This document shows positions 1-64,000 of a stretch of DNA of 64,000 nt, one piece after another. The position numbers and the translations under genes were made by a program. Each line of letters starts with the position of its first letter. The stretch's first letter is position 1. Origin of the DNA: Occallatibacter sp. (lineage in GTDB: Bacteria > Acidobacteriota > Terriglobia > Terriglobales > Acidobacteriaceae); assembly GCA_031296305.1 (NCBI GenBank), contig JARLFZ010000005.1, positions 1-64,000 on the forward strand. The letters run 5' to 3'. The notes below the pieces were generated by a model. It saw nothing but the letters and a program-made list of their open reading frames with translations. It was not told the DNA's origin and did not search any database.

Positions 1-2
1 AG

Positions 3-770
3 GCCACCGAGACCTCGACGGCGGTGCGCCACGACATTCAAGCGATTGCGAAGCTGCGCGACGAGATTGCGCCGAACACGCTGCTGGTGGTGGACGGGAT
101 CACGGGCCTCGGCACCACGCATTTCGACGTGGATGGCTGGGGCATCGACGTGTTGATTGGCGGCTCGCAGAAGGCGGTGATGATTCCGCCTGGCCTCGCC
201 TATTTAAGTGTGAGCGAAAAGGCTTGGGCGGCGATGGAGACTAGCAAGAATCCGCGCTACTACTTTGACCTGCGCAAGGAGCGCAAAAACGCCGTCAAGG
301 GCGAGAGTGCCTACACGCCGGCGGTGGCGCTGGTGGCGGGATTGGGCGCGGCGCTCGATTACATTGCCGGACAGGCGGGTGGCGATCTCGAAAAAGGCCG
401 CATCGCGCTGATCGACAACGCGCAGGTAAACGCGGAGGCGACGCGTGCGGGCCTGGTGGCGCTGGGATTCACGTTGTTTGCGCCTACCGCTCCAGCGGCT
501 GCGGCCACTGCGGTTGCGGTGCCGGAGGGGATGGACTCGGGCACGGTGGTGAAGGCGCTGAAGGCAAAGTTTGCATTGGTCACGGCTAACGGCCAGGGCG
601 AGATGCAGGGCAAGATCTTCCGCGTAGCGCACCTCGGCTACTTCGACTATCTAGACACTGTGGCGCTGCTGGGCGCGATGGAGCACATTGCAAAAGACAC
701 CCTGGGGCTGCCGGTGAAGTGGGGCCAGGCGGTGGCGGCGGCGCAGGAAGTATACGCGAAGCGGAGCTAG
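3..770 (+). CDS. Class V PLP-dependent aminotransferase (alanine-glyoxylate / serine-pyruvate type), 5' truncated
   Basis: The reading frame is already open at the left edge, so the N-terminus lies outside the window; about 255 C-terminal residues remain. The first visible residues ATETSTAV match the ETSTGV loop of the alanine-glyoxylate/serine-pyruvate aminotransferase family. VVDGITGLG supplies the Asp that contacts the PLP pyridine nitrogen, and GGSQKAVMIPPG carries the expected Schiff-base lysine. The family moves an amino group between alanine or serine and glyoxylate, pyruvate or hydroxypyruvate in the cytoplasm. serA follows 87 bp downstream on the same strand, which suggests a role in serine/glycine metabolism, perhaps as the transaminase of a serine route. 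The exact substrate cannot be set from this fragment. Confidence 0.88.
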   Translation, partial: ATETSTAVRHDIQAIAKLRDEIAPNTLLVVDGITGLGTTHFDVDGWGIDVLIGGSQKAVMIPPGLAYLSVSEKAWAAMETSKNPRYYFDLRKERKNAVKGESAYTPAVALVAGLGAALDYIAGQAGGDLEKGRIALIDNAQVNAEATRAGLVALGFTLFAPTAPAAAATAVAVPEGMDSGTVVKALKAKFALVTANGQGEMQGKIFRVAHLGYFDYLDTVALLGAMEHIAKDTLGLPVKWGQAVAAAQEVYAKRS

Positions 771-783
771 CGGTGTTGGCGGG

Positions 784-840
784 GTTAGCGGAGTTAGGAA
801 GCCGAAGCAGTCTTTGGCTAACACCGCTAACTCCGCTAGC
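784..840. repeat. Inverted repeat between aminotransferase and serA
   Basis: Arms at 784-797 (gttagcggagttag) and 827-840 (ctaactccgctagc) pair at 13 of 14 positions around a 29-nt loop. Short units related to gttagcgg recur from about 765, so several alternative pairings are possible. There is no clear T tract, so this could be a transcript-stabilising hairpin, a small dispersed repeat or an operator for the helix-turn-helix protein encoded just downstream. Confidence 0.6.
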
Positions 841-857
841 ACCCCTCAAGAGGATTC

Positions 858-2702
858 ATGCCCGAACTGACTTTCGGAGAGAAGCTGCTGATCGCGCGCA
901 AGCAGCTCGATCTCTTTCAATACGAAATGGCGGAGCGGCTGGGGGTGCATCCCAACTCGCTCACCAAGTACGAGCGCGGCGAAGGCAAGCCGCACGCGGC
1001 GGTGGTGCGAATGTTCGACTTGCTGTGCGAGCAGCAGGGCATTCGCTTTGACGATTACGAGACGGCGTCCGCCACTGCGGGCGAGGGAATGAACAGGGGA
1101 GCAGCCATGAAGATCGTACTGGCGGAGAAGGTTTCTCCAGCGACGCTGGCCGTGTTTGCGGCCGAGCCGGGATGGGATGTGAAGACGCACGATCAGTTGC
1201 CCGATGGCCTGCCGGCGGCGCTGGTCGAGGCCGACGCGCTGGTGGTGCGCAGCGCCGTGCAGGTGGACGACGCGCTGATGGCGCAGGCGCCGAAGTTGCG
1301 CGTGATTGGCCGTGCCGGAGTGGGCGTGGACAACATCGACGCCGAAGCTGCCACGCGCCGCGGCATCGTGGTGATGAACACGCCGGGTGCGAACGCGGTT
1401 GCGGTTGCCGAGCTGACGATCGGCCTGATGATTGCGCTGGCCCGCAAGCTGCCTGCGGCCAACACGACCATGCACGCGGGCAAGTGGGAGAAGAAAAATC
1501 TGCAGGGCGTGGAGCTGCGCGGCAAAACGCTCGGCATTCTCGGCCTGGGGCGCATCGGGCTCGATGTGGCGCGGCGCGCGCGCGGGTTCGGGATGGAGAT
1601 ACTCGGCACCGACCCGTTCGTCTCAGCGGCCGTGGCACGCGAGAACGGCATTACCCTGGTTTCTATCGAAGAACTTTTCACGAAGGCCGACTATCTTACG
1701 TTGCACGTCGGCCTTACGCCGCAAACCCACGGCATTATCAATGCCAAAACTCTCACGGCCATGAAGAAGGGCGTGCGTATTATCAATTGCGCGCGCGGCG
1801 AGCTGGTGGTCGAAGCGGATCTGGTTGCAGCGCTCCAGAGCGGCCAGGTGGCGGGCGCGGCGCTCGATGTATTTACCGTTGAGCCGCCGAAGGAGTCGCC
1901 TTACTTCGCGCTCGACAACGTAATTCTCACGCCGCACATCGCGGGATCTACCGCTGAGGCGCAGGAGGCTGTGGGTATACAGATCGCGCAGCAGGTACGC
2001 GAGTATCTCAAGCTCGGCGTGGTACAGAACGCCGTCAATTTGCCTTCGCTGAGCCACGAGGAGTACTTGAAGCTCGCACCATTCATCGAGCTTGCGGGAC
2101 GTCTCGGATCGTTTCTTGCGCAAGCGGGCAAGGGAGGCATCGAGTCCATCGCGCTCATTTACGGGGGTGCATTGGGTGAAGTGAAAACCGAATTGGTGCG
2201 CAACGCGGCTATTGCCGGCTTGCTGCAGGGGTCGGAGAATGTGAACCGCATTAATGCGTTGGCCGTGGCCGCGGAGCGCGGCATTCGCGTGCACGAAGAA
2301 AAGGAAGAGAGCCATCGCGGCGGCGCGGCCACGGTGCTTACAGTGGTGTTGCACACCGCGCAGGGAGAAAGCCGCGCCAGCGCTACCGTGATTCACGGCG
2401 AGCAGCCGCGCCTATTGGCGTTTGACGGCATCGACGTGGAAGCGCCGCTCGAGGGCACATTGGTAGTTTGCCGCAACCTCGACGTACCGGGCGTCATCGG
2501 GCGCATCGGCACCATTCTGGGCCAGCAGGGCGTGAACATTGCAAACTTTGCGCTGGGCCGCGAGCGCGCGGGCGGAAAGCCCGTCAAGGCGCTTGCCGTG
2601 GTGCAAGTCGACGAGCCGGTTTCGGAATCGGTGCTGGAAGCGTTGAAGGTGATTGAGGCGCTGCTCGAGGCCCGATTAGTCAAGCTGACGAACGGGAAGT
2701 GA
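858..2702 (+). CDS. serA: D-3-phosphoglycerate dehydrogenase with an in-frame XRE helix-turn-helix N-terminus
   Basis: The 614-residue frame has two parts. Residues 1-65 form a Cro/C1-type helix-turn-helix (AERLGVHPNSLTKYERGEG). From residue 84 (ATG at 1107) it is a full-length SerA of about 531 residues: substrate/NAD domain with GLGRIG, INCARGE and PHIAGSTAEAQ, then the intervening domain and a C-terminal ACT domain starting near LVVCRNLDVPGVIGRIG. SerA oxidises 3-phosphoglycerate as the first step of serine synthesis; the ACT domain usually binds serine for feedback control. AGGGGAG at 1096-1102 sits correctly before the ATG at 1107, so SerA may also be made alone from the internal start. 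No stop separates the two parts. The longer form could be a DNA-binding, self-regulating enzyme, or the HTH may be a coupled small gene. SerA identity is firm; the fusion is inferred. Confidence 0.9.
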   Translation: MPELTFGEKLLIARKQLDLFQYEMAERLGVHPNSLTKYERGEGKPHAAVVRMFDLLCEQQGIRFDDYETASATAGEGMNRGAAMKIVLAEKVSPATLAVFAAEPGWDVKTHDQLPDGLPAALVEADALVVRSAVQVDDALMAQAPKLRVIGRAGVGVDNIDAEAATRRGIVVMNTPGANAVAVAELTIGLMIALARKLPAANTTMHAGKWEKKNLQGVELRGKTLGILGLGRIGLDVARRARGFGMEILGTDPFVSAAVARENGITLVSIEELFTKADYLTLHVGLTPQTHGIINAKTLTAMKKGVRIINCARGELVVEADLVAALQSGQVAGAALDVFTVEPPKESPYFALDNVILTPHIAGSTAEAQEAVGIQIAQQVREYLKLGVVQNAVNLPSLSHEEYLKLAPFIELAGRLGSFLAQAGKGGIESIALIYGGALGEVKTELVRNAAIAGLLQGSENVNRINALAVAAERGIRVHEEKEESHRGGAATVLTVVLHTAQGESRASATVIHGEQPRLLAFDGIDVEAPLEGTLVVCRNLDVPGVIGRIGTILGQQGVNIANFALGRERAGGKPVKALAVVQVDEPVSESVLEALKVIEALLEARLVKLTNGK

Positions 2703-2767
2703 GGAATCCTTGTCGATCATTTGTGCTGAGTCCTGGAGCTTCGGTGGATAAATGTGGAAAGAACAAC

Positions 2768-2813
2768 CGCAGGTCCTTCGACTCCTCGCTGCTCTCGTCG
2801 CTCAGGATGACAG
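2768..2813. repeat. Dispersed intergenic repeat (tccttcgactc...gctcaggatgac type)
   Basis: A short GC-rich intergenic sequence beginning ggtccttcgactcctcgct and ending gctcaggatgacag. It resembles a scattered non-coding repeat common in acidobacterial and related genomes. Only one copy was seen in this window. It is part of the 236-bp gap after serA, in which no gene was found. Confidence 0.4.
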
Positions 2814-2876
2814 ATGTATTTGTATTGCGAACTTTATAGGCAGGTAATTACTACGTTTTGGGTGAGCGAATATTAC

Positions 2877-2906
2877 GGCCCGGATTTCAAGAATGAGATC
2901 CGGGCC
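2877..2906 (-). terminator. Hairpin downstream of the M56 peptidase gene
   Basis: A perfect 9-bp stem, ggcccggat (2877-2885) and atccgggcc (2898-2906), with a 12-nt loop, lies 33 bp past the stop codon of the minus-strand M56 gene. On that strand only a weak AT-rich stretch follows, so termination may be imperfect. Confidence 0.5.
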
Positions 2907-2938
2907 GCGATGTTTATTTTGGAAATCTTATTCGACGG

Positions 2939-5425
2939 TTAGTCGACGCGAATACTTCCTGAACCTGTTTGAACGCGCACTTCCGGTCCGCCGCCGTTCA
3001 GTTGCGCATGCAGGTGATGTTTGTCCATGGAAGTTTGCGTTGTCGCCGCCTTGGTTGAGATGCTGCCCGATCCGGCGGACGCGTCAAGATCGATGGGCGC
3101 ATTACCTGTCGCGAGCTCGATGTTGCCCGATCCCGTCTGCAGCCTCCAGGGCGACGAAGGTGTGCCTTCAGCCTTGATTGTGCCGGAGCCGGTTTGGGCA
3201 GTGAGGCCGCCGTGCACGCCTTTCAAATCGATAGTGCCTGAGCCTGTCTGCGCCTTCGCGTCGCCTTGGCCGGTGCCGTCGATTGTGACATTGCCGGAAC
3301 CTGTCTGAACCTTGAAGCCACCTTCGATTCCGGTGGCCATGATATTGCCGGAGCCGGCGGTCAACTTTGCATCCTGCCCGACGCCGGTGTCGCTGATGTT
3401 GCCTGAACCGGTCGTGGCATTGAGGGCTGTGTCGGCCGGAGCCTCAATGACGTAACTGATGCTGATGTTGTGCAGGTTTTCCTGGTGCCCGCCAATGTGG
3501 ATGGTATTTCCTTGCTGCTCAATGGGAGGATTGGCGGCGATCTGTTGCGCCTGCGCCGGATCGCCATCGTGATTCACCTTGACGATGCCATGGATATGAA
3601 TCTGGTTGGCAGGGCCGCGGGTGAACGTAACGTTGCCCGAGCCGGTGCTGACCGAGAGGTCGAGCTTGCCGCTGAACGTCAAGTTGCGATCGAAGGTCGT
3701 TTCAGCGGCGGCTGGTTCGGCGACACTAGCCTGGAAAAACAGCGCGTGTCCGAAATTGTTGAGCATGGCAAGCAGTTCACCGCCGGAACCATTCGCTGCG
3801 CGGCCATCAGAGCCGCTCGGCGCTTCCGATGACGGCACATCGATGTGAGTCGCGGGAATATCGATGTGCTTGGCGGGGATATCGATTTGCCTGGCTGGGA
3901 TGTCTATTTGTTTGGCCGGAATGTCAATGTGCTTTGCCGATATGTCGATGTGCCTCGCTGGGATATCGATGTGCTTCGCCGCAATGTCAATTGGCCTCTC
4001 CGGCGAGCCAGCGTTAAGCGGCGGGACAACCACATGTATAGCAGGCACGTCGACATGCACAGCGGGGACGTCGACGTGGACGGCAGGAACATCGATGTGT
4101 TGCGCCGGCACTTTCACGTGAACCGCAGGCACTGCGACATGAACGGCAGGAACGTCGACGTGGGTGGGCGCGGCCGGCGCGGCGGGAACTGCAGGCGCTG
4201 CAACGGAACTGGGCGCGGGCGTTTGCGGCGGCGCCGGCACGGCCTCAGGTGCGGCAGGCGCCACGTTAGAAGGGGCAGCAGGCTGCGCGGGTGACTGGCT
4301 CGAAGCGGACGCGGATTCCTGCGTTTGCGCTGCGGCTGTCACGCGTACAAATGTGGCGGCGGCAAACAGGACCACGGGAACGAGCAGGGCAGTGGCAAGC
4401 GTGCGACGGCTTGCGGTGAAGGCTTGGCGGAACGCACCCTCGTTAAACAGGCGCTCGATGCGATGCGAGAGATTCGATGAACGGGCCATGGCTACTCCAA
4501 ATTCGGTTAGGTGCGGCGCGGCCGCGAATTCGAGGAGGATCTGGGCATAAGAGGCGCGGCTGGCCGCTTGCTCTAGACCGGAGCGGTCGCTGATGGCCTC
4601 AGCCAGATCGGAGAGTTGGCGTTTGATCCACCATCCCAGGGGACTGAACCAGACGATGGCGGCGTAGAGGCCGGCAAGGGCCTGCAAATAGAAATCGCCC
4701 TGGCGGATGTGCGAGCGCTCGTGGGCAAGAACGATGCGCAATTTCTCGCTGTCCCATTCCATGTAGTCGGCGGGCAGGATGACAGAAAAACCAATGGTGA
4801 CGGGTGAGGAGACGGCGGCGCTCGCGCGCAGACGGAGGCCGTGGGTCGCCGACAGATCAGTTGAAACCGGCCGAGCCGACCGCCAGAGAAGGAAGGCGCG
4901 CATCAGTCCGTAAACGAGCCGGACAAGAAGCAGGACGGAGATGGCGAGATAGAGAAGCGCCGCTGCCGCGAAGATTGAGAGAGCTTGAAACGCGGGCGCC
5001 GGTGGAGCGGGTACTTCCTTAACAGGAGGAACGGTGAAATCAGCGGGCACGGCTGCGGGGGAACCGTCGTGATGCGGGCGCGTCGCCGCGGGTGCAGCGA
5101 ATTTCGTGAAATGTTGCGGCGCGGCCGGCGCGATGGGCTGCGAAGGTTGTGGGGCTACACTCTGTTCGGGGAGCGGCGCGGGAGTTACCGGCGCGGCCCG
5201 ATGCATGAAGGCGGGCAGGACCAGCGTAGCGCGGGGCAGGCGCGATGCAATCGGTAAAAGCAGCGGCATCAAGAAGGCCGCGGCGAGCACCAGGGTCCAC
5301 GCACATTTGAGAGCGAGCGCGTTGCGGACGCGGAAGATGCGCAGGATTAGCCAAACGCCGATGGCGAGAGCCAGTGACCGCAGGGCGGCGTCGGGCAATG
5401 CGGAGATTATTGAGGCGACGGTCAT
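2939..5425 (-). CDS. BlaR1-type M56 membrane metallopeptidase with heptapeptide repeats and a DUF4097 C-terminus
   Basis: 828 residues. The N-terminus has hydrophobic membrane segments (about residues 15-62 and 148-180), then an M56 peptidase core with the zinc motif HERSH (HExxH) at 235-239 and a further membrane span near 340-365. Next comes an Ala/Pro-rich linker and about 16 tandem seven-residue units of the type HIDIPAK (residues about 419-530), a feature unknown to me in BlaR1. The C-terminal 240 residues have many TGSGNI/TGSGSI motifs typical of DUF4097/DUF2807 beta-helical domains. BlaR1 proteins cleave the partner BlaI repressor on sensing an external signal. The start overlaps the stop of blaI by 4 bp, so the two are co-transcribed. 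A sensor-protease role is inferred; the ligand is unknown, and the repeats and beta-helix may form an outer sensing domain. Confidence 0.82.
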   Translation of the reverse strand: MTVASIISALPDAALRSLALAIGVWLILRIFRVRNALALKCAWTLVLAAAFLMPLLLPIASRLPRATLVLPAFMHRAAPVTPAPLPEQSVAPQPSQPIAPAAPQHFTKFAAPAATRPHHDGSPAAVPADFTVPPVKEVPAPPAPAFQALSIFAAAALLYLAISVLLLVRLVYGLMRAFLLWRSARPVSTDLSATHGLRLRASAAVSSPVTIGFSVILPADYMEWDSEKLRIVLAHERSHIRQGDFYLQALAGLYAAIVWFSPLGWWIKRQLSDLAEAISDRSGLEQAASRASYAQILLEFAAAPHLTEFGVAMARSSNLSHRIERLFNEGAFRQAFTASRRTLATALLVPVVLFAAATFVRVTAAAQTQESASASSQSPAQPAAPSNVAPAAPEAVPAPPQTPAPSSVAAPAVPAAPAAPTHVDVPAVHVAVPAVHVKVPAQHIDVPAVHVDVPAVHVDVPAIHVVVPPLNAGSPERPIDIAAKHIDIPARHIDISAKHIDIPAKQIDIPARQIDIPAKHIDIPATHIDVPSSEAPSGSDGRAANGSGGELLAMLNNFGHALFFQASVAEPAAAETTFDRNLTFSGKLDLSVSTGSGNVTFTRGPANQIHIHGIVKVNHDGDPAQAQQIAANPPIEQQGNTIHIGGHQENLHNISISYVIEAPADTALNATTGSGNISDTGVGQDAKLTAGSGNIMATGIEGGFKVQTGSGNVTIDGTGQGDAKAQTGSGTIDLKGVHGGLTAQTGSGTIKAEGTPSSPWRLQTGSGNIELATGNAPIDLDASAGSGSISTKAATTQTSMDKHHLHAQLNGGGPEVRVQTGSGSIRVD

Positions 5426-5865
5426 TTGCGGGCCTCCTTGGCTTTGCTGTGGGCAGCGCGGACCGAGCGGTCCTCGCGTTGCCGCACTTCTGCGATACGC
5501 GCGGCCAGGCGTTGCAGTTCCGCGCGATCGAGGACTTTGGAGTCAACCATGCCGACCAGCAGTTCTTCGACAGAACCCTCACAGAACCAGTCGACAATGC
5601 GTTTGACGGCGCGGCTGGCCACGCGCTGGCGGGATTCTGCGGAGCTATACAAAAAGGTGCGATTATCAACGGAGTGCGCGAGGTAGCCTTTTTCTTCAAG
5701 GCGGCGCAGCACGGTGCGTACAGTGGAATCCTTCAGAGGGCGGTCGAGCTCTTCGCGTACCTGTTCGGCAGTGACTGCGCCCAGCCGCCATACGATCGAG
5801 AGGATGTCCCTCTCCAGCTCTCCCAGCTCCGCGGGATCATGTCCGGATTGAGTGTTACTTGCCAT
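5422..5865 (-). CDS. BlaI/MecI-family transcriptional repressor
   Basis: 147 residues from the ATG at 5865. The N-terminal half is a winged-helix domain (LGELERDILSIVWRLG, then VREELDRPLKDSTVRTVL as recognition helix), and the C-terminal half is helical and charged, as in the BlaI dimerisation region. Members repress their own operon and are inactivated when the partner M56 protease cleaves them. The stop codon overlaps the M56 start (ATGA), giving the standard blaI-blaR1 arrangement. A 17-bp palindrome lies just upstream of the chosen start. The open frame extends further upstream, but those residues do not match the family, so the internal ATG was chosen. No beta-lactamase gene is nearby, so antibiotic sensing should not be assumed. 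Confidence 0.9.
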   Translation of the reverse strand: MASNTQSGHDPAELGELERDILSIVWRLGAVTAEQVREELDRPLKDSTVRTVLRRLEEKGYLAHSVDNRTFLYSSAESRQRVASRAVKRIVDWFCEGSVEELLVGMVDSKVLDRAELQRLAARIAEVRQREDRSVRAAHSKAKEARK

Positions 5866-5867
5866 AG

Positions 5868-5884
5868 TGTTACTGAATGTAACA
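5868..5884. promoter_or_regulatory. Candidate BlaI operator
   Basis: TGTTAC-TGAAT-GTAACA is a perfect 6-bp inverted repeat with a 5-bp spacer. It lies 2 bp upstream of the blaI start codon, where a bound repressor would block its own expression. Known BlaI/MecI sites are palindromes rich in TACA/TGTA, which this resembles. A second gtgttac copy at 5853-5859 lies inside the blaI start region. Confidence 0.6.
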
Positions 5885-5996
5885 TACAAAGACGGTCGGC
5901 TGTCAAGGGGGATTCTGAAGATTTCCGCCGGATTCTTTTCTCGATTGCAGGTCGCGCCAAGCCGGGCGAGAATAGTAGCGAGCATTGGAGGTGCGC

Positions 5997-6401
5997 ATGA
6001 AAAAGCCCGTCCCCACAGAATCTGCCTCAGCCTTCATCGACGCGAAGATCAGCCAACTTGGCGACTGGCGCGGCAAAGCGCTGGCCAGGGTGCGTGAACT
6101 CATTCACCAAGCCGACCCTGAGGTCATCGAAGAATCGAAGTGGATGGGAGTTCCCGTCTGGTCGCACGGCGGCATTCTTTGCACGGGAGAGACCTACAAG
6201 AGCGTCGTCAAGATGACCTTTGCCAAAGGCGCGTCGCTGCCGGACCCTGCCGGCCTGTTCAATTCCTCGCTCGCGGGAAATGTGCGGCGCGCCATCGACA
6301 TTCACGAAGGCGAGAAGATCAAAGAGGCGGCGCTGAAGGATCTAATTCGCGCCGCAGTGGCGCTCAATCTAAAGGGCAAAGACAAGACAAAGACCAAGTG
6401 A
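5997..6401 (+). CDS. DUF1801 domain protein
   Basis: 134 residues from the ATG at 5997, which follows a good ribosome site (ggagg at 5987-5991). The sequence RVRELIHQADPEVIEESKW, MGVPVWSHGGILC and KMTFAKGASLPDP is characteristic of DUF1801 (YdhG/YjbR-like fold), a small cytoplasmic domain often found alone in soil bacteria. Its biochemical role is not established. It is transcribed away from blaI, and the two genes share a short upstream region. Confidence 0.85.
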   Translation: MKKPVPTESASAFIDAKISQLGDWRGKALARVRELIHQADPEVIEESKWMGVPVWSHGGILCTGETYKSVVKMTFAKGASLPDPAGLFNSSLAGNVRRAIDIHEGEKIKEAALKDLIRAAVALNLKGKDKTKTK

Positions 6402-6512
6402 TGGATTCGCGCGATCCCACATCTCACAACCGAGATGCGGGGTACTCGGATTGTGGTTAGTTGAATTCTTTCGTGTGTGCACTGCTGACGAAATTCTTGT
6501 GCCTTGCAGTGA

Positions 6513-7742
6513 TTACTCTGTCGGGTCGGTGATGCGGCCCATGAAGAGGATGGCTCCGCTCGCGTTATCCCGGATGAGGAACAGGAAGGGATGGTCGGCG
6601 GTGAAGATAATTGGCGGCGGCGGAGGGGTCCGGGATTGCATGGCCGTGGCCATCTCCATGATTACTGCCGTGGCCGCCGCGGCTTCGGTGCCGTTCTCGT
6701 CAAGATCGATGTAGGCCTTGTGGATGGCGGCGGAGATGACGAGGCTCTTGTCGCCTGTCATCCCGGAGAAGTCGGCGCTGTTTCCGTCGAAGGCGGTTTT
6801 CATTCCCAGGTCTTTGAGCGTGGAGCTGAGCTCGAACTGCTGGGTGATCTTAAAGCGCGGCAGGTGGACGATCACCTCGTGCTCGTAGCTGAGCGCTGCG
6901 GTCCACTTGTCAAGATTCGATGCCGAGAGCGAGCGCTCCAGGGCGGGCAAACCGTCGACGCTGTTGGGAAGCAGGATCAACATCGAGATTTCGTCTTTCT
7001 CGTATGGCATCAGAAGCGCCTGGAAGGACGGGCCCTTCAAGTAGTAATAGCCTCCTGAGTTGTACATGGTGGGGGCTTGAATCGTTTTGCTCGCTGAAAG
7101 ATGAAAATCCTTGTTTTCAGTTGCGCTCTTGCTGAACTGATCGGCCCACGCCGCCTTGAAATAGATGGCATTGGTGAGAATCAGGCGGGAGAGCGGCGTG
7201 ACGGTGCCGGGGCCGAGCAGGTTCTGAATCTTGTTATTGGTCTGCTTTTCGACCCACTGATTGATGGTGACACGCACGCTGTCGGGAGCGGACTTGAACT
7301 CGACGGGGTGAAATCCCGCGCCGTAATTTGTCTGGACCAGCTTGAGATATGCGGGCAGGAAATTTTCATCCTTCTCGGCCCAAAGCGCGTCGGCCACTCT
7401 GAGAGCGTATCCCGGGTGGGGCGCATTCATGCCAGCCAGCAGTGTGCCGATGGCCGGATGCAGACGCTCCGGCGGCAGCGTGAAGTGAAAGACGCGCGCC
7501 ATCTCGGTGGCCGTTTGGCCGTGCGCGCCGGCGTAGGTCATGGCGAAGGCCGTGGAGATGCTTTCTGGCGAGAAGAAGAGATTGCCGGGTTGTGAGCTGA
7601 GCCGGCCGTAGAGATCGACAGCGAAGGCATTGCTGCCTCTGACGGCTTCGTCCTGATCGGCGCTCGCGGCGGGCGACGCCTTGGCGGCAACGAGCGCCGA
7701 ACCACAGAACAACGCGAGAAGAAGAGAAAACAGCGGCTTCAT
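6513..7742 (-). CDS. Secreted inhibitory serpin
   Basis: 409 residues from the ATG at 7742 with a signal peptide (MKPLFSLLLALFCGSALVAA). The body has the serpin fold signatures FAVDLYGRLSSQPGNLFFSPESIS-like near the N-terminus, LILTNAIYFKAAW in the middle and HPFLFLIRDNASGAILFMGR at the end. The reactive-loop hinge ENGTEAAAATA has the small residues needed for loop insertion, so it should inhibit by the trapping mechanism. Counting 17 residues from the hinge Glu puts Ala at P1, with Thr at P1', which suggests elastase-like targets; that assignment is approximate. A run of five prolines follows the loop. It probably protects cell-surface or secreted proteins from proteases. It stands alone with no linked protease gene. 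Confidence 0.93.
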   Translation of the reverse strand: MKPLFSLLLALFCGSALVAAKASPAASADQDEAVRGSNAFAVDLYGRLSSQPGNLFFSPESISTAFAMTYAGAHGQTATEMARVFHFTLPPERLHPAIGTLLAGMNAPHPGYALRVADALWAEKDENFLPAYLKLVQTNYGAGFHPVEFKSAPDSVRVTINQWVEKQTNNKIQNLLGPGTVTPLSRLILTNAIYFKAAWADQFSKSATENKDFHLSASKTIQAPTMYNSGGYYYLKGPSFQALLMPYEKDEISMLILLPNSVDGLPALERSLSASNLDKWTAALSYEHEVIVHLPRFKITQQFELSSTLKDLGMKTAFDGNSADFSGMTGDKSLVISAAIHKAYIDLDENGTEAAAATAVIMEMATAMQSRTPPPPPIIFTADHPFLFLIRDNASGAILFMGRITDPTE

Positions 7743-7900
7743 GGAGAGCCCCCTTGGACCGATGTGCAAAAAGGCATCTGCTGATCGTAGATCCAAACAG
7801 GGATCGCAGCAGGCAGCCTTTCTTGCAATAAAAAATCGCGGCCCACAAATTCAACAGAGATGCTAGAACTGGTTGTTCAAATCCTCGGAGCCGATTGAAA

Positions 7901-7974
7901 AACATCCCTCAGGGGCTAAAGCCCAAGGCTTTGTGCGTCTTTTGCGGCACGACTTAAGTCGTGCCCTTTCACGG
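7901..7974. repeat. Dispersed repeat family A, copy 1
   Basis: Contains two small hairpins in tandem: ggggctaaagccc, then after a T-rich spacer gcacgacttaagtcgtgc followed by cc. Similar modules occur at 19208-19270, 20574-20640 and 36728-36831, always between genes. Confidence 0.75.
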
Positions 7975-8010
7975 CATCCCTAATGCAGGCGCCAATTGAT
8001 GCGGCCACTT

Positions 8011-8499
8011 CTAACCCATCAGGCCCTTGTGTCCAAGCCAGACGCGGAGATAAGAGGCCTGGCCGAGATGCAGTGTCTCGCGGATGGCCATGAAGCTGAC
8101 CGTACCGCTAATCTTTCCGTCGAGACTGGGCGGACCCTGGGTCGCGGGCTGAGCCAACAAATCTTCCGAAACCGATTCGAGTGTGGCCGCCAGTGCGTGC
8201 CCGGACTCGCTCCAGATGCTGAGCATCGACTCTGGCGACGGGTACGCGGAGTCTTCCAGGAGTTTCTTGCCGCGCCCAAAGATCTCAAGCTCTGGTGGCC
8301 CCCACTCGACGCCGATGAAATGGAGGATGCGGCCACGACAATAAGCCAAGTGGCCCATGATCCACGCCATGTGATTTAGCTTCCCGTCGGGGCGCTTGAG
8401 CCATTCTTCCGGCGAGAGGTCGCTGGCGGTCTCCTTCAGCGTCTTCGAGTTGAAGCGGTAGTTTTCAGCGGCGGTGGCGATAACAGCAGGGACAGGCAT
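8011..8499 (-). CDS. DinB-superfamily protein
   Basis: 162 residues from the ATG at 8499. It has the DinB/YfiT four-helix pattern: LNHMAWIMGHLAYCRGRIL holds the first metal-type His, and TVSFMAIRETLHLGQASYLR the C-terminal His pair region. Many members are small thiol-dependent S-transferases or hydrolases using mycothiol or bacillithiol; others have no known activity. The frame is open upstream to 8610, but those residues look non-coding and the internal ATG starts the conserved region. No operon partner is evident: efp lies upstream on the same strand, 156 bp away, with its own start. Confidence 0.8.
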   Translation of the reverse strand: MPVPAVIATAAENYRFNSKTLKETASDLSPEEWLKRPDGKLNHMAWIMGHLAYCRGRILHFIGVEWGPPELEIFGRGKKLLEDSAYPSPESMLSIWSESGHALAATLESVSEDLLAQPATQGPPSLDGKISGTVSFMAIRETLHLGQASYLRVWLGHKGLMG

Positions 8500-8655
8500 G
8501 GGCTCTCCATTTGCGGCGGGATGCGCGCGGTCGATGCGCGGGAGGATGCTTACCGAATACCTGATCGAGGCGACTGCGGTCAAGCGACGCAAAAAAAGTG
8601 CGGGCATCAAAAAAGGCGTCCCGAAGAACGCCGTTCTTGAAAAGGCAATGAATCT

Positions 8656-9216
8656 CTAGGCGCGGCTCAGATACGCGCCCTCGCTGGTGTCGACGCGAAT
8701 CTTTTCTCCTTCGTTGATGAAGGCGGGAACCTGGACCACAAGGCCGGTTTCGGTCTTGGCCGGTTTGGTGACGCTCGATGCGGTGGCGGATTTCAATCCC
8801 GGCTCGGTTTCGACGACTTCCAGGTCGACGCTTGGCGGCAGCTCGATGCCCACCGGGTTTCCATCAAAATAGCTGACGTGAATCTGCAGGTTAGGCGTGA
8901 GGTATTCGACGGTGTCGCCGAGCGTCGCGCTCTTGAGCACGGTCTGCTCGTAATCTTGCGGATTCATGAAGTAGTAATCGTCGCCGTCGGCGTAGAGGAA
9001 CTCCATGAGGATTTCGTCGACGACGACTTTCTCGATGGCGTCGGCGGAGCGGAAGCGGTGCTCGAACATGGCGCCGGATTTCAGGTTTCTCAGTTTGGCC
9101 TGAATGAAGGCGCGAAGGTTGCCGGGCGTGCGGTGCTCGACCTTGAAGACCGTGTGCAGTTGGTCGTTGTGTTTGATGATCATGCCCGGACGAAGTTGTG
9201 TGGCGGGAATCGCCAT
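8656..9216 (-). CDS. efp: Elongation factor P
   Basis: 186 residues, the usual length, with all three beta-barrel domains: N-terminal KOW-like (LRPGMIIKHNDQLHTVFKVE), OB domain 2 and the C-terminal signature region TGLVVQVPAFINEGEKIRVDT. EF-P binds ribosomes stalled at polyproline and promotes peptide-bond formation. The tip of domain I reads HRTPGNLRAF, so Asn33 stands where Escherichia coli has the modified Lys34. This rules out lysylation at that position and the known Arg rhamnosylation. AAGGAG precedes the ATG. I believe this tip is common in Acidobacteria, but that was not checked. Confidence 0.97.
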   Translation of the reverse strand: MAIPATQLRPGMIIKHNDQLHTVFKVEHRTPGNLRAFIQAKLRNLKSGAMFEHRFRSADAIEKVVVDEILMEFLYADGDDYYFMNPQDYEQTVLKSATLGDTVEYLTPNLQIHVSYFDGNPVGIELPPSVDLEVVETEPGLKSATASSVTKPAKTETGLVVQVPAFINEGEKIRVDTSEGAYLSRA

Positions 9217-9302
9217 AGAGGGTGCAGCTCCTTGCTGGATTTGCGCGCAGTGCGCAATGAATTATGCCGTTTGGCCTCTATCTATTGTAGCCCAGCGGGT
9301 AT

Positions 9303-9343
9303 GAAGACAGGGAGCCAGGGAACAAGGGAACGAGGCAGCGAGG
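9303..9343. repeat. Purine-rich repeat family C, copy upstream of ugd
   Basis: A run of 7-8-nt purine-rich units (agggagc, cagggaac, aagggaac, gaggcagc, gaggg) just before the ugd leader. A closely related copy ends the ugd coding sequence at 10855-10896, and shorter forms occur at 23471-23503 and 28361-28380. Confidence 0.65.
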
Positions 9344-9451
9344 GAGAAAAGATGACAACGCTGTTAGGGTTGAGAGTTCTAGAAACCGGACGCTTACAAG
9401 CGCGATATAGAATAGCGATGAACCTGCGAAAGGTTGCAAGGGAGGCAACAC

Positions 9452-10897
9452 ATGAGCAAGCCAGTTTCAATCTGTGTGATCGGGTCGGGTTACGTGGGAC
9501 TTGTGGCGGCTGCGTGTTTTGCCGAGATCGGCCACCACGTGGTCTGCGTGGACAACGACGAAGCCAAGGTGAAACAACTCCGTGACGGCGGCGTGCCCAT
9601 CTTCGAGGAGCACTTGCCGGCGTTGCTGGCCAAGCACCGCGGCAGATCGGTGACTTTTACCTCGGACCTGAGCGAGGCGGTGGAGAAGAGCGAAGCGGTG
9701 TTTATCGCCGTGGGCACGCCGCAAGGCGACTACGGCGCCGCGGATTTGTCGTACGTTGAGGCGGTGGTGGCAGAGATTGCGCGCAGCATTGCCAGTTACA
9801 AAGTGATTGTGGAGAAGAGCACGGTTCCGGTCTACACCAACGATTGGATCCGGCGCGTGCTGCACCGTCATGGTATCGAGCCGGAACGCTTCGATGTGGT
9901 CTCGAATCCCGAATTTTTGCGCGAGGGTACGGCAGTGCTGGATTTTCTGCATCCCGACCGCATTGTGGTGGGCGCCAACAACGAGCGGTCCGCGACGGTG
10001 CTCGAGCGCATCTACGAGCCGCTGACTGACGGCAGCTATTACGCCCAGCCGGACGCGCTTCCAGGAACGTGCAGCGTCACTCATCCTGCGCAGTTGGTTG
10101 TGACCTCAACGCAAAGCGCGGAGATCATCAAGCACGCATCGAATGCATTTCTGGCCATGAAGATCTCGTTCATTAACGCCGTGGCAAACCTGGCCGAAGC
10201 GGTGGATGCGGACATTGAAGATATTTCCGCCGGCATCGGACTCGACAGCCGGATCGGTCGCAAGTTTCTGCGTGCAGGACTAGGGTATGGTGGCTCCTGT
10301 TTCCCGAAGGACGTGGCCGCGTTCCACTGGGTGGCGCAGGAACGGGGCGTGGATTTTCAACTGCTCGAAGAAGTGCGCAAGATCAACGAGACGCAGAAGG
10401 ATGTCTTCTTCAACAAGGTGCGCTCCGCATTGTGGACACTGCGCGGCAAGCGGCTGGCCGCATTGGGCCTGGCCTTCAAGGGCGAGACCGACGACATTCG
10501 CGACTCGCCGGCCATCAGTATGATCGAAATGCTGCTGAATGCGGGCGCGATTGTGACCGCATTCGATCCAGCGGCAATGGAGCGCACCAAGGAAGTGCTG
10601 CCTCCCGCAGAAAATATGCGTTATGCGAGCGATCTGTACAGTGCGGCGAAGGATGCCGACGCGGTGCTGATTCTGACCGACTGGAAGGAGTTCGCCGAGG
10701 TGGACCTGGCGCGGCTCAACCGGGCCATGCGTTTCCCGATCGTGATCGACGGTAGAAACCTGTACAAGCCGCTGGAGATGCAGAGCCACGGATTCACCTA
10801 TGTGAGCGTGGGCAGACCGACCGCGTATCATGCGCAAGAAGGGAAGCCGCGCGTAAGTGCAGGGAGCAAGGGACCAAGGGAACGAGGCACCAAGTGA
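9452..10897 (+). CDS. ugd: UDP-glucose 6-dehydrogenase
   Basis: 481 residues from the ATG at 9452, preceded by ggagg. It oxidises UDP-glucose twice with NAD to UDP-glucuronate. Visible features are the N-terminal Rossmann motif VIGSGYVGLVAAACFAEIG, VGTP in the dehydrogenase core, NPEFLREGTAV, the catalytic-Cys loop GLGYGGSCFPKDV (around residue 280) and the C-terminal domain with AFKGETDDIRDSPA. The next gene converts UDP-glucuronate to UDP-xylose, so the pair supplies nucleotide sugars for exopolysaccharide or LPS. The last residues (SAGSKGPRERGTK) are encoded by a purine-rich dispersed repeat and are probably not part of the fold; the repeat may have extended an older C-terminus. Confidence 0.95.
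   Translation: MSKPVSICVIGSGYVGLVAAACFAEIGHHVVCVDNDEAKVKQLRDGGVPIFEEHLPALLAKHRGRSVTFTSDLSEAVEKSEAVFIAVGTPQGDYGAADLSYVEAVVAEIARSIASYKVIVEKSTVPVYTNDWIRRVLHRHGIEPERFDVVSNPEFLREGTAVLDFLHPDRIVVGANNERSATVLERIYEPLTDGSYYAQPDALPGTCSVTHPAQLVVTSTQSAEIIKHASNAFLAMKISFINAVANLAEAVDADIEDISAGIGLDSRIGRKFLRAGLGYGGSCFPKDVAAFHWVAQERGVDFQLLEEVRKINETQKDVFFNKVRSALWTLRGKRLAALGLAFKGETDDIRDSPAISMIEMLLNAGAIVTAFDPAAMERTKEVLPPAENMRYASDLYSAAKDADAVLILTDWKEFAEVDLARLNRAMRFPIVIDGRNLYKPLEMQSHGFTYVSVGRPTAYHAQEGKPRVSAGSKGPRERGTK
10855..10896. repeat. Purine-rich repeat family C, inside the 3' end of ugd
   Basis: The sequence agtgcagggagcaagggacc and what follows closely matches the copy at 9303-9343 (shared aagggaacgaggca). It encodes the last dozen residues and the stop of ugd. 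ugd is therefore flanked by two direct copies about 1.5 kb apart. Confidence 0.65.
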
Positions 10898-10953
10898 ACC
10901 TTGCCCTGGCCACTGCTGACCGACAACTGCTTTTGGAGCGCTAAATTTTGACC

Positions 10954-11910
10954 ATGCGTGTTCTTGTTACCGGCGCTGCCGGATTCCTTGGTTCCCACCT
11001 TAGCGACCGTCTGTTGCGCGACGGCCACACTGTTCTTGGCGTGGACAATCTGTCGACGGGAGATCGGGAGAACCTTGCCCACCTAGCCAGTCATCCGCGC
11101 TTCCGGTTTGAGGACCGGGACATCTGCACGAGTTTCGATCCGGGCCCGGTTGATTACGTCTTCAACCTGGCATCGCCGGCCAGCCCGCCGGAGTACCTGC
11201 GCCTGGGCATCGAGACGCTGCGCGTAGGTTCCGTTGGCGTGGAGCATACGCTGGAGATCGCAGCGCGTTACAACGCGGCCCATCTTCACGCCTCCACTTC
11301 AGAGTGCTACGGCGATCCGCTGGAACATCCGCAAAGCGAGAGCTATTGGGGCAATGTGAACCCGGTGGGTCCGCGTTCGGTTTACGATGAAGCCAAGCGA
11401 TTTGCCGAGGCGATGGTGATGGCCTACCACAGGTCTCGCGGCGTGAATACGCACCTGGTGCGCATCTTCAACACCTACGGCCCACGTTTGCATCCCGGAG
11501 ACGGCCGGGTAATTTCGAATTTCATGATGCAGGCGCTACGTGGCGAGCCGCTGACCATCTACGGCGACGGCCAGCAGACACGCAGCTTCTGTTACGTCGA
11601 CGATCTGGTCGAGGGCATCTTGCGGTTGGCGACGAGCGAGGAGCACTTCCCCGTCAATATTGGAAACCCTGTGGAGTTCACGATTCTGGAGTGCGCGCAA
11701 GCCGTTTTGGACGTCACAGGATCGAAGAGCAAGTTGTGCTTTGTCGATCTGCCGGTGGACGATCCAACGCGCCGCCGCCCCGATATCACCAAGGCCCGCA
11801 CGTTGCTGGGATGGGAGCCGCAGGTCCAACTCAAGGAAGGGCTCGAGAAATCGCTGGATTATTTTAGAAGCAAGATTGGGCACGGCGCAGATGTGGCGCC
11901 AAGTACCTAG
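10954..11910 (+). CDS. uxs: UDP-glucuronate decarboxylase (UDP-xylose synthase)
   Basis: 318 residues from the ATG at 10954 (a TTG at 10948 is a possible alternative, better spaced from ggag). An extended-SDR enzyme: NAD motif VTGAAGFLGSH at the N-terminus, STSECYGDPLEHPQ, and the catalytic YDEAK tyrosine/lysine in VGPRSVYDEAKRFAEA. GVNTHLVRIFNTYGPR and RSFCYVDDLVEGI are typical of UXS. It removes CO2 from UDP-glucuronate to give UDP-xylose. It lies 56 bp after ugd, the source of its substrate, on the same strand. Related dTDP-glucose dehydratases and epimerases share the fold, but the sequence and neighbour favour UXS. Confidence 0.9.
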   Translation: MRVLVTGAAGFLGSHLSDRLLRDGHTVLGVDNLSTGDRENLAHLASHPRFRFEDRDICTSFDPGPVDYVFNLASPASPPEYLRLGIETLRVGSVGVEHTLEIAARYNAAHLHASTSECYGDPLEHPQSESYWGNVNPVGPRSVYDEAKRFAEAMVMAYHRSRGVNTHLVRIFNTYGPRLHPGDGRVISNFMMQALRGEPLTIYGDGQQTRSFCYVDDLVEGILRLATSEEHFPVNIGNPVEFTILECAQAVLDVTGSKSKLCFVDLPVDDPTRRRPDITKARTLLGWEPQVQLKEGLEKSLDYFRSKIGHGADVAPST

Positions 11911-11980
11911 AGTCTGCTCCTAAATTTTATTTGGAAGAGGATGGGTTTTTGCGGGTTGCGGATTGTGCCGATAGTCTTAC

Positions 11981-12000
11981 GCCCGCAAAAGCGGGCTTTC
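11981..12000 (+). terminator. Probable terminator after uxs
   Basis: gcccgc-aaaa-gcgggc forms a perfect 6-bp stem followed by tttc, 71 bp after the uxs stop. A second perfect hairpin, ccccaggc-tcgc-gcctgggg at 12022-12041, follows it. The pair separates uxs from the convergent DUF3106 gene. Confidence 0.6.
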
Positions 12001-12078
12001 AATTCGGGCTCTGCACTTTCCCCCCAGGCTCGCGCCTGGGGCTAGCGTCTTTCGCCCACTACGCGGGCTCGATGCGGG

Positions 12079-12996
12079 CTAGTGTGGCGGTTCGTAAGGC
12101 TCGGCGCGCAACAGATTCGTCAGAATATTGCGCTCATCCGGCGAGAAAGTGTTCTGGTAACGCGCGGAGTTGAGCACGGTGTTGCGCTGATCGAGCGGCA
12201 CGGCACTCAGATCCTGAAATGCATGCTTGACGAGTGTCTGGCGGCCGGGCGGAAGTGCCATCAGGCGGCCACCGGCTTGACGCACCTGCATCTGTTCCTG
12301 TGGCGACATGCGTTCCAGCATCTCGCTGCGCGCCAGGCGGCGATCGCGCTGCGGCTCCGGCATCTGATCCAACTGGTGCAACTGCTGGACGAGCCGCTGC
12401 TGCTGCGTAGGGGCCAACCGATTGAAGCTGGGATCGTTGCGCAGCAGCCGCTCCTGTTGATCGGCAGCAAGCCCTCGGTGCTGATTTAGAAAGTCGCCGA
12501 GATGTCCCGGAGAAGCAGCGCCAGGATACGCATTTTGATAGACGTTTCCCGGGCGCGTGGCCGGAGGCTGCACACTATAGCCATTTTGCCCGTATGCTGG
12601 CGCAGGTCGCTGACCGCCGTTATATTGCGGATTCTGCTGATAGGGCCGCTGCTGGTTCTGATACTGCGGCTGCTGATTCTGGTACGGTCTCTGCTGGTAC
12701 TGCGGCTGCTGATTCTGATACGGTCTCTGCTGATTCTGATTCGGCCGCTGTTGATTCTGGAACTGGCGTTGCTGGTTGGGGTTTGAGCGCGGCGGATTCT
12801 GGACCTGGCGAGGAGGGCTCTGCTGCGCACCGGCGCGCGGACGATTCTGGCCGAACCCCGCTCGCATGGCAGGACCCGGACGGAATTCAGCTCGCCGCTG
12901 ACCGTACAGGCCAACCGTGGGCAGACAGAGAAGCAGGACCGCAGCGGCGATTGAGGTCGCCGGACGCATTCTTTCCGCGTTCCAGGTCCAGTTCAC
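12079..12996 (-). CDS. Secreted Gln/Pro/Asn-rich DUF3106-like protein
   Basis: 305 residues with an N-terminal signal or anchor (SIAAAVLLLCLPTVGLYG). Residues about 60-145 are low complexity, built on QNQQRPYQNQQPQYQ-type units. The C-terminal half (LNQHRGLAADQQERLLRND, then RLARSEMLERMSPQEQMQVR) has the charged short-helix repeats of DUF3106. The function is unknown; proteins of this kind often sit beside ECF sigma factors and resemble periplasmic stress-sensor helices. It is the third gene of the sigma/anti-sigma operon, 38 bp after the anti-sigma gene, so it may be an envelope co-regulator. DUF3106 assignment is from pattern only. Confidence 0.75.
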   Translation of the reverse strand: MNWTWNAERMRPATSIAAAVLLLCLPTVGLYGQRRAEFRPGPAMRAGFGQNRPRAGAQQSPPRQVQNPPRSNPNQQRQFQNQQRPNQNQQRPYQNQQPQYQQRPYQNQQPQYQNQQRPYQQNPQYNGGQRPAPAYGQNGYSVQPPATRPGNVYQNAYPGAASPGHLGDFLNQHRGLAADQQERLLRNDPSFNRLAPTQQQRLVQQLHQLDQMPEPQRDRRLARSEMLERMSPQEQMQVRQAGGRLMALPPGRQTLVKHAFQDLSAVPLDQRNTVLNSARYQNTFSPDERNILTNLLRAEPYEPPH

Positions 12997-13034
12997 AAGT
13001 CGTTCTCCCGGCTCGAAGCCGACATCCGAAAAAA

Positions 13035-13541
13035 TCAGTCTCCGCTCCCGCTGCTGGAGAGAGATTCCATCTGGTCCAGCACTTGAGCATTGCTATCGAG
13101 GGTTTGCAGATCGTGTACGGTGGCGGCAAGCGGGGTGGGCTGCACGGGCTGCATCCAGTTTGTAACGCCGAGATAAGTGCCGCCGCCCACGAGCAGCATG
13201 ACGGTCAACGCCATCGCAGCCAAAGGACGCACGTGCAAGCCTGGACCATACGCGATGCTGGCGCGGATGCGCGCGATTCCCCGGGCCAGCCAACCGACCG
13301 GCGCAGCCTGGCGCTCTTCCCGCATCCTGGCGCCAAGCCGCGTAAGAAAGTAAGGGCTCGGTTCGGGAGCTTCCCAGGTATCCAGCAACTGCATGGTGGC
13401 TTGCAGTTTCGCAAGCTCGCCCTGGCAGTCGGTGCACTCGGCAACATGTGTTTGAACCTTAGCAGGTAATGCATGCGGATCGAGCAGCAGATCCGCCAGC
13501 TTCTCGTCCACCATTTTGCAATTCGTGTTGGTCTGTTTCAT
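13035..13541 (-). CDS. Zinc-finger anti-sigma factor (membrane-anchored)
   Basis: 168 residues from the ATG at 13541. The N-terminal cytoplasmic part has the zf-HC2 motif HVAECTDCQGEL (HxxxCxxC), used by RsrA/ChrR-type anti-sigma factors to bind zinc and the sigma factor. One membrane span follows (LAAMALTVMLLVGGGTYLGV, about residues 110-130), with a short periplasmic tail. It starts 53 bp after the stop of the ECF sigma gene in the same operon, and so probably holds that sigma factor inactive until an envelope signal arrives. The signal cannot be read from the sequence. Confidence 0.88.
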   Translation of the reverse strand: MKQTNTNCKMVDEKLADLLLDPHALPAKVQTHVAECTDCQGELAKLQATMQLLDTWEAPEPSPYFLTRLGARMREERQAAPVGWLARGIARIRASIAYGPGLHVRPLAAMALTVMLLVGGGTYLGVTNWMQPVQPTPLAATVHDLQTLDSNAQVLDQMESLSSSGSGD

Positions 13542-13594
13542 GGCTTGCCACCCCACTCTCTGCCGGTAGGTTCCGGCTTTTTCCACTTTTCCAA

Positions 13595-14266
13595 TCAAAC
13601 AAATTCCTTCAACTTTTCCCGCAGCGTCTGGTAGGCGCGGAAGAGCAGCGACTTGGTTGCCGACTCGCTTAGCTTGAGCACCTCGCCGATCTGGCGGTAG
13701 TCCATTCCCTGGTACTTGTGCATCAGCACCGCCATGCGCTGCCGTTCAGGCAGCGCCATCACATGAAGGCGAATCGCGGCCATGCGCTCCTCGCGCAGCA
13801 GCCGCTCTTCCGCCGAAGGCTCGTCATCGGCCAGATCCGGAGTCGTACCGGTCTCCGGGTCAGGCTGGTCCAGATACACAGTTTGCGCGGTCCGCTCGTT
13901 CTTGGTGTCGCGCGCGTGGTTTACCGCCAGGTTGGTTGCGATGCGGTAGAGCCAGGTGGTAAACCTGGCTTCGGCCCGATAACTCTCTCTCGCACGATAG
14001 ACGCGTAAAAACACTTCCTGAGCCAGTTCTTCGGCAATGGCCTGATTGTTCACCATCCGGAAGAGGAAATGAATCATCGGCCGGTGGTATTTTTGCGCCA
14101 GGTACGTAAAACTCGCCTCGTCCCCCTCGGCCACGCGCAGCATAATGGCCGCGTCGCTGGTGGGGTCCAGTCCCTCCCGAATGCCCATGTTCGGGTCAGG
14201 TGCCGTGCCCGGCCGAAGGGCCGGGCCGGCATCCACGGCAGGACCGTTAAGGACCATGGTTGCCAT
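13595..14266 (-). CDS. ECF-type RNA polymerase sigma factor
   Basis: 223 residues from the ATG at 14266. Sigma region 2 runs from DEASFTYLAQKYH through EELAQEVFLRVYRA and ARFTTWLYRIATNLAVNHA; region 4 is LPERQRMAVLMHKYQGMDYRQIGEVLKLSES, with its helix-turn-helix at the end. This matches RpoE-like ECF factors, which redirect RNA polymerase to stress genes. The frame stays open to 14569, with other starts at 14257 and 14413; the upstream residues are Pro/Gly/Glu-rich and probably unstructured, so the start is uncertain. The anti-sigma factor and a secreted helical protein follow. Confidence 0.92.
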   Translation of the reverse strand: MATMVLNGPAVDAGPALRPGTAPDPNMGIREGLDPTSDAAIMLRVAEGDEASFTYLAQKYHRPMIHFLFRMVNNQAIAEELAQEVFLRVYRARESYRAEARFTTWLYRIATNLAVNHARDTKNERTAQTVYLDQPDPETGTTPDLADDEPSAEERLLREERMAAIRLHVMALPERQRMAVLMHKYQGMDYRQIGEVLKLSESATKSLLFRAYQTLREKLKEFV

Positions 14267-14777
14267 ATCTTCTGGAACCCCATCTTCGCCAGAAGGTTGC
14301 GCTGGGTAACCGATTTCCTCGCCGGAATTTCCGTCTTCCGGGGCCTTCTCGCCGGGGTTTGGGGTCCCGTTCCGGGTGGGTGCGGTAATGTAGCTTTTTC
14401 GGCCCGAAACCATGGGGACTAATGCAGATCCAGCCAGGCCTGGAACGAGGCCAGGCACGGCTTGCCGGTCGAAAGGCAGCTCACTCTCCTGGCGGATTGA
14501 ACGCGCTCTCCTGAACATACCTGGTTTCCCGTCCTGCTCCGATGCTGCGAGGGGCAATCCAAGCCCCAAATTCGCCGCCGGATTTGGACGTAAAGCCCTG
14601 CTGGTGTTACTCTACCCTACGGGATGCCTTCTCGGGCGACCTTCCTGCGGCGGCGGTTCGAAAGTGGTTTCCTGGGCCGGTTTTCGGGGAAGGAAACGGC
14701 GGTAGGTCGTGCCTCTCGTGGACGGGGAGTCTTCCCGGGCCGGGACGGCGACCGCAACCCTTCCCAAAGCCTATTCT
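14267..14777. other. Region between the sigma gene and tRNA-Val
   Basis: No independent gene is convincing here. The sigma-factor frame remains open to 14569 and may encode an N-terminal extension. The remainder is GC-rich with no clear promoter or terminator. Confidence 0.4.
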
Positions 14778-14852
14778 GGGCGCTTAACTCAGCGGTAGAG
14801 TGCCATCTTCACACGGTGGAAGTCGCAGGTTCAAATCCTGCAGCGCCCACCA
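14778..14852 (+). tRNA. tRNA-Val (anticodon CAC)
   Basis: 75 nt that fold into a full cloverleaf: acceptor gggcgct/agcgccc is perfect, D stem actc/gagt, anticodon stem ccatc/ggtgg (one G-T pair) with loop ttcacac (anticodon CAC), and T stem gcagg/cctgc around ttcaaat. The discriminator A and a genomically encoded CCA follow. It reads GTG valine codons. Confidence 0.95.
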
Positions 14853-15240
14853 CGATTGCATTGAACAGCCATTGCATCCAGCAGCGGCTCGCTGTTCCCT
14901 CACGCGGGTATCGCCGGAGTGTGCAAGTCGCCGTGGGCGGGCACAGGATTATGGCTATCGGCTGGGAAGCAAAATTGCGCCGCGCTCCGGGCCGCAAACC
15001 GGCAACTGAATTCACAGCCGGCTAACAGCTGAAACTGCAGGAACAGGTATCTGCGCCCAGTTCAAAGCCCATGTCGGGCCTCGATGCCTGGAAGGGCATC
15101 GAGGCCCGGCGTCTTTTCTGGACATGGGAATTGTTGTTTCGAGTTTGGGTTGACGATCCGACGGGTCTAATCTTCGGGATCCGGCTCGGCCCGTCTCGGC
15201 TCCGGGGGACGGTAATCCCCCGGAGCCTGAGACTGCGGCG
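14853..15240. other. Intergenic region with two strong hairpins
   Basis: No gene was found. Hairpin 1 at 15075-15108 has a perfect 14-bp stem, cgggcctcgatgcc and its complement, with a 6-nt loop and then gcgtctttt, a good + strand terminator although 220 bp after the tRNA. Hairpin 2 at 15198-15227 has a perfect 12-bp stem (ggctccggggga/tcccccggagcc) and lies 14 bp past the xylanase stop, probably protecting or ending that minus-strand transcript. Confidence 0.65.
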
Positions 15241-17997
15241 TTAGCGGGTATAGGTTCCGAGATCGCCAAGGTCAATTACATAGCCGTTTTGAACTGCGTT
15301 GTATTCGCCGGCAAAGTAGCTATCCAGGTAGGAATGTCCAAGAATGAATCTATCTGGATTCATGGCGCCGTAGTAGCCGGAATCGGCATTGCTCGAACCG
15401 TCAAACAGTACATAGCTTCCCTGCCATCCTGAACCGGATGTGCCCCAACTGAGGACGTGATCCATGTACGGGGCGAACTTGGAGTACAGCTTGTACATCA
15501 GCGCGTACTGATACCCAAGGGCGTCCGACTGCCTGACATTGAGGGTTGCGGGAGCGACTGCACTGCCGCCCGGGGCGGAGGTTCCCACCAAAAGATCGAA
15601 TTCCGAGGCGTTCACAGCAGTAAGAAGGTGCTGGTCAATGAGCGAGGCGAAGAGGGCCAAGGCATATTGGTTGCTGCTTGCCTCGGTCGGTGAAATCCCA
15701 TCGTGTGTCTCGCTGCCGATGATTTCGATAAGGGGCCTTCCGTCATACAGCGGATCGGAGAGCCACCGAGTGTTCAGCGCCTTAACCATGTTGTATACAG
15801 TCCTGGCTTTGGCCGCGGAAGTGTAGGAGTAATCGTTGTAGGTCAGTCTCGGAGGATTGGCCTGGATATAGGCGTCGATGCTGCCGCCGTTGTCGTGTCC
15901 GTCGAGCTTCATGTAAGACGGCAGGCTCGCGTAGTTGGCTTTGAAAGCCGCAGCCATCGCGGCATTGGGAGCCGCAATGTGCGCGAATTTGAAGAGCAGG
16001 TAAACGTAATGGTCGCTGAGGTCGCCGTTAATTAAGTTATCCGACATTGCAGCAAGCCAGTTGGTGTTTTTGAGGCTCGCCTTCCAACTGTTCGGATCAG
16101 CGGGGATGTTTACGGAGAAGTTGCTTTCCTGGACTTCTTCGTTGAGTATGTCCCAATCGTTGAAGGGGATCACTCCGCGGGCCACGCTCGAGCCATACTG
16201 TGTCGATGTGGTCAGGAAGTGCCGCATCAAATAAACGATGTGGTTGAACTGCACTCTCCGGGCCATGTCAGTGGATACCAGGACCTGGGTGGTAACGCCG
16301 TTGCCCAATGCGTAGAAATTGGGCGTTCCGTTGTATCCCTGAGGAAGGGTCGCGGGAGTAATCTGCGTCATCCATGCAGGGGCCTGGTTGTACCACGCCA
16401 TCACATGGCCATGAATCTTGTATGGCAGAGATGGGGTCGAGGCAGACACGATCGGTGTATAAGCGCTGTCCGGGAAACTGAACTGAGCTAAGCCGGTCGA
16501 GTTTGCTCCGGTCAGGGCCGCACCAGTAGTGCTTGTCAGCCAGTTCGGACCGTTCGGTTGCGTGGCGTCGGCCTTGAGATTGTTGCCGTCGACAAAGATT
16601 TCATAGTGGCGTGCCCTGATTCCATTTACCGTTCCTGATCCGATCGCGCCGACCATGAACGTGCCTGTAGTTTCAGGGCTGTAAAGGCCCCGAATAGGAT
16701 CTACTGCGGTATAGTTTTGGCTGTTGACAACGTTGGGAAGGGCAACGCCGTTGGGATCGGGTTCCATGATTTGGAGGTTTTGGACCATCAGCGTGCCGGT
16801 TTCCGCGGTGCGGCTCGTCTCGCCATGGAGCTCAAGAATAAAAGTCGAGGAAGAGCCTGTTTGCGGGACGGCGATGCTTACGTGGGTCTTGCGCCACGTG
16901 TCACCGCCATAGTTGCCGGCCCATTGGGGGTTGAGACTGGTGTAGTCGTAACCCCTCAGGTAGCTATCGGTGGTAGTGGAGCGATTTGTCATTCTCCACC
17001 GCATGAATTTGCCCTGGCCGCTCATGGCATAGTACACGTCGAACTCGATCGTTGAGCCTGAGGGGACAGTTACAACCGGGGACAGCGGAGATTGCATGCT
17101 GACTCCGCCGAATGTGGTTTTCCCGGCATAGATGTAATTGATCAGGAGCACAGGAGCCTGGCCTTTTGAATCAGCGAAAGGATACGGAATCATTTGGAAC
17201 GTGGTGCCATCGTATATAGGGTTGGTGCCGCTGGCGAGACGGCTGTCAAGCGGTGGTTTATGTACCGTCCAGACATTGGTGGCCGCGGTAAGTGTGATGA
17301 GTTGTTTGCCGGGGCCCGGATCGAGACGGAAGTAGGGATCTGTACCGTTCGATTTGATTTCTGCCTTGAAAGCCGTTATTGCGGCTTGAAGGTTCGGTAT
17401 GGCTTGGGCATTCCACAAAACAAGTGCATTGATCGCGGCCTGAAGCGGGGTATTAAGACCATTGAATTCGGAGGAGTACACCCAGGGCCAAGCTTGGTTC
17501 ACATCGGACCCATTGGTTGTAAAGCTAATCTGGAGCGGGAATTGCTTGTTGCCGGCTTCTAAAGCCTGGGCCTGTGCAATGAGGGCTTGCAGTTGCGCAA
17601 TTTGTGCGCTGGTCGCGGGCAGCACTGCTCGCATCGACCCGCCAAATGTGCCGCCATTATAGGATCCGGTGTAACGCTCAATCACGGTGGCGCCGGAAGT
17701 GCCGGCACTCGCCGGGAATGAGATTACTGTTGATCCAATTCCGCCGGCTGGAAGGTCGCCGACGGTCTGCGGCGCAGGTGTCCCGGCAGCGCTTCCCAAT
17801 GTTGCGGTTGACAACACAATGTTCTGTACCGTGTCCGTGCCGTTGTTGCTGACGTACACCTTTGCTTGATAACTGCCGTCATCAAGCTTGGATAGCGTCG
17901 CGGTTGTGACCAGACTCACCTTGCTCTGCGCAAAAGCCATTCCGAATACGGAAAACAGCATGATTGCGAGGTTGATTAAGCGTTTTCTACCCTTCAT
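15241..17997 (-). CDS. Secreted GH10 endo-1,4-beta-xylanase with carbohydrate-binding module
   Basis: 918 residues from the ATG at 17997, chosen because GAGGGGGG precedes it and a signal peptide follows (LINLAIMLFSVFGMAFA). Residues about 20-120 look like a beta-sandwich. A CBM4/9-like domain lies near 290-430 (MTNRSTTTDSYLRGYDY, then TFILELHGETSRTAETGTL). The C-terminal 430 residues are the GH10 barrel: KIHGHVMAWYNQAPAWM, the acid/base glutamate in NDWDILNEEVQES, and the nucleophile glutamate probably in EIIGSETHDGISP. GH10 enzymes cut xylan internally. The barrel has long insertions and non-standard wording around the catalytic residues (HGHVMAW for HGHTLVW), so substrate preference could differ. 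A PEP-CTERM gene lies upstream on the same strand. Confidence 0.88.
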   Translation of the reverse strand: MKGRKRLINLAIMLFSVFGMAFAQSKVSLVTTATLSKLDDGSYQAKVYVSNNGTDTVQNIVLSTATLGSAAGTPAPQTVGDLPAGGIGSTVISFPASAGTSGATVIERYTGSYNGGTFGGSMRAVLPATSAQIAQLQALIAQAQALEAGNKQFPLQISFTTNGSDVNQAWPWVYSSEFNGLNTPLQAAINALVLWNAQAIPNLQAAITAFKAEIKSNGTDPYFRLDPGPGKQLITLTAATNVWTVHKPPLDSRLASGTNPIYDGTTFQMIPYPFADSKGQAPVLLINYIYAGKTTFGGVSMQSPLSPVVTVPSGSTIEFDVYYAMSGQGKFMRWRMTNRSTTTDSYLRGYDYTSLNPQWAGNYGGDTWRKTHVSIAVPQTGSSSTFILELHGETSRTAETGTLMVQNLQIMEPDPNGVALPNVVNSQNYTAVDPIRGLYSPETTGTFMVGAIGSGTVNGIRARHYEIFVDGNNLKADATQPNGPNWLTSTTGAALTGANSTGLAQFSFPDSAYTPIVSASTPSLPYKIHGHVMAWYNQAPAWMTQITPATLPQGYNGTPNFYALGNGVTTQVLVSTDMARRVQFNHIVYLMRHFLTTSTQYGSSVARGVIPFNDWDILNEEVQESNFSVNIPADPNSWKASLKNTNWLAAMSDNLINGDLSDHYVYLLFKFAHIAAPNAAMAAAFKANYASLPSYMKLDGHDNGGSIDAYIQANPPRLTYNDYSYTSAAKARTVYNMVKALNTRWLSDPLYDGRPLIEIIGSETHDGISPTEASSNQYALALFASLIDQHLLTAVNASEFDLLVGTSAPGGSAVAPATLNVRQSDALGYQYALMYKLYSKFAPYMDHVLSWGTSGSGWQGSYVLFDGSSNADSGYYGAMNPDRFILGHSYLDSYFAGEYNAVQNGYVIDLGDLGTYTR

Positions 17998-18167
17998 TTT
18001 CCCCCCTCGGTTCTTAAGGCAACCTCTAAAATCTCGTTTTAGAGTCACCCAATTGTTAGATTTCGGAGTTTTTGTCGTCTGGTACTTTCTGCGCATCGAA
18101 GGCCGGCTTCGGAGCGTCCAGCTCAAGAGCATGGACGATTGCCCCCGGCACCGGCCTCTGCTTCGCG

Positions 18168-18683
18168 CTATCCCAGCAAGATGTTTCTTTTGCGTTTAAG
18201 AGCCGCCACAATCCCGGCAAGTCCGCTGCCTAGCAACAGGAAGCTGGAAGGTTCCGGTGTGACGACCACCGAGAAAGCTTCTGAGGTCAGCACGCCTCCC
18301 GGGCCGGGGGTCACGCCGTCCGTTATCGCGAAATAGCCGTTGTAAACTCCCGGGGTTGTGCCGTCGGGAATAGAAACGGTAAACAGATCACCGTAAACTG
18401 AGCTGCCCGGGGCGACATCAAACGGAAACGAGAGAATAAAGTCGGAATCGTCCACTGTCAGAGAGAGAAGGTCGAAACTGTCCCCATTGAGGTACACGTC
18501 GGCAAGGTTGGTGCTCGGAGCGGTCACTGTAGCATCAAAGACCACGGTTGAGCCTGCAGGAGCATATACCGTTTGGTTCGCCAAGGTTAGAGCTACTGTG
18601 TCGGCATAGGTGGCGGGTGTTGACGAGAGAAGGCCTGCCGCCAGAAGAAGTGACATTGAAGCCAAAAATAAATTGTGTCTCAC
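18168..18683 (-). CDS. PEP-CTERM sorting-domain protein
   Basis: 171 residues: a signal peptide (LFLASMSLLLAAGLLSS), a beta-rich middle with no recognised domain, and a C-terminal PEP-CTERM signal TPEPSSFLLLGSGLAGIVA followed by the basic tail ALKRKRN. PEP-CTERM proteins are processed by an exosortase and displayed at the surface or in the exopolysaccharide. No exosortase is in the window. It lies 171 bp upstream of the xylanase start on the same strand; co-expression is possible but not shown. Confidence 0.9.
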   Translation of the reverse strand: MRHNLFLASMSLLLAAGLLSSTPATYADTVALTLANQTVYAPAGSTVVFDATVTAPSTNLADVYLNGDSFDLLSLTVDDSDFILSFPFDVAPGSSVYGDLFTVSIPDGTTPGVYNGYFAITDGVTPGPGGVLTSEAFSVVVTPEPSSFLLLGSGLAGIVAALKRKRNILLG

Positions 18684-19290
18684 TATTTTGTTCCTCCATA
18701 AACCGGTTTAAGTTGCACATTTTCGCGATACTGCGTTAATGACGACGATGGAACACGACAGCCTGCACCATGGATTTCCTGGGACAGTGCCGCAAGTTGT
18801 TCGGCCAAAGCGATGTCTGAAATGGAGTGGACCTCAAATTATGGTCAAGTGCCGATGCGCCTCACCGAAATTGAGGCTCCGGGCACGGGGCCTTCGCCCC
18901 GCAATCAGATAAATATTTAATTCAAATATCAAACAAGAGCGAAATGACCATTGTTTCGAAATTTCAATCCGTTAACAGCCAACTTTTTGGGCTAATTTTC
19001 TCATTCATCGATACTCCACTGATTCGGACCCAAACCTCCGCACACGCCTACGGAGTCTCCGCCCCGCAAGCAGGTAGATATTTGATTCGAGTGTCAAACA
19101 AAAGCGAAAGTGCGATAAGCATACTCAGTCATTTTTAATTTTGTCAATACCTAATTCTGTCAATTGTCGTAGCACATTAGAAGTGTCCACTTGGTTGGAA
19201 CTTCCCGCGGGACCTAAAGGCCCGAATGATCGTCGCCTTTGCGGCACGACGGAAGTCGTGCCCATTTACAGCACAATTCATGCGGCCAGC
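18684..19290. other. AT-rich intergenic region with imperfect direct repeats
   Basis: No gene is convincing. The segment from about 18900 to 19160 is far more AT-rich than its surroundings. Two related stretches of about 48 bp, 18897-18944 (ccccgcaatcagataaatat...) and 19062-19110 (ccccgcaagcaggtagatat...), share most positions, including atcaaacaa/gtcaaacaa and agcgaaa. It may hold the promoter region of the PEP-CTERM gene or be a remnant of inserted DNA. Confidence 0.5.
19208..19270. repeat. Dispersed repeat family A, copy 2
   Basis: gggacctaaaggccc, then a T-rich spacer and gcggcacgacggaagtcgtg followed by ccc. It has the same two-hairpin layout as the copy at 7901-7974 and sits at the 3' end of pfkA. 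Confidence 0.7.
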
Positions 19291-19291
19291 T

Positions 19292-20422
19292 CTAATCTCC
19301 GAGACAGGTCCCCAAGCGGCGGGCTGCGTCGATCCATGGATGGTCGCGTGGAACGGACTTGCGCTTGCCTGCTACCTGATCGAGCGGCACCGGCACCGCG
19401 CTTTCGCCGCGGGCCGCCACCATTACGCCAAACTGTTCTTTGGCGATCAAATCCGCGCAGGCCGTGCCCAGGCGCGTAGCCAGGATGCGGTCGGCGGCGC
19501 TCGGTGTGCCGCCGCGCTGCACGTGGCCGAGAATGGTCACGCGCGATTCCAGGTGCGTGAGCCCCTCAAGCTGATGGGCCAGGCGCAGGGTGTTGTCCTG
19601 GTGCCGCACTTCAAGAGCGGCGATCGCGTGCTTGGCCTCGATCTTCTCGTTCAGGCTCTTGGCGCGTTCCAGTTTCTTCTCGGCGCTGTCAAAAACGCGC
19701 GCGTCGTCGCGGCTCATCGCGCCCTCGGCCACCGCCACAATGCTGAAGTTGCTGCCCCGCTTGCTGCGTTGGCCGATAGCTTCGGAGATCTTCTCCACGT
19801 CGTAGGGGATCTCGGGGATGAGGACCACGTCCGCGCCCCCGGCGAGACCGGCGCCCAGTGTAAGCCAGCCGGCGCGATGCCCCATAATCTCGACCACGAT
19901 AATGCGGTGGTGGCTGTGCGCAGTCGAGTGCAGGCGATCGATGGCCTCGGTGGCAATGTCGAGGGCGGTGGCGTAGCCAAAGGTCTGGTCGGTCATGGCC
20001 ACGTCGTTGTCGATGGTCTTGGGCAGCGTGATCACGTTGATGCCACCCTTTGACAGGCGCAGAGCGCTCTTCTGCGTGCCGCCCCCGCCAAGGCAAACCA
20101 CGCAATCGATTCCCCACTTCTTGAGATTGTCTTTGATCGCGCCGGTCATGTCCCTGGTTTTGCCGTCGATCTCCATGCGATGCGGCTTGTCGCGGCTGGT
20201 GCCGAGAATGGTGCCGCCGACGGTGAGAATGCCGGAGAGAGCGGTGCGATCTAGGTCGAGCCGCCGGTTCTCGACCAAACCGCGAAAACCGTCGCGAAAA
20301 CCTACGGTCTCGATGCCGTAGGAGCCGAGCGCGGCCTTGCCCACGCCGCGGATGGCTGCGTTTAGGCCGGGGCTGTCGCCGCCGGCAGTCAGAATCCCAA
20401 TGCGTTTGATCTTGGTGGCCAT
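19292..20422 (-). CDS. pfkA: 6-phosphofructokinase
   Basis: 376 residues from the ATG at 20422. Phosphofructokinase signatures are [17 protein letters not shown] (nucleotide/phosphate loop), [11 protein letters not shown], the catalytic PKTIDNDV and [13 protein letters not shown] near the C-terminus. It phosphorylates fructose 6-phosphate in glycolysis. The donor is uncertain: the lysine in PKTIDND occurs in PPi-dependent and group-III ATP enzymes, while the residue that is Asp in PPi enzymes is Gly here, which favours ATP. A second, distinct PFK lies at 31000-32172 in the sulfonate cluster; this one, between unrelated genes, is probably the housekeeping enzyme. Confidence 0.9.
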
Positions 20423-20573
20423 GAACAACAAATAACAGACCGGGCGGCGTCTTTGTCGAGCGGAAATGTGGGTAAGCCGTCGCCCCGGCTCCAGATTCGT
20501 GTACGCGGGGACACCGGTGAGGAGAGGTTGCGGAAAAAGGCTGACTGAAAAACGAATTCGGCAAAAGATGGAT

Positions 20574-20640
20574 TGGCAGGGGCTGAAGCCCGACTCATTT
20601 TGTCAACCTTATCGGCCCGGCTCAAGCCGTGCCCTTGTTA
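20574..20640. repeat. Dispersed repeat family A, copy 3
   Basis: caggggctgaagcccgactc, then cggcccggctcaagccgtgccc. Two-hairpin family A layout between pfkA and the efflux adaptor gene. Confidence 0.7.
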
Positions 20641-20686
20641 CAGAGCTCATTGATTCGAGTTTTTCTGCAGCATCTGGGGACCGGCG

Positions 20687-21892
20687 CTACTGTTGCAGCA
20701 CCACCTGGTCGCCTTCTTTAAGACCGGAGACGATTTCGGTGACCGATCCGTTGGATAGGCCAACGGTGACGGGGACCTTGCGGAAGCCCTCTTTCTGGTG
20801 TTTGTCGGGAATCTGGACAGAAGCATTTTTTTGGTTGTCGTAGAGCACGGCGTTTTCCGGGATGGTGAGGACGCCCTTGTGCTCATCGAGAAGAATTTCG
20901 GCGTTCGCTGTCATGTTGGCCTTGAGCTCGCCGCCGGGGTTGTTGATGGAGACGCGAACCTCGAAGGTGGTGACATTGTCTTTTTCCACGCCCATCGGGG
21001 CGATCTTGGTCACTTTGCCGTTAAAGAGGCGGTCGCGGAAGCTCTCCACCTTGATGCGCGCGGGCTGGCCCAGGTAGACGTGCGCAATGTCGGCCTCGTC
21101 GACCTTGCCCTGCACATAGACTTCGGATGTGTCGCCCTCGGTCATGACAAGCGTAGCGGTTGAGCCGAGAACCAGAATGGAACTGACGGCATCGCCCATT
21201 TCGACGTCGCGCGACAGGATGACTCCGTCCATGGGCGCGAGGATGGTGGTGTATCCGAGCTGCTCCTCGAGCTGCTGCAGGCTGGCCTGGTTTTGCTGCA
21301 CTTGCGCCCGCGCCTGCTTCAGCTTGGCAGTGTCCACGCCGACTTGCGCCTGCGAGGAGTTGCGCCTGGTGAGCGCGGCCAGGTAGTCGCGGTTCGCGTC
21401 GTCGAGGGCCTGATGGCTGACGATGCCTTCCTTGTTCATTTCCACATTGCGGTCGAGCGTGGCCTTATACATGGGCAGGTCGGGAGCTGCGGCGTTCACT
21501 TTGTCTTGCTCGATGTTGGCCTCGTAGGTCGTGACGTTGGCCTCGGCGCTCGCTAGTTGCGCGCGTTGCGCATTTACCTGGGCTTGAATCTCCTGCTGAT
21601 CGAGTTGCGCCAGTTGCTGGCCCTTCTGCACGCGGTCGTTGATGTCGACATAGAGCTTTTGCACGATGCCGGAGGCCTTCGACTTGACTTCGACCTTGGT
21701 GATGGGCTGGATTTGGCCGGTGGCGACGACCGAGCGCGCCACGTCGCCGCGTGTGACTTTCGCAATTTTGTTAGGATCGATGGGATCGCCTTTCGCCAGG
21801 CGAACGAGCCCGATCACTGCCGCGATGACAAGCAGGGAGACGACACAGCCGAGGATGATCCAAATCCGTTTCTTCTTACGCGATGCGGCCAT
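20687..21892 (-). CDS. MacA/HlyD-type efflux periplasmic adaptor
   Basis: 401 residues with an N-terminal membrane anchor (IWIILGCVVSLLVIAAVIGL). The lipoyl domain halves (VEVKSKASGIVQKLYVDIND and ILAPMDGVILSRDVEMGD) flank a long alpha-helical hairpin of about 110 residues rich in Gln and Ala, followed by beta-barrel and membrane-proximal domains (IPENAVLYDNQ, GLKEGDQVVL). Such adaptors link an inner-membrane ABC or RND pump to an outer-membrane channel. Two MacB-like permease genes start 320 bp away on the opposite strand, so the three probably form one exporter. The ATPase and outer-membrane factor are not in the window. Confidence 0.9.
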   Translation of the reverse strand: MAASRKKKRIWIILGCVVSLLVIAAVIGLVRLAKGDPIDPNKIAKVTRGDVARSVVATGQIQPITKVEVKSKASGIVQKLYVDINDRVQKGQQLAQLDQQEIQAQVNAQRAQLASAEANVTTYEANIEQDKVNAAAPDLPMYKATLDRNVEMNKEGIVSHQALDDANRDYLAALTRRNSSQAQVGVDTAKLKQARAQVQQNQASLQQLEEQLGYTTILAPMDGVILSRDVEMGDAVSSILVLGSTATLVMTEGDTSEVYVQGKVDEADIAHVYLGQPARIKVESFRDRLFNGKVTKIAPMGVEKDNVTTFEVRVSINNPGGELKANMTANAEILLDEHKGVLTIPENAVLYDNQKNASVQIPDKHQKEGFRKVPVTVGLSNGSVTEIVSGLKEGDQVVLQQ

Positions 21893-22213
21893 GTGGGCCT
21901 CCTATAATTTTGAACAAAGAGCGGCGCTTCGCCCCGGCGAGGAGAAAAACGCTCTCACAAGGCCCGGCGGCTCTTCCGGCGGACGCTGATAAAAGAAGCA
22001 TCAACAATTCTGACGGTGTGCTGGCACCGTTGTAACCCAACAAGCTTCAGTACGCAAGTCGACGGGCGCTGGTTCCGTGGTTTTCTGCCAGAGCGAATGC
22101 GTCCCGGCGGGATTGCGGGAACCGGCGTGCCGGTCCCCGCGTATCATCTTGGCGTGGGCTCGCGTGGGTCACGCGTAGGGTCACGACAGGAAACTTCGGA
22201 TCGCCAAAGGCTT
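21893..22213. other. Divergent regulatory region of the MacA/MacB-like genes
   Basis: 320 bp between the divergent adaptor and permease genes, with no gene of its own. It contains a perfect 6-bp inverted repeat, ACGGTG-TGCTGG-CACCGT, at 22013-22030, which is a possible operator. The permease frame is open upstream to 22016, but the residues before 22214 are not family-like. Confidence 0.45.
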
Positions 22214-23467
22214 ATGACCAGTTTTTTCGATACGCTCGGGCAGGTCTTCCGCGCCATACTGGCGAACAAATTGCGGAGCTTTCTCACCATGTTTGGGATC
22301 GCCTGGGGCGTGGGGTCGCTCCTGGTGCTGGTCGGGCTGGGCGAAGGTTTCCGCAGCGGGCAGCGCAAGCAGTTGGCCACGTTCGGTAACGACCTGGTGA
22401 TGATGTGGGACGGCACCATTCCTGCGCTGCCCAATCAGCACACGGGAATGCGGCCCTATCAACTCACCGTGGGCGATGAAGCGGCCATGCGCCAATTGAC
22501 AGATCTGAGGGCCGTCACGGGTTACCTGAGCCGCAACGATCTCTACCAGGTGAGTGCCTACGCGAACACTTCGGGGCAGGTGCTGGGCGTGGAGCCAAAT
22601 TATTCTGAGGTGCGATTCCTGCCCATCGCGGAAGGACGATTCATTGACGCGTCCGACCAGGCCGAGCGGCGGCGCGTGGTGGTGCTCGGATCGAAGAATG
22701 CTCTGCTGCTGTCCCTTGGCCATCCGATGCTTGGCGAAACCATCACCATCAACGACATTGCGTTTACCGTGGTGGGCCGCGCTGAGCCAGTAAGCCACGG
22801 CAACAACGACAGCGAAAACCAAAAGATCTACATCCCGCTGACCACGATGCTGGAACTGTTCGCCATGAAGGGCGACAACGTAGCGCAGGACGCGCTGAGC
22901 TCCATTCAATATCAGCCCGCGAAGAGAGGCGACGTGGCGGCGGCTGTAGTGGCGGTGCATCGCGTGATTGCCGAGCGCCACGGCTTCGATCCCTCGCTCA
23001 TCGATGCATTCGAGGAGTGGAACACCATCCACACCCAGCAGATGATCGCGGCCATCTTCAACGGCATGGATATTTTTCTGGGCGGTGTGGGGCTGGTGAC
23101 GCTGGCCCTCGGCGCAGTGGGAATTATCAACATCATGCTGGTCTCGGTAACGGAGAGAACGCGGGAGATCGGCGTGATGAAAGCGGTGGGAGCCACGCGG
23201 CGCAGCATCCTGGCGCAATTTTTCTGGGAGGGGCTGTTGCTCACCGGCATCAGCGGCCTGATCGGCGTGGGCTTGTCCTGGGCATTTATGGCTCTGCTGC
23301 AGGAACTGCTGACAGGCAAGATGCCGGGCTGGGATCCACCGCGTCTGGTGCCATGGTCGGCCGCGCTCGCGGTTGGGTCGCTGGCCATCTGCGGCATTGT
23401 GGCAGGACTTTATCCGGCGAGCAAAGCCGCGGCTCTCGATCCAATTGAAGCGCTGCGCAAGGAATAA
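22214..23467 (+). CDS. MacB-like ABC transporter permease (first of two)
   Basis: 417 residues from the ATG at 22214. It has an N-terminal membrane helix with the MacB core (ILANKLRSFLTMFGIAWGVG), a large periplasmic MacB-PCD domain with VVGRAEPVSHGNND, and three C-terminal helices with the FtsX motif (TLALGAVGIINIMLVSVTER, then TREIGVMKAVGATRRSI). It ends in ALDPIEALRKE, the usual C-terminus. There is no nucleotide-binding domain, unlike canonical MacB, so a separate ATPase is needed. It pairs with the next gene, 39 bp downstream, and with the divergent adaptor. The cargo is unknown. Confidence 0.9.
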   Translation: MTSFFDTLGQVFRAILANKLRSFLTMFGIAWGVGSLLVLVGLGEGFRSGQRKQLATFGNDLVMMWDGTIPALPNQHTGMRPYQLTVGDEAAMRQLTDLRAVTGYLSRNDLYQVSAYANTSGQVLGVEPNYSEVRFLPIAEGRFIDASDQAERRRVVVLGSKNALLLSLGHPMLGETITINDIAFTVVGRAEPVSHGNNDSENQKIYIPLTTMLELFAMKGDNVAQDALSSIQYQPAKRGDVAAAVVAVHRVIAERHGFDPSLIDAFEEWNTIHTQQMIAAIFNGMDIFLGGVGLVTLALGAVGIINIMLVSVTERTREIGVMKAVGATRRSILAQFFWEGLLLTGISGLIGVGLSWAFMALLQELLTGKMPGWDPPRLVPWSAALAVGSLAICGIVAGLYPASKAAALDPIEALRKE

Positions 23468-23470
23468 AAA

Positions 23471-23503
23471 ACAGGGACTAAGGGACTAGGGACTGAGGGA
23501 CTG
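23471..23503. repeat. Purine-rich repeat family C, short copy
   Basis: Four near-identical units (acagggact, aagggact, agggact, gagggact) fill the 39-bp gap between the two permease genes. The ribosome site of the second gene seems to be drawn from this repeat. Confidence 0.55.
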
Positions 23504-23506
23504 GCA

Positions 23507-24748
23507 ATGCTGAAGGACATACTCGCGCAGGCTTGGGCGGCGATGCTCGCCAACATGCGCCGCACCGCCCTCACCATGTTGGGCATGGCGTGGGGCATCG
23601 CCACCGTGGTGGTGCTGCTGGGCTACGGCGCTGGGTTCAGCAAAGCCATTGAGGCCATCTTCGCGCAGTGGGGAACGGAAACTATCGGCTTCTTTCCCGG
23701 TCGCACCAGCCAGCAGGCGGGCGCCGACAAGGCCGGCGCAATTGTGCGGTTCACACTAGACGATGTGGACCGCGTCGCCGACAGCGTTCCCGGCGTCGAC
23801 CGAATCTCACCAAACGAGTGGCTCAATAATGTAGCCGTCCAGAATGACCTGCATACGTACACGTGGGAGGTCGACGGTGTGCGCACTGCGTTTCAGGATA
23901 TCTTCAAGCTCGACACCGATGCCGGCCGCTTCTTCAGCGGCCAGGAAGAAGATCAGCGCGCGCACGTGTGCGTGATTGGTTCCGAGGCCAAGACCAAGCT
24001 CTTCTCCGGCGAGTGGGCGGTGGGCGAAAGCATCCGGCTGAATGGCGAGATCTTCACCGTGGTTGGTGTACTCAAACCCAAGATGCAAGAGAGCGGCGAC
24101 AACGTCAATCGGGTTATTTATATTCCATTCAGTACCTTCAGCGACCTGAAGGACACGCATTACATCGACGGCATCTGGTTCAGTTATCACGGCGATCACA
24201 TGCAGATCGAACAATCCTTGCGCGCGACGATCGCTGCGGCGCATCACTTCCGCCCTACGGATCATAATGCCCTGCATGTGGCCAACCTGATGACGCAGTT
24301 GTCGCAGTTCCGCATTCTGTCGATCGCGTTGCAGGTACTGCTCTCGATGGTGGGCGCGCTTACACTGGGCATCGCCGGCATCGGCCTCATGAACATCATG
24401 CTGGTGGCCGTGCAGCAGCGCACGCGCGAAATCGGCATTGAAAAAGCGCTGGGTGCGCGCCGCAACCAGATCCTCGTGCAGTTCCTGGCCGAGGCGCTCA
24501 CCATCACCGGCGTCGGCGGAGCGTGCGGCATCGCGCTGGCGTGGCTCATCTCCTTAGCAGTGGGCCGCATCCCGTTCTACAGCGAGATCGCGCAAAATGC
24601 ATCGAACGCCGACATTCGGCTCATCATCACCCCGGGCTCGGTCGCCATTGCCACGGTGATTCTCGTGGTTACCGGCCTTGTGAGCGGCATGATTCCCGCC
24701 ATCCGCGCCGCGAATCTCGACCCCATCGAGGCTCTGCGTTACGAGTAA
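23507..24748 (+). CDS. MacB-like ABC transporter permease (second of two)
   Basis: 413 residues with the same topology as the preceding gene: N-terminal core NMRRTALTMLGMAWGIATVV, a MacB-PCD periplasmic domain (residues about 50-270), then helices with LTLGIAGIGLMNIMLVAVQQ and TREIGIEKALGARRNQI, ending NLDPIEALRYE. The two permeases are divergent paralogues and may pair as a heterodimer. No ATP-binding domain is present. It belongs to the adaptor/permease export system. Confidence 0.9.
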   Translation: MLKDILAQAWAAMLANMRRTALTMLGMAWGIATVVVLLGYGAGFSKAIEAIFAQWGTETIGFFPGRTSQQAGADKAGAIVRFTLDDVDRVADSVPGVDRISPNEWLNNVAVQNDLHTYTWEVDGVRTAFQDIFKLDTDAGRFFSGQEEDQRAHVCVIGSEAKTKLFSGEWAVGESIRLNGEIFTVVGVLKPKMQESGDNVNRVIYIPFSTFSDLKDTHYIDGIWFSYHGDHMQIEQSLRATIAAAHHFRPTDHNALHVANLMTQLSQFRILSIALQVLLSMVGALTLGIAGIGLMNIMLVAVQQRTREIGIEKALGARRNQILVQFLAEALTITGVGGACGIALAWLISLAVGRIPFYSEIAQNASNADIRLIITPGSVAIATVILVVTGLVSGMIPAIRAANLDPIEALRYE

Positions 24749-24771
24749 TTGGCCGAGAGCATTGGTTGAGG

Positions 24772-27700
24772 TTAAACCTGGCGATCAGGCTCGCTGGTGG
24801 CTTCAACCGGGATGGACAGTGCCATTGCGAGAGCTTTGATACCGCGCAGATCCATTTTGCCTGTGCCGAGCACCGGGATGGCATCGACGTGGATGAATTG
24901 GCCCGATTTCGGCTTCCATAAGGCGGGCAGGTCGCACTGCGCGAACTTTTCCAGCACAGGAGCAAGTTTGGACTCGGGAAGCGTGTGGATGACGACGATG
25001 CGTTCGCTCTTTTTTTCGTCGGGTACCGCGGTAACCGCGAAGACTTGCTCGGCGGACTCGGCAAACTCGTTCAGTTTTTCTTCAATGAGAATGTGCGGCA
25101 CCATCTCGCCGCCAATCTTGCTGAAGCGCGAAAGCCGATCGGTGATGGTGAGGAAGCCGTCTTCCTCCATCATGGCGATGTCGCCCGTGGTGTACCAGCC
25201 ATCGTGCAGAACTTCGGCGGTCTTCTCCGGCTTGCCCAGGTAGCCGCGCATCACATTGGGGCCTTTCACGAGCAGCATTCCCGCGGTTCCCGGGGGTACG
25301 GGCTGGCCATTGTCGATGTCGACGATTCTGACGCTGACGCCGGGGAGCGGGTGGCCGATTTTGCCGCGGCGGGATGCGACCTGGCGCACTCCCGGAGCGC
25401 GAAAATCCTTGCCATTCACCGCGACGATCGGCGAGCACTCCGTGCAGCCGTAGCCCTCGAGAGGTCGAATGCCGAACTGGTCTTCGAAGGCGAGTGCGAC
25501 GCGCTCCTGCAATTTTTCCGCGCCGACGAGCACGTACTGTAGCGAGCCGAAGCTCTCAGGCGTGCAGCGGCGCATGTAGGCCTGCAAAAACGTGGGCGTG
25601 GCGACGAGGAGTGTGACGTTGTACTTCTCGATCAGTGCGCCGACAGTCTGCGCGTCGAGCGGATTGACGTGGAAGACCACGCCCACGCCGTGTACCGCGG
25701 GTAACCACAGCCCGGCCATGAAACCGAAGGAGTGAAAGAAGGGCAGGATGCCGAGAATTTTGTCGCGGCCATCCAGCATGAATACCTGCATGATCTGGCT
25801 GATGTTCGACGCGATGTTGAAGTGCGTGAGCATCACGCCCTTGGGATCGCCGGTGCTGCCGCTCGAAAAGATGACGGTGGCGAGTTGATCCATTTGGGCT
25901 GCCCGACCTTTGCCGGTGGCGAATTCTGTCTGGAGCTTAACGCGATTGGCACCAAGTGCGCGCTTGAGCAGACCGGCCGGCATCAGCCAGGCCAGCGCCA
26001 GCGCGGCCAGCTTCTCAGTGAGACGCGGGGCGGCGAGTGCTTCTTCGAGCAGCAGCGTTCGGCCGGGGATGATCATGTTGGGGAAGCGCTCAAGAAATGC
26101 GCGCGACGTAATCACGACGTCAATGCCGCACTGTTGCGCGCTGCCGGCAATCACTTCGTTGGACGCAGTGTAATTCAGGTTGACCGGCACGCGGCCCGCG
26201 AGCATGAGCGCGTAGTTGGCGAGAGCGCCGCCGGCGCTGGGAGGAACCAGCAAGCCGATCATCGGTTGCTCGCCGACTTCTCGCCGCAAGCGGCGCGCGA
26301 TGAAAACAATTTTCACGAGCGCCGATGCGAAGGAGAGGCGCGGCGTTTTGCCATCGGCCATAAAAAACTGCAACGGATGCAAGCGAGCCGTGTGCACAAA
26401 GGCACGGTCGAGCGTTCTCATGCGTGGCTTGCGCGCTTCAAAGGCTACGGCCTGCAGTTCCTGCACTGCCGCACGGACTTCAATCGCTGTTGAAGTGGGC
26501 GGCATGGGTTTTCCGAAGCTCACTGTGACGTGGTAGGGAATGTGGTGCGGCATCTTCCACAGAAAACGCCCGCGCTCGAAGCTGAAGATGCTGCCCCACA
26601 CGCCGTCAAGGTTCATGGGAACGATGGGCACCGCGACGTCCTTCATGATGCGCTCCAGGCCGCGGCGGAAGGGAAGCATCTGTCCGGTGCGCGTGATCTG
26701 GCCCTCGGCGAAGATGCAGACGATCTCGTCGTTGCGCAGCGCGTCGCTGGCTGTGTGCAGCGATTGCAGCATTTCGCGCGGATGCAGTTCGCTCGAAATC
26801 GGGATGGGGTTGATCATTTGCGCGAGGGGTTTGACGTAGGGGTGGTCGTAGATGCCTTTGAACACCAGGAAGCGGATGGGGCGATCGGTGGCCGCGATCA
26901 GAAGCGCGACATCGACAAACGACATGTGGTTGCAGACCAGCAATGCGCCGGTTTTCTCAGGAAAATTGTCGCGGCCGATCACGCGCACGCGATAGATGGT
27001 GCGCGTGGCGAAGAAAAGAATCAGGCGCCCGAACCACTCGGGGAGCAGATAGAGAACGTAAGCCGTGGCGGCCGCTGTAATGACGGAGCCGGCGATGATG
27101 ACGCCTTGGGGATTGAGGTGGACGTACTGGGTGAAGACGAAGTAGACGACAGATGAAAGCGCGATGCCGACGAAGGAGAGCAGGTTGGCCGCGGCGATGA
27201 TGCCGCCCTTATCCTCTTCGCGCGGTTTGTGCTGAATGAGCGCGTTCACCGGCACGGCGAAGAATCCCGCCCAGAATCCCAGCAGGCCCAACAGCACAGC
27301 CGATCCTGTCATGCCGTGGGGCATGACTCCGAGGATGAAACCGGTGACGGTCATGCCGATCGAGCCGAGCGGAATCAGTCCGTACTCGATCTTGTTATCG
27401 CTCACCCAACCGGCGGTCATGCTGCCGATGCCGATGCCCACGGCGAGCATGGCGTTCAAGTAGCCGGTTTTGGTCTGGCTGACGTGCAGTACATCGGGCC
27501 CGTAAATGACGATGGTGGAGAAGAGCAGGGAGCCGAGAAACCAGAAGTAGGCGTTGCCCAGCACGGCCAGAAACAGCGCCGTGTCTTTGCGCATTTTGCC
27601 GATTTGCACTAAGAGATCGCCGACAATATTGATGCGGAAAGGCTTCTCCGGCGCGGCAGCCGGCACATTGTCGACGCCGAGGCTGGTGATGAAACCGATC

Positions 27701-28299
27701 GCGGAGAGACCAAGCAGCACGTAGCCTGCGTTCACTTCATGCCCGGAGAATTGCTGGCCCATCCACGCGCCGACCACCGTACCAATAATGATGGCGAGAA
27801 ACGTCCATAGCTCGATGACGCCGTTGCCCCACGACAGGCTCTTCTCAGGCAACAACTCGGGGAGCAAACCATATTTCGATGGCCCGAACAGCGCGGCCTG
27901 ACTGGCCACCAGCGTGAGCGCGACCAGCGAAAGCGTGAGCGTGTGCGTGGCGAGGCCGGCTGTCGCCAGCAGCATCGATCCGAACTCCATGACCTTGGTC
28001 CAGATCGTGACCTGGCGCTTGCTGAAGCGATCCGCCAGCCAGCCGCCGGGCATGCTGAAGATGAGAAACGGCACCGAGAACAGGAAGGTGACGACGGAGA
28101 CGAACGTCTCGCGCTGGGTCTGCGCCATGTTCATCCCGATAACGATCGAGAGCAGGAGATTGCGCAGGATGTTGTCGCTGAAGGCACCCTGAAACTGCGT
28201 CGCGATCAAAGACCAGAAGCCGCGGCGGCTGCGCGGCGCAGCGGCGGCGGGAGAGTTGGCAGGGTTCAACACAAGGGGATCACTCGAAACAGTGTTCAT
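24772..28299 (-). CDS. aas: LplT-Aas fusion: lysophospholipid MFS transporter, PlsC acyltransferase and acyl-ACP synthetase
   Basis: 1175 residues in three modules. Residues about 20-430 are a 12-helix MFS domain resembling LplT. Residues about 440-640 are a PlsC acyltransferase with the HxxxxD box (NHMSFVD) and the FAEGQITRTGQML region. Residues about 660-1170 are an AMP-binding ligase with FSSGSTGDPKGVMLTHF and GYGCTECSP, then YTTGDIAMMEEDGF. In Escherichia coli LplT and Aas are separate: LplT flips lysophosphatidylethanolamine inward and Aas reacylates it. The fusion should therefore repair and recycle membrane phospholipids in one polypeptide. It ends 24 bp from the convergent permease gene, leaving almost no intergenic space. 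Confidence 0.92.
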   Translation of the reverse strand: MNTVSSDPLVLNPANSPAAAAPRSRRGFWSLIATQFQGAFSDNILRNLLLSIVIGMNMAQTQRETFVSVVTFLFSVPFLIFSMPGGWLADRFSKRQVTIWTKVMEFGSMLLATAGLATHTLTLSLVALTLVASQAALFGPSKYGLLPELLPEKSLSWGNGVIELWTFLAIIIGTVVGAWMGQQFSGHEVNAGYVLLGLSAIGFITSLGVDNVPAAAPEKPFRINIVGDLLVQIGKMRKDTALFLAVLGNAYFWFLGSLLFSTIVIYGPDVLHVSQTKTGYLNAMLAVGIGIGSMTAGWVSDNKIEYGLIPLGSIGMTVTGFILGVMPHGMTGSAVLLGLLGFWAGFFAVPVNALIQHKPREEDKGGIIAAANLLSFVGIALSSVVYFVFTQYVHLNPQGVIIAGSVITAAATAYVLYLLPEWFGRLILFFATRTIYRVRVIGRDNFPEKTGALLVCNHMSFVDVALLIAATDRPIRFLVFKGIYDHPYVKPLAQMINPIPISSELHPREMLQSLHTASDALRNDEIVCIFAEGQITRTGQMLPFRRGLERIMKDVAVPIVPMNLDGVWGSIFSFERGRFLWKMPHHIPYHVTVSFGKPMPPTSTAIEVRAAVQELQAVAFEARKPRMRTLDRAFVHTARLHPLQFFMADGKTPRLSFASALVKIVFIARRLRREVGEQPMIGLLVPPSAGGALANYALMLAGRVPVNLNYTASNEVIAGSAQQCGIDVVITSRAFLERFPNMIIPGRTLLLEEALAAPRLTEKLAALALAWLMPAGLLKRALGANRVKLQTEFATGKGRAAQMDQLATVIFSSGSTGDPKGVMLTHFNIASNISQIMQVFMLDGRDKILGILPFFHSFGFMAGLWLPAVHGVGVVFHVNPLDAQTVGALIEKYNVTLLVATPTFLQAYMRRCTPESFGSLQYVLVGAEKLQERVALAFEDQFGIRPLEGYGCTECSPIVAVNGKDFRAPGVRQVASRRGKIGHPLPGVSVRIVDIDNGQPVPPGTAGMLLVKGPNVMRGYLGKPEKTAEVLHDGWYTTGDIAMMEEDGFLTITDRLSRFSKIGGEMVPHILIEEKLNEFAESAEQVFAVTAVPDEKKSERIVVIHTLPESKLAPVLEKFAQCDLPALWKPKSGQFIHVDAIPVLGTGKMDLRGIKALAMALSIPVEATSEPDRQV

Positions 28300-28360
28300 C
28301 GGCGAGGTGTTACAAAAACTGCGAGGGTTCCGCGGATTTGCTCAATTCTACTTGAAATAC

Positions 28361-28380
28361 AGGGAGCGAGGGAGCAAGCC
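28361..28380. repeat. Purine-rich repeat family C, minimal copy
   Basis: acagggagcgagggagcaag resembles the start of the copies at 9303 and 10855. It lies just upstream of the LplT-Aas start on the opposite side. Confidence 0.4.
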
Positions 28381-28480
28381 ACGCCAGTGGGCACAAATCG
28401 CCCGCCGGGGACTCCGGCAGGGCGCGAGAAAACGCTGTGCCTCTGCAGAATATCGAGATCATGAATAAACGGGGGTAGTC

Positions 28481-28541
28481 GCCGCTCTGCGAGAGCGGGG
28501 GTCGGGAGACCCCCGCTACAGCCGGTCAGGAGACCGGCGGT
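28481..28541. repeat. Dispersed repeat family B, copy 1
   Basis: Contains ccgctctgcgagagcggg, gggggtcgggagaccccc and gccggtcaggagaccggc, three perfect or near-perfect hairpins in tandem, joined by ctaca/ggtac. The last hairpin and joint recur at 33611-33659. Confidence 0.7.
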
Positions 28542-28560
28542 ACGATTTTGCTCGCCGCTT

Positions 28561-29418
28561 TTACGCTTTCAGGAATTTCTCGATGTTGGTGTAGCTGATC
28601 TGCAGGCTCTCAAGCGGGGGGCGCTCCGTCACATCCTGCTCCACATACATGTTGGGAACTCGGAACTGCTCCGCGAGCCGCAGAATGCTAGGCCAGTCGA
28701 GCGTTCCCATGCCCACCTCGGCAAAGTGCTGGGAGCCCGGCCCGGTATCTGTCGAGGTCGGCGCATTGGGCTTGCGGTCTTTGAGGTGGAGCGATTGCAT
28801 GCGCGCACCATATTTTTTGAACAGCTCCACGGGATCGCGCCCGGCCTGCGTCACCCAGTAACAGTCCATCTGCCACTGCACCAACTGGGGGTCGGTTGAT
28901 TGCATCAGAATGTCAAAACCGGTGACGCCATCGAATTGCTTGAACTCTGTGTCGTGGTCGTGGAAGCCGAACTTGAGGCCCATTTTTTGGGCTTGCTCGC
29001 CCCAGGCATTGTATTGATCGGCGGCGCGCTTGAAGCCGTCGGCAGAGTTGCCTACCGATTCCGGAACCGAAGAGCACACCGCGCATTCCGCGCCCAGTTC
29101 TTTGGCGTAATCGAGGCGCGCGCCGAAGTCGTTGTAACCGAAGTGCGCGCTGGGAACAATGAGGCCGGCATCGAGAATGGCCTGACGCAGGTCTTTCGCG
29201 GCCATTTTGTACTCGGCGACGTAGGTTTCCACGGTGCGATAGCCGATTTTGCGAATAGCGGCCAGCGTGCCGGGGAAGTCCTTGTCGACCAGGCTGCGCA
29301 CCGTATAAAGCTGCACCCCGACAGGGCGATCCATCTTCTTGCCGATTGCGCGCGGCGCCAAGGCGCACGCGGCCACACCGGCCGCCGCTCCGGCAACAAA
29401 TTCACGTCTGGTAGGCAT
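28561..29418 (-). CDS. Tat-exported sugar phosphate isomerase/epimerase-like TIM-barrel protein
   Basis: 285 residues with a twin-arginine signal (TRREFVAGAAAGVAACALA), so it is folded before export. The body is an AP-endonuclease-2/xylose-isomerase-like TIM barrel with metal-binding positions spread over VETYVAEYK, GFHDHDTEF, WQMDCYWV, LHLKDRK and MYVEQDVTE. Exported enzymes of this type in Acidobacteria and planctomycetes are commonly linked to Gfo/Idh oxidoreductases and are thought to isomerise sugars, including 3-keto-sugars; the substrate here is not known. AAGGAG precedes the ATG, and a strong minus-strand promoter lies at 29557-29585. It diverges from the transaldolase operon, so it may share its control. 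Confidence 0.85.
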   Translation of the reverse strand: MPTRREFVAGAAAGVAACALAPRAIGKKMDRPVGVQLYTVRSLVDKDFPGTLAAIRKIGYRTVETYVAEYKMAAKDLRQAILDAGLIVPSAHFGYNDFGARLDYAKELGAECAVCSSVPESVGNSADGFKRAADQYNAWGEQAQKMGLKFGFHDHDTEFKQFDGVTGFDILMQSTDPQLVQWQMDCYWVTQAGRDPVELFKKYGARMQSLHLKDRKPNAPTSTDTGPGSQHFAEVGMGTLDWPSILRLAEQFRVPNMYVEQDVTERPPLESLQISYTNIEKFLKA

Positions 29419-29556
29419 GGTGATTTCTCCTTAAAACCAATCTTGTAACAGATACAGATGAATCGGCAGGGTAAGCGCACACATTGGACGAAATGACCCT
29501 TGCGAATCGAACCACTGACTCGGCGGCCCGGAAACTGCACGTTCAGGGGCAGAAGA

Positions 29557-29585
29557 AATCTATTACGATTGATTGCAAGTGTCAA
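29557..29585 (-). promoter_or_regulatory. Sigma-70 promoter for the exported isomerase
   Basis: Read on the minus strand: TTGACA (29585-29580), a 17-nt spacer, TAGATT (29562-29557). The -35 box is perfect and the spacing optimal. The spacer contains TTGCAATCAATCG, similar to the spacer of the divergent promoter. Confidence 0.7.
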
Positions 29586-29752
29586 GAACCACGGCGGATC
29601 CCGGCGCCGGTGAAACCAGATTGAGCCAAGCTATGGAATAACGCGGAAGCGTGCATTATGGCCTGTCCAGCCGGGCAATTATCCTGGAATAGGCAGGCAA
29701 GGAATAAACGCCAAGGGCGTCTGGGCAAGCGCCGATTGTGCGATAATTTGGA

Positions 29753-29782
29753 TTGACAATCGTTTGCAATCGATAATACTAT
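29753..29782 (+). promoter_or_regulatory. Sigma-70 promoter with embedded palindromic operator for the transaldolase-slcC cluster
   Basis: TTGACA at 29753-29758, an 18-nt spacer, TACTAT at 29777-29782. The spacer holds ATCGTTTGCAATCGAT (29759-29774), symmetric at 14 of 16 positions around TTGCAA, the form expected for a LacI- or GntR-family repressor. A repressor bound there would shut off the operon until an inducer arrives. No such regulator gene is in the window. Confidence 0.7.
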
Positions 29783-29922
29783 TCTTCTTCATTCCGGAGA
29801 GTAGAAAACTCCTTGTCTGGCTGTTGGAACTGATGAGTTTTGCTTTATCGATCGGCCGGAAAACATCGCACTGCCAGCGCCAGACGCGTGCAAACGGAAA
29901 TTGAGTATTCGCGGGAGGAATC

Positions 29923-30927
29923 ATGCCGCAAAATCTACTGGAACAGCTACGTAAGCACAGCGTGATTGTCGTTGACACCGGCGACATCGAGGCCATGGAG
30001 CGCTTCAAGCCGCGGGACGCCACCACTAACCCCTCGCACATTACCAACGCGGCCAAGATGCCGAAGTATCAGCCCATTCTGGATGGGGAGTTGCTGAGCG
30101 CGCGCAAGGAATTGGGCGCGGACGCGAGCGATCAGGCGGTTGCCAACCTGGCTTTTCGTCGGCTGGGCATTGCGTGGGGCAAAAATATTCTCGCCGTGGT
30201 TCCGGGCCGCGTGTCGACCGAGGTCGACGCGCGCTTGTCGTACGACACCGAAGCCAGCATTGCGCAGGCGCGGAGCATTATTGCGCAATATGAGGCGGAA
30301 GGAATTTCGCGCGAGCGGATCCTGGTGAAGATTGCGGCGACGTGGGAAGGCACCCGGGCCGCAGAGGTGCTTGAGAAGGAAGGCATCCACTGCAACCTAA
30401 CGCTGATTTTTGGAACGTTCCAGGCTGTTGCGGCGGCTGAGGCCGGGGCGACTCTGGTTTCGCCGTTTTGCGGCCGAGTTCTCGATTGGTACAAGAAGGA
30501 AACCGGAAAAGAATATTTCGGCGCTGACGATCCCGGAGTGATTCACGTGACCGCGGTTTACAACTACTTCAAGAATTTTGGTTACAAGACTGAGGTGATG
30601 GGCGCGAGCTTTTGGAATGTTGGCCAAGTGCGCGAGCTGGCGGGCAGCGATCTGCTGACGATTGCGCCGAAGGTGCTGGCCGAACTGGAAGCCGTTGACG
30701 ACGAACTGACGCCGAAGCTCAGCGTTGAAGCGGCGAAGGCGATGCCCATTGAGAAAATTGTCGTGGACAGCAAGGAAACCTTCGAGCGCCTGCTTGCCGC
30801 CAACCGCATGGCCACTGACAAGCTGAAGGAAGGCATCGAAGGTTTTTCCGCCGCGCTCGTCGAATTGGAGACGCTGCTGGCGAAGCGCCTTGCCGAACTG
30901 GAATCGCGCGCCACGGCAACCGCGTAA
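29923..30927 (+). CDS. tal: Transaldolase
   Basis: 334 residues, the length of TalB-type enzymes. Signatures are DATTNPSHITNAAKMPKY near residue 35, the Schiff-base lysine in ILVKIAATWEGTRAAE, and HCNLTLIFGTFQAVAAAEAG. The enzyme moves a three-carbon dihydroxyacetone unit between sugar phosphates. It opens a run of co-directional genes that ends in sulfolactate desulfonation. In the transaldolase type of sulfoglycolysis, such an enzyme splits 6-deoxy-6-sulfofructose, giving sulfolactaldehyde and fructose 6-phosphate; the PFK downstream would use that product. That substrate is inferred from context. The family in Bacillus sulfoglycolysis is shorter, so this would be a separate recruitment, or an ordinary pentose-phosphate enzyme. 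Confidence 0.93.
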   Translation: MPQNLLEQLRKHSVIVVDTGDIEAMERFKPRDATTNPSHITNAAKMPKYQPILDGELLSARKELGADASDQAVANLAFRRLGIAWGKNILAVVPGRVSTEVDARLSYDTEASIAQARSIIAQYEAEGISRERILVKIAATWEGTRAAEVLEKEGIHCNLTLIFGTFQAVAAAEAGATLVSPFCGRVLDWYKKETGKEYFGADDPGVIHVTAVYNYFKNFGYKTEVMGASFWNVGQVRELAGSDLLTIAPKVLAELEAVDDELTPKLSVEAAKAMPIEKIVVDSKETFERLLAANRMATDKLKEGIEGFSAALVELETLLAKRLAELESRATATA

Positions 30928-30999
30928 TCACGGCGCGCGCAGGGCAAAGCGCAGCGCTGAAATTTAGCAGGGCTCGAAGGCGAGAAGAGAAGGACGCGA

Positions 31000-32172
31000 A
31001 TGGGCGTGGGAAATCTGATGATCGTGCAGGGCGGCGGTCCCACGGCCGTCTTCAACATCAGTTTGTCCAGCGCGATCTCAGAGTCAGTCAGCCAGGCCGG
31101 AGCGGGCCGCGTGTTTGGCGCGCGCTACGGCATGCGAGGGCTGGTCGAGGATGACATTGTCGAGCTTGGCAAGATGACGGCCAATGATCTCGAGTTTCTG
31201 CGCAACAGCCCGGGCGCGGCGCTGGGTTCCTCTCGCTACAAACCTTCAGAAGACGACTACGACCGCATGGTCGAGAACCTGCGCCGGCTCGATGTTCGAT
31301 CGATGATTTTCATGGGCGGCAACGGCACCATGAAGGGCGCGGCGCTGGTGAGCAAGCGCTGCCGCGCTGCAGGATTTTCGATGCAAGTCATCGGCGTGCC
31401 CAAAACGGTGGACAACGATATCGCCGTGACCGACCGATGCCCGGGATATGCCAGCGCGGCCCGGTACATGGCGCAGACCACGCGCGACCTGGGCATGGAT
31501 ATTCGCTCGTTGCCGCAGCCGGTGACGATTCTCGAAGTGATTGGGCGCAGCATTGGATGGCTGGCGGCGGCAACAGCACTGGCAAAGGACAGAGAAGCCG
31601 ACGCGCCGCATTTGATTTATCTCCCTGAGAGACCGTTCTATGCGGAGAAGTTTCTGGCGGACCTGGATCAGATTGTGACCAAGTACGGCTGGGCCATTGT
31701 GGTGGCGACGGAAGGAATTCGCAATCCCGATGGCAGCCTGGTCTACGAGCTGAAAGATGCCACGCATCTCGATCCGCTGGCGCGGCCGATGACAGGCGGG
31801 GTAGGACAGTTCATGGCGAACCTGGTGGGCGAGAAGTTGAAGATTCGCTGCCGCACGGAAAAGCCGGGATTGATTGCGCGCGCCGCGATGACGCAGGTTT
31901 CCGCGCAGGACCGTAAGGACGCCGAACTTGTAGCCCGCGCCGGAGTGCGGGCGCTGGCTGCCGGCGAAACGGAGAAGATGGTGTCACTGCTGCCACTTGG
32001 CGCTCAGAGCGAAAACGAGCTGGTTCCGTTGAGCGAAGTTGCCGACGCGGAACGGCCGCTGCCGGCGGAGTGGATTCTCGACGCGGCGATTCCTGTGGGC
32101 GACAAATTCTTCAACTACGTGAAACCATTGGTGGGCGAGCTGGCGCCGTATTTCGTCCGCTATACGAATTGA
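31000..32172 (+). CDS. Phosphofructokinase-family kinase, second copy
   Basis: 390 residues with MIVQGGGPTAVFNISLSSA at the phosphate loop, IFMGGNGTMKGA, the catalytic PKTVDNDIAVTDRCPG and RPMTGGVGQFMANLVGE towards the end. It belongs to the PFK superfamily but differs clearly from the copy at 19292-20422. The Lys of PKTVDND is shared with PPi-dependent enzymes; Gly in GGNG fits ATP use, so the donor is open. AGAAGGA precedes the ATG. It lies between the transaldolase and the isomerase, where it could phosphorylate fructose 6-phosphate from the transaldolase, or a sulfofructose directly. The sugar substrate is inferred. Confidence 0.85.
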   Translation: MGVGNLMIVQGGGPTAVFNISLSSAISESVSQAGAGRVFGARYGMRGLVEDDIVELGKMTANDLEFLRNSPGAALGSSRYKPSEDDYDRMVENLRRLDVRSMIFMGGNGTMKGAALVSKRCRAAGFSMQVIGVPKTVDNDIAVTDRCPGYASAARYMAQTTRDLGMDIRSLPQPVTILEVIGRSIGWLAAATALAKDREADAPHLIYLPERPFYAEKFLADLDQIVTKYGWAIVVATEGIRNPDGSLVYELKDATHLDPLARPMTGGVGQFMANLVGEKLKIRCRTEKPGLIARAAMTQVSAQDRKDAELVARAGVRALAAGETEKMVSLLPLGAQSENELVPLSEVADAERPLPAEWILDAAIPVGDKFFNYVKPLVGELAPYFVRYTN

Positions 32173-32195
32173 TGCACTGGATGGAAAGGATGAAC

Positions 32196-33578
32196 ATGCA
32201 GAAGTCTGAGACAACTGCCGCGCAAAAGCCGATTGGCGTGCTGATACTGGGACGCAAGCGCCCCGGATTCGACCAGGAATGGAACCAGATTATTTGTGGG
32301 CGCGCCCTGGCTGCGCTGAAGGATATGGGCTACGCGACAGTCGGAGCCGAGACGCCGGTCATCGACGATGCCACCATCGCAGTGGCGCTCGACAAGATTC
32401 GCGCGGCTGGATGCCAGGCGCTGGTGATGTTGCATCCCTCGATGGGAAATGGGCAACTGGCGTTGACGGTAGCGCAGCAGTGGCCCGATCCGGTGGTGCT
32501 GTGGGCCACGCCGGAGCGGCCGGGCGATGGCAAGGTGAGCTCGTGCTCGCTGGTGGGGCAACATCTGTGGGGGTCGACGCTGCGGCAAGCGGGGCATGCG
32601 TTTGAGCTTGTGTATGGCGATCCGGACGATAAGACTTTACGCGCGGAGATGGTGCGGGCGATCGCCATTGCGCGCACAGTGGCGGTGCTGCGCAGTGCGA
32701 AAGCAGGTGTGATCGGAACGCACGCACCCGGATTTATCGACCTCGCCGCCGATCCGTTTCTTCTGCAAAGGACCATGGGCACGCAGTTGCACCCGTTGAG
32801 CCTGCCACAGTTTGTGGAGCGCGTGCATGCGATTGCTGAAGAGAGTGTGCGCAAGGATGTGGAGCGCGTTCTCGATCTGAAGCTGCCGATGCGCGACGTG
32901 ACGAAAGACGATTTGCCGATGAGCTCGCGTTGCTATTTGGCAATGCGGGAACTGATGGCAGAGGAAAGCCTGGACGCGATCACGATTCAATGCTGGCCCG
33001 AGTTGCCTAACATGATTGGGCAGTGGCCGTATCTCGCGGTTTCGCGGCTGGGCACCGAGAGCGTTGCGGTTGCGATTGAAGGCGATGTGGATGGTTCCAT
33101 AGGCAGCCTGATGAGCCGCGAGTTGGGAGCGGGGACCGGGTACCTGAGCGACTGGCTGGAGCACGATCGCAACACGATTTTCTTTTGGCATCCGGGCATG
33201 GCGCCGATGGATATGTGCAATCCGGTGGGTTCGGAAGGCGGGCCAACGCTGGCCAAGCACTTCAACATTGTGAAGCCGATGGTGGTGGACGGAAGTCTTC
33301 GCAGCAACGAGGACGTGACCATAACGCGGCTATGGCGGTGCGACGGCCGCTATCACATGACGGCGTTTGAAGGGCGCAGTGTGGCGCCGAGGCGCAAGGT
33401 GACCGGAAATATGGTGCTGGTGGAAGTGAATGAGACCGCAGGCAGCGGCGATGTGCCAGCGCGTTTTGACCGCCTGGTGCACGCGGGCATGCCGCACCAC
33501 GTGCTGCTGTCGTTTGGCAAGCAGCAAGAGACGTTCCGGAGATTGGCTAGAGCACTGAACGTGGAATGGAGCGAGTAG
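32196..33578 (+). CDS. L-fucose/L-arabinose isomerase-family protein (candidate sulfosugar isomerase)
   Basis: 460 residues from the ATG at 32196, chosen because aaagga precedes it; ATGs at 32172, 32181 and 32190 are alternatives, the first overlapping the PFK stop. The N-terminal half is the Rossmann-like fucose-isomerase domain (IGVLILGRKRPGFD). The C-terminal half has the metal and substrate region VAIEGDVDGSIGSLMSREL and the loop FFWHPGMAP, as in fucose isomerase (EGDV, HCGNAP). The family converts aldoses to ketoses with a divalent metal. Placed between a PFK and an aldehyde dehydrogenase leading to SuyAB, it may convert sulfoquinovose to sulfofructose; this is inferred. Confidence 0.8.
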   Translation: MQKSETTAAQKPIGVLILGRKRPGFDQEWNQIICGRALAALKDMGYATVGAETPVIDDATIAVALDKIRAAGCQALVMLHPSMGNGQLALTVAQQWPDPVVLWATPERPGDGKVSSCSLVGQHLWGSTLRQAGHAFELVYGDPDDKTLRAEMVRAIAIARTVAVLRSAKAGVIGTHAPGFIDLAADPFLLQRTMGTQLHPLSLPQFVERVHAIAEESVRKDVERVLDLKLPMRDVTKDDLPMSSRCYLAMRELMAEESLDAITIQCWPELPNMIGQWPYLAVSRLGTESVAVAIEGDVDGSIGSLMSRELGAGTGYLSDWLEHDRNTIFFWHPGMAPMDMCNPVGSEGGPTLAKHFNIVKPMVVDGSLRSNEDVTITRLWRCDGRYHMTAFEGRSVAPRRKVTGNMVLVEVNETAGSGDVPARFDRLVHAGMPHHVLLSFGKQQETFRRLARALNVEWSE

Positions 33579-33610
33579 GGAGCGGAAAGTGTAGTCGCGG
33601 GAGTAGGCGA

Positions 33611-33659
33611 GCGCGGGCGGGGACGCCCGCACTACAGCCGGTCTGGAGACCGGCGCTAC
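33611..33659. repeat. Dispersed repeat family B, copy 2
   Basis: gcgggcggggacgcccgc, then ctacagccggtctggagacc and ggcgctac. The core GCCGGTC-TGGA-GACCGGC hairpin matches the copy at 28481-28541. It occupies most of the 133-bp gap inside the catabolic operon. Confidence 0.7.
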
Positions 33660-33711
33660 ATAAAAGAACGGCGCTACAAGCCAGAGGTAGCGCACATGCG
33701 AGGCGAAGCGG

Positions 33712-35151
33712 ATGAGCAACGACGAGCAAAAATCGTACAAGGTGTATTTCGGCGGGAAGTGGATTGAGACCGGCGAGAAGATCCAGATCACGGATCCGGC
33801 GACGGGCGAAAAGTTTGCCAGCGTTTCCGCGCTCAATCGGGATCAGGTGCATTCGGCATTCGACGCGGCGCAGGCGGCATTCCCCGCGTGGCGCGCGCTC
33901 ACAGCCAAGGAACGCGGCGCATTTTTGTTTCGCGTGGCCGACGAAGTGCACAAGCGCGCGGATGAGATTGCGCACCTGATCACGCTCGAAAACGGCAAGC
34001 CGCTGGCGCAGAGCAAAGGCGAGATGGCGATGACCGAGGACCATCTACGCTGGTTTGCCGAGGAAGGCCGGCGCGCTTATGGACGGGTAATTCCGCACCA
34101 GGCGCCGGGCAAGCGCAACATGGTGGTCAAGACGCCTATCGGCGTGGTGGGCGCGATTGCTCCGTGGAACTTTCCGCTGGTGTTGGGCATTCGCAAGGCC
34201 GCTCCGGCGCTGGCCGCGGGTTGCCCCGTGGTGCTCAAGCCTTCTTCGCAGACGCCGCTCAGTTCGATTGCTTTCGCCGAGTGCGTTGAGGCGGCCGGAA
34301 TTCCCGGCGGCGTTTTCCAGCTTGTGATCGGCAGCGCGCGGATGATTGCCGAGGAGTTTCTTACCAATCCCATCTGCCGCAAGATCACGTTCACGGGCTC
34401 GACTGAAGTGGGAAGGGAACTGATCAAGGGAGCGGCGCAAGCGATCAAGCCGCTCTCGCTCGAGCTGGGCGGGCTGGCACCGCTGCTGGTGTTCGACGAT
34501 TGCAATCTTGACCAGGCAGTGCAGGAGACGCTCATCGCGAAGTTCCGCAACACCGGGCAATCGTGTATCGCGGCGAATCGCATCTACGTGCAGCGTTCCA
34601 TTCACGACGAGTTCGTGAAGCGGTTCGTCGCCGGAGTGCAGAAGCTGAAGACCGGTCCCGGATTGGAGCCGAGTGTCGACATCGGACCGCTCATCAACCA
34701 GCAAGGGCTGGACGCGGCATTGGCGCAGATTGAAGAAGCAGTGGGCCGCGGCGGCAAAGTTCTTTGCGGCGGCAAGCGCAAAGGATCGACGGGCTACTTC
34801 CTGGAGCCGACGGTGATCGACGGAGTGAGCGCAGCATCACTGTGCATGCGCGAGGAGACGTTTGCGCCGGTGGCCCCCATTACGACGTTTGAAACCGAAG
34901 ATGAGGCGATCGAGTTGGCGAATGGCAGCGAGTTCGGACTGAGCGCCTACGCGATGACGCGCGACATTGCGCGCATCTTCCGGTTGGCGGAACGCATCGA
35001 GGCAGGAACCCTAGGCATCAATGACGGCGCGCCGACAACGAGCAATGCCCCCTTCGGCGGCGTGAAGCAAAGCGGATGGGGCCGCGAATTGGGCAGCGAA
35101 GGGTTGGAAGCATTTATGGAGACGAAGCATGTCTCTTTTGGCGGAATGTGA
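33712..35151 (+). CDS. GabD-type NAD(P)-dependent aldehyde dehydrogenase (candidate sulfolactaldehyde dehydrogenase)
   Basis: 479 residues with the full ALDH fold. Key parts are IGVVGAIAPWNFPLVLGIRK (cofactor site), FTGSTEVGRELIKGAA, the catalytic Glu in LELGGLAPLLVFDD, the catalytic Cys in FRNTGQSCIAANRIYVQ and the C-terminal GVKQSGWGRELGSEGL. Closest overall to succinate-semialdehyde dehydrogenases, which bind an acid group next to the aldehyde. Sulfolactaldehyde dehydrogenases of sulfoglycolysis belong to the same branch and oxidise sulfolactaldehyde to sulfolactate. suyA begins 36 bp downstream, so sulfolactate is the expected product here. The alternative is a ketoglutarate- or succinate-semialdehyde enzyme. 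Confidence 0.88.
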   Translation: MSNDEQKSYKVYFGGKWIETGEKIQITDPATGEKFASVSALNRDQVHSAFDAAQAAFPAWRALTAKERGAFLFRVADEVHKRADEIAHLITLENGKPLAQSKGEMAMTEDHLRWFAEEGRRAYGRVIPHQAPGKRNMVVKTPIGVVGAIAPWNFPLVLGIRKAAPALAAGCPVVLKPSSQTPLSSIAFAECVEAAGIPGGVFQLVIGSARMIAEEFLTNPICRKITFTGSTEVGRELIKGAAQAIKPLSLELGGLAPLLVFDDCNLDQAVQETLIAKFRNTGQSCIAANRIYVQRSIHDEFVKRFVAGVQKLKTGPGLEPSVDIGPLINQQGLDAALAQIEEAVGRGGKVLCGGKRKGSTGYFLEPTVIDGVSAASLCMREETFAPVAPITTFETEDEAIELANGSEFGLSAYAMTRDIARIFRLAERIEAGTLGINDGAPTTSNAPFGGVKQSGWGRELGSEGLEAFMETKHVSFGGM

Positions 35152-35187
35152 CATTTTCACGGAAGGAACAATGAAGGAGCAAATGCG

Positions 35188-35469
35188 ATGATTCAGTTTC
35201 TCGTTCACGATACAGCGGACACGGTTGGCGTGGCCGTCGTGGATATTGCGGCCGGAACAGAGTTGACCGGCCGGGATCTCTCAACCAATAAGCCACTGAC
35301 GGCGAAGGCGGCGCAGGATATTCCGCTGGGCCACAAACTGGCGCTCAAGGATTTGGCCGTGGGCGACACGGTGATCAAGTATGGCTGCGAAATCGGAAAG
35401 ATCGTGCAGCCGGTCAAGGCCGGGCAACACGTGCACGTGCAGAATTTGAAGACGAAGAGGTGGGCATAA
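35188..35469 (+). CDS. suyA: (2R)-sulfolactate sulfo-lyase, small (alpha) subunit
   Basis: 93 residues, a single SAF domain like the N-terminus of altronate dehydratase. The start [17 protein letters not shown], the core [19 protein letters not shown] and [10 protein letters not shown], and the end [12 protein letters not shown] match SuyA as I know it, and its length (about 90) fits. SuyAB removes sulfite from (R)-sulfolactate, leaving pyruvate. In UxaA the same domain serves altronate dehydratase and the two are easily confused; the following large subunit is the better discriminator. AAGGAGC precedes the ATG, and the stop overlaps the suyB start (TAATG), indicating coupled translation. Confidence 0.85.
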
Positions 35470-36632
35470 TGAAGGACCAGACAATTCATGCGTATCGGCG
35501 TGAAAATGGGCGCGTCGGCGTTCGTAATCACGTGATTATCCTGGCCGTGGACGATATTTCGAATGCCGCGACCGAGGCTGTGGCTAACAACATTAAGGGA
35601 ACGCTGGGCCTACCCCACTCGTACGGACGCCTGCAGTTCGGCGAGGACCTCGAGCTTTTCTTCCGCACCATGATCGGCACCGGCTCGAATCCCAACGTGG
35701 CCGCGGCGATTGTGATCGGCATTGAGCCGGGCTGGACGCAGAAGATTGTGGACGGCATCGCGAAGACCGGCAAGCCGGTGGCCGGATTTTCCATCGAAGG
35801 CCAGGGCGACATCGCGTGCATCGCGCAGGCTTCAAGGAAGGCGAAGGAGTTTGTGCAGTGGGCGACGGAGCTGCAGCGCACAGAGTGCAAGTTCAGCGAG
35901 CTCTACATTAGCGTGAAGTGCGGCGAGAGTGACACCACCACCGGGCTTGCAAGCTGTCCCGCGGTCGGCAACGTGATTGACAAGCACTGCGCCAACGGCG
36001 GCATGGCCTCCTTCGGCGAAACCACGGAGCTGACCGGCGCCGAGCATATTGTGGCCGCCAAGGCCGTGAATGAAGCGGTGCGTGCGCAGTTCCAGGCCAT
36101 GTTTGATGACTACCAGAAGCTGGTATTCGGCCAGAAGACCGACGATCTCTCCGAATCGCAGCCGACGAAGGGCAACATTGCCGGCGGATTGACGACTATC
36201 GAAGAGAAGGCGCTGGGCAACGTGGAGAAGCTGGGCAAGCACACGAAGTTCGTCGGTTGCCTGAAACCGGCAGAGATGCCCACGGACAAGGGCCTGTGGT
36301 TCATGGATACGTCGAGTGCCGCTGCAGAAGCCGTGACACTATGGGCGGCTTCGGGTGCGGTGGTGCACTTGTTCCCGACGGGACAAGGCAACGTGATCGG
36401 CAATCCCATTGAGCCGGTGATCAAGCTCTCGGGAAATCCCAAGACCGTAAAGTTGATGGCCGATCATATCGACGTGGACGTGTCGCCGGTTCTGCAGGGC
36501 GAGATGACGCTCGACCAGGCTGGCGATGCGTTGATCGAGATGATCGTGCGCACAGCGAACGGACGGAATACTGCGGCGGAAGCGCTGGGTCATCGCGAGT
36601 TTGTGATGACAAAGCTCTATCGCAGCGCGTAA
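35469..36632 (+). CDS. suyB: (2R)-sulfolactate sulfo-lyase, large (beta) subunit
   Basis: 387 residues, the SuyB length. It belongs to the UxaA/GarD lyase family, but its wording follows SuyB from memory of known sequences: [133 protein letters not shown] and [17 protein letters not shown]. With SuyA it forms an iron-dependent cytoplasmic lyase splitting (R)-sulfolactate into pyruvate and sulfite. The start codon overlaps the suyA stop. Two sulfolactate-dehydrogenase-like genes follow. Altronate dehydratase is the alternative but fits the neighbours less well. Confidence 0.87.
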
Positions 36633-36727
36633 CTTCCTCAAGAGTCTGTTGACAAGGTCGCAGATTCGATGAGGATTTTGAAAAGGTACGATTTTAATCG
36701 TGCCAGGTGAGCAGTAAGTAAGCACTC

Positions 36728-36831
36728 GGCTTTAGCCGCTGAGGGGATGTTGTTCAAAGACATCCCTCAGGGGCTAAAGCCCACAGACTTTTTCGAACGG
36801 CGAACGGCACGGCTAAAGCCATGCCCTTTCA
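36728..36831. repeat. Dispersed repeat family A, copy 4 (extended)
   Basis: ggctttagccgctgagggga and catccctcaggggctaaagc form a long near-perfect inverted repeat (36728-36782) around ttgttcaaaga. A second unit follows, cggcacggctaaagccatgccc. It fills the 229-bp gap between suyB and comC and could shape mRNA stability within the operon. Confidence 0.75.
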
Positions 36832-36861
36832 AAGCGCCAATCGCTTTTTATTGAGGCTTTT

Positions 36862-37926
36862 ATGAATCGTTATTCCAAAGAAACGCTTGTTAGCGTCGTG
36901 ACGCAACTGGCAGCCGGAATGGGCGTGCCTGTTGCCGATGCGGCGCTTTTTGCCGAGGTGCTGGTGGATGCCGACGTGAGCGGCGTCTCCACCCACGGGG
37001 TCTCGCGGCTGAATATTTACCTGAAGCGCATCGATTTGGGACTCATCGATCCCAGAGCGAAGCTGAACATTGACCGGCAAGCGGGGAGCGTGCTGGTTCT
37101 CGATGCCGGGAACGGGCTCGGACAGATACAGGCGCGCAAGGCTCTCGACCTGCTGATGCCGATGGCGCGCCAGAATGGCGTGGCGACCGCGACCATTCGC
37201 AACTCACAGCACTTTGGCGCGCTGTCATGGTACGCAAACTTCGCGGCCAGCCAGGGCATGGTTTTGCTGGCCATGACCAACTGCGAGCCGGCCATGTCGC
37301 CTGAAGGCGGATACGAAGCATTTTTTGGCACCAACCCCATCGCCGCTTCATTCCCCACCGGCAAAGGATTTCCGGTGAAGATCGATCTCGCGACTTCAGG
37401 CGTTGCGCGCGGCAACATCATCGCCGCACAAAAGAAAGGCCAGCCCATTCCGCCGGGCTGGGCCCTCGACGCGCAAGGGAATCCAACCACCGATGCATCG
37501 CAGGCGCTGCTGGGCACGGTGCTCACCATGGCAGGGCACAAGGGCTATGCGCTGGCGATGATGGTGGAGCTTTTCAGCGGCGTGCTTTCGGGCTCGGCGA
37601 TCGGCCCGGACGTGGGCTCGATGTACAAGAACCTCGATCGCAAGCAGGATGTGGGCCATTTCTTCTGCCTGTTCGACGTGAAGGCTTTCCTCGATTACGA
37701 CGAGTACCTCAAGCGCATCGACGAAACCATCGATCGCATCAAGAGTTCGAAAAAGCGCCCTGGCGTAGAAGAGATTCTGGTTCCCGGCGAGCGTTCCGCG
37801 CGGAAAGCCGCCATCAACAATGCCGAGGGTGTCCCCGTTTCACCCGAGACGATCGCGGAGATCGAGCAGTGGTGCTCCCGCTTGCACGTCGCATTCAATT
37901 GTCATGAGGTGGTAGGCCAGCCATGA
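36862..37926 (+). CDS. comC: Malate/L-lactate dehydrogenase-family oxidoreductase (ComC-like, candidate (R)-sulfolactate dehydrogenase)
   Basis: 354 residues of the Ldh_2 family (LDH2/MDH2), distinct from classical Rossmann LDH. Visible signatures are VDADVSGVSTHGVSRLNIYL, the active-site region TIRNSQHFGALSWYANFAAS, FGTNPIAASFPT and MAGHKGYALAMMVELFSGVLSGS. The family reduces or oxidises 2-oxo/2-hydroxy acids with NAD(P). ComC, (R)-sulfolactate dehydrogenase, is a member, first known from coenzyme M synthesis and also used in sulfolactate degradation. Its place between suyB and a SlcC-like gene supports that role: together they would convert (S)- to (R)-sulfolactate through sulfopyruvate. 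Its start is 229 bp after suyB; its stop overlaps slcC by 4 bp (ATGA). Confidence 0.8.
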   Translation: MNRYSKETLVSVVTQLAAGMGVPVADAALFAEVLVDADVSGVSTHGVSRLNIYLKRIDLGLIDPRAKLNIDRQAGSVLVLDAGNGLGQIQARKALDLLMPMARQNGVATATIRNSQHFGALSWYANFAASQGMVLLAMTNCEPAMSPEGGYEAFFGTNPIAASFPTGKGFPVKIDLATSGVARGNIIAAQKKGQPIPPGWALDAQGNPTTDASQALLGTVLTMAGHKGYALAMMVELFSGVLSGSAIGPDVGSMYKNLDRKQDVGHFFCLFDVKAFLDYDEYLKRIDETIDRIKSSKKRPGVEEILVPGERSARKAAINNAEGVPVSPETIAEIEQWCSRLHVAFNCHEVVGQP

Positions 37927-38912
37927 AGGATATTTTGACCGATATTTTGATTTCGGAAAACATTCAAGGCGCCGGTGTCGATGCGTTGGGCGCTAGGTTT
38001 CGTGTCGCCTTCCAGCCGGATTTGTGGAAGGATCCGGCACTGCTTGCCGAAAAGGTGAAGCAATGCAGGGCGCTGATCGTGCGCAACCAGACGCCGGTGA
38101 CAGCGTCGCTTATCGACGCGGCGCAAGAGCTGCTGGTGATTGGCAGGGCCGGGGTGGGGCTCGACAATGTCGACTACAAACACGCCGAGAAAGCTGGCAT
38201 TGTGGTTTCGTTTACGCCGGACCAGAATGCCATCAGCGTGGCCGAGATTGCCATCGGCATGATGCTGTCGCTGGCGCGATTTATTCCCGCCGCCGACGCG
38301 GATACGAAGAAGGGCAACTGGAACCGGCAGCGCTTCGTGGGCACGGAGCTCTACGGCAAAACGCTGGGCATCGTGGGCGCGGGCAAGATCGGATACCTGA
38401 CTGCGCGGCGTGCGATGGCGTTCGGCATGAAGGTTCTGGCCTACGATCCTTTTCTGAGCCGGGACAATATTCTGCTGAGCGAAGTGCAGGCCGAGTTGGT
38501 GGAGCTGGATGAGTTGCTGGCGCGGGCGGACGTGGTTTCGTGCCATTTGCCGGCTACGACGCAGACCGTGGGGCTGCTGAACCGCGAGCGCTTCATGAGC
38601 ATGAAGCCGGGCGCGTTTTTCATCAACACTTCGCGCGGCAAAGTGGTAGTGGAACAGGATTTGGTGGAGGCGCTGAAGGCCGGGATTGTGGGAGGAGCGG
38701 CGCTGGATGTGCGGAGCAAAGAGCCTCCGCAGGTGGGCGAGCTCGAGGCCATGCCGAACGTGATTCTTTTGCCGCACATCGCGGCGTTCACCAACGAGGC
38801 GCAGGATCGCGTGACGGCGGCAATCTGCGAGGATGTGGCGAGAGTGCTGGACGGAAAGCCGGCGCTGAATGCGGTGAAGCGGGCAATGCCAATGCCGCGC
38901 GTTACTTCCTGA
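37923..38912 (+). CDS. slcC: D-isomer-specific 2-hydroxyacid dehydrogenase (SlcC-like, candidate (S)-sulfolactate dehydrogenase)
   Basis: 329 residues without an ACT domain, so not a housekeeping SerA. It has GRAGVGLDNVDY, the NAD loop GIVGAGKIGYLTARRAMAFG, the catalytic Arg in INTSRGKVVVEQDLV and the Glu/His pair around DVRSKEPP and LPHIAAFTNEAQ. SlcC, an NAD-dependent (S)-sulfolactate dehydrogenase, belongs to this family and has similar length. Co-translation with the comC-like gene (ATGA overlap) suggests the two interconvert sulfolactate isomers to feed SuyAB. Its last 11 bp overlap the end of the convergent DUF1080-PHP gene. Another hydroxyacid substrate is possible. Confidence 0.8.
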   Translation: MKDILTDILISENIQGAGVDALGARFRVAFQPDLWKDPALLAEKVKQCRALIVRNQTPVTASLIDAAQELLVIGRAGVGLDNVDYKHAEKAGIVVSFTPDQNAISVAEIAIGMMLSLARFIPAADADTKKGNWNRQRFVGTELYGKTLGIVGAGKIGYLTARRAMAFGMKVLAYDPFLSRDNILLSEVQAELVELDELLARADVVSCHLPATTQTVGLLNRERFMSMKPGAFFINTSRGKVVVEQDLVEALKAGIVGGAALDVRSKEPPQVGELEAMPNVILLPHIAAFTNEAQDRVTAAICEDVARVLDGKPALNAVKRAMPMPRVTS

Positions 38913-40377
38913 TCTGGATCGGCTTTTGCCCGTCGGGTTTGGGCACGAAGATATCCTGCCAGATCAGGCCGCACTCCTTGACCATCTGCATCGGATACTC
39001 GAGGCGGCCGAGCTCGGCTTCGGCGTTATTGGTGCCGAAAGAGAATTTGCAGCCGGCAGCCTTGGCCAATTTAAGAAATGCCGGGCTCGGAATCTTTCGG
39101 CGGTTGTTGATTTCGATGGCTACATCGTTGCGCAGGGCCGCGTCGATCACGCATTGCATTCGCGGCGGCGTCCACAGCGCGTCGTAATCCGCGGCAATCT
39201 GGTCGGGGATATAGGTCGCGTTGGCGTAGATGTCGACAGGCTCGCGCATGATGCCCTCAATGCGCTTCACTAACATCTCCATGAACGCCTGCTTGTCGGT
39301 GATCACGCCGATCTCCTCGGGAATCCAGATCCTCATGCGCTTGCCATTGTCATCGCTAAACGTCATCGCGTCGGTGAAGACGTAATCGAAGCGGGCGACG
39401 GATTCGGGCGAGACGAGAGTGCGCCACTCGCGGCCTTCTGCCTGCATGGCCACGAAGCAGGGTTGGCCCTTCATGCTTTCGAGATAGTCGCGAATGCTGG
39501 CGTCGTCGTGCACGGGGAAGCTGAGGCCGCAATTGATAGCAATGCCGTAGCCGATGCCGACTCGCCGCGAGTTGGAGAGGGCCTGATCGAGCGTGAGCCC
39601 ACCCTTGAGGTGGGTGTGGTAATCGACCACGGGAATGTTGGCCGCGCCGAGACGGATGATGTCGCGATAGACGTCGTCGACTATTGGGCGCTCGTCGGAG
39701 AGCTGCGGGACGGCATCGGGCAGCGGGCGGACGCGAAGGTTGCGGAAGAATGTTGCGCTCTGCGGGCTGCGCGCTTCGAGGGCGAATGTGCCATGGCTGA
39801 TGCGGCAGTTGAAATCTGGGTTCGCTGAAAATGGCTCGTTCGGCTCGATGTAATCGACGACAAGCATGTTGTTGATGCGGACCTGTACCTGCTTTTGACG
39901 GACGAGAATACTCAGAGTGAACCATTCGTTGTCGAGGATGAATTGTTTCCAGACATGCCGCACGCCCATGAGCGAGCCGGTTTTTCTGCGTTGGATGAAG
40001 CCGTTCGGACCGCGTGCGTCATTGGCCAACAGCACCTGAAATCCCGGAGAGGGTGAGGTCGACGGACGGGCTTTGGTGTGAAAGCAGATGGCGGACTCCG
40101 CGCCCGGCTGCAACATCACTTCCGCGCCGAATTCGAAGTTCGTGAAATTCGCTTGGCCGGAAGAACCGGTATAGAGGAGGCGCGCATTCGCGCCGCGGAC
40201 GGATATTTGACCGTTGGTTGCGCTGAACGCATCCGCGCGCTCGTGGGCCCGCCAGCCGTGCAGAGAGGTACCGTCGAAGAGCGAGATCCAGTCCGTCGAT
40301 TCGGCGGGAAGGGAACGGATCGCTGCCGGGGCAGCGAGAAGTAGCGCCAATGCATCGCGTCGCGAGATAGTGGGCAT
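38902..40377 (-). CDS. Tat-exported fusion of a DUF1080 domain and a PHP-like metal-dependent hydrolase
   Basis: 491 residues from the ATG at 40377, with a twin-arginine signal (SRRDALALLLAAPAAIRSLPA). Residues about 30-225 are a DUF1080 concanavalin-like domain (WISLFDGTSLHGWRAHE, WFTLSILVRQKQVQVRINN, FRNLRVRPLP). Residues about 245-485 form a PHP/TIM-barrel hydrolase with metal motif VVDYHTHLKGG. DUF1080 proteins include 3-keto-glycoside hydrolases/eliminases. The fusion with a PHP domain is unusual. It is the last gene of an operon with an MFS transporter and a LacD-type aldolase, so a periplasmic role releasing or trimming a sugar before import is plausible. Export and metal use are predicted; the substrate is unknown. 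Confidence 0.8.
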   Translation of the reverse strand: MPTISRRDALALLLAAPAAIRSLPAESTDWISLFDGTSLHGWRAHERADAFSATNGQISVRGANARLLYTGSSGQANFTNFEFGAEVMLQPGAESAICFHTKARPSTSPSPGFQVLLANDARGPNGFIQRRKTGSLMGVRHVWKQFILDNEWFTLSILVRQKQVQVRINNMLVVDYIEPNEPFSANPDFNCRISHGTFALEARSPQSATFFRNLRVRPLPDAVPQLSDERPIVDDVYRDIIRLGAANIPVVDYHTHLKGGLTLDQALSNSRRVGIGYGIAINCGLSFPVHDDASIRDYLESMKGQPCFVAMQAEGREWRTLVSPESVARFDYVFTDAMTFSDDNGKRMRIWIPEEIGVITDKQAFMEMLVKRIEGIMREPVDIYANATYIPDQIAADYDALWTPPRMQCVIDAALRNDVAIEINNRRKIPSPAFLKLAKAAGCKFSFGTNNAEAELGRLEYPMQMVKECGLIWQDIFVPKPDGQKPIQIRK

Positions 40378-40397
40378 GGACTCCTTTCGTGCCAAGA

Positions 40398-41669
40398 CTA
40401 TGCCGCGGCGGTGGCGGGCTGATCGAGTGTGCGATATTTGCGGCCGACGGCGAAGAGGGCAAACGTGCCTGCAAGAGGCATGAGCCCGACCAGCAGAAAG
40501 ACCGGCGTGTAGGAGAAGCGGTCGATGAGAATGCCCGTGAGCAACGGAAACAATGCGCCGCTCAAGTCTCCGGCAATACCCATCAGCCCTGCGGCGCGGC
40601 CCACCTGGTGCTCGGGAAACAGATCGGTGACGGCCGCGAACATATGCGCGGAGAGAAAATTGTCAGCTGCAATGGTCACGGAGAGCAGGGTCATGACCAG
40701 ACCGATGCCGCGAAGAAAAGGCACGCCCAGGCTGAGCAAGCAGACGAGCGCGCTGCCATACATCAGGATCCGCCGCGTATTGCGCACCGAGAATCCGCGA
40801 CGAATCATCGCACCCGCTGCCCACCCTCCCGCGATGCCGCCGACGTCGCCCATCAGAAACGGAATCCATGCGACGATTCCAATCTGCACCATGGTCATGT
40901 GGCGCGCGCTGAAAAGATAGATGGGCGTCCAGTACCAGTAGAACTGCATGACAGGTCCAACAAAGAAGCGGCAAAGGATGACAGCCCATGTGGAAGAGTT
41001 GCTGAGGAGCTCGCGTGCGGAGATCGAAGGCTGCCCGGCCGGCGCCGTCGATTTCGGCTCCTTGCCGTACATGAAATACCAGGTGGGAATCCAAAGGAAC
41101 CCGGCAATCGCGGGCACGATGAACGCAACGCGGAAACCATAATGCTGGAGGAGGTACACCATGACCGGTACGGCGAGAGTTGCGCCAATGACGCTGCCGC
41201 CGTTGAAGATGCCGATGGCGAGAGTGCGGTCTTTCTTCTCAAATAGCCGCGTGATGGTCTTGACCCCACCCGTGTAGGTGCCGCACTCGCCAGTGCCTTT
41301 CCAGTATTGCGAGAGGCCGAGCGACAGTCCCGAGCCCGCGAGCGCAAACGAGGCGGTCGCGGTCGACCACCATGCGATGGCAGCCGTGAGCCCGAGGCGA
41401 GCGCCCAGGCGATCCATGAGATAGCCCATGGGGAATTCGCCGGTCATCATGCCGAAGCCGAGCGCGGAGACGATTCTTCCGTAGGCGGCGTTGGTGAGAT
41501 GGAAAACCGTGCGCAGCACAGGTGCCATGACCGAAAGCGCCAGGCGGGCGATGAACATGATGACGGTGAGAAAGAAAAGCAGGCAGAGAATGAGCCAGGC
41601 ACGCGCCCTTCTGGAACGCTCGAGTGCTTGTCCGCTCTCGGTCTGGATGATCTCTTCAGCGTGCGGCAA
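40398..41669 (-). CDS. MFS transporter of the anion:cation symporter (ACS) type
   Basis: 423 residues with about 12 predicted membrane helices and the ACS signature GYLMDRLGARLGLTAAIAWW between helices 2 and 3. A long cytoplasmic loop near residue 210 contains KEPKSTAPAGQPS. ACS proteins (for example hexuronate, galactarate and phthalate carriers) take up organic anions with protons. In this cluster a sulfonated sugar or sulfolactate is a candidate cargo. It lies 43 bp after the aldolase and 20 bp before the DUF1080-PHP gene, so the three form one operon. Confidence 0.88.
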   Translation of the reverse strand: MPHAEEIIQTESGQALERSRRARAWLILCLLFFLTVIMFIARLALSVMAPVLRTVFHLTNAAYGRIVSALGFGMMTGEFPMGYLMDRLGARLGLTAAIAWWSTATASFALAGSGLSLGLSQYWKGTGECGTYTGGVKTITRLFEKKDRTLAIGIFNGGSVIGATLAVPVMVYLLQHYGFRVAFIVPAIAGFLWIPTWYFMYGKEPKSTAPAGQPSISARELLSNSSTWAVILCRFFVGPVMQFYWYWTPIYLFSARHMTMVQIGIVAWIPFLMGDVGGIAGGWAAGAMIRRGFSVRNTRRILMYGSALVCLLSLGVPFLRGIGLVMTLLSVTIAADNFLSAHMFAAVTDLFPEHQVGRAAGLMGIAGDLSGALFPLLTGILIDRFSYTPVFLLVGLMPLAGTFALFAVGRKYRTLDQPATAAA

Positions 41670-41712
41670 ACTGCCTCCGGGCCCTAACTGCTATGCGAGA
41701 CGACGTGCGTCC

Positions 41713-42714
41713 TCAGCCTTGCAGGCCGCGCGCCTCATGCCAAGGATACGCGGACTCGAGCACTTTGTTGATTTCTTTGACATTGTGCAGGCCCGTGGTG
41801 TTCAACCACTCTTCAAGCGCGGAGGCGCCGCCTTTGACGAAGACGGGAACACCGTCTTGCCAGGTGGCCCGGCCGGCTAGCACACCGTGAAACTGCGCGC
41901 CGCTTTCAACTGCCAACTCCAGCGTCTCAAGAAAAACCTGACTGCTGACGCCAGCGGAAAGGAAAATGATTGGTTTGCCGGTGAACGCCGCCTCGGCGCG
42001 AATGAACTCCATTGCATCAGCGCGCGTGTGGAGCTTCTGGCCATTGAAAGCCCTGGTCCCTTCGACATGGGCTATTTGCATGGGGACTTCGATCTTCAGC
42101 ACGTCTGCGCCGTAGCGCTCCCTGCTGAACTCTTCCATGGATTTGAGGATAATCTCCGGCTTGCGGCGCGCGTATTCGATGCTCTTCTCGCCTTCGCCAT
42201 GCACGTCATAGGGAAGGAACTCGAGAAAAAATGGAATGTCGACAGCCTTGCACTCGGCGCCGATGCGCTCGACCCACGCCCGCTTGCGATCGTTGACCCA
42301 ATCTTTTTCAAAGGGATTGTAATAGACGAGGATTTTGACGGCGTTGGCGCCCGCTTCCTTGATGCGCAGCGCCGACCAGCCCTCAAACAGCGAAGGCAGC
42401 CGCTCCGGCTTGTCGGGACTGTATCCCGCGTGTTCGTAGGCGAGCAGCAGGCCTTTGCCATGGATGTGCTTAGTGGCCTCAAGGCCATACTCGATATCGA
42501 GCAGAATGGACGAGGCCTCTTTGGTCAAGGTCTGCGCAACCAGGGTTTTGAACTCCGACACCATCTCGGATGGCGGCTCACTGCCTCCCAGTTCCCTTGC
42601 CAACATGTTCCGGAGCAGCCCACGTTGATCCATGGCCAATGCGGCGATCACACCCCGGCTATCGGAGACGGCGTTCAAGCCGGCAATCTTACCCGGCGTC
42701 AATTTGATTGGCAT
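41713..42714 (-). CDS. LacD/YihT-type class I aldolase
   Basis: 333 residues, LacD-like throughout: AALAMDQRGLLRNMLAR, SILLDIEYGLEATKHIHGKG, NAVKILVYYNP and VLKIEVPMQIAH with a Schiff-base lysine candidate, then IIFLSAGVSSQVFLETLEL. The family includes tagatose-1,6-bisphosphate aldolase (LacD) and sulfofructose-1-phosphate aldolase (YihT). LacD and YihT cannot be told apart here. If fructose 1,6-bisphosphate forms from the transaldolase product through the PFK, this enzyme could split it; if the PFK acts on sulfofructose, a YihT role is possible. It heads an operon with the MFS transporter, from the promoter at 42823-42852. Confidence 0.87.
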   Translation of the reverse strand: MPIKLTPGKIAGLNAVSDSRGVIAALAMDQRGLLRNMLARELGGSEPPSEMVSEFKTLVAQTLTKEASSILLDIEYGLEATKHIHGKGLLLAYEHAGYSPDKPERLPSLFEGWSALRIKEAGANAVKILVYYNPFEKDWVNDRKRAWVERIGAECKAVDIPFFLEFLPYDVHGEGEKSIEYARRKPEIILKSMEEFSRERYGADVLKIEVPMQIAHVEGTRAFNGQKLHTRADAMEFIRAEAAFTGKPIIFLSAGVSSQVFLETLELAVESGAQFHGVLAGRATWQDGVPVFVKGGASALEEWLNTTGLHNVKEINKVLESAYPWHEARGLQG

Positions 42715-42822
42715 GTTCTTCCCCTACTTGGAGATTCCCAGCACCCATGATGCGCCCGAGACTGACGCAGCGGCAACGCGCAAAGAATGCAGAGATCGGG
42801 TCTGATCCAACGAGTCGCAAGA

Positions 42823-42852
42823 ACTATATCGAACTGGATTTGGGAGTGTCAA
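42823..42852 (-). promoter_or_regulatory. Sigma-70 promoter for the aldolase-transporter operon
   Basis: Read on the minus strand: TTGACA (42852-42847), an 18-nt spacer, TATAGT (42828-42823), about 110 bp before the aldolase start. Upstream the DNA is AT-rich with a repeated gataa motif, suitable for regulator binding. Confidence 0.7.
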
Positions 42853-43047
42853 TCGATGATAACTGATAATCAATGATTTTAGGCGACTGCGGTTGTCGTA
42901 GGACAAGGCAGCATTGCTCGGAACGTTTGAACTCGACGTCGAGCGCCGAATAGAACCAAGACCCATGAATTTGCTTAACATTCTGGCTGGGTTAAATTTC
43001 ATAAATCATTGTATTAAAAGCTCTTACAAAAAATCTATTGAAATTGA

Positions 43048-43077
43048 TTGACAGAGGTTATGGTCTCTGCCTATACT
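43048..43077 (+). promoter_or_regulatory. Sigma-70 promoter overlapping a hairpin
   Basis: TTGACA at 43048-43053, an 18-nt spacer, TATACT at 43072-43077. The -10 box lies in the loop of the inverted repeat GGTCTCTG/CAGAGACC (43062-43069 and 43089-43096). Transcription would begin around 43084, within the hairpin. Confidence 0.65.
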
Positions 43078-43107
43078 TCGGCCCGAATCAGAGACCGTTG
43101 TTTTTTT
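43062..43107 (+). terminator. Terminator-like hairpin over the 43048 promoter
   Basis: A perfect 8-bp stem GGTCTCTG/CAGAGACC encloses an inner TTCGG-C-CCGAA hairpin and is followed by gttgttttttt. It has the form of an intrinsic terminator but overlaps a promoter and has no + strand gene upstream. It may instead be an operator. Confidence 0.5.
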
Positions 43108-43263
43108 GCCCAAAAATCAGACTGCAAAAACCTTTGAATTTGCAACGGGTTGTCACTTCGCCGGATTGATGCCGGTGTTTTTCGATCCAAATTTGCAAAC
43201 GCGAATTTTGCGGGGTTCCGTGTCATTGCTATGAAGCAATCTGAGCAGAAAAACCGGCGGCGC

Positions 43264-43292
43264 TTGACAGGGCTGAATGCAGACCTTAGATT
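43264..43292 (+). promoter_or_regulatory. Sigma-70 promoter for a candidate small RNA
   Basis: TTGACA at 43264-43269, a 17-nt spacer, TAGATT at 43287-43292. The predicted start is near 43299; the nearest gene on this strand starts 400 bp away. Confidence 0.6.
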
Positions 43293-43298
43293 AGCCAT

Positions 43299-43504
43299 AC
43301 CCGGACGGGGGCAAGATGGATTTGCCAGCGCACGGGAAAATGTCCCAGGTCTACCAAGTGATGATTTCTGGATTCACTCCCGCGATGTGTATGTGTCGCT
43401 GTCTTTGCAGCGTCGTGCGGGCGTGTTCCACGGGATAAACTCAGAAGCGAATTCTGTATTCCTGCAACCCACCCGCCACGAGGCGCGGTGGGTTTTTGTT
43501 TTTT
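43299..43504 (+). ncRNA. Candidate small RNA or attenuated leader, about 205 nt
   Basis: Bounded by a good promoter at 43264-43292 and a strong intrinsic terminator at 43466-43504. Inside, small stems are possible: ggga-aaat-gtccc near 43355, and cgctg/cagcg near 43395-43415 within a larger cccgc/gcggg pair. No convincing reading frame with a ribosome site was seen. No known RNA family was recognised; size alone recalls 6S RNA but the sequence does not. It could regulate the sugar genes on either side. Confidence 0.5.
43466..43504 (+). terminator. Intrinsic terminator of the candidate small RNA
   Basis: aacccacc pairs with ggtgggtt, with inner cgcc-acga-ggcg and one bulged C, followed by tttgttttt. 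The stem is GC-rich and the T tract strong. Confidence 0.75.
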
Positions 43505-43539
43505 GGGGGGATTCCCTGAACGAGTCCGTTTTTTCCCGA

Positions 43540-43618
43540 GCACCGATGGCGAAGTGGCCAACGCGCCGGGTCGCAAAAAAAACCATGTTCGCGAGTTCGA
43601 TTCCGGCCCGGGGCTCCA
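43540..43618 (+). pseudogene. Decayed tRNA-Cys-like sequence
   Basis: TGGCGAAGTGGCCAACGCG matches the D-arm typical of bacterial tRNA-Cys, with a perfect gcg/cgc stem. The loop tcgcaaa would give anticodon GCA, and ttcgatt is a normal T loop; the sequence ends in t-cca as tRNA-Cys does. But the acceptor pairs at only 5 of 7 positions, the T stem at 3 of 5, and the anticodon stem not at all, with eight adenines where its 3' half should be. A functional tRNA is unlikely; a remnant or degenerate copy is the best reading. Confidence 0.45.
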
Positions 43619-43700
43619 GTAATTGAGAGTTTCTGCTGCGCGCCAGGGAAGAATTCGAGGATCGGAACCACGACGCGTTGAGTAGGTATCAAGGAGATTC

Positions 43701-44603
43701 ATGGAAGGCAAGTCACGAAGACAGATTCTTCAGGCGATTGGGTCTCTTGGCGCTTATGGGGCGCTATTTCCGCTGGCCTCACGCGGCGCTTTTGCGCAAT
43801 CCGGCCACGTGCCGGCGGGGATCCGGTTCGGAGTGCAGTTGAATGCATTTCCTATCGACCCGAAACGATTCGAGACCTTTGAAGCCACGCTCGAGCTGGT
43901 GAAGCAGATCGGGTATCAGGGATTTGAGGCGGGCTTCCGCTTTCTGAGCGAACAGTTCGCGGCGCCGGAAAAGGCGCGCCGCAGCATCGAGCAGACCGGC
44001 CTGACGTTTTTCGGCATTCATATATTTTTCCCCGACAATCTCTACGACCAGACGACGCGCATTGCGGCTCCCTCCGTATACGAGCCCGTGGCGCGCGGTG
44101 GTGCGGCGCTGGGCGCGAAGCATCTGATCCTGAGTGGCGCGCCGGCCCAAAATGCCGATCAATTGAAGGCCAAGATTGAAGCCTTGAATACCGCAGGGCG
44201 ATTTGCGCGCACCGCCGGTATTGCGGCTGCCTATCACAATCACTGGTGGGAGTTCGAGTCGAAAGTTGGAGAAATCGAAGCGCTCTATTCGCAGACCGAT
44301 CCCGAGCTCGTGCATTTTGTTCTCGACGCGGGACATGCATTTCATGGCGGCGCCGACGTTCCGGCATTCATTCGCGCACACGCCAAGCGCATCATCGGAT
44401 TCCATCTGCGCGATTTCAAGAACAACGATTATGTGGAGCTCGGCACAGGCGATTTCCCGCTCCATCAGGTCGCCGCCACCATCGAGCAGATCGGCTGGAA
44501 GGGTTGGGTGGAGAACGAAGAGGAACGCGCCGACCATTCGCAGGGCGGCGAGAAAGTGATTGCTCCAGCTTTCAAGGCCATGAGGGAGGCATTTACATCG
44601 TGA
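43701..44603 (+). CDS. Tat-exported sugar phosphate isomerase/epimerase-like protein
   Basis: 300 residues with a twin-arginine signal (KSRRQILQAIGSLGAYGALF). The remainder is an AP-endonuclease-2-like TIM barrel, with IRFGVQLNAFPID at the first strand and metal-ligand positions in YHNHWWEFE, HFVLDAGHAF, IIGFHLRDFK and WVENEEER. Similar proteins act as sugar or keto-sugar isomerases with Gfo/Idh oxidoreductases. Its stop overlaps the next gene, a Gfo/Idh/MocA oxidoreductase, by 4 bp (GTGA), so they are translated together. Substrate not identifiable; it is the second such isomerase in this island after 28561-29418, with low similarity to it. Confidence 0.85.
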   Translation: MEGKSRRQILQAIGSLGAYGALFPLASRGAFAQSGHVPAGIRFGVQLNAFPIDPKRFETFEATLELVKQIGYQGFEAGFRFLSEQFAAPEKARRSIEQTGLTFFGIHIFFPDNLYDQTTRIAAPSVYEPVARGGAALGAKHLILSGAPAQNADQLKAKIEALNTAGRFARTAGIAAAYHNHWWEFESKVGEIEALYSQTDPELVHFVLDAGHAFHGGADVPAFIRAHAKRIIGFHLRDFKNNDYVELGTGDFPLHQVAATIEQIGWKGWVENEEERADHSQGGEKVIAPAFKAMREAFTS

Positions 44604-45790
44604 ACCGCCGTGAATTTCTTTATACCGGAGCAGTAGCCGCCACAGCCGCCGCGCGCAGCATGGATGCGCGCGCCTACGCTGCCATTCCCGGCGCCAACGA
44701 TCGTGTGGGCCTGGGAGTGATCGGTCTCGGTCGTCGCGGAACCATTGTCAGCGGCGGATTTGTTCAGGATCCCAGGGTCGAGATCCGGGCGCTGGCAGAC
44801 ATTTACGACAAGCAGGCAGCGGACTTTCAGGCCCGGTTCAAAGAGCATGTCGCACAGGCCCAAGTTTCAGTCGAGTACCAGAAGATGCTCGATCGCAAAG
44901 ATGTGGATGCGGTGCTGGTTGCCACCCCGGACCACTTGCATACGCAGATCGCCAAGGACACGCTGGGAGCCAACAAGCACACCTATCTGGAAAAACCGAC
45001 CGTGCATCGCTGGAGCGAGCGCGAGACGCTGACGAAAGCCGCGGAGGCGAGTAAAGCCATTCTGCAATGCGGCACGCAGCAGCGCAGCGGCGCGCATTAC
45101 CAGCGCGTGAAGCAGGAGATCTTCGACACGGGCAAGCTGGGTAACGTGATTTTTGTGCGCGCAGTTTGGAGCAATTTTCCCTGGCAGCGTCGCGTGATTC
45201 CCAATGTGCCCCAACCGGCAGGGCTGCGCTGGGACCTGTTCCTGGGGCCGGCGCCGAAAGTTCCTTTTGAACTATCGCGGTACAGTTCGTGGCGGTCCTA
45301 TCACGACTACGGCAATGGACTGCTCGCGGACATCCTTACCCATTGGGCAGATGTCGCGCAGTGGATGCTCGGCGACGACAAGCCCGAGACTGCGGCCGCG
45401 CTGGGCGGCGACTTCCAGCTCACGGGCGATCTCACCAATCCCGACACGGTCAGCGCAGTGATCCGCTACAAAAACTGGAATCTCAACTTTGAGTCGTCCG
45501 TTCTCTCCATCCGCAATCCACGGCCTTCGGTCTTCTTTGAAGGTACTGAAGGGACGCTCGACCTGAGCCGTGAAGGATACACGCTTACTCCCAACAACGG
45601 CGCGACAACCCAGTTTGACTCAACACAGGATCTGGAGCGCGCACACACCGGAAACTTCATCGATGCCATTGTGAATGGCAGCAAGGTGAACGCACCGCTC
45701 GCAGCCGGACTGGCCGCCAGTGTGCCTGTCATGATGGCGCTCCAGTCATATTGGTCGCGCAAGCTTTGTACGGCAGCAGAACTTTCGTAG
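44600..45790 (+). CDS. Tat-exported Gfo/Idh/MocA-family oxidoreductase
   Basis: 396 residues from the GTG at 44600, which overlaps the previous stop and follows gggagg. The twin-arginine signal is NRREFLYTGAVAATAAARSM. NAD(P) motif LGVIGLGRRGTIVSGG, then DAVLVATPDHLH and the catalytic EKPTVH lysine. The C-terminal alpha/beta domain ends near LASVPVMMALQSYW. Such proteins oxidise or epimerise sugars with a tightly held nicotinamide cofactor, some as glycosidases via 3-keto intermediates. Paired with the preceding isomerase and, on the facing strand, a DUF1080 protein, it may oxidise a glycoside in the periplasm. Substrate unknown. Confidence 0.88.
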   Translation: MNRREFLYTGAVAATAAARSMDARAYAAIPGANDRVGLGVIGLGRRGTIVSGGFVQDPRVEIRALADIYDKQAADFQARFKEHVAQAQVSVEYQKMLDRKDVDAVLVATPDHLHTQIAKDTLGANKHTYLEKPTVHRWSERETLTKAAEASKAILQCGTQQRSGAHYQRVKQEIFDTGKLGNVIFVRAVWSNFPWQRRVIPNVPQPAGLRWDLFLGPAPKVPFELSRYSSWRSYHDYGNGLLADILTHWADVAQWMLGDDKPETAAALGGDFQLTGDLTNPDTVSAVIRYKNWNLNFESSVLSIRNPRPSVFFEGTEGTLDLSREGYTLTPNNGATTQFDSTQDLERAHTGNFIDAIVNGSKVNAPLAAGLAASVPVMMALQSYWSRKLCTAAELS

Positions 45791-45866
45791 AGGTCCCGCA
45801 TGGGGTTCAAGGCATGCGGAAATGACAACCGTTGAATCAGGACACTTTCTCTCATGAAAGGACAGG

Positions 45867-48800
45867 ATGAATAACACACTTCGCAAACTACTCTTCGCCA
45901 GCTTCGCAGTGCTCCTCACGCTGGGCGCTGCATCCCGCGCCTTCGCGCAATCCACAGGCAGCATCCGCGGCACGGTGAACGATCCGAGCGGCGCTGCCAT
46001 TGCAAATGCCGCAGTGACGCTCACGGACACGAACACCGGCCTCAGCCGCGACACCGTGACCAACGACATCGGCATCTTTGTGTACCCCAATCTGCCCATC
46101 GGATCGTACACGCTGAAGATCTCCGCGGCAGGATTCGAGACCATGAATCGTCCCGGCCTGACGTTGCTCACAGGCCAGGTGATTGATTTGCCGATCGCGA
46201 TGGCTGTAGGCCAGCAGACCCAGCAGATCACCGTCACTTCAGAAACCCAGCAGATCGAGACCAGTATTTCGGCCCTGGAACAATCGGTGACGCAGCAACA
46301 GATGCGCGACCTGCCGCTGAACGGCCGCAATCCGCTGCAACTGACCACATTGACGGCCGGAACGGTTCTGACCACGACCGGCACCGAGAGCGGCCAGGAA
46401 GACAACACCGGCCTATCGGTAAACGGCCTGCGAGCCACGGAAAACACCTATTCGCTTGACGGCACGATTTACGTCAACCGTTTCTTCGACTCCGTGCCGA
46501 CCATGCCGAACCCAGACGCCTTGCAGGAGTTCACCATCCAGGCCTCGAACTACAGCGCCGACCATGCCGGCGCGGGCGCCCTGGTCCAACTCTCCACGCG
46601 CTCTGGAACCAGCGCACTGCACGGCGAGGCGTGGGAGTACTTCCGCAACACGAAGGTGAATGCGCGCAACTATTTCTGGTCGGCGACAAAGCCAAATCCG
46701 CCCTTCAAGATGAACCAGTTCGGCGGCACTGTCGGCGGCCCGGTCTTCAAGAGCAAGAAAGCATTCTTCTTCTTCTCGTCGGAAGATCTGCAGCAGCGCT
46801 CGGCGCCCACGCCCATCACCATCCAATTGCCGACGGCGGCGGAACTGACGGGTAACTTCTCGGCACTGGCAGCGCAGGGCATCGCGCTTTACAGCCCGGT
46901 AACCGGTTGCGGCTATGGGCAAACAGGAACCGCGCCCAATTGCAGCGGCACCATCACCGACATCATCCCCTCGGCCATGGATACGCTGTCTTCAGCAGTG
47001 AACAAGCAGTATCTGGCTGCACAGGAGCCGTTGTCAGTGGCTGCGACCGGCGCCAACGCGGGACTTTATAACACCCTGACCACGAGCACGAACAACAACA
47101 TCGACAACACGCAATACCTCACGCGCCTCGATTACGCTATCGGCCAGAACGACCATGTCAGCGGCCGGTACTTCTACAACCAGGACAACTTCCAGCGTCC
47201 GTTCACGGCTCCTCTGGGCTTTTTTGCGGCGAACCTTTTCCGCAACCAGTCGCTGACGCTCAGCGAGGCGCACGTCTTTTCGCCCACGCTCACGGGCGCG
47301 GTGTATTTTGGCTTCTACCGCGGGGCGCGCACGCAGATTCCCGAAGCGCCGGGTCTGAAGACCGACTTCCAGCTCGGGCAGACTGGCGTTCCCTATGGCA
47401 GCCCGACAGAGAACCTGATCCCGTTCCCAGGTGTTCGTGACAACCTGACAAATATCAACATCTTCTCTGGAGGCGCCCTCACGCAGGATGCGACTACCTT
47501 CGATATACACGCCCAGATCGTCAAGCTGGTGCACAAGCACACGCTGACCATGGGCGGGGACATGGAAAGGTCGCGCATCGACATGGACGACTACTCCTAC
47601 ACGCCGGGCGACAATACCTTCAACGGTGCGCGCACGCAGGCGCCTGCAGGCACGACGTTGCCATCTGGATTCACGAAGAGCGGCAACGCATTTGCTGATT
47701 TCTACACGGGCTACGAGTCCAGCTTCTACCAGGACAACGGGCGCAAGGCGTATTTGCGCGAGCTCCGTCCGTCACTTTACGTGCAGGATGACTGGAAGGT
47801 AACGCCGCGGTTGACCCTGAATCTTGGACTGCGCTGGGATCCGTGGATGCCGCCCATCGACAAGAACGGTACGCTGGTGGGCTTCAACCTGGCCAATCCC
47901 AGCTTCCAGTCGTCGATCGCTCCCGGCGCGCCGAAGGGCATGTGGTTCGTCGGCGATTCCGGACTGACGAACTCAGTCTTCAAAAACAACATGAAGGACA
48001 TGTCGCCGCGCGCCGGCTTTGCTTACAACGTGTTCGGCAACGGCAAGACGGTGGCGCGTGGAGCGTACGGTATCTTCTACGGATTCCCGGAAGGCCTGCT
48101 CTATCAAAGAACCGATGCCATGCAGCCCGTGGACCTTTATCTCAACATTCCCAATCCGCCACAGTGGGACAACGTCTATACCGGATACGCGGGCGGCGAT
48201 CCCTTCCCGCGTGGCCACGTTACGCCTTCGTCATTCGCGAGCTACACCTTCCTGAAGCCTCTCGCAGGTGGCGTACTGAATCCTGCCTCGCACGTGGAGT
48301 ATACGCAGGCCTATAACTTGATCATCGAGCAGGATTTGTCGCACGGTTTCGCCTTCAACGTGGGCTACGTGGGTAACCACGCAGAACACGTGATGGCTTC
48401 GCGGCAGTTCAACCCGGCCATCTATAACGCGAGCGATAGTCCTGCCGACACGGTGGGCAACGAAAACACACGCCGGCTGTTCTCGGGGCTGGGTGCGGTG
48501 GAACTGGCCGACGCCTGGAACTGGGAAAAGACCAATGCGCTGGAATTCAACGTGACGCGCCGCTCCGCTCATGGGCTCACACTGCTTTCCAACGTAGTTT
48601 GGATGAAGACCATTGACAATGGATCGTCGGGAACTGAGGGCCAGGCGGGACCACCGAATCCATTCAACCTGAATAGCGCGCGCGGCGTGGCCGACTTCGA
48701 CCAGGCAGTGCGCTTCACTACATCAGTCAACTACCCGCTGCCGCGCTTCCACGTGACCGGCCCGGCGAGTGCTCTGGCCAATGGCTGGCAGGTCAACGCC

Positions 48801-49286
48801 ATCGTTATTTCGCAAAGCGGCTTGCCTCTCACCATTACCAGCGGCGTGGACAACTCGCTCTCCGGCGTAGGCAACGACTACGCGGTGTACGTGCCGGGCG
48901 TGAGCCCTGCCCGGCCTGCAGGCGCTTCGAAAATTACACAGTGGTTCAATCCCGCGGCGTTTGCAAAGAACCCAATCCCCTCGGCAAATGGCAACGTTCA
49001 GTCCTTCGGCAACGTGCCGCGCAACTCTCTGCGCGGACCGGCCTACGAGGACACGGACATTTCGCTCTTCAAGGACATCATGGGCGAGCATCGCGTTCAC
49101 GGCCAGTTCCAGGCAGAAGCCTTTAACGCCTGGAATCACACTAACCTTGCCAACCCCACAACGAGTGCTTCGTCGGGAACCTTCGGTCAAATTACTGCAA
49201 CAAGCAGCAGCACTGGAACTGTCAACTCACCTTCTACAGTTGGCGCGCAGCGTGTGTGGCAGTTTGTGGCCAAGATTATCTTCTAA
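45867..49286 (+). CDS. Oar-like TonB-dependent receptor with carboxypeptidase-regulatory domain
   Basis: 1139 residues. A signal peptide (LLFASFAVLLTLGAASRAFA) is followed by a CarboxypepD_reg domain (residues about 30-115: GSIRGTVNDPSGAAIANAAV), a plug-like domain (LPLNGRNPLQLTTLTAG, then GLRATENTYSLDGT) and a large outer-membrane barrel with aromatic-rich strands (YVQDDWKVTPRLTLNLGLRW) ending in VWQFVAKIIF, a typical C-terminal beta-signal. Acidobacteria have many such receptors for large sugars or glycoconjugates. It lies 76 bp after the oxidoreductase and probably brings the same substrate across the outer membrane. The nature of that substrate is unknown. Confidence 0.92.
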   Translation: MNNTLRKLLFASFAVLLTLGAASRAFAQSTGSIRGTVNDPSGAAIANAAVTLTDTNTGLSRDTVTNDIGIFVYPNLPIGSYTLKISAAGFETMNRPGLTLLTGQVIDLPIAMAVGQQTQQITVTSETQQIETSISALEQSVTQQQMRDLPLNGRNPLQLTTLTAGTVLTTTGTESGQEDNTGLSVNGLRATENTYSLDGTIYVNRFFDSVPTMPNPDALQEFTIQASNYSADHAGAGALVQLSTRSGTSALHGEAWEYFRNTKVNARNYFWSATKPNPPFKMNQFGGTVGGPVFKSKKAFFFFSSEDLQQRSAPTPITIQLPTAAELTGNFSALAAQGIALYSPVTGCGYGQTGTAPNCSGTITDIIPSAMDTLSSAVNKQYLAAQEPLSVAATGANAGLYNTLTTSTNNNIDNTQYLTRLDYAIGQNDHVSGRYFYNQDNFQRPFTAPLGFFAANLFRNQSLTLSEAHVFSPTLTGAVYFGFYRGARTQIPEAPGLKTDFQLGQTGVPYGSPTENLIPFPGVRDNLTNINIFSGGALTQDATTFDIHAQIVKLVHKHTLTMGGDMERSRIDMDDYSYTPGDNTFNGARTQAPAGTTLPSGFTKSGNAFADFYTGYESSFYQDNGRKAYLRELRPSLYVQDDWKVTPRLTLNLGLRWDPWMPPIDKNGTLVGFNLANPSFQSSIAPGAPKGMWFVGDSGLTNSVFKNNMKDMSPRAGFAYNVFGNGKTVARGAYGIFYGFPEGLLYQRTDAMQPVDLYLNIPNPPQWDNVYTGYAGGDPFPRGHVTPSSFASYTFLKPLAGGVLNPASHVEYTQAYNLIIEQDLSHGFAFNVGYVGNHAEHVMASRQFNPAIYNASDSPADTVGNENTRRLFSGLGAVELADAWNWEKTNALEFNVTRRSAHGLTLLSNVVWMKTIDNGSSGTEGQAGPPNPFNLNSARGVADFDQAVRFTTSVNYPLPRFHVTGPASALANGWQVNAIVISQSGLPLTITSGVDNSLSGVGNDYAVYVPGVSPARPAGASKITQWFNPAAFAKNPIPSANGNVQSFGNVPRNSLRGPAYEDTDISLFKDIMGEHRVHGQFQAEAFNAWNHTNLANPTTSASSGTFGQITATSSSTGTVNSPSTVGAQRVWQFVAKIIF

Positions 49287-49295
49287 ATGAAATGT

Positions 49296-49388
49296 GCCGG
49301 AGCCGCTGGCTGCAAACCCGAGAACGGATTGCGAACTCACAGTGAGATCGCAATCCGCGGGCTCGCAGCAGGACTCCGGCAATTTTTT
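49296..49388. terminator. Long bidirectional terminator between the receptor and yeiH
   Basis: Arms starting gccggagccgctggctgcaa and ending cagcaggactccggc pair, with a perfect inner 10-bp stem cggattgcga/tcgcaatccg. On the + strand aattttttg follows. It separates the convergent sugar and sulfur islands. Confidence 0.8.
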
Positions 49389-49400
49389 GTCGATCGATAT

Positions 49401-50321
49401 TTACAGATGAATCCAGCCGCCGCGGATCAGCGATAGCGACGTCACGGCCACAATGATCCACAGCACGACGCCTTGCAGAAGCGGCCGCACGCCGACTTGG
49501 CGAATGGTCTTCATGGAAAGCCCTGTGCCAATCAGATAGAGCGTCACCGTAAGGCCAATCACGCCGAGATGCTTGAGCACCGGGTAAGTCGGCTGAAAGG
49601 TGTGGATATAAGTATTGCTGACGGCGGCAAAGCAGAAGAAGAGAATGAACCACGGCCATTGCACGCGCGCGCTGCTCTTCCTGGCCACGGCGGTTCCCAT
49701 GGAGATGGGCACAATCCAGAGTGCGCGCGCCAATTTGACCGTGGTGCCCACAGCCAGAGCCAGGGCGCCAAATTTGGCAGTCGCGCCGACCACCGAGCTA
49801 GTATCGTGAATGGCGAGCGCCGACCACAAGCCGAACTGAGTTTGCGTCATGTGCAACAAAGTCCCAATGAGAGGAAAGCTCAGCAGGGCAACCGAGTTGA
49901 GAACGAAAACCGTGCCCAGCGAGACGGCAATCTCTTCTTCGCTGGCATCGGTAATGGGCGCGATGGCGGCGATAGCGCTGCCGCCGCAGATGGCGGTGCC
50001 GGCACAGATCAGGAAAGAAGTTCCGCGACTCACTTTCAGAAACTTGCCGAGAGCCCACCCCAACGACAGGGCAAAGGCAATGCTGATTGCCGTGTAGACA
50101 AATCCGGAGCGACCGACGCTGATCACTTCGTGAAGGTCCATGCCGAAGCCAAGGCCGATGACGGAGGCCTGCAAAAGAAATTTGGAGAGCCGCTTGGATT
50201 CTGTGTTGAACGGATGGACGAATGAGAATCCGAAGACAAGGCCGCCGGCCAGCGCGACTGGCGGGGAAACAAGACCCGTGGCAGCGAGGATCAGGCCGGC
50301 GAAAAAGAGGGTTTTCGACAC
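49401..50321 (-). CDS. yeiH: YeiH-family (UPF0324) putative sulfur-anion exporter
   Basis: 306 residues with about 9-10 hydrophobic segments from a GTG start. It has family motifs GLGFGMDLHEVISVGRSG, LICAGTAICGGSAIAAIAP and LGTVFVLNSVALLSFPLIG, then IHDTSSVVGATAKFG. YeiH proteins are thought to export sulfate or sulfite; they often sit beside a LysR regulator of the YeiE/CysL type. Here that regulator lies directly upstream (106 bp) and the pair follows the dsr genes on the same strand. It is a good candidate for relieving toxic sulfite made by sulfolactate cleavage. The exported ion is not proven for this family. Confidence 0.85.
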   Translation of the reverse strand: MSKTLFFAGLILAATGLVSPPVALAGGLVFGFSFVHPFNTESKRLSKFLLQASVIGLGFGMDLHEVISVGRSGFVYTAISIAFALSLGWALGKFLKVSRGTSFLICAGTAICGGSAIAAIAPITDASEEEIAVSLGTVFVLNSVALLSFPLIGTLLHMTQTQFGLWSALAIHDTSSVVGATAKFGALALAVGTTVKLARALWIVPISMGTAVARKSSARVQWPWFILFFCFAAVSNTYIHTFQPTYPVLKHLGVIGLTVTLYLIGTGLSMKTIRQVGVRPLLQGVVLWIIVAVTSLSLIRGGWIHL

Positions 50322-50427
50322 ACATTCAGTGTGCGGTTGGAACTGCCTGCGCGTCCAAGCAGAACGAATGATGGGGCATTAGCCGCGCTTATCGGCTGTG
50401 GGCGCCTGTTGTATGTGAGTTAGTTTC

Positions 50428-51357
50428 TCAGACCTTGACTGCGGCGCGCCTTGCCCCGGCGCGCGCGGCAAGGAACCTGCGGAACTCCTGGGCCAGGCCA
50501 TGCGGCTCGGGACCCTTCGCGGTAACGAGCAGAAAATCGCGGTGGATGCGGAGGCCTTTGATTTCGACAATCTTGAAGCTGTGCCCCAGGCGCAGGTCCT
50601 TGGCAATTGCCCAGCGAGAAACGAACCCCACGCCAAGGCCCGCTTCTACGGCCGATTTGATCGCTTCTGTGGAGTCGAGTTCCATCACGATCTGAAGCGC
50701 GCGGCGCTTGATCCCCTGCCGCTCCAGCGCCATCTCCGTAATTCTGCGTGTGCCCGATCCGCGTTCGCGCATCAGTAGCGGAGCCGAAACAAGATCGGCG
50801 CATGTTATTGAAGCTCTCTCCGTCCACTCGTGCGCGGCGGGCGCTATAAGCAAAATCTCGTCGCGCAGAAAGGGTTCGGTACGCACGTCGCGGGTACGCG
50901 GCGGCCCTTCAATAAATCCGAGCGCTATTTTCTTTTCCCTTACAGCGCTCACAATATGTTCGGTATTGCCGCTCAACAGCGTGGGCAAAACACGAGGATT
51001 CTCCGCGCGAAACTCACCGAGCAGGCGCGGCAAAACGTACTGCGCAATGGTTGTGGAGGCTCCGAGGGTGAGCTGGCCGACATGATCTCCGGTGAGAGCA
51101 GCGATTTCCTGCTCGGCCTTTGTCACAATCTGTTGCACGCGCCGCGTGTGCTTGAGCAGCACCGTTCCCGCAGCGGTCAATCCGGCATGCGGTCCCGAGC
51201 GATCGAAGAGCTGAACGCCGAGATCTTCTTCAAGAGCCTTAATCTGCAGGCTTACCGCGGGCTGCGTCAGGTAAAGTTCCTCAGCGGCTTTGCGGAAACT
51301 TTGCTGTTCCGCGACCGTCCGAAAGACAACCAGGCGGAAGTTCTCGAGACTTGCCAT
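50428..51357 (-). CDS. LysR-type regulator, YeiE/CysL-like
   Basis: 309 residues from the ATG at 51357, preceded by an open but non-family extension. N-terminal winged HTH: FRKAAEELYLTQPAVSLQIK and LGVQLFDRS. The C-terminal effector domain has LTLGASTTIAQYVLPRLLGE and MRERGSGTRRITEMALE, as in YeiE, CysL and CbbR. YeiE-type proteins respond to sulfite and act on the neighbouring exporter gene. It lies 55 bp after dsrN and 106 bp before yeiH, all on one strand. It probably controls yeiH and perhaps the dsr operon. The effector is inferred. Confidence 0.85.
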   Translation of the reverse strand: MASLENFRLVVFRTVAEQQSFRKAAEELYLTQPAVSLQIKALEEDLGVQLFDRSGPHAGLTAAGTVLLKHTRRVQQIVTKAEQEIAALTGDHVGQLTLGASTTIAQYVLPRLLGEFRAENPRVLPTLLSGNTEHIVSAVREKKIALGFIEGPPRTRDVRTEPFLRDEILLIAPAAHEWTERASITCADLVSAPLLMRERGSGTRRITEMALERQGIKRRALQIVMELDSTEAIKSAVEAGLGVGFVSRWAIAKDLRLGHSFKIVEIKGLRIHRDFLLVTAKGPEPHGLAQEFRRFLAARAGARRAAVKV

Positions 51358-51412
51358 TGATCCATTAGAACATTCACGAATGAGATCTGGCTCTGCTGCC
51401 TTCGCGATTTGC

Positions 51413-52837
51413 TCACGAGTGAGCAGAATGCAGCGCGTCGTGGGATTCAGCACGGAGAGCAAATTCACGGGCAGCAGCGAGAATGCCCGAAGCCCATTGC
51501 GGCGTGGCCGTGGCGTGAAGATGCGTGTATGCCGCGAAGACATTCTGCGTAACGAGGCCGTCGCGGCCCGCACCGCATCCATTGCCGCGGAGGACGGCGC
51601 AGGCGGAGGTTACGAATTCGGAACCGCTGACGATGCGCGAATAATGGAACTCGTGACCGCGCAGAACGGCGCCCTGCGGGAAAAATGGATTCAATGCATC
51701 GACACGCAATTCACTGTAGCCGTGACCTTGCGGCGTGGCAAAGGCTTCGACGTCAATGGGAAACACGTTGGCCATGGGATAGCGGGTGCCTTGCCAGGTA
51801 AGACTGCGCGCCAGAAGCATAAGGCCGCCACACTCGGCGTACACGGGATGGCCGGCGGCGCATGCATGGCGAAGCGACTCAAGAAAACTGGTATTGGCGG
51901 AGAGCGCACGAGCATGCGTCTCCGGGAATCCCCCTCCAATATAGAGAGCGTGCAGGCCGGTGGGGAGGGAAGTCGCATCGAGTGCTGAGATGGGCACCAA
52001 CTCGGCGCCCGCACGCTCCAGTTCCTCAAGATTCTCCGGGTAGTAGAAAGTGAATGCCGAATCCCGAAGATATCCAATTCTGAGACCGTGCGCATCTGGT
52101 ATAGGCGGGAGCGCTTCCGTGCACGTCGCTAGTGCAGGGGCACTGCGAGCGATGGTCAGCAGCGCATCGAGATCCACGCGATTCTCCATCCAGGCGAGAA
52201 GATTGCGCTCCACACTGTCCATGGTTTGGTGTTCGTCAGGAGGAACCAATCCGAGATGTCGTTCGGGAAGTGGATTCGCCTCAAGCCGGGGCAGCGAGCC
52301 GATCACCGGGATGGAGCAAACCGATTCGATCGCATCACGGAGTACTTGCTCATGCCGCTGGCCGTTGACTTTATTCAGCACAACGCCTTGAATCGAAGCG
52401 CGAGCATCGAGTTTCTGGCAACCCAGGACTAGCGCAGCAGCCGTGCGTGTCATTTTGGCGGCGTCGAGCACCAGCACGATGGGCGCGTCAAGGGTTTCAG
52501 CGAGGTTTGCGCTCGAGTAGGTTCCTGCGGCGTCGAATCCATCAAAGAGTCCGCGGTTGCCCTCGATCACGTTGACGCCGTCGCAGGTACCGTGACGCAC
52601 AAACGAGGCGCGTGCCGCCTCAGCGCCCATCAGGAATGCATCGAGATTGCGAGCCGGATGGGCGGAGGCCCACGCAAGCCAAGCAGGGTCAATATAGTCC
52701 GGCCCTTTTTTGAAGGCGCGAACGTCGAGCCCCGCGCGGCGCAGCAGCAGCAAAATGCCCAGAGTGACGATGGTCTTGCCGGAGCCACCGGAGAGCCCAG
52801 CAACGAGCAGGCGCGGCATGGAAGGTTTGGCGTTCAC
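51413..52837 (-). CDS. dsrN: DsrN, CbiA/CobB-type siroheme amidating enzyme
   Basis: 474 residues. The N-terminus is a P-loop ATPase of the dethiobiotin-synthetase type (LVAGLSGGSGKTIVTLGILL, KKGPDYIDPAWL). The C-terminal half is a class I glutamine amidotransferase with the nucleophile Cys in HPVYAECGGLMLL and GHEFHYSRI. CbiA proteins amidate cobyrinate; in dsr clusters the homologue DsrN is thought to convert siroheme to siroheme amide for DsrAB. The absence of other cobalamin genes and the dsr setting favour DsrN. It starts 23 bp after dsrD. Confidence 0.9.
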   Translation of the reverse strand: MNAKPSMPRLLVAGLSGGSGKTIVTLGILLLLRRAGLDVRAFKKGPDYIDPAWLAWASAHPARNLDAFLMGAEAARASFVRHGTCDGVNVIEGNRGLFDGFDAAGTYSSANLAETLDAPIVLVLDAAKMTRTAAALVLGCQKLDARASIQGVVLNKVNGQRHEQVLRDAIESVCSIPVIGSLPRLEANPLPERHLGLVPPDEHQTMDSVERNLLAWMENRVDLDALLTIARSAPALATCTEALPPIPDAHGLRIGYLRDSAFTFYYPENLEELERAGAELVPISALDATSLPTGLHALYIGGGFPETHARALSANTSFLESLRHACAAGHPVYAECGGLMLLARSLTWQGTRYPMANVFPIDVEAFATPQGHGYSELRVDALNPFFPQGAVLRGHEFHYSRIVSGSEFVTSACAVLRGNGCGAGRDGLVTQNVFAAYTHLHATATPQWASGILAAAREFALRAESHDALHSAHS

Positions 52838-52860
52838 AATCGAATGCGGCCGCAGCAGGC

Positions 52861-53115
52861 CTATTCCGTGCCTTCCTTGGGAGGAAGCTGGATGTATGAG
52901 CCTCCGAGATAGCTGTAAATGCAGCGTCCAGTGTCAATGAGAATGCGAATTGCTTTCTTGCAATCGTCCTTGCTGCAAGTAGCCTCGCCGTGGCGCGCGA
53001 TCATCTCCTTGATGAGATCGCCCGCTTTCAAATTTTTCTTTCCGGCACATTCGGCCAACAGCTGGTACATCTCATCCGCCAAGGTTTCAATGGGAACCGC
53101 GGCCATATCTGTCAT
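52861..53115 (-). CDS. dsrD: DsrD-like winged-helix protein
   Basis: 84 residues, the size of DsrD. The predicted order is helix (IETLADEMYQLLAECAG), helix (AGDLIKEMIARHG), helix (SKDDCKKAIRILIDTG), then a two-stranded wing (RCIYSYLGGSYIQLPP), matching the DsrD fold. DsrD enhances DsrAB activity and is found mostly in organisms that reduce sulfite or sulfate. Sequence identity to characterised DsrD looks low. Its start overlaps the cobA stop (ATGA) and dsrN follows. Another small DNA-binding protein cannot be excluded, but position and fold agree. Confidence 0.75.
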   Translation of the reverse strand: MTDMAAVPIETLADEMYQLLAECAGKKNLKAGDLIKEMIARHGEATCSKDDCKKAIRILIDTGRCIYSYLGGSYIQLPPKEGTE

Positions 53116-53945
53116 ACTTCTCCTTCTTTTTGAGGTGCATGCAAAGCCACCAGTTGTTGCAGGCGTTCGCGAAGGCGAACCACCTCGCCGACTACGAGCG
53201 TTGCCGGCGGCTCAATATTGGCGCGTCGCACCTCCGCGGCGATGTTTTCAAGAGTGTCCGCGACAACGCGCTCACTTTCGCAATAGGCCATCTGAATCAT
53301 TGCCGCCGGCGTGGAGGGTGAGCGCCCCGCGACCAGCAAATTGCGAACAATCGCCTCAATATTGTGTACGCCCATGAGAAAGACCGCCGTGCCGATTCGC
53401 GCCACGGCCTCCCAGTCTACGCGATCCTCGCTGCCGTCTGCACTGTGCCCCGTCACAATGACGACCGAGGAGGACGACTCACGATGGGTGACGGCGATGC
53501 CGGCGCTGAGCGGAGCCGAGAGGCAGGATGAGACGCCGGGAATGACTTCGAAGGGGATTCCGTGCTCGGCTAAGTACTCCACCTCTTCTCCACCGCGCCC
53601 AAAGAGAAACGGGTCGCCGCCTTTGAGACGAACCACCATCTTGCCCAGGCGCGCCTTTTCGACAAGAAGTGCGTGAATCTCGTCCTGGCGCGCGTGGTGG
53701 CCGGGTTCCTTGCCCATGTAGATCTTTTCCGCGGAGGGTCTGGCCAGAGCGAGGACGCCATCATGGATGAGGCGGTCGTAGACGAGGACGTCGGCGGCAC
53801 GAATGCGCTCGACGGCGCGCAGAGTGAGGAGGCCGGGATCGCCCGGACCCGCGCCGACCAAAATCACTTTCCCAGGCTGCTCTTCGCGCGCGGTTACAGG
53901 AGGAGATTCCGGTTTGGTTCCCGACGATGGGTCTGCGAACGCCAT
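53112..53945 (-). CDS. cobA: Uroporphyrinogen-III C-methyltransferase (SUMT)
   Basis: 277 residues, the single-domain SUMT length, with LVGAGPGDPGLLTLRAVERI, DVLVYDRL, MVVRLKGGDPFLFGRGGEEV, VIPGVSSCLSAP and SAGIAVTHR. It methylates uroporphyrinogen III twice with SAM to give precorrin-2. The partial gene at 63451-64000 encodes the dehydrogenase/ferrochelatase half, so both ends of the dsr cluster supply siroheme for DsrAB. It begins 30 bp after dsrP and its stop overlaps dsrD. Confidence 0.95.
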   Translation of the reverse strand: MAFADPSSGTKPESPPVTAREEQPGKVILVGAGPGDPGLLTLRAVERIRAADVLVYDRLIHDGVLALARPSAEKIYMGKEPGHHARQDEIHALLVEKARLGKMVVRLKGGDPFLFGRGGEEVEYLAEHGIPFEVIPGVSSCLSAPLSAGIAVTHRESSSSVVIVTGHSADGSEDRVDWEAVARIGTAVFLMGVHNIEAIVRNLLVAGRSPSTPAAMIQMAYCESERVVADTLENIAAEVRRANIEPPATLVVGEVVRLRERLQQLVALHAPQKEGEV

Positions 53946-53975
53946 GCAACTTTCTCCACTCAGCCCTAAATTCGA

Positions 53976-55130
53976 CTAGCTTTCAACTTCCTCGCGTACC
54001 GAGAGCACGATCTTGTAAAACACCGTGATGAGAAACGCACCGACGGACCAGATTCCTGCAACAATGGTCCACTCCGGCAGCGAAGGCGCATAATGCGCGA
54101 TCGCACCCAGCGGCGACGGCACAAAGCCGCCCACGATCAAGCCCAGCCCCTTCTCAAGCCAGAGCGAGGTGAACACAAGGATGCACGCGATGGGCAGTTG
54201 TGTGCGGCGCCAGGCAGGCGTGAATAGAATAACCAGCGCAGCAATCGCGAATATTGCGGAAACCCACATCCAGGGAGCGAGATTGTGCCCACCACCAAGC
54301 AGATAGAGATATTCAAAATGCACGGTGTGTTCCGGAATAGCCGCGTAAAACACCGTGAATACCTCGACTAACACGAAAAAGACATTGATCGTCATCGCGT
54401 AGGTCATGATGACGGCGAGCTTGCGAATGGCGTCTTTGCCTACGTCGTATGCGGTGAGCTTGCGCAGCGCAAGACAAAGCAGGATGAGCAATGCCGGACC
54501 AGAAGAGAATGCCGAGGCGAGAAAGCGCGGCGCAAGAATCGCTGTAAGCCAGAACGACCGGCCGGCAAGGCCGCTGTAGAGAAATGCGGTGACGGTATGG
54601 ATGCTTATGGCCCAGGGGATGGAGAGAATTGCCAGTGGCTTGATCCATCGCGGCGCTGGCGTCTCTTCGCGTTCCGCGCGCAGCGTAACGAAGGCAACGA
54701 TGGCGTTCAGCAGCAGGTAGCCGCTCAAAGAGACCATGTCCCAGAACATGAGCGAGCGCGGCGAGGGGTAAAGAATGATATTGAGCACGCGCGAGGGCTG
54801 GCCGAGATCGACAAAGATAAAAAGGATGCACATGATCACCGAGACGATGGCGAGAAACTCGCCAAGAATCGTGACGCGCGCGAATTGCTTTTCGCGATGC
54901 AGATAATAAGGCAGCACAACCATGACGGCCGATGCGGCGACGCCGACAAAGAAAGTGAATTGCGCGATGTAGAGTCCCCAGCTCACGTCACGGCTTAGGC
55001 CCGTGATGCCCAGGCCCTGGTTCAGTTGTCGCAAATAAAAACAGAGGCCGGCAACGATGACGCATAGCAAACAGAGCAGCCACATCCAGTAGCGGCGGCT
55101 TCCTTTGAGCGCTTTGTCGAGCATCAACAT
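53976..55130 (-). CDS. dsrP: DsrP, NrfD-family membrane subunit of DsrMKJOP
   Basis: 384 residues from the ATG at 55130, 4 bp after the dsrO stop. About ten membrane helices, NrfD/PsrC-like: WGLYIAQFTFFVGVAASAVM, VDLGQPSRVLNIILYPSPRS and TAFLYSGLAGRSFWLTAILA. It lacks obvious cofactor motifs, as usual. DsrP with DsrO is thought to exchange electrons with the quinone pool for the complex. The frame extends 48 residues upstream but that part overlaps dsrO and is not conserved. Confidence 0.93.
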   Translation of the reverse strand: MLMLDKALKGSRRYWMWLLCLLCVIVAGLCFYLRQLNQGLGITGLSRDVSWGLYIAQFTFFVGVAASAVMVVLPYYLHREKQFARVTILGEFLAIVSVIMCILFIFVDLGQPSRVLNIILYPSPRSLMFWDMVSLSGYLLLNAIVAFVTLRAEREETPAPRWIKPLAILSIPWAISIHTVTAFLYSGLAGRSFWLTAILAPRFLASAFSSGPALLILLCLALRKLTAYDVGKDAIRKLAVIMTYAMTINVFFVLVEVFTVFYAAIPEHTVHFEYLYLLGGGHNLAPWMWVSAIFAIAALVILFTPAWRRTQLPIACILVFTSLWLEKGLGLIVGGFVPSPLGAIAHYAPSLPEWTIVAGIWSVGAFLITVFYKIVLSVREEVES

Positions 55131-55134
55131 GGCA

Positions 55135-55899
55135 TCAGACCAGGTAAAAAACCGACGGACCAGTTCCGAGTTCGGGTTCGCGCTGCACGGCAAAACGCTC
55201 GCGCAGTAGTTGACGCGGCTCCGACTCCGGGTCCGCAAGATTGCCGAAGGTGAAGACACGCTGGGGACAGGCATCGACGCAGGCCGGCTTGAGGCCGCGC
55301 GCGAGCCGCTCTTCGCAGAAGTTGCACTTTTCTACCACGCCTTTGGTGCGCGTGGGGAAATCGGGGTTGATGCTCTCGATGCTGGGCCGCGGATCTTCAA
55401 AGTTGAAGCTGCGCGAGCCATAGGGGCAGGCGGCGACACAATAGCGACAGCCGATGCAGCGATGCCAATCCATCATTACGATGCCGTCGTCGCGTTTCCA
55501 TGTGGCTTGCGTGGGACAGACGCGCGTGCATGGCGGGTTGGCGCAGTGATTGCAAAGCAGCGGGACTTTCGTCTCTGTGACGGTTTGCGGGGCGAAGTCA
55601 GTTTGCGCGGAAGGAAAGACCGTGGCATCCGGCTCGGTCCAGATCCATTTCACTTCGTGCGCATGGTTGGCAATCTGCGGAATGTTGTGCGCGGCGTTGC
55701 AGGCATGGATGCAGGCGTTGCAGCCATCCTTTTCGCGGCACTTGCTGAGATCGATCACCATTCCCCAGCGCACAGGTTGCGTCGACGCGGCGCGTACGCT
55801 CGATGCAGGCTGGCTGACGGATTCCGCCGCTCGCTTGCATCCGGCAGCAAGCAGCGAAAGGCCGGAGATGCGCAGAAAATCTTTGCGCGTAATCTTCAT
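55135..55899 (-). CDS. dsrO: DsrO, periplasmic ferredoxin-like subunit of DsrMKJOP
   Basis: 254 residues from the ATG at 55899, which overlaps the dsrJ stop (ATGA). Four cysteine groups for [4Fe-4S] clusters are present: CREKDGCNACIHACN, CNHCANPPCTRVCP, CIGCRYCVAACPYG and CNFCEERLARGLKPACVDAC. The N-terminus TRKDFLRISGLSLLAAGC looks like a Tat signal but has RK in place of the twin arginines, and also a lipobox (LAAGC), so it may be a Tat-exported lipoprotein. The RK variant is tolerated in some Tat signals. It would pass electrons between DsrP and the haem protein DsrJ. Confidence 0.95.
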   Translation of the reverse strand: MKITRKDFLRISGLSLLAAGCKRAAESVSQPASSVRAASTQPVRWGMVIDLSKCREKDGCNACIHACNAAHNIPQIANHAHEVKWIWTEPDATVFPSAQTDFAPQTVTETKVPLLCNHCANPPCTRVCPTQATWKRDDGIVMMDWHRCIGCRYCVAACPYGSRSFNFEDPRPSIESINPDFPTRTKGVVEKCNFCEERLARGLKPACVDACPQRVFTFGNLADPESEPRQLLRERFAVQREPELGTGPSVFYLV

Positions 55900-56312
55900 G
55901 GCGTGCTCCGAGTTCTGGAGCCGGCGACAGTTTGCGGATCGTTGTGGCAGTTCCAGCAGTACGGATCGGAGACACCGGAATAGGCGTGGCAGCGGTCGCA
56001 GAATTGTTCCTTGTTGTGGCAACCGAGGCAGGTGCGCGTGAGGCTTTTCTCGTAGACCTTGCCATTGAAGGCAACAAAGCGACGGTCGCCATGGCGCACT
56101 ACATCTTCTCGCCATTGGATCAGCATCTGCATGTGCGCGGCGCGCATGGTGCCAGCGGGCGCTACGCATTCCTTCTGATTCGCAGGTAGCTCGAGGTTGG
56201 GAGGTTTGCTCTTGTTCGATGCCTTCCCATTCGCGACTGCATACCAGGCGGGACAGGTGAGCGCCGCAACGAAGAAGGCCAAACCGGCAAAGATCCACAC
56301 ACGATCACGCAT
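55896..56312 (-). CDS. dsrJ: DsrJ, tri-haem cytochrome c of DsrMKJOP
   Basis: 138 residues with an N-terminal membrane anchor (VWIFAGLAFFVAALTCPAWY) and three CxxCH haem sites: CLGCH (95-99), CDRCH (105-109) and CWNCH (119-123). Cys49 lies in KECVAPAGTMRAAHM, the region that supplies the unusual His/Cys haem ligation in DsrJ. It faces the periplasm. The start overlaps the dsrK stop by 8 bp and the stop overlaps dsrO by 4 bp, so translation is tightly coupled. Confidence 0.95.
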   Translation of the reverse strand: MRDRVWIFAGLAFFVAALTCPAWYAVANGKASNKSKPPNLELPANQKECVAPAGTMRAAHMQMLIQWREDVVRHGDRRFVAFNGKVYEKSLTRTCLGCHNKEQFCDRCHAYSGVSDPYCWNCHNDPQTVAGSRTRSTP

Positions 56313-57927
56313 GGCCGGCCTCGTTCGCAGTGGTGGCCGCGTATGCCTCGGCTGGGAACGGTTCGCCGCGCAGATCGGCGACGCGTTCCTTTTCTCCGGT
56401 CATCACCAGCGCGTTGCCTACGAGTTCGTGCACGCCGGCGACTTCGACGCCCGGCACCCAATACTCAAGCAGCGTGGGCAGCGTGGCCTTGTCGATGGCG
56501 CAGATGCAAGTGAGCAGATTGACGCCGTGCTTTTGCTTCACGTATTTCACGGCGTTGGCGCGCGGAAAGCCGCCGCGCAGGCGCATTTCGAGGTTTTCGT
56601 CGGTGCCGAGGCCAGCGCCCGAGCCGCAGCAGAAGGTCTGCTCGCGGATGGTGTTTTCTGGCATCTCATGGAAATTACGGCAAACAGCCCTGAGAATGGA
56701 TCGCGGCTCTTCCAGCAGGCCCATGGCCCGCGCCGGATTGCAGGAGTCGTGATAGGTTGCGATCCAGCGATCGTTGCGCCGCGGATCGAGCTTGAGTTTT
56801 CCGTGATGGATCAGGTCGGCGGTGAACTCGCAGATGTGCACCATTTTTGTGGAGCGGGCATTCTCGAAGACTGTGCCGGTGAGGGGCGAGACGGGCACGC
56901 CGAGAAAATCGGCCGGGCCGTTCATCGTATCCATATATTGGTGCAGCACGCGCCACATGTGACCGCACTCGCCGCCGAGAATCCATTTGACGCCGAGACG
57001 TTTGGCTTCCTCGTAAATCTTGGCGTTCAGGCGCTTCATCATTTCGTGCGAGGAGAAGAGCCCGAAGTTTCCGCCTTCCGAGGCGTAGGCGCTGACGGTG
57101 TAGTCGAGGCCGATTTCGCGAAAGAGCATCAGGTAGCCGAGCAGCGTGTAGTAGTGCGGCGTGCCGAAGTAGTCGGCCGAGGGCATGACGAAGAGCACTT
57201 CGGCGCCTTTGCGGTTGATGGGAACGTGGAAGTCGAGCCCGGTGATCTCCGCGGCCTCGTCGGCCGCAAAGTCGAGGCTGTCTTTGAATCCATGCGGCTG
57301 GATGCCGAGATGATTGCCGACGCGAAAGCAATTGGCGGCGGGCTCAAGCACCCAGTTGGTGTTGCAGCCGATGAGATTGAGCAACTCGCGGCCCATCATG
57401 GTGATCTCCGCGGTGTCGATGCCATAGGGGCAGAAGACAGAGCAGCGGCGGCACTCGGTGCACTGGTAGAAGTAGTAGAACCACTCCTTGATCACGTCTT
57501 CAGTGAGCTCGCGGCCACCGGCCAGCTTGCCAAAAATGCGCCCGGTCAACGTGAAGTAGCGGCGGTAGATAGAACGCATCAGCTCCGCGCGTGCCACGGG
57601 CATGTTCTTGGGGTCGGAGGAGCCGAGATAGAAGTGGCATTTGTCGGCGCAGGCGCCGCAGCGTACGCAAATGTCCATGAAGAGGCGGAAGGAGCGGTAT
57701 TTATCGAGGCGCTCTTTCATGCCGTCGAGGATAATGCGTTTCCAATCCGGCGGAAGCTTCCAGTCTTTATCGAGCGGCTGCCAGGCGCGCGGATTGGGAA
57801 GGCCGAGAGCAGTGAGATTTTTAGGCGCGGCACTGTAGCAGATCGAGCCCTTGCGAAACTCGACATGCGAGTCGCGCCAGTCGCCATGCGGCGGCTTTAG
57901 CTCAATTTGTACGAGCGTTTCCGGCAT
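56305..57927 (-). CDS. dsrK: DsrK, HdrD-like cytoplasmic catalytic subunit of DsrMKJOP
   Basis: 540 residues from the ATG at 57927; ATG 57939 and longer forms are possible. Two [4Fe-4S] motifs (CVRCGACADKCHFYLG and CTECRRCSVFCPYG) are followed by the CCG domain region (ATYHDSCNPAR and QTFCCGSGAGLG) that binds the unusual cluster of HdrB/HdrD-type enzymes. DsrK reduces the DsrC trisulfide, linking DsrAB to the membrane chain. It overlaps dsrM by 26 bp and dsrJ by 8 bp. All key cysteines are kept. Confidence 0.95.
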   Translation of the reverse strand: MPETLVQIELKPPHGDWRDSHVEFRKGSICYSAAPKNLTALGLPNPRAWQPLDKDWKLPPDWKRIILDGMKERLDKYRSFRLFMDICVRCGACADKCHFYLGSSDPKNMPVARAELMRSIYRRYFTLTGRIFGKLAGGRELTEDVIKEWFYYFYQCTECRRCSVFCPYGIDTAEITMMGRELLNLIGCNTNWVLEPAANCFRVGNHLGIQPHGFKDSLDFAADEAAEITGLDFHVPINRKGAEVLFVMPSADYFGTPHYYTLLGYLMLFREIGLDYTVSAYASEGGNFGLFSSHEMMKRLNAKIYEEAKRLGVKWILGGECGHMWRVLHQYMDTMNGPADFLGVPVSPLTGTVFENARSTKMVHICEFTADLIHHGKLKLDPRRNDRWIATYHDSCNPARAMGLLEEPRSILRAVCRNFHEMPENTIREQTFCCGSGAGLGTDENLEMRLRGGFPRANAVKYVKQKHGVNLLTCICAIDKATLPTLLEYWVPGVEVAGVHELVGNALVMTGEKERVADLRGEPFPAEAYAATTANEAGHA

Positions 57928-58927
57928 CTTCGGTCTCATTCTCGATTTCAAGCGGAATTCCCGCAGCCTGCATCTTGTCGCGGAATTCTTCTTCCCATTC
58001 CACATAAGCGTGGGTTTTTACGGGAGCGTTCCAAGGATTGATATGCCGCTGGCTACGACTGTTGTTGGCGAGGTTGCGGGTCGGGCTCAGGAACACGCCG
58101 CTCATGTGCATCAATTTGCTGAACGGGAGATATGCAGCGAGCGCGCAGACCAAGAGCAAATGGCAAAGAAACAGCGCGCTTAGCGCCTGCGAAGCGCCCG
58201 GCCGGAACGCGGCCAGGCCAAGTGCAAATTGCTTCACGCTGAGTATGTCGACACGTGTGAAGTAGCGCATGAGAATGCCAGTGACGGCGATGGCCAGCAG
58301 CAGGAACAGCGCGAAGTAGTCAGAGAAAAGCGAGAGGTAGCGCAGGGCGGGATCGCGAAAACGCCGGAACAACAGAAATGTCATCGCGCTGACCAGAATC
58401 ACGTCAGAAAAATAAAGCGGCGGCACGCCAATCTGGAAGTAGCCGTCGAGACGCTCGAGAGCGTTGACGAATGCCGGAACGGGCTCGAGGAACAGTCGCA
58501 GATGGCGGAGCATGATCAACAGCAACGTCCAATGAAAGGCCAAAGAACAAAGCCAGAGGCTCGCACTCTCACCCAGAATCAGGCGTCCGCCCGAAAGGCG
58601 CGCGCGATTGTTGCGAAAGAGCGAGCGGAAGAGCAGAATTTCGGCGGCCATACGAGACACGACACCCCATCGCGTAGAAGGATTGTCGATTTTCGCGAAA
58701 CGGATCCAGACAAGCGATTTCTGCTGACCGCAGGTGACGGGAATATGGAAGGGAACTGGCACGAATGCCCAGCGGGCGACGCGCCAGCAGAAGCCAATGA
58801 GAAGCGCAGCGAAAGCTGCGTAGGGAACGAACGTGGCAAGAACCATGCGTGCCGGTGCGCCTTGCCCGCACGCAAAGCCGGCCAAAACCAGGGCCAGCAC
58901 CGCGAGCAGTGAATAGAGCGCATTCAT
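57902..58927 (-). CDS. dsrM: DsrM, NarI-like cytochrome b subunit of DsrMKJOP
   Basis: 341 residues from the ATG at 58927 (a GTG at 58954 overlaps dsrT). Six hydrophobic segments, including SLLAVLALVLAGFACG, FAALLIGFCWRVARWAF and SLWLCSLAFHWTLLLIMLRH; histidines in FHWTLL, MLRHLRL and ALFLCHLLLV are suited to haem b. DsrM passes electrons between the quinone pool and DsrK. It follows dsrT by 11 bp. Confidence 0.93.
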   Translation of the reverse strand: MNALYSLLAVLALVLAGFACGQGAPARMVLATFVPYAAFAALLIGFCWRVARWAFVPVPFHIPVTCGQQKSLVWIRFAKIDNPSTRWGVVSRMAAEILLFRSLFRNNRARLSGGRLILGESASLWLCSLAFHWTLLLIMLRHLRLFLEPVPAFVNALERLDGYFQIGVPPLYFSDVILVSAMTFLLFRRFRDPALRYLSLFSDYFALFLLLAIAVTGILMRYFTRVDILSVKQFALGLAAFRPGASQALSALFLCHLLLVCALAAYLPFSKLMHMSGVFLSPTRNLANNSRSQRHINPWNAPVKTHAYVEWEEEFRDKMQAAGIPLEIENETEDAGNARTN

Positions 58928-58938
58928 GATTGGTCCCG

Positions 58939-59385
58939 TCACTTTGCCGCGCACTGCATGCGCAAGCGCAACTCTTTTTCGCGCAACCCTGCAATCTGAT
59001 CGCGGCAGGCCATGTACTGGTCGAAGGCCATCAAAGCCATTTCGTCGATCCGAATTTCAAGAGCCTGCGGAGGAGCGCCTATGACTTCAACCACCACGTC
59101 GCGAAGGTCGAAGATAAAGCGCAGCGCGTCGGAGGGACGAAAATCCTGCACGGCGCGAAGGCGGACTAAAGCATCGAGTGCGGTCGCAATAGCGCTTTCT
59201 TCCATTTCGCCGAGCAACTCGTGGGCCAGCGTGGTCAAGCTCTGCTTGATGGCATGGCCCGCGGGATTGCGGAAGGGATCCGTCTCGCCGCACAGGAGCG
59301 CATGCGCCTCCGCTGGATAGGAAGCGAGAGTGCGCTCGATCCAACGCTCCGCGACAATTTCTGCGATGGCTCCGCTCACGCTCAT
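58939..59385 (-). CDS. dsrT: DsrT, RsbRD-N-like protein
   Basis: 148 residues. ETDPFRNPAGHAIKQSL and LVRLRAVQDFRPSDALRFIF are the signature of the RsbRD N-terminal domain carried by DsrT. DsrT is found between dsr genes in Chlorobi and in many sulfate reducers, often just before dsrM as here; its function is not known, though it has been linked to sulfide formation or signalling. It starts 6 bp after dsrC, so it is firmly within the operon. Confidence 0.85.
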   Translation of the reverse strand: MSVSGAIAEIVAERWIERTLASYPAEAHALLCGETDPFRNPAGHAIKQSLTTLAHELLGEMEESAIATALDALVRLRAVQDFRPSDALRFIFDLRDVVVEVIGAPPQALEIRIDEMALMAFDQYMACRDQIAGLREKELRLRMQCAAK

Positions 59386-59391
59386 GGCAAC

Positions 59392-59709
59392 CTACACGCA
59401 GCCTGTGGGCTTGGGAAGTCCGGCGAGCTTGCAGGCGCCCTTGGCGGGGCCGGATGGAAAGAGCTGGTAAATCTCACTCAGCTTGTATCCGGTCTCTTTG
59501 CAGACCTTGCGGACCATGGGCGCGATACCAAACTGAAGGTAGTAGTTGCGAATGTAGTTGATCACCTTCCAATGGCCATCAGTCAACGCATCGATCGACT
59601 CGGATTTGGCAAAGTCCTTTGCCACGTCTTCGGTCCAGAGATCGGGCTCCTGGAGGAAGCCATCCTCGTCGACATCGTATTTCTTGCCTTCCACTTCAAA
59701 CGTCGGCAC
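59392..59709 (-). CDS. dsrC: DsrC, sulfur-carrier protein
   Basis: 105 residues, the full DsrC length. It ends GACKLAGLPKPTGCV with both redox cysteines, Cys93 and the penultimate Cys104, ten residues between them. This marks a true DsrC rather than a TusE or single-Cys form. DsrAB loads sulfite sulfur onto Cys104 and DsrMKJOP resolves the trisulfide with release of sulfide. Other conserved parts are EVEGKKYDVDEDGFL and HWKVINYIRNYYLQFG. It starts 14 bp after dsrL. Confidence 0.97.
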   Translation of the reverse strand: MPTFEVEGKKYDVDEDGFLQEPDLWTEDVAKDFAKSESIDALTDGHWKVINYIRNYYLQFGIAPMVRKVCKETGYKLSEIYQLFPSGPAKGACKLAGLPKPTGCV

Positions 59710-59723
59710 AATTCACCTCACAA

Positions 59724-60914
59724 TTAGTTCATTGCTATGTATCCGCACGGACACGACTCCGCACATTTTCCGCAACCGTTACAGAGATCGAGCTTGATTT
59801 TGTAGTGCTCGCCTTTGGGCAGCTTGACGAAGCAGTTTTTGCTGCAGTACATCCAGCAGGTCTCGCAGTCCATGCACATGCCGCATGACATGCAGCGCGC
59901 GGCCTCGGCAAGCGCCTCGGCCTCGGTCATCGCAGCGCCGCCATCGACGCGCTGTGCGGCTGCCGGATGCCAATCGAGCTTCAAACTTTCAGAACGAATG
60001 ACGGCAGGTGCGGCAGTCTGCGCTGCACTGCGGCCTTCAAGGTGCGCAGAGATGGCTTCGGCGACTGCGCGTCCCTGGGCAATTGCGACGCTCACGGTGT
60101 TGAGCACACGCGGGACAGCTTCGGTAGCTTCTTCGGCCGGAATGTCCGGTGGCTCCGCGGGCAACTCGCCGATAAGCGCTGCGACGCCATTGCTGCCGGC
60201 GCGCAACTCCAATTGCGCAGCCTTTTGCAGCCCCATGGCGAAGAATACGACCTGGTAGTTTCGTTGCAACTCTTCTAGCGAAAGATCCTGGCCGACAACG
60301 CAGCCGGTGCGCAACTCGATGCCGAGACCAAGGATGTTTGTAATTTCAGCATCGAGGATATCGGCGGGAATAAGCGAGCGAGGGATGCGAGAACGCATCA
60401 TGCCGCCGGGCCGGGGTGCGGCGTCGATGACGGTGACCGTGTAGCCCTTGCGGGCAAGATGCCAGGCGGCAGAGAGCCCGGCAGGACCTGCGCCGACTAC
60501 GGCGATGCGCGGCGCATCGGCGCGGGGTGGAGTGATTGTCTCGGCGCGCAATCCTTGTGCGATGGCAAAATCACCGACGAACTGCTCCAGTTTGTTCACG
60601 GCAAGCGGGCCGTCTTTGGCTTTGCGATTGCAATTCAGCTCGCAAGGATGCTGGCAGACGCGGCCGCAGATAGCAGGGAAGGGATTGTGCTCCAGAATCT
60701 TGCGCCAGGCGAGCTCAATAGCTTGCTCAGGCGTGCGGCCATAGGCTTTATGCTGGGCCAGCGCCACGAGCCACCCGCGCACATCGGTTCCACTGGGGCA
60801 GCTATGGATGCAGGGAGCCGTTTTCGCGATGTAGGCGGGGCGATGGGTGCTGACGCCAGCGTCAGCGGCGCTATGCTTGATCACCGGCTTCTTCACTTCT
60901 TTGAATAGCCCCAT
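59724..60914 (-). CDS. dsrL: Shortened DsrL: FAD iron-sulfur oxidoreductase without the NAD(P)H-binding domain
   Basis: 396 residues from the ATG at 60914. Residues 35-95 carry the GltD-like Fe-S motif (CIHSCPSGTD, CGRVCQHPCELNC). An FAD loop is at 141-146 (GAGPAG), and the C-terminal FAD part is seen in NTVSVAIAQGRAVAEAI (272-288). The end is a ferredoxin-like region with cysteines 341, 344, 347, 350, 353 and 378, 381, 384, 388. Characterised DsrL is about 650 residues and has a NAD(P)H Rossmann domain inserted between the two FAD parts. Here that segment is only about 35 residues (240-275) with no second GxGxxG. The frame is open throughout, so this is not a simple frameshift. NADH use is therefore unlikely; ferredoxin or DsrAB partner transfer remains possible. 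Confidence 0.88.
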   Translation of the reverse strand: MGLFKEVKKPVIKHSAADAGVSTHRPAYIAKTAPCIHSCPSGTDVRGWLVALAQHKAYGRTPEQAIELAWRKILEHNPFPAICGRVCQHPCELNCNRKAKDGPLAVNKLEQFVGDFAIAQGLRAETITPPRADAPRIAVVGAGPAGLSAAWHLARKGYTVTVIDAAPRPGGMMRSRIPRSLIPADILDAEITNILGLGIELRTGCVVGQDLSLEELQRNYQVVFFAMGLQKAAQLELRAGSNGVAALIGELPAEPPDIPAEEATEAVPRVLNTVSVAIAQGRAVAEAISAHLEGRSAAQTAAPAVIRSESLKLDWHPAAAQRVDGGAAMTEAEALAEAARCMSCGMCMDCETCWMYCSKNCFVKLPKGEHYKIKLDLCNGCGKCAESCPCGYIAMN

Positions 60915-60948
60915 CAGCAACCTCTACTCGTCGTCTGCAATGCCCGCA

Positions 60949-62037
60949 TTAATAGCGAATGTGTGTCGAGCGCGCGAATGTCATGCCGGCGTTCTTGAAA
61001 TCATCGATGTGATAGCGCGTGAACTCGAAGCCGGTGAGCTCGAAGAACCGCGGCCAGCCAATGCGATCGATCCATTCGCCCACGCGCTCGTACTTACGGG
61101 CTTCGCCGCGATAGACATCGACAATCTTCGTTACTGCTTCGATAACTTCAGGCCAGCGCGGCGGATTGTTGGGCAGGAACGGGATCGAAAGACGTGAGAA
61201 GCGTGGAGCGCTGCGCGCATTGCTGACCTTGCCGCCGACCCAGATGGAGAGCCCGTCGTTTTCCGCATCAGCCATGCGCATGGCCGGACAAACGCTGAAG
61301 CAGTTGCCGCAGTACATGCAGTCTTCTTCCAGGACTTCGACGGATTGCTTGCCTCCCACACCGGGTACCGGACGAATTGCGCCTGTGGGGCACGAGGCAA
61401 CCAGCGTGGGCACCTCGCAGGCCTTCGTGAGCAAATCGTTTTGGACCTTGGGCGGGCGGCGATGCACGCCGAGGATGGCAATGTCGGAACAGTGCACTGC
61501 GCCGCACATGTTCAGGCAGCAGGCCACGGCGATGCGCAGCTTGGCGGGCAGATCTTCGTGCGTGAAGTGATCGATGAGCGCATCCATCATGCTCTTGACC
61601 AGCCCCGAAGCGTCAGTAGCCGCGGCGTGGCAATGCACCCAGCCCTGCGTGTGCACAATGTTGCTGATGGCGTTGTTGGTGCCGCCAACGGGAATGCCCA
61701 GCAATGCGAGCTCCTGCTTCAGCGGTTCGATCTGCGCCGGATCGGTGAGGAGAAACTCAACATTGTTGCGGCTGGTAAAGCGCAGATAGCCGCCGCAATA
61801 TTTGTCGGCGAGATCGGCATACTTGCGCAGGGTTTGAATGCTGAGCAAGCGCGGCGTGCCCCCACGCACGGTGTAGAGGCGGTCGCCCGATTCGGCAACA
61901 TGGCACAGAACGCCGGGCGCCAGGGTCTCGTGATATTTCCACGTGCCGTAGTTTTTGAGCACGATGGGCGGCAGATATTTGTCGTAGCGTGGAGGCCCGA
62001 CGTCGGTAAGCCGTGGTTGCAGCGGTGTGGTCGTCAT
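60949..62037 (-). CDS. dsrB: Dissimilatory sulfite reductase beta subunit
   Basis: 362 residues. [20 protein letters not shown], then [20 protein letters not shown], are DsrB hallmarks near the sirohaem-[4Fe-4S] site. The inserted ferredoxin domain has [11 protein letters not shown] and [20 protein letters not shown]. With DsrA it forms an alpha2beta2 cytoplasmic enzyme that reduces sulfite to a DsrC-bound trisulfide, or can run in reverse in sulfur oxidisers. It overlaps dsrA by 4 bp (ATGA). DsrD in the operon favours the reductive direction. Confidence 0.98.
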
Positions 62038-63251
62038 GCCTCATCCTCCTTCGCGGGTTGGTAGTAGATGTAAGGGTTGTCGCGCGGCGCGGAAACCATC
62101 TCCGGCGCGGGATCGAGCCCGATGCCATCGAGAAATGCGGCAAGCCCGACGCGCTGAATCAATTCGCCGATGCGCTCGCGATTGGTACCGTACTCATCCC
62201 AGAAATCCCAGATGCGCTGTATGAGCTCCTTAAGTGTGTCGAGCAATTCATCCGCTGCGACAAAGGGAATCAAGACGGAGGAGAGCAGTGCGCCCTGCAG
62301 AATGGGCGCTTTGGCGCCGATCAGGATCACTGCGCCTTTTTCCACGCCGGGCCGCAGAGCCTTGGGCATGGCGTTGATGCAGTGCATGCAGCGCACACAG
62401 TCGCGGTTTTTGATGTTGAGCTCTTTGCCATTCCAATCCATGCACCTGGTGGGGCAATTGGCGCAGATGTCTTTTTGAATGTCGACTCCGGCGGTGGCGT
62501 AGTTCGCAACTTCTGCCTGGTCGATGCGAATATCGTCCTTCCACGTGCCGATGACGGAAAGATCGGCCCGGGCAATGGCGGCGACGCAATCGTTGGGACA
62601 GGCCGAGCATTTGATCTTGAATTTGTAAGGCAGCGCAGGCCGATGCAGCTCGTCCTGATAGGCCATGGTCAGGTCGTAGCAAAGCTTCATGGCGTCGAAG
62701 CAGGCCCATTCGCAACGGGCCATGCCCACGCAGCAGGAAGGCGTGCGCACCGCCGAGCCCGAGCCCCCAAGATCGAATCCGGCGTGGGTCAGTTCCTGGA
62801 AGGTCGCTTCGAGATGATCGGTCGTTGTGCCGAGCAGGATCATGTCCCCAGTTGAGCCGTGCATGTTGGTCAGGCCCGAGCCGTGACGCTCCCAGATGTC
62901 GCTGATGGTGCGCAGAGCCTCACTTGTGTAGAACCATCCGGCCGGCTGATTCACCCGCAGAGTGTGAAAGTGCGCAACCTTGGGAAACTGCTCGCCCACA
63001 TCGCTGTAACGGCCGATGACTCCGCCACCATAACCCAGCACGCCCACGAGGCCGCCGTGTTTCCAATGGCTCACCTTGTCTTCGTAGGAAAGCTCGAGCT
63101 GGCCGAGCAGATCCTCTGCGCCCCCGGTAACTCCCTGGGCCGACTTGATCTCTGTGACGAAGCTGGGCCACGGGCCTTTTTCCAGTTCGTCGAGCAGCTT
63201 GGTTTCGGGTTTGCCGTTGGCGGGTTTTACGCCCTCGTCTGCATCTGCCAT
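62034..63251 (-). CDS. dsrA: Dissimilatory sulfite reductase alpha subunit
   Basis: 405 residues from the ATG at 63251, which has AAGGAG 8 bases upstream; an in-frame ATG at 63302 lacks this. The sirohaem/cluster cysteines are in [14 protein letters not shown] (C174, C180) and [18 protein letters not shown] (C218, C222). The ferredoxin domain has [11 protein letters not shown] and [25 protein letters not shown] near the N-terminus is typical of DsrA. It is the first gene of the long minus-strand cluster, diverging from the siroheme-synthase gene. All expected catalytic residues seen are present. Confidence 0.98.
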
Positions 63252-63405
63252 GGCCTTGCTCCTTTCGCCACAAAACGCCGGTTTCTTCAGCCGGCGATCC
63301 ATCGAACACGAGGAACTGCTCGGTCAGAAAAGCGGGGCCGGAGAGCGGCGAAGCGGCCCGTTTGCGCATCGGTCAAACCGCACAGTTCCCCGACCATGAA
63401 GAAAA

Positions 63406-63423
63406 TCAATCATCATAGATTGA
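63406..63423. promoter_or_regulatory. Candidate operator between dsrA and the siroheme-synthase gene
   Basis: TCAATC-ATCATA-GATTGA is a perfect 6-bp inverted repeat in the 199-bp divergent region. It lies 155 bp before the dsrA start and 28 bp before the ATG of the other gene. It could bind a LysR- or Crp/Fnr-type regulator; the YeiE-like regulator of this cluster is one candidate. No clear sigma-70 promoter was seen nearby. Confidence 0.5.
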
Positions 63424-63450
63424 ACGCGTCGCATAGGAGCTTTCGCCGTG

Positions 63451-64000
63451 ATGAGTGTCACAACCAGCGGCGATCAGGTGTGGGAATTTGTATCAAGTTG
63501 CATTGGATTGGCGGTGAAATTGGCATCCACAAGCTGCAAGGCCGCATTTTTCCCGATACTGGTGAACCTGGCCGGGCGGAAGTGCGTCGTTGTGGGAGCC
63601 GGAACGGTTGCCGCCGCCAAGATTGAGGGTCTGTTGCTCTGCGACGCCGATGTGGTGGTCGTCAGCCCGCATGCGGTGCAGGCGATCCAACGTCTAGCGC
63701 GGGCTGGGAGGCTGGCCTGGCGGCGAAGGGCGTTCTCGCGAAGAGATGTGCAGGGGAAGTTTTTGGCCATCGCCGCCACGAGCTCGGGCAAGGTGAATGA
63801 GGCGGTGTTTCGCGCCTGCGCGGCGCGGGGCGTTTTGTGCAACTCCGTGGACGATCCGGAGCATTGCGACTTTATTTATCCCGCGGTGGCGCGGCGGGGG
63901 CCGTTGCAGATTGCGATTTCAACCGGCGGCCGCAGTCCCGCGCTTGCTGCCAGGCTGCGGCGGGAGCTGGAGCGGCAGTTTGGTCCGGAATGGGGGGCGT
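63451..64000 (+). CDS. Precorrin-2 dehydrogenase / sirohydrochlorin ferrochelatase (CysG N-terminal / Met8 type), 3' truncated
   Basis: About 183 residues before the window ends. After a 34-residue lead, it reads FPILVNLAGRKCVVVGAGTV, then AAAKIEGLLLCDADVVVVSP, FLAIAATSSGKVNEAV, LCNSVDDPEHCDFIYPAV and IAISTGGRSPALAARLRREL, all typical of siroheme synthase N-terminal domains. It oxidises precorrin-2 with NAD and inserts iron to make siroheme, the DsrAB cofactor. AGGAG at 63435-63439 fits a GTG at 63448 or the ATG at 63451. It diverges from dsrA, and its methyltransferase partner cobA sits at the other end of the dsr cluster. Whether a C-terminal SUMT domain follows cannot be seen. Confidence 0.92.
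   Translation, partial: MSVTTSGDQVWEFVSSCIGLAVKLASTSCKAAFFPILVNLAGRKCVVVGAGTVAAAKIEGLLLCDADVVVVSPHAVQAIQRLARAGRLAWRRRAFSRRDVQGKFLAIAATSSGKVNEAVFRACAARGVLCNSVDDPEHCDFIYPAVARRGPLQIAISTGGRSPALAARLRRELERQFGPEWGA

Follow-up and report, generated by a model that had tools for sequence, protein, structure and literature searches.

Sulfosugar degradation and sulfite respiration in described systems

Sulfoquinovose is produced at about 10 billion tons a year (PMC10755693), and its anaerobic conversion to sulfide has been described as a division of labour in which a fermenter of the sugar feeds a sulfonate-respiring partner (PMC8397734, PMC13219744, PMC11659671). The systems reported from gut, rumen and sediment resemble the locus described here in that sulfoglycolysis is followed by Dsr-dependent sulfite respiration, but the two halves reside in two organisms and are linked by DHPS or isethionate (PMC8397734, PMC13219744, PMC11659671). 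In the titles, abstracts and passages covered from the open-licence PMC literature, no organism was found to be described that combines the use of sulfoquinovose with Dsr.

Among acidobacteria, Hausmann et al. (2018; PMC6018796) reported suyAB in two MAGs, SbA4 and SbA5, the latter also with slcC and comC, and proposed for both that sulfite released from organosulfonates, including sulfolactate, is respired; this reading was repeated in a 2023 review (PMC10591310). The word "sulfoquinovose" does not occur in the main text of the 2018 paper. Since suyAB, comC and slcC together with Dsr were in print for SbA5 in 2018, the coupling of sulfonate use to Dsr, which the original prediction had regarded as not described for Acidobacteria, must be credited to that study.

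For the sugar half, the Sulfo-EMP2 pathway (SqvD, SqiK, SqiA; PMC9594981) shares with the locus a fucose-isomerase-like isomerase, a PF00365 kinase and the step, predicted for the locus, of sulfolactaldehyde oxidation; it differs in its class II aldolase SqiA, where the locus has a class I, PF01791-type enzyme, and in SqvB, of which none was seen here, and it is reported for Firmicutes and ends at sulfolactate or DHPS (PMC9594981). The sulfofucose route of Paracoccus wurundjeri proceeds, as is predicted for the locus, within one organism from a sulfosugar to sulfolactaldehyde and then, through SlcC, ComC and SuyAB, to pyruvate and sulfite, although its front end is of the ED type and the sulfite is released, not reduced (PMC12421959).

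The stretch of DNA analysed here (the window; 64,000 nucleotides) comprises bases 1-64000 of one 86,235-bp contig (C127) in an acidobacterial MAG of 4.10 Mb and 171 contigs (84% complete, 1.6% contaminated). A predicted sulfosugar island (29.9-49.3 kb) and a dsr island (49.4-63.3 kb) lie on it with a gap of 114 bp. Ca. Sulfotelmatomonas gaucii SbA5, of the same genus, is similarly an acidobacterial MAG in which suyAB, comC and slcC accompany a dsr set for sulfite reduction (PMC6018796). The genes from transaldolase to aldolase are 73-94% identical between the two genomes, the PF01261, Gfo and outer-membrane genes 69-78% and the dsr genes 68-90%, but the islands do not adjoin each other in SbA5.

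We give roughly even odds (about 0.5) to the reading that the first island turns a C6 sulfosugar, likely sulfoquinovose, into sulfite, which the adjoining dsr genes would reduce to sulfide in the same cell. The sugar would be taken up through an outer-membrane protein and an MFS transporter, isomerised to 6-deoxy-6-sulfofructose, phosphorylated at C1 by a PfkA-type kinase and cleaved by a LacD-type aldolase to dihydroxyacetone phosphate and sulfolactaldehyde, a transaldolase offering a possible second cleavage route. Sulfolactaldehyde would then be oxidised to sulfolactate, racemised by SlcC and ComC and split by SuyAB into pyruvate and sulfite; DsrAB, DsrC and DsrMKJOP would reduce the sulfite, with YeiH as a putative overflow exporter. 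By our arithmetic, 8 electrons become available when the sugar is converted to 2 acetate and 2 CO2, of which sulfite would accept 6, so that one cell would approach redox balance.

Predicted release and reduction of sulfite

The four sulfonate genes that had been predicted at 35-39 kb are present at 35188-38912 on the forward strand. suyA (35188-35469; sulfolactate sulfo-lyase small subunit, 93 aa) is a separate gene overlapping the start of suyB (35460-36632; large subunit), and is followed by genes for a ComC-like sulfolactate dehydrogenase (36862-37926), whose best family is L-sulfolactate dehydrogenase NF040650 (272 bits, cut-off 500), and an SlcC-like one (37923-38912), whose best family is phosphoglycerate dehydrogenase (340 bits, cut-off 454) and which is named by position and by SbA5. 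Because none of the four passes an NCBIfam cut-off, the names rest on a SuyB tree, gene order and comparison with SbA5.

In that tree of 21 rows the SuyB of the window falls inside a 15-row clade with branch support of 100/100. The 6 rows outside are E. coli UxaA, Enterobacter GarD, an Azospirillum altronate dehydratase, a paralogue from the same genome and two UxaA-like proteins, the long UxaA-like rows being possibly misplaced; a position among altronate dehydratases, which had been named as grounds for abandoning the prediction, is thus not what the tree gives. Two loci with matches that were too short (L001, L008) and those without a suyB match (L004, L005, L007, L010, L013, L017, L020) are omitted from it, and one SuyB search was confined to the 8000 candidates sharing most words. 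The clade includes Cupriavidus pinatubonensis (strain HN-2 in the tree), a species in whose strain JMP134 SuyAB has been identified (PMC12890257), and its plasmid-borne members adjoin either hpsN and hpsO, a gene of the sulfate-exporter family, or TauE together with two oxidoreductases, one of the Ldh family and one NAD(P)-dependent. Among the best 16 of 315 plasmid records, SuyB identity drops from 59.5% to 40.2% with no match between. By phylogeny, then, SuyB is a member of the sulfolactate lyase clade, apart from altronate and galactarate dehydratases, and the SuyAB of the window is predicted to split (R)-sulfolactate into pyruvate and sulfite.

The dsr island lies on the reverse strand throughout. 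dsrA (62034-63302) and dsrB (60949-62037) pass their NCBIfam cut-offs, as do dsrM (57902-58954), dsrK (56305-58005), dsrO (55135-55899; also in the SbA5 dsr cluster) and dsrP (53976-55274). dsrC (59392-59709) was assigned by PF04358 and retains two cysteines, ten residues apart, at its C-terminus; dsrT (58939-59385) was assigned by its RsbRD_N domain and the SbA5 dsr cluster. dsrJ (55896-56312) and dsrD (52861-53115) are open frames with 73% and 85% matches, respectively, in the SbA5 dsr cluster, and cobA (53112-53945; uroporphyrinogen-III methyltransferase) and the CobB-like dsrN (51413-52837) were recognised by profile, the latter also by the SbA5 cluster. All genes of the dsrABLCTMKJOP-cobA-dsrD-dsrN order that had been proposed are therefore present, with the qualification that the product of dsrL (59724-60920; profile and comparison), at 398 aa, is short and lacks the NAD(P)-binding part. 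The DsrL of DX1.bin66 possesses this part, whereas SbA5 DsrL, judged by its equal length, is also without it, and acidobacterial DsrL is described as short by Hausmann et al. (2018; PMC6018796). The missing NAD(P)-binding part suggests that the electron donor of this DsrL is probably not NAD(P)H.

The window holds the full reductive Dsr set (dsrAB, dsrC, dsrMKJOP, dsrD). Searches of the genome, which is 84% complete, gave no match to sat or aprA, so that the sulfate-reduction set (sat, aprAB) is not recovered and, on a genome of this completeness, the organism would reduce sulfite and not activate sulfate. The dsr island also includes a YeiH-type transporter (49401-50321, reverse strand; PF03601), a predicted sulfite/sulfate exporter as originally proposed. 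The neighbouring regulator (50428-51345, reverse strand) is by profile a LysR protein; its suggested likeness to YeiE is less secure, the YeiE profile being third best and below cut-off.

How often the two islands share a genome bears on the fate of the sulfite. One isomerase scan of the species-genome collection gave 17 loci, in 16 Acidobacteria records and 1 spirochaete; dsrA lies above cut-off in 2 of these 17 genomes, SbA5 and DX1.bin66, and occurs as a contig-end fragment in DBS1-1.bin77. Draws of 299 genomes each were made for isomerase, SuyB and DsrA from one class, whose name, Terriglobia, is taken from SbA5; shared handles indicate that the 299 genomes are the same in all three. Isomerase (12 genomes) and dsrA (17) share 2 genomes (p 0.14), and SuyB (32) and dsrA share 3 (p 0.27). 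The proposed search of dsr-bearing genomes for suyAB thus gives SuyB in 3 of 17 dsrA-bearing genomes of the draw, a number not above chance, and co-occurrence of isomerase or SuyB with DsrA was dropped as an argument. Conservation of the two islands as a unit was likewise dropped: the sulfosugar contig of SbA5 continues for 19.6 kb without dsr, which is on another SbA5 contig.

These counts lend weight to a rather unlikely alternative, namely that the sulfosugar island is real and its sulfite is exported by YeiH or used elsewhere, while the dsr genes serve other sulfite and stand beside it by chance. In its favour, 29 of the 32 SuyB genomes of the class draw are without dsrA, the islands lie apart in SbA5, and suyAB has a gene of the "putative sulfate exporter family" behind it in Paracoccus versutus and one of the TauE type nearby in Methylobacterium. 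It accords less well with a genome in which no sat or aprA match was found and in which an inner source of sulfite would suit Dsr, or with the joint presence of both islands in two genomes, SbA5 and DX1.bin66, and in fragmentary form in a third, DBS1-1.bin77. Flow of the island's sulfite into Dsr is accordingly placed no higher than plausible, since neither isomerase nor SuyB tracks DsrA and the islands of SbA5 are apart. Conversion in one cell could take place in a few lineages but is not general for the sulfosugar island, because the link to dsr is physical in this contig yet not conserved.

A probable sulfosugar front end

Enzymes of sugar metabolism encoded at 29.9-33.6 and 41.7-42.7 kb did not figure in the original prediction, which had named sulfolactate or a sulfosugar as substrate; with an isomerase, kinase, transaldolase and aldolase in front, the sulfosugar is the better half of that pair. 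The PfkA-family kinase (31000-32172, forward strand; PF00365/NF010675), a predicted sulfofructose 1-kinase, has lost the basic residue at the C6-phosphate site, as have all 16 kinases compared (the window and 15 relatives), and carries Gly in place of the PPi-type Asp. The transaldolase (29923-30927, forward strand; family match and alignment) is of the TalAB type, 334 aa long, with Trp at the position of TalB Arg228, an Arg that is retained in a housekeeping paralogue elsewhere in the genome. It is not a short sulfofructose transaldolase of the BmSF-TAL type that marks Sulfo-TAL, and BmSF-TAL matches it partially (E 1.5e-11); with Trp for Arg228 it may nevertheless function like Sulfo-TAL.

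The aldolase (41713-42714, reverse strand; family match and alignment) is a LacD-type class I enzyme and a predicted sulfofructose-1-phosphate aldolase. It aligns with YihT through its Lys and SxGV/AGRA motifs and is closest to tagatose-type enzymes, YihT being far more distant. The aldehyde dehydrogenase (33712-35151, forward strand), a predicted sulfolactaldehyde dehydrogenase, belongs to the succinate-semialdehyde dehydrogenase family. Two Arg answering to RlGabD Arg171 and Arg289 were noted in it by eye, and are left out of the evidence because succinate-semialdehyde dehydrogenases fit the pair too.

The predicted sulfoquinovose isomerase (32190-33578, forward strand; start codon picked by eye) is assigned by profile and by its arabinose/fucose-isomerase fold as SqvD/SftI-like. 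Its best profile is SftI, sulfoquinovose isomerase, at 153 bits against a cut-off of 700, and it falls below the cut-off for PF02952. The sulfoquinovose-isomerase profile also matches two further proteins of the same genome (98 and 112 bits); the match to NF048012 was dropped as proof of function after a control showed the profile not to be specific.

Across relatives the front end is ordered. Kinase precedes isomerase in all 15 acidobacterial loci that extend far enough upstream, the sequence of L015 beginning within the gene, and in 10 of 16 the isomerase is followed by aldehyde dehydrogenase, suyA and suyB; five loci (L004, L005, L007, L010, L013) end before all three could show, and L017 has kinase and isomerase with the three missing within 10 kb. 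comC and slcC follow in 8 loci, L008 and L019 ending before them. The aldolase is found in 6 (L006, L009, L011, L012, L014, L016) and is missing in L017 and L018; the transaldolase stands beside the kinase in L004, L005 and L006 only of the 16 acidobacterial loci. A gene that appears by eye to encode a GntR-type regulator separates isomerase from dehydrogenase in L014 and L016. In the 299-genome class draw SuyB is present in 11 of 12 isomerase-bearing genomes; 6 of the 12 are outside the family of the window, at 45-48% identity, and may use the isomerase differently, and the other 6, the window's own included, all have SuyB.

It is most likely that suyAB forms the tail of a sulfoglycolytic island, given the front-end genes, the loss of the C6-phosphate residue in the kinase and the Trp for Arg228 in the transaldolase. 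That the front genes serve a different sugar, be it another sulfosugar (sulfofucose, for instance) or a plain sugar, sulfolactate then being imported, is unlikely. The unspecific isomerase profile and the tagatose-type aldolase would sit comfortably with such a sugar, as would the kinase and isomerase of L017 without suyAB, and the known sulfofucose route does end in SlcC, ComC and SuyAB (PMC12421959); that route, however, is of the ED type and no isomerase activity was found there (PMC12421959), and both the C6-phosphate residue lost in kinase and transaldolase and the co-occurrence of isomerase with SuyB point to a C6 sulfosugar.

Predicted uptake and possible opening of glycosides

Uptake is predicted for a large outer-membrane beta-barrel protein (45867-49286, forward strand; PF25183) and, from its family, for an MFS transporter (40398-41669, reverse strand) that would carry the sulfosugar. 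Three further proteins, assigned by domain, could constitute a 3-keto route for opening the glycoside: a PF01261 (xylose-isomerase-like) protein (43701-44603, forward strand) and a Gfo/Idh/MocA oxidoreductase (44600-45790, forward strand), each with a Tat-like N-terminus judged by eye, and a PF06439 protein with a 3-keto-disaccharide-hydrolase domain (38902-40395, reverse strand). Neither the genome of the window, at 84% completeness, nor 16 relatives gave a clear GH31 or GH188 sulfoquinovosidase; the best YihQ match in the genome of the window scores 84 bits (32% over 217 of 677 residues), and that among the relatives 148 bits (28%, in BP7.bin24). The Gfo gene was considered as a GH188 sulfoquinovosidase and rejected on rank, 8qc2 matching only at E 7.7e-5 and being greatly outranked by 8tdf and 8tdh (~1e-25); its nearest solved relatives are named dehydrogenases. 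Near distant isomerase relatives (L020, the spirochaete, at 37-38%; L072 and L073 at 45%) the long frames examined comprise a DNA ligase, a GH92 hydrolase, a primase, a sigma factor and a DUF5054 protein, with no sulfoquinovosidase among them.

A more complete scheme, which we put forward tentatively and consider on the whole somewhat doubtful, is respiration by a single cell in which sulfoquinovose is the donor and its own sulfonate the acceptor, with acetate, CO2 and sulfide as products and no partner. It would employ a hybrid sulfoglycolysis of SqvD-like isomerase, PfkA-type kinase, LacD-type class I aldolase and recruited transaldolase, and glycosides would be opened outside the cytoplasm by the 3-keto route (Gfo, PF01261, PF06439) instead of by a sulfoquinovosidase. 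If true, low-sulfate peat and soil would gain a plant-derived source of sulfide with no free sulfonate intermediate, the keeping of Dsr without sulfate activation in SbA5-type acidobacteria would be explained, and the island would represent a new enzyme combination for sulfoglycolysis (candidate kinase, transaldolase and aldolase).

Continuity of the contig

Both islands were found on the one 86,235-bp contig, and the concern voiced with the original prediction, that they might belong to different genomes of the assembly, has not materialised. That two genomes were wrongly joined near 49.3 kb, a junction not seen in SbA5, is highly improbable, as the sequence has no N and an even GC content (0.56-0.61), codon usage of the sulfosugar and dsr islands correlates at 0.95, and SbA5 holds both islands in one bin. 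At the island boundary a dyad was noticed by eye between the two converging genes, and the Rfam search returned one tRNA.

Electron supply to DsrAB

The DsrL encoded in the window (59724-60920, minus strand) and that of Ca. Sulfotelmatomonas gaucii SbA5 (9979-11166 of its dsr locus, L047) both retain the FAD region and, at the C-terminus, the iron-sulfur region. The DsrL of the isomerase-bearing relative DX1.bin66 (about 2556-4256 of its dsr locus, L050) has in addition a second Rossmann part, the one that binds NAD(P); this part is absent from the window's protein and, to go by its equal length, from that of SbA5. Because this part is missing, the electron source of DsrAB in the window and in SbA5 would, judging from domain make-up, be something other than NAD(P)H. 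Directly past the window end, on the same contig (stretch L053 of C127, about 64.4-66.6 kb), lies a further DsrM/DsrK-like pair (26-28% identity), and SbA5 likewise carries a second such pair.

Genes in and around the predicted sulfosugar island

Besides the predicted sulfofructose kinase, the sole PF00365 kinase of the genome is an ordinary phosphofructokinase within the same window (19292-20431, minus strand), which retains the C6-phosphate Arg. A further gene (24772-28299, minus strand) encodes a 1175-aa protein in which domains of the MFS transporter, acyltransferase and AMP-binding types are fused. The sugar genes are bracketed by two PF01261 proteins with Tat-like N-termini (28561-29418, minus strand; 43701-44603, plus strand), and a counterpart of the former adjoins the island in several relatives (isomerase loci L004-L009 and L019). 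In the isomerase locus of a more distant relative (L073, genome G057), suyAB were not found in the 18 kb covered; there the aldehyde dehydrogenase (62%) adjoins the isomerase (45%) at 6960-9847, and a GH92 hydrolase neighbours both.
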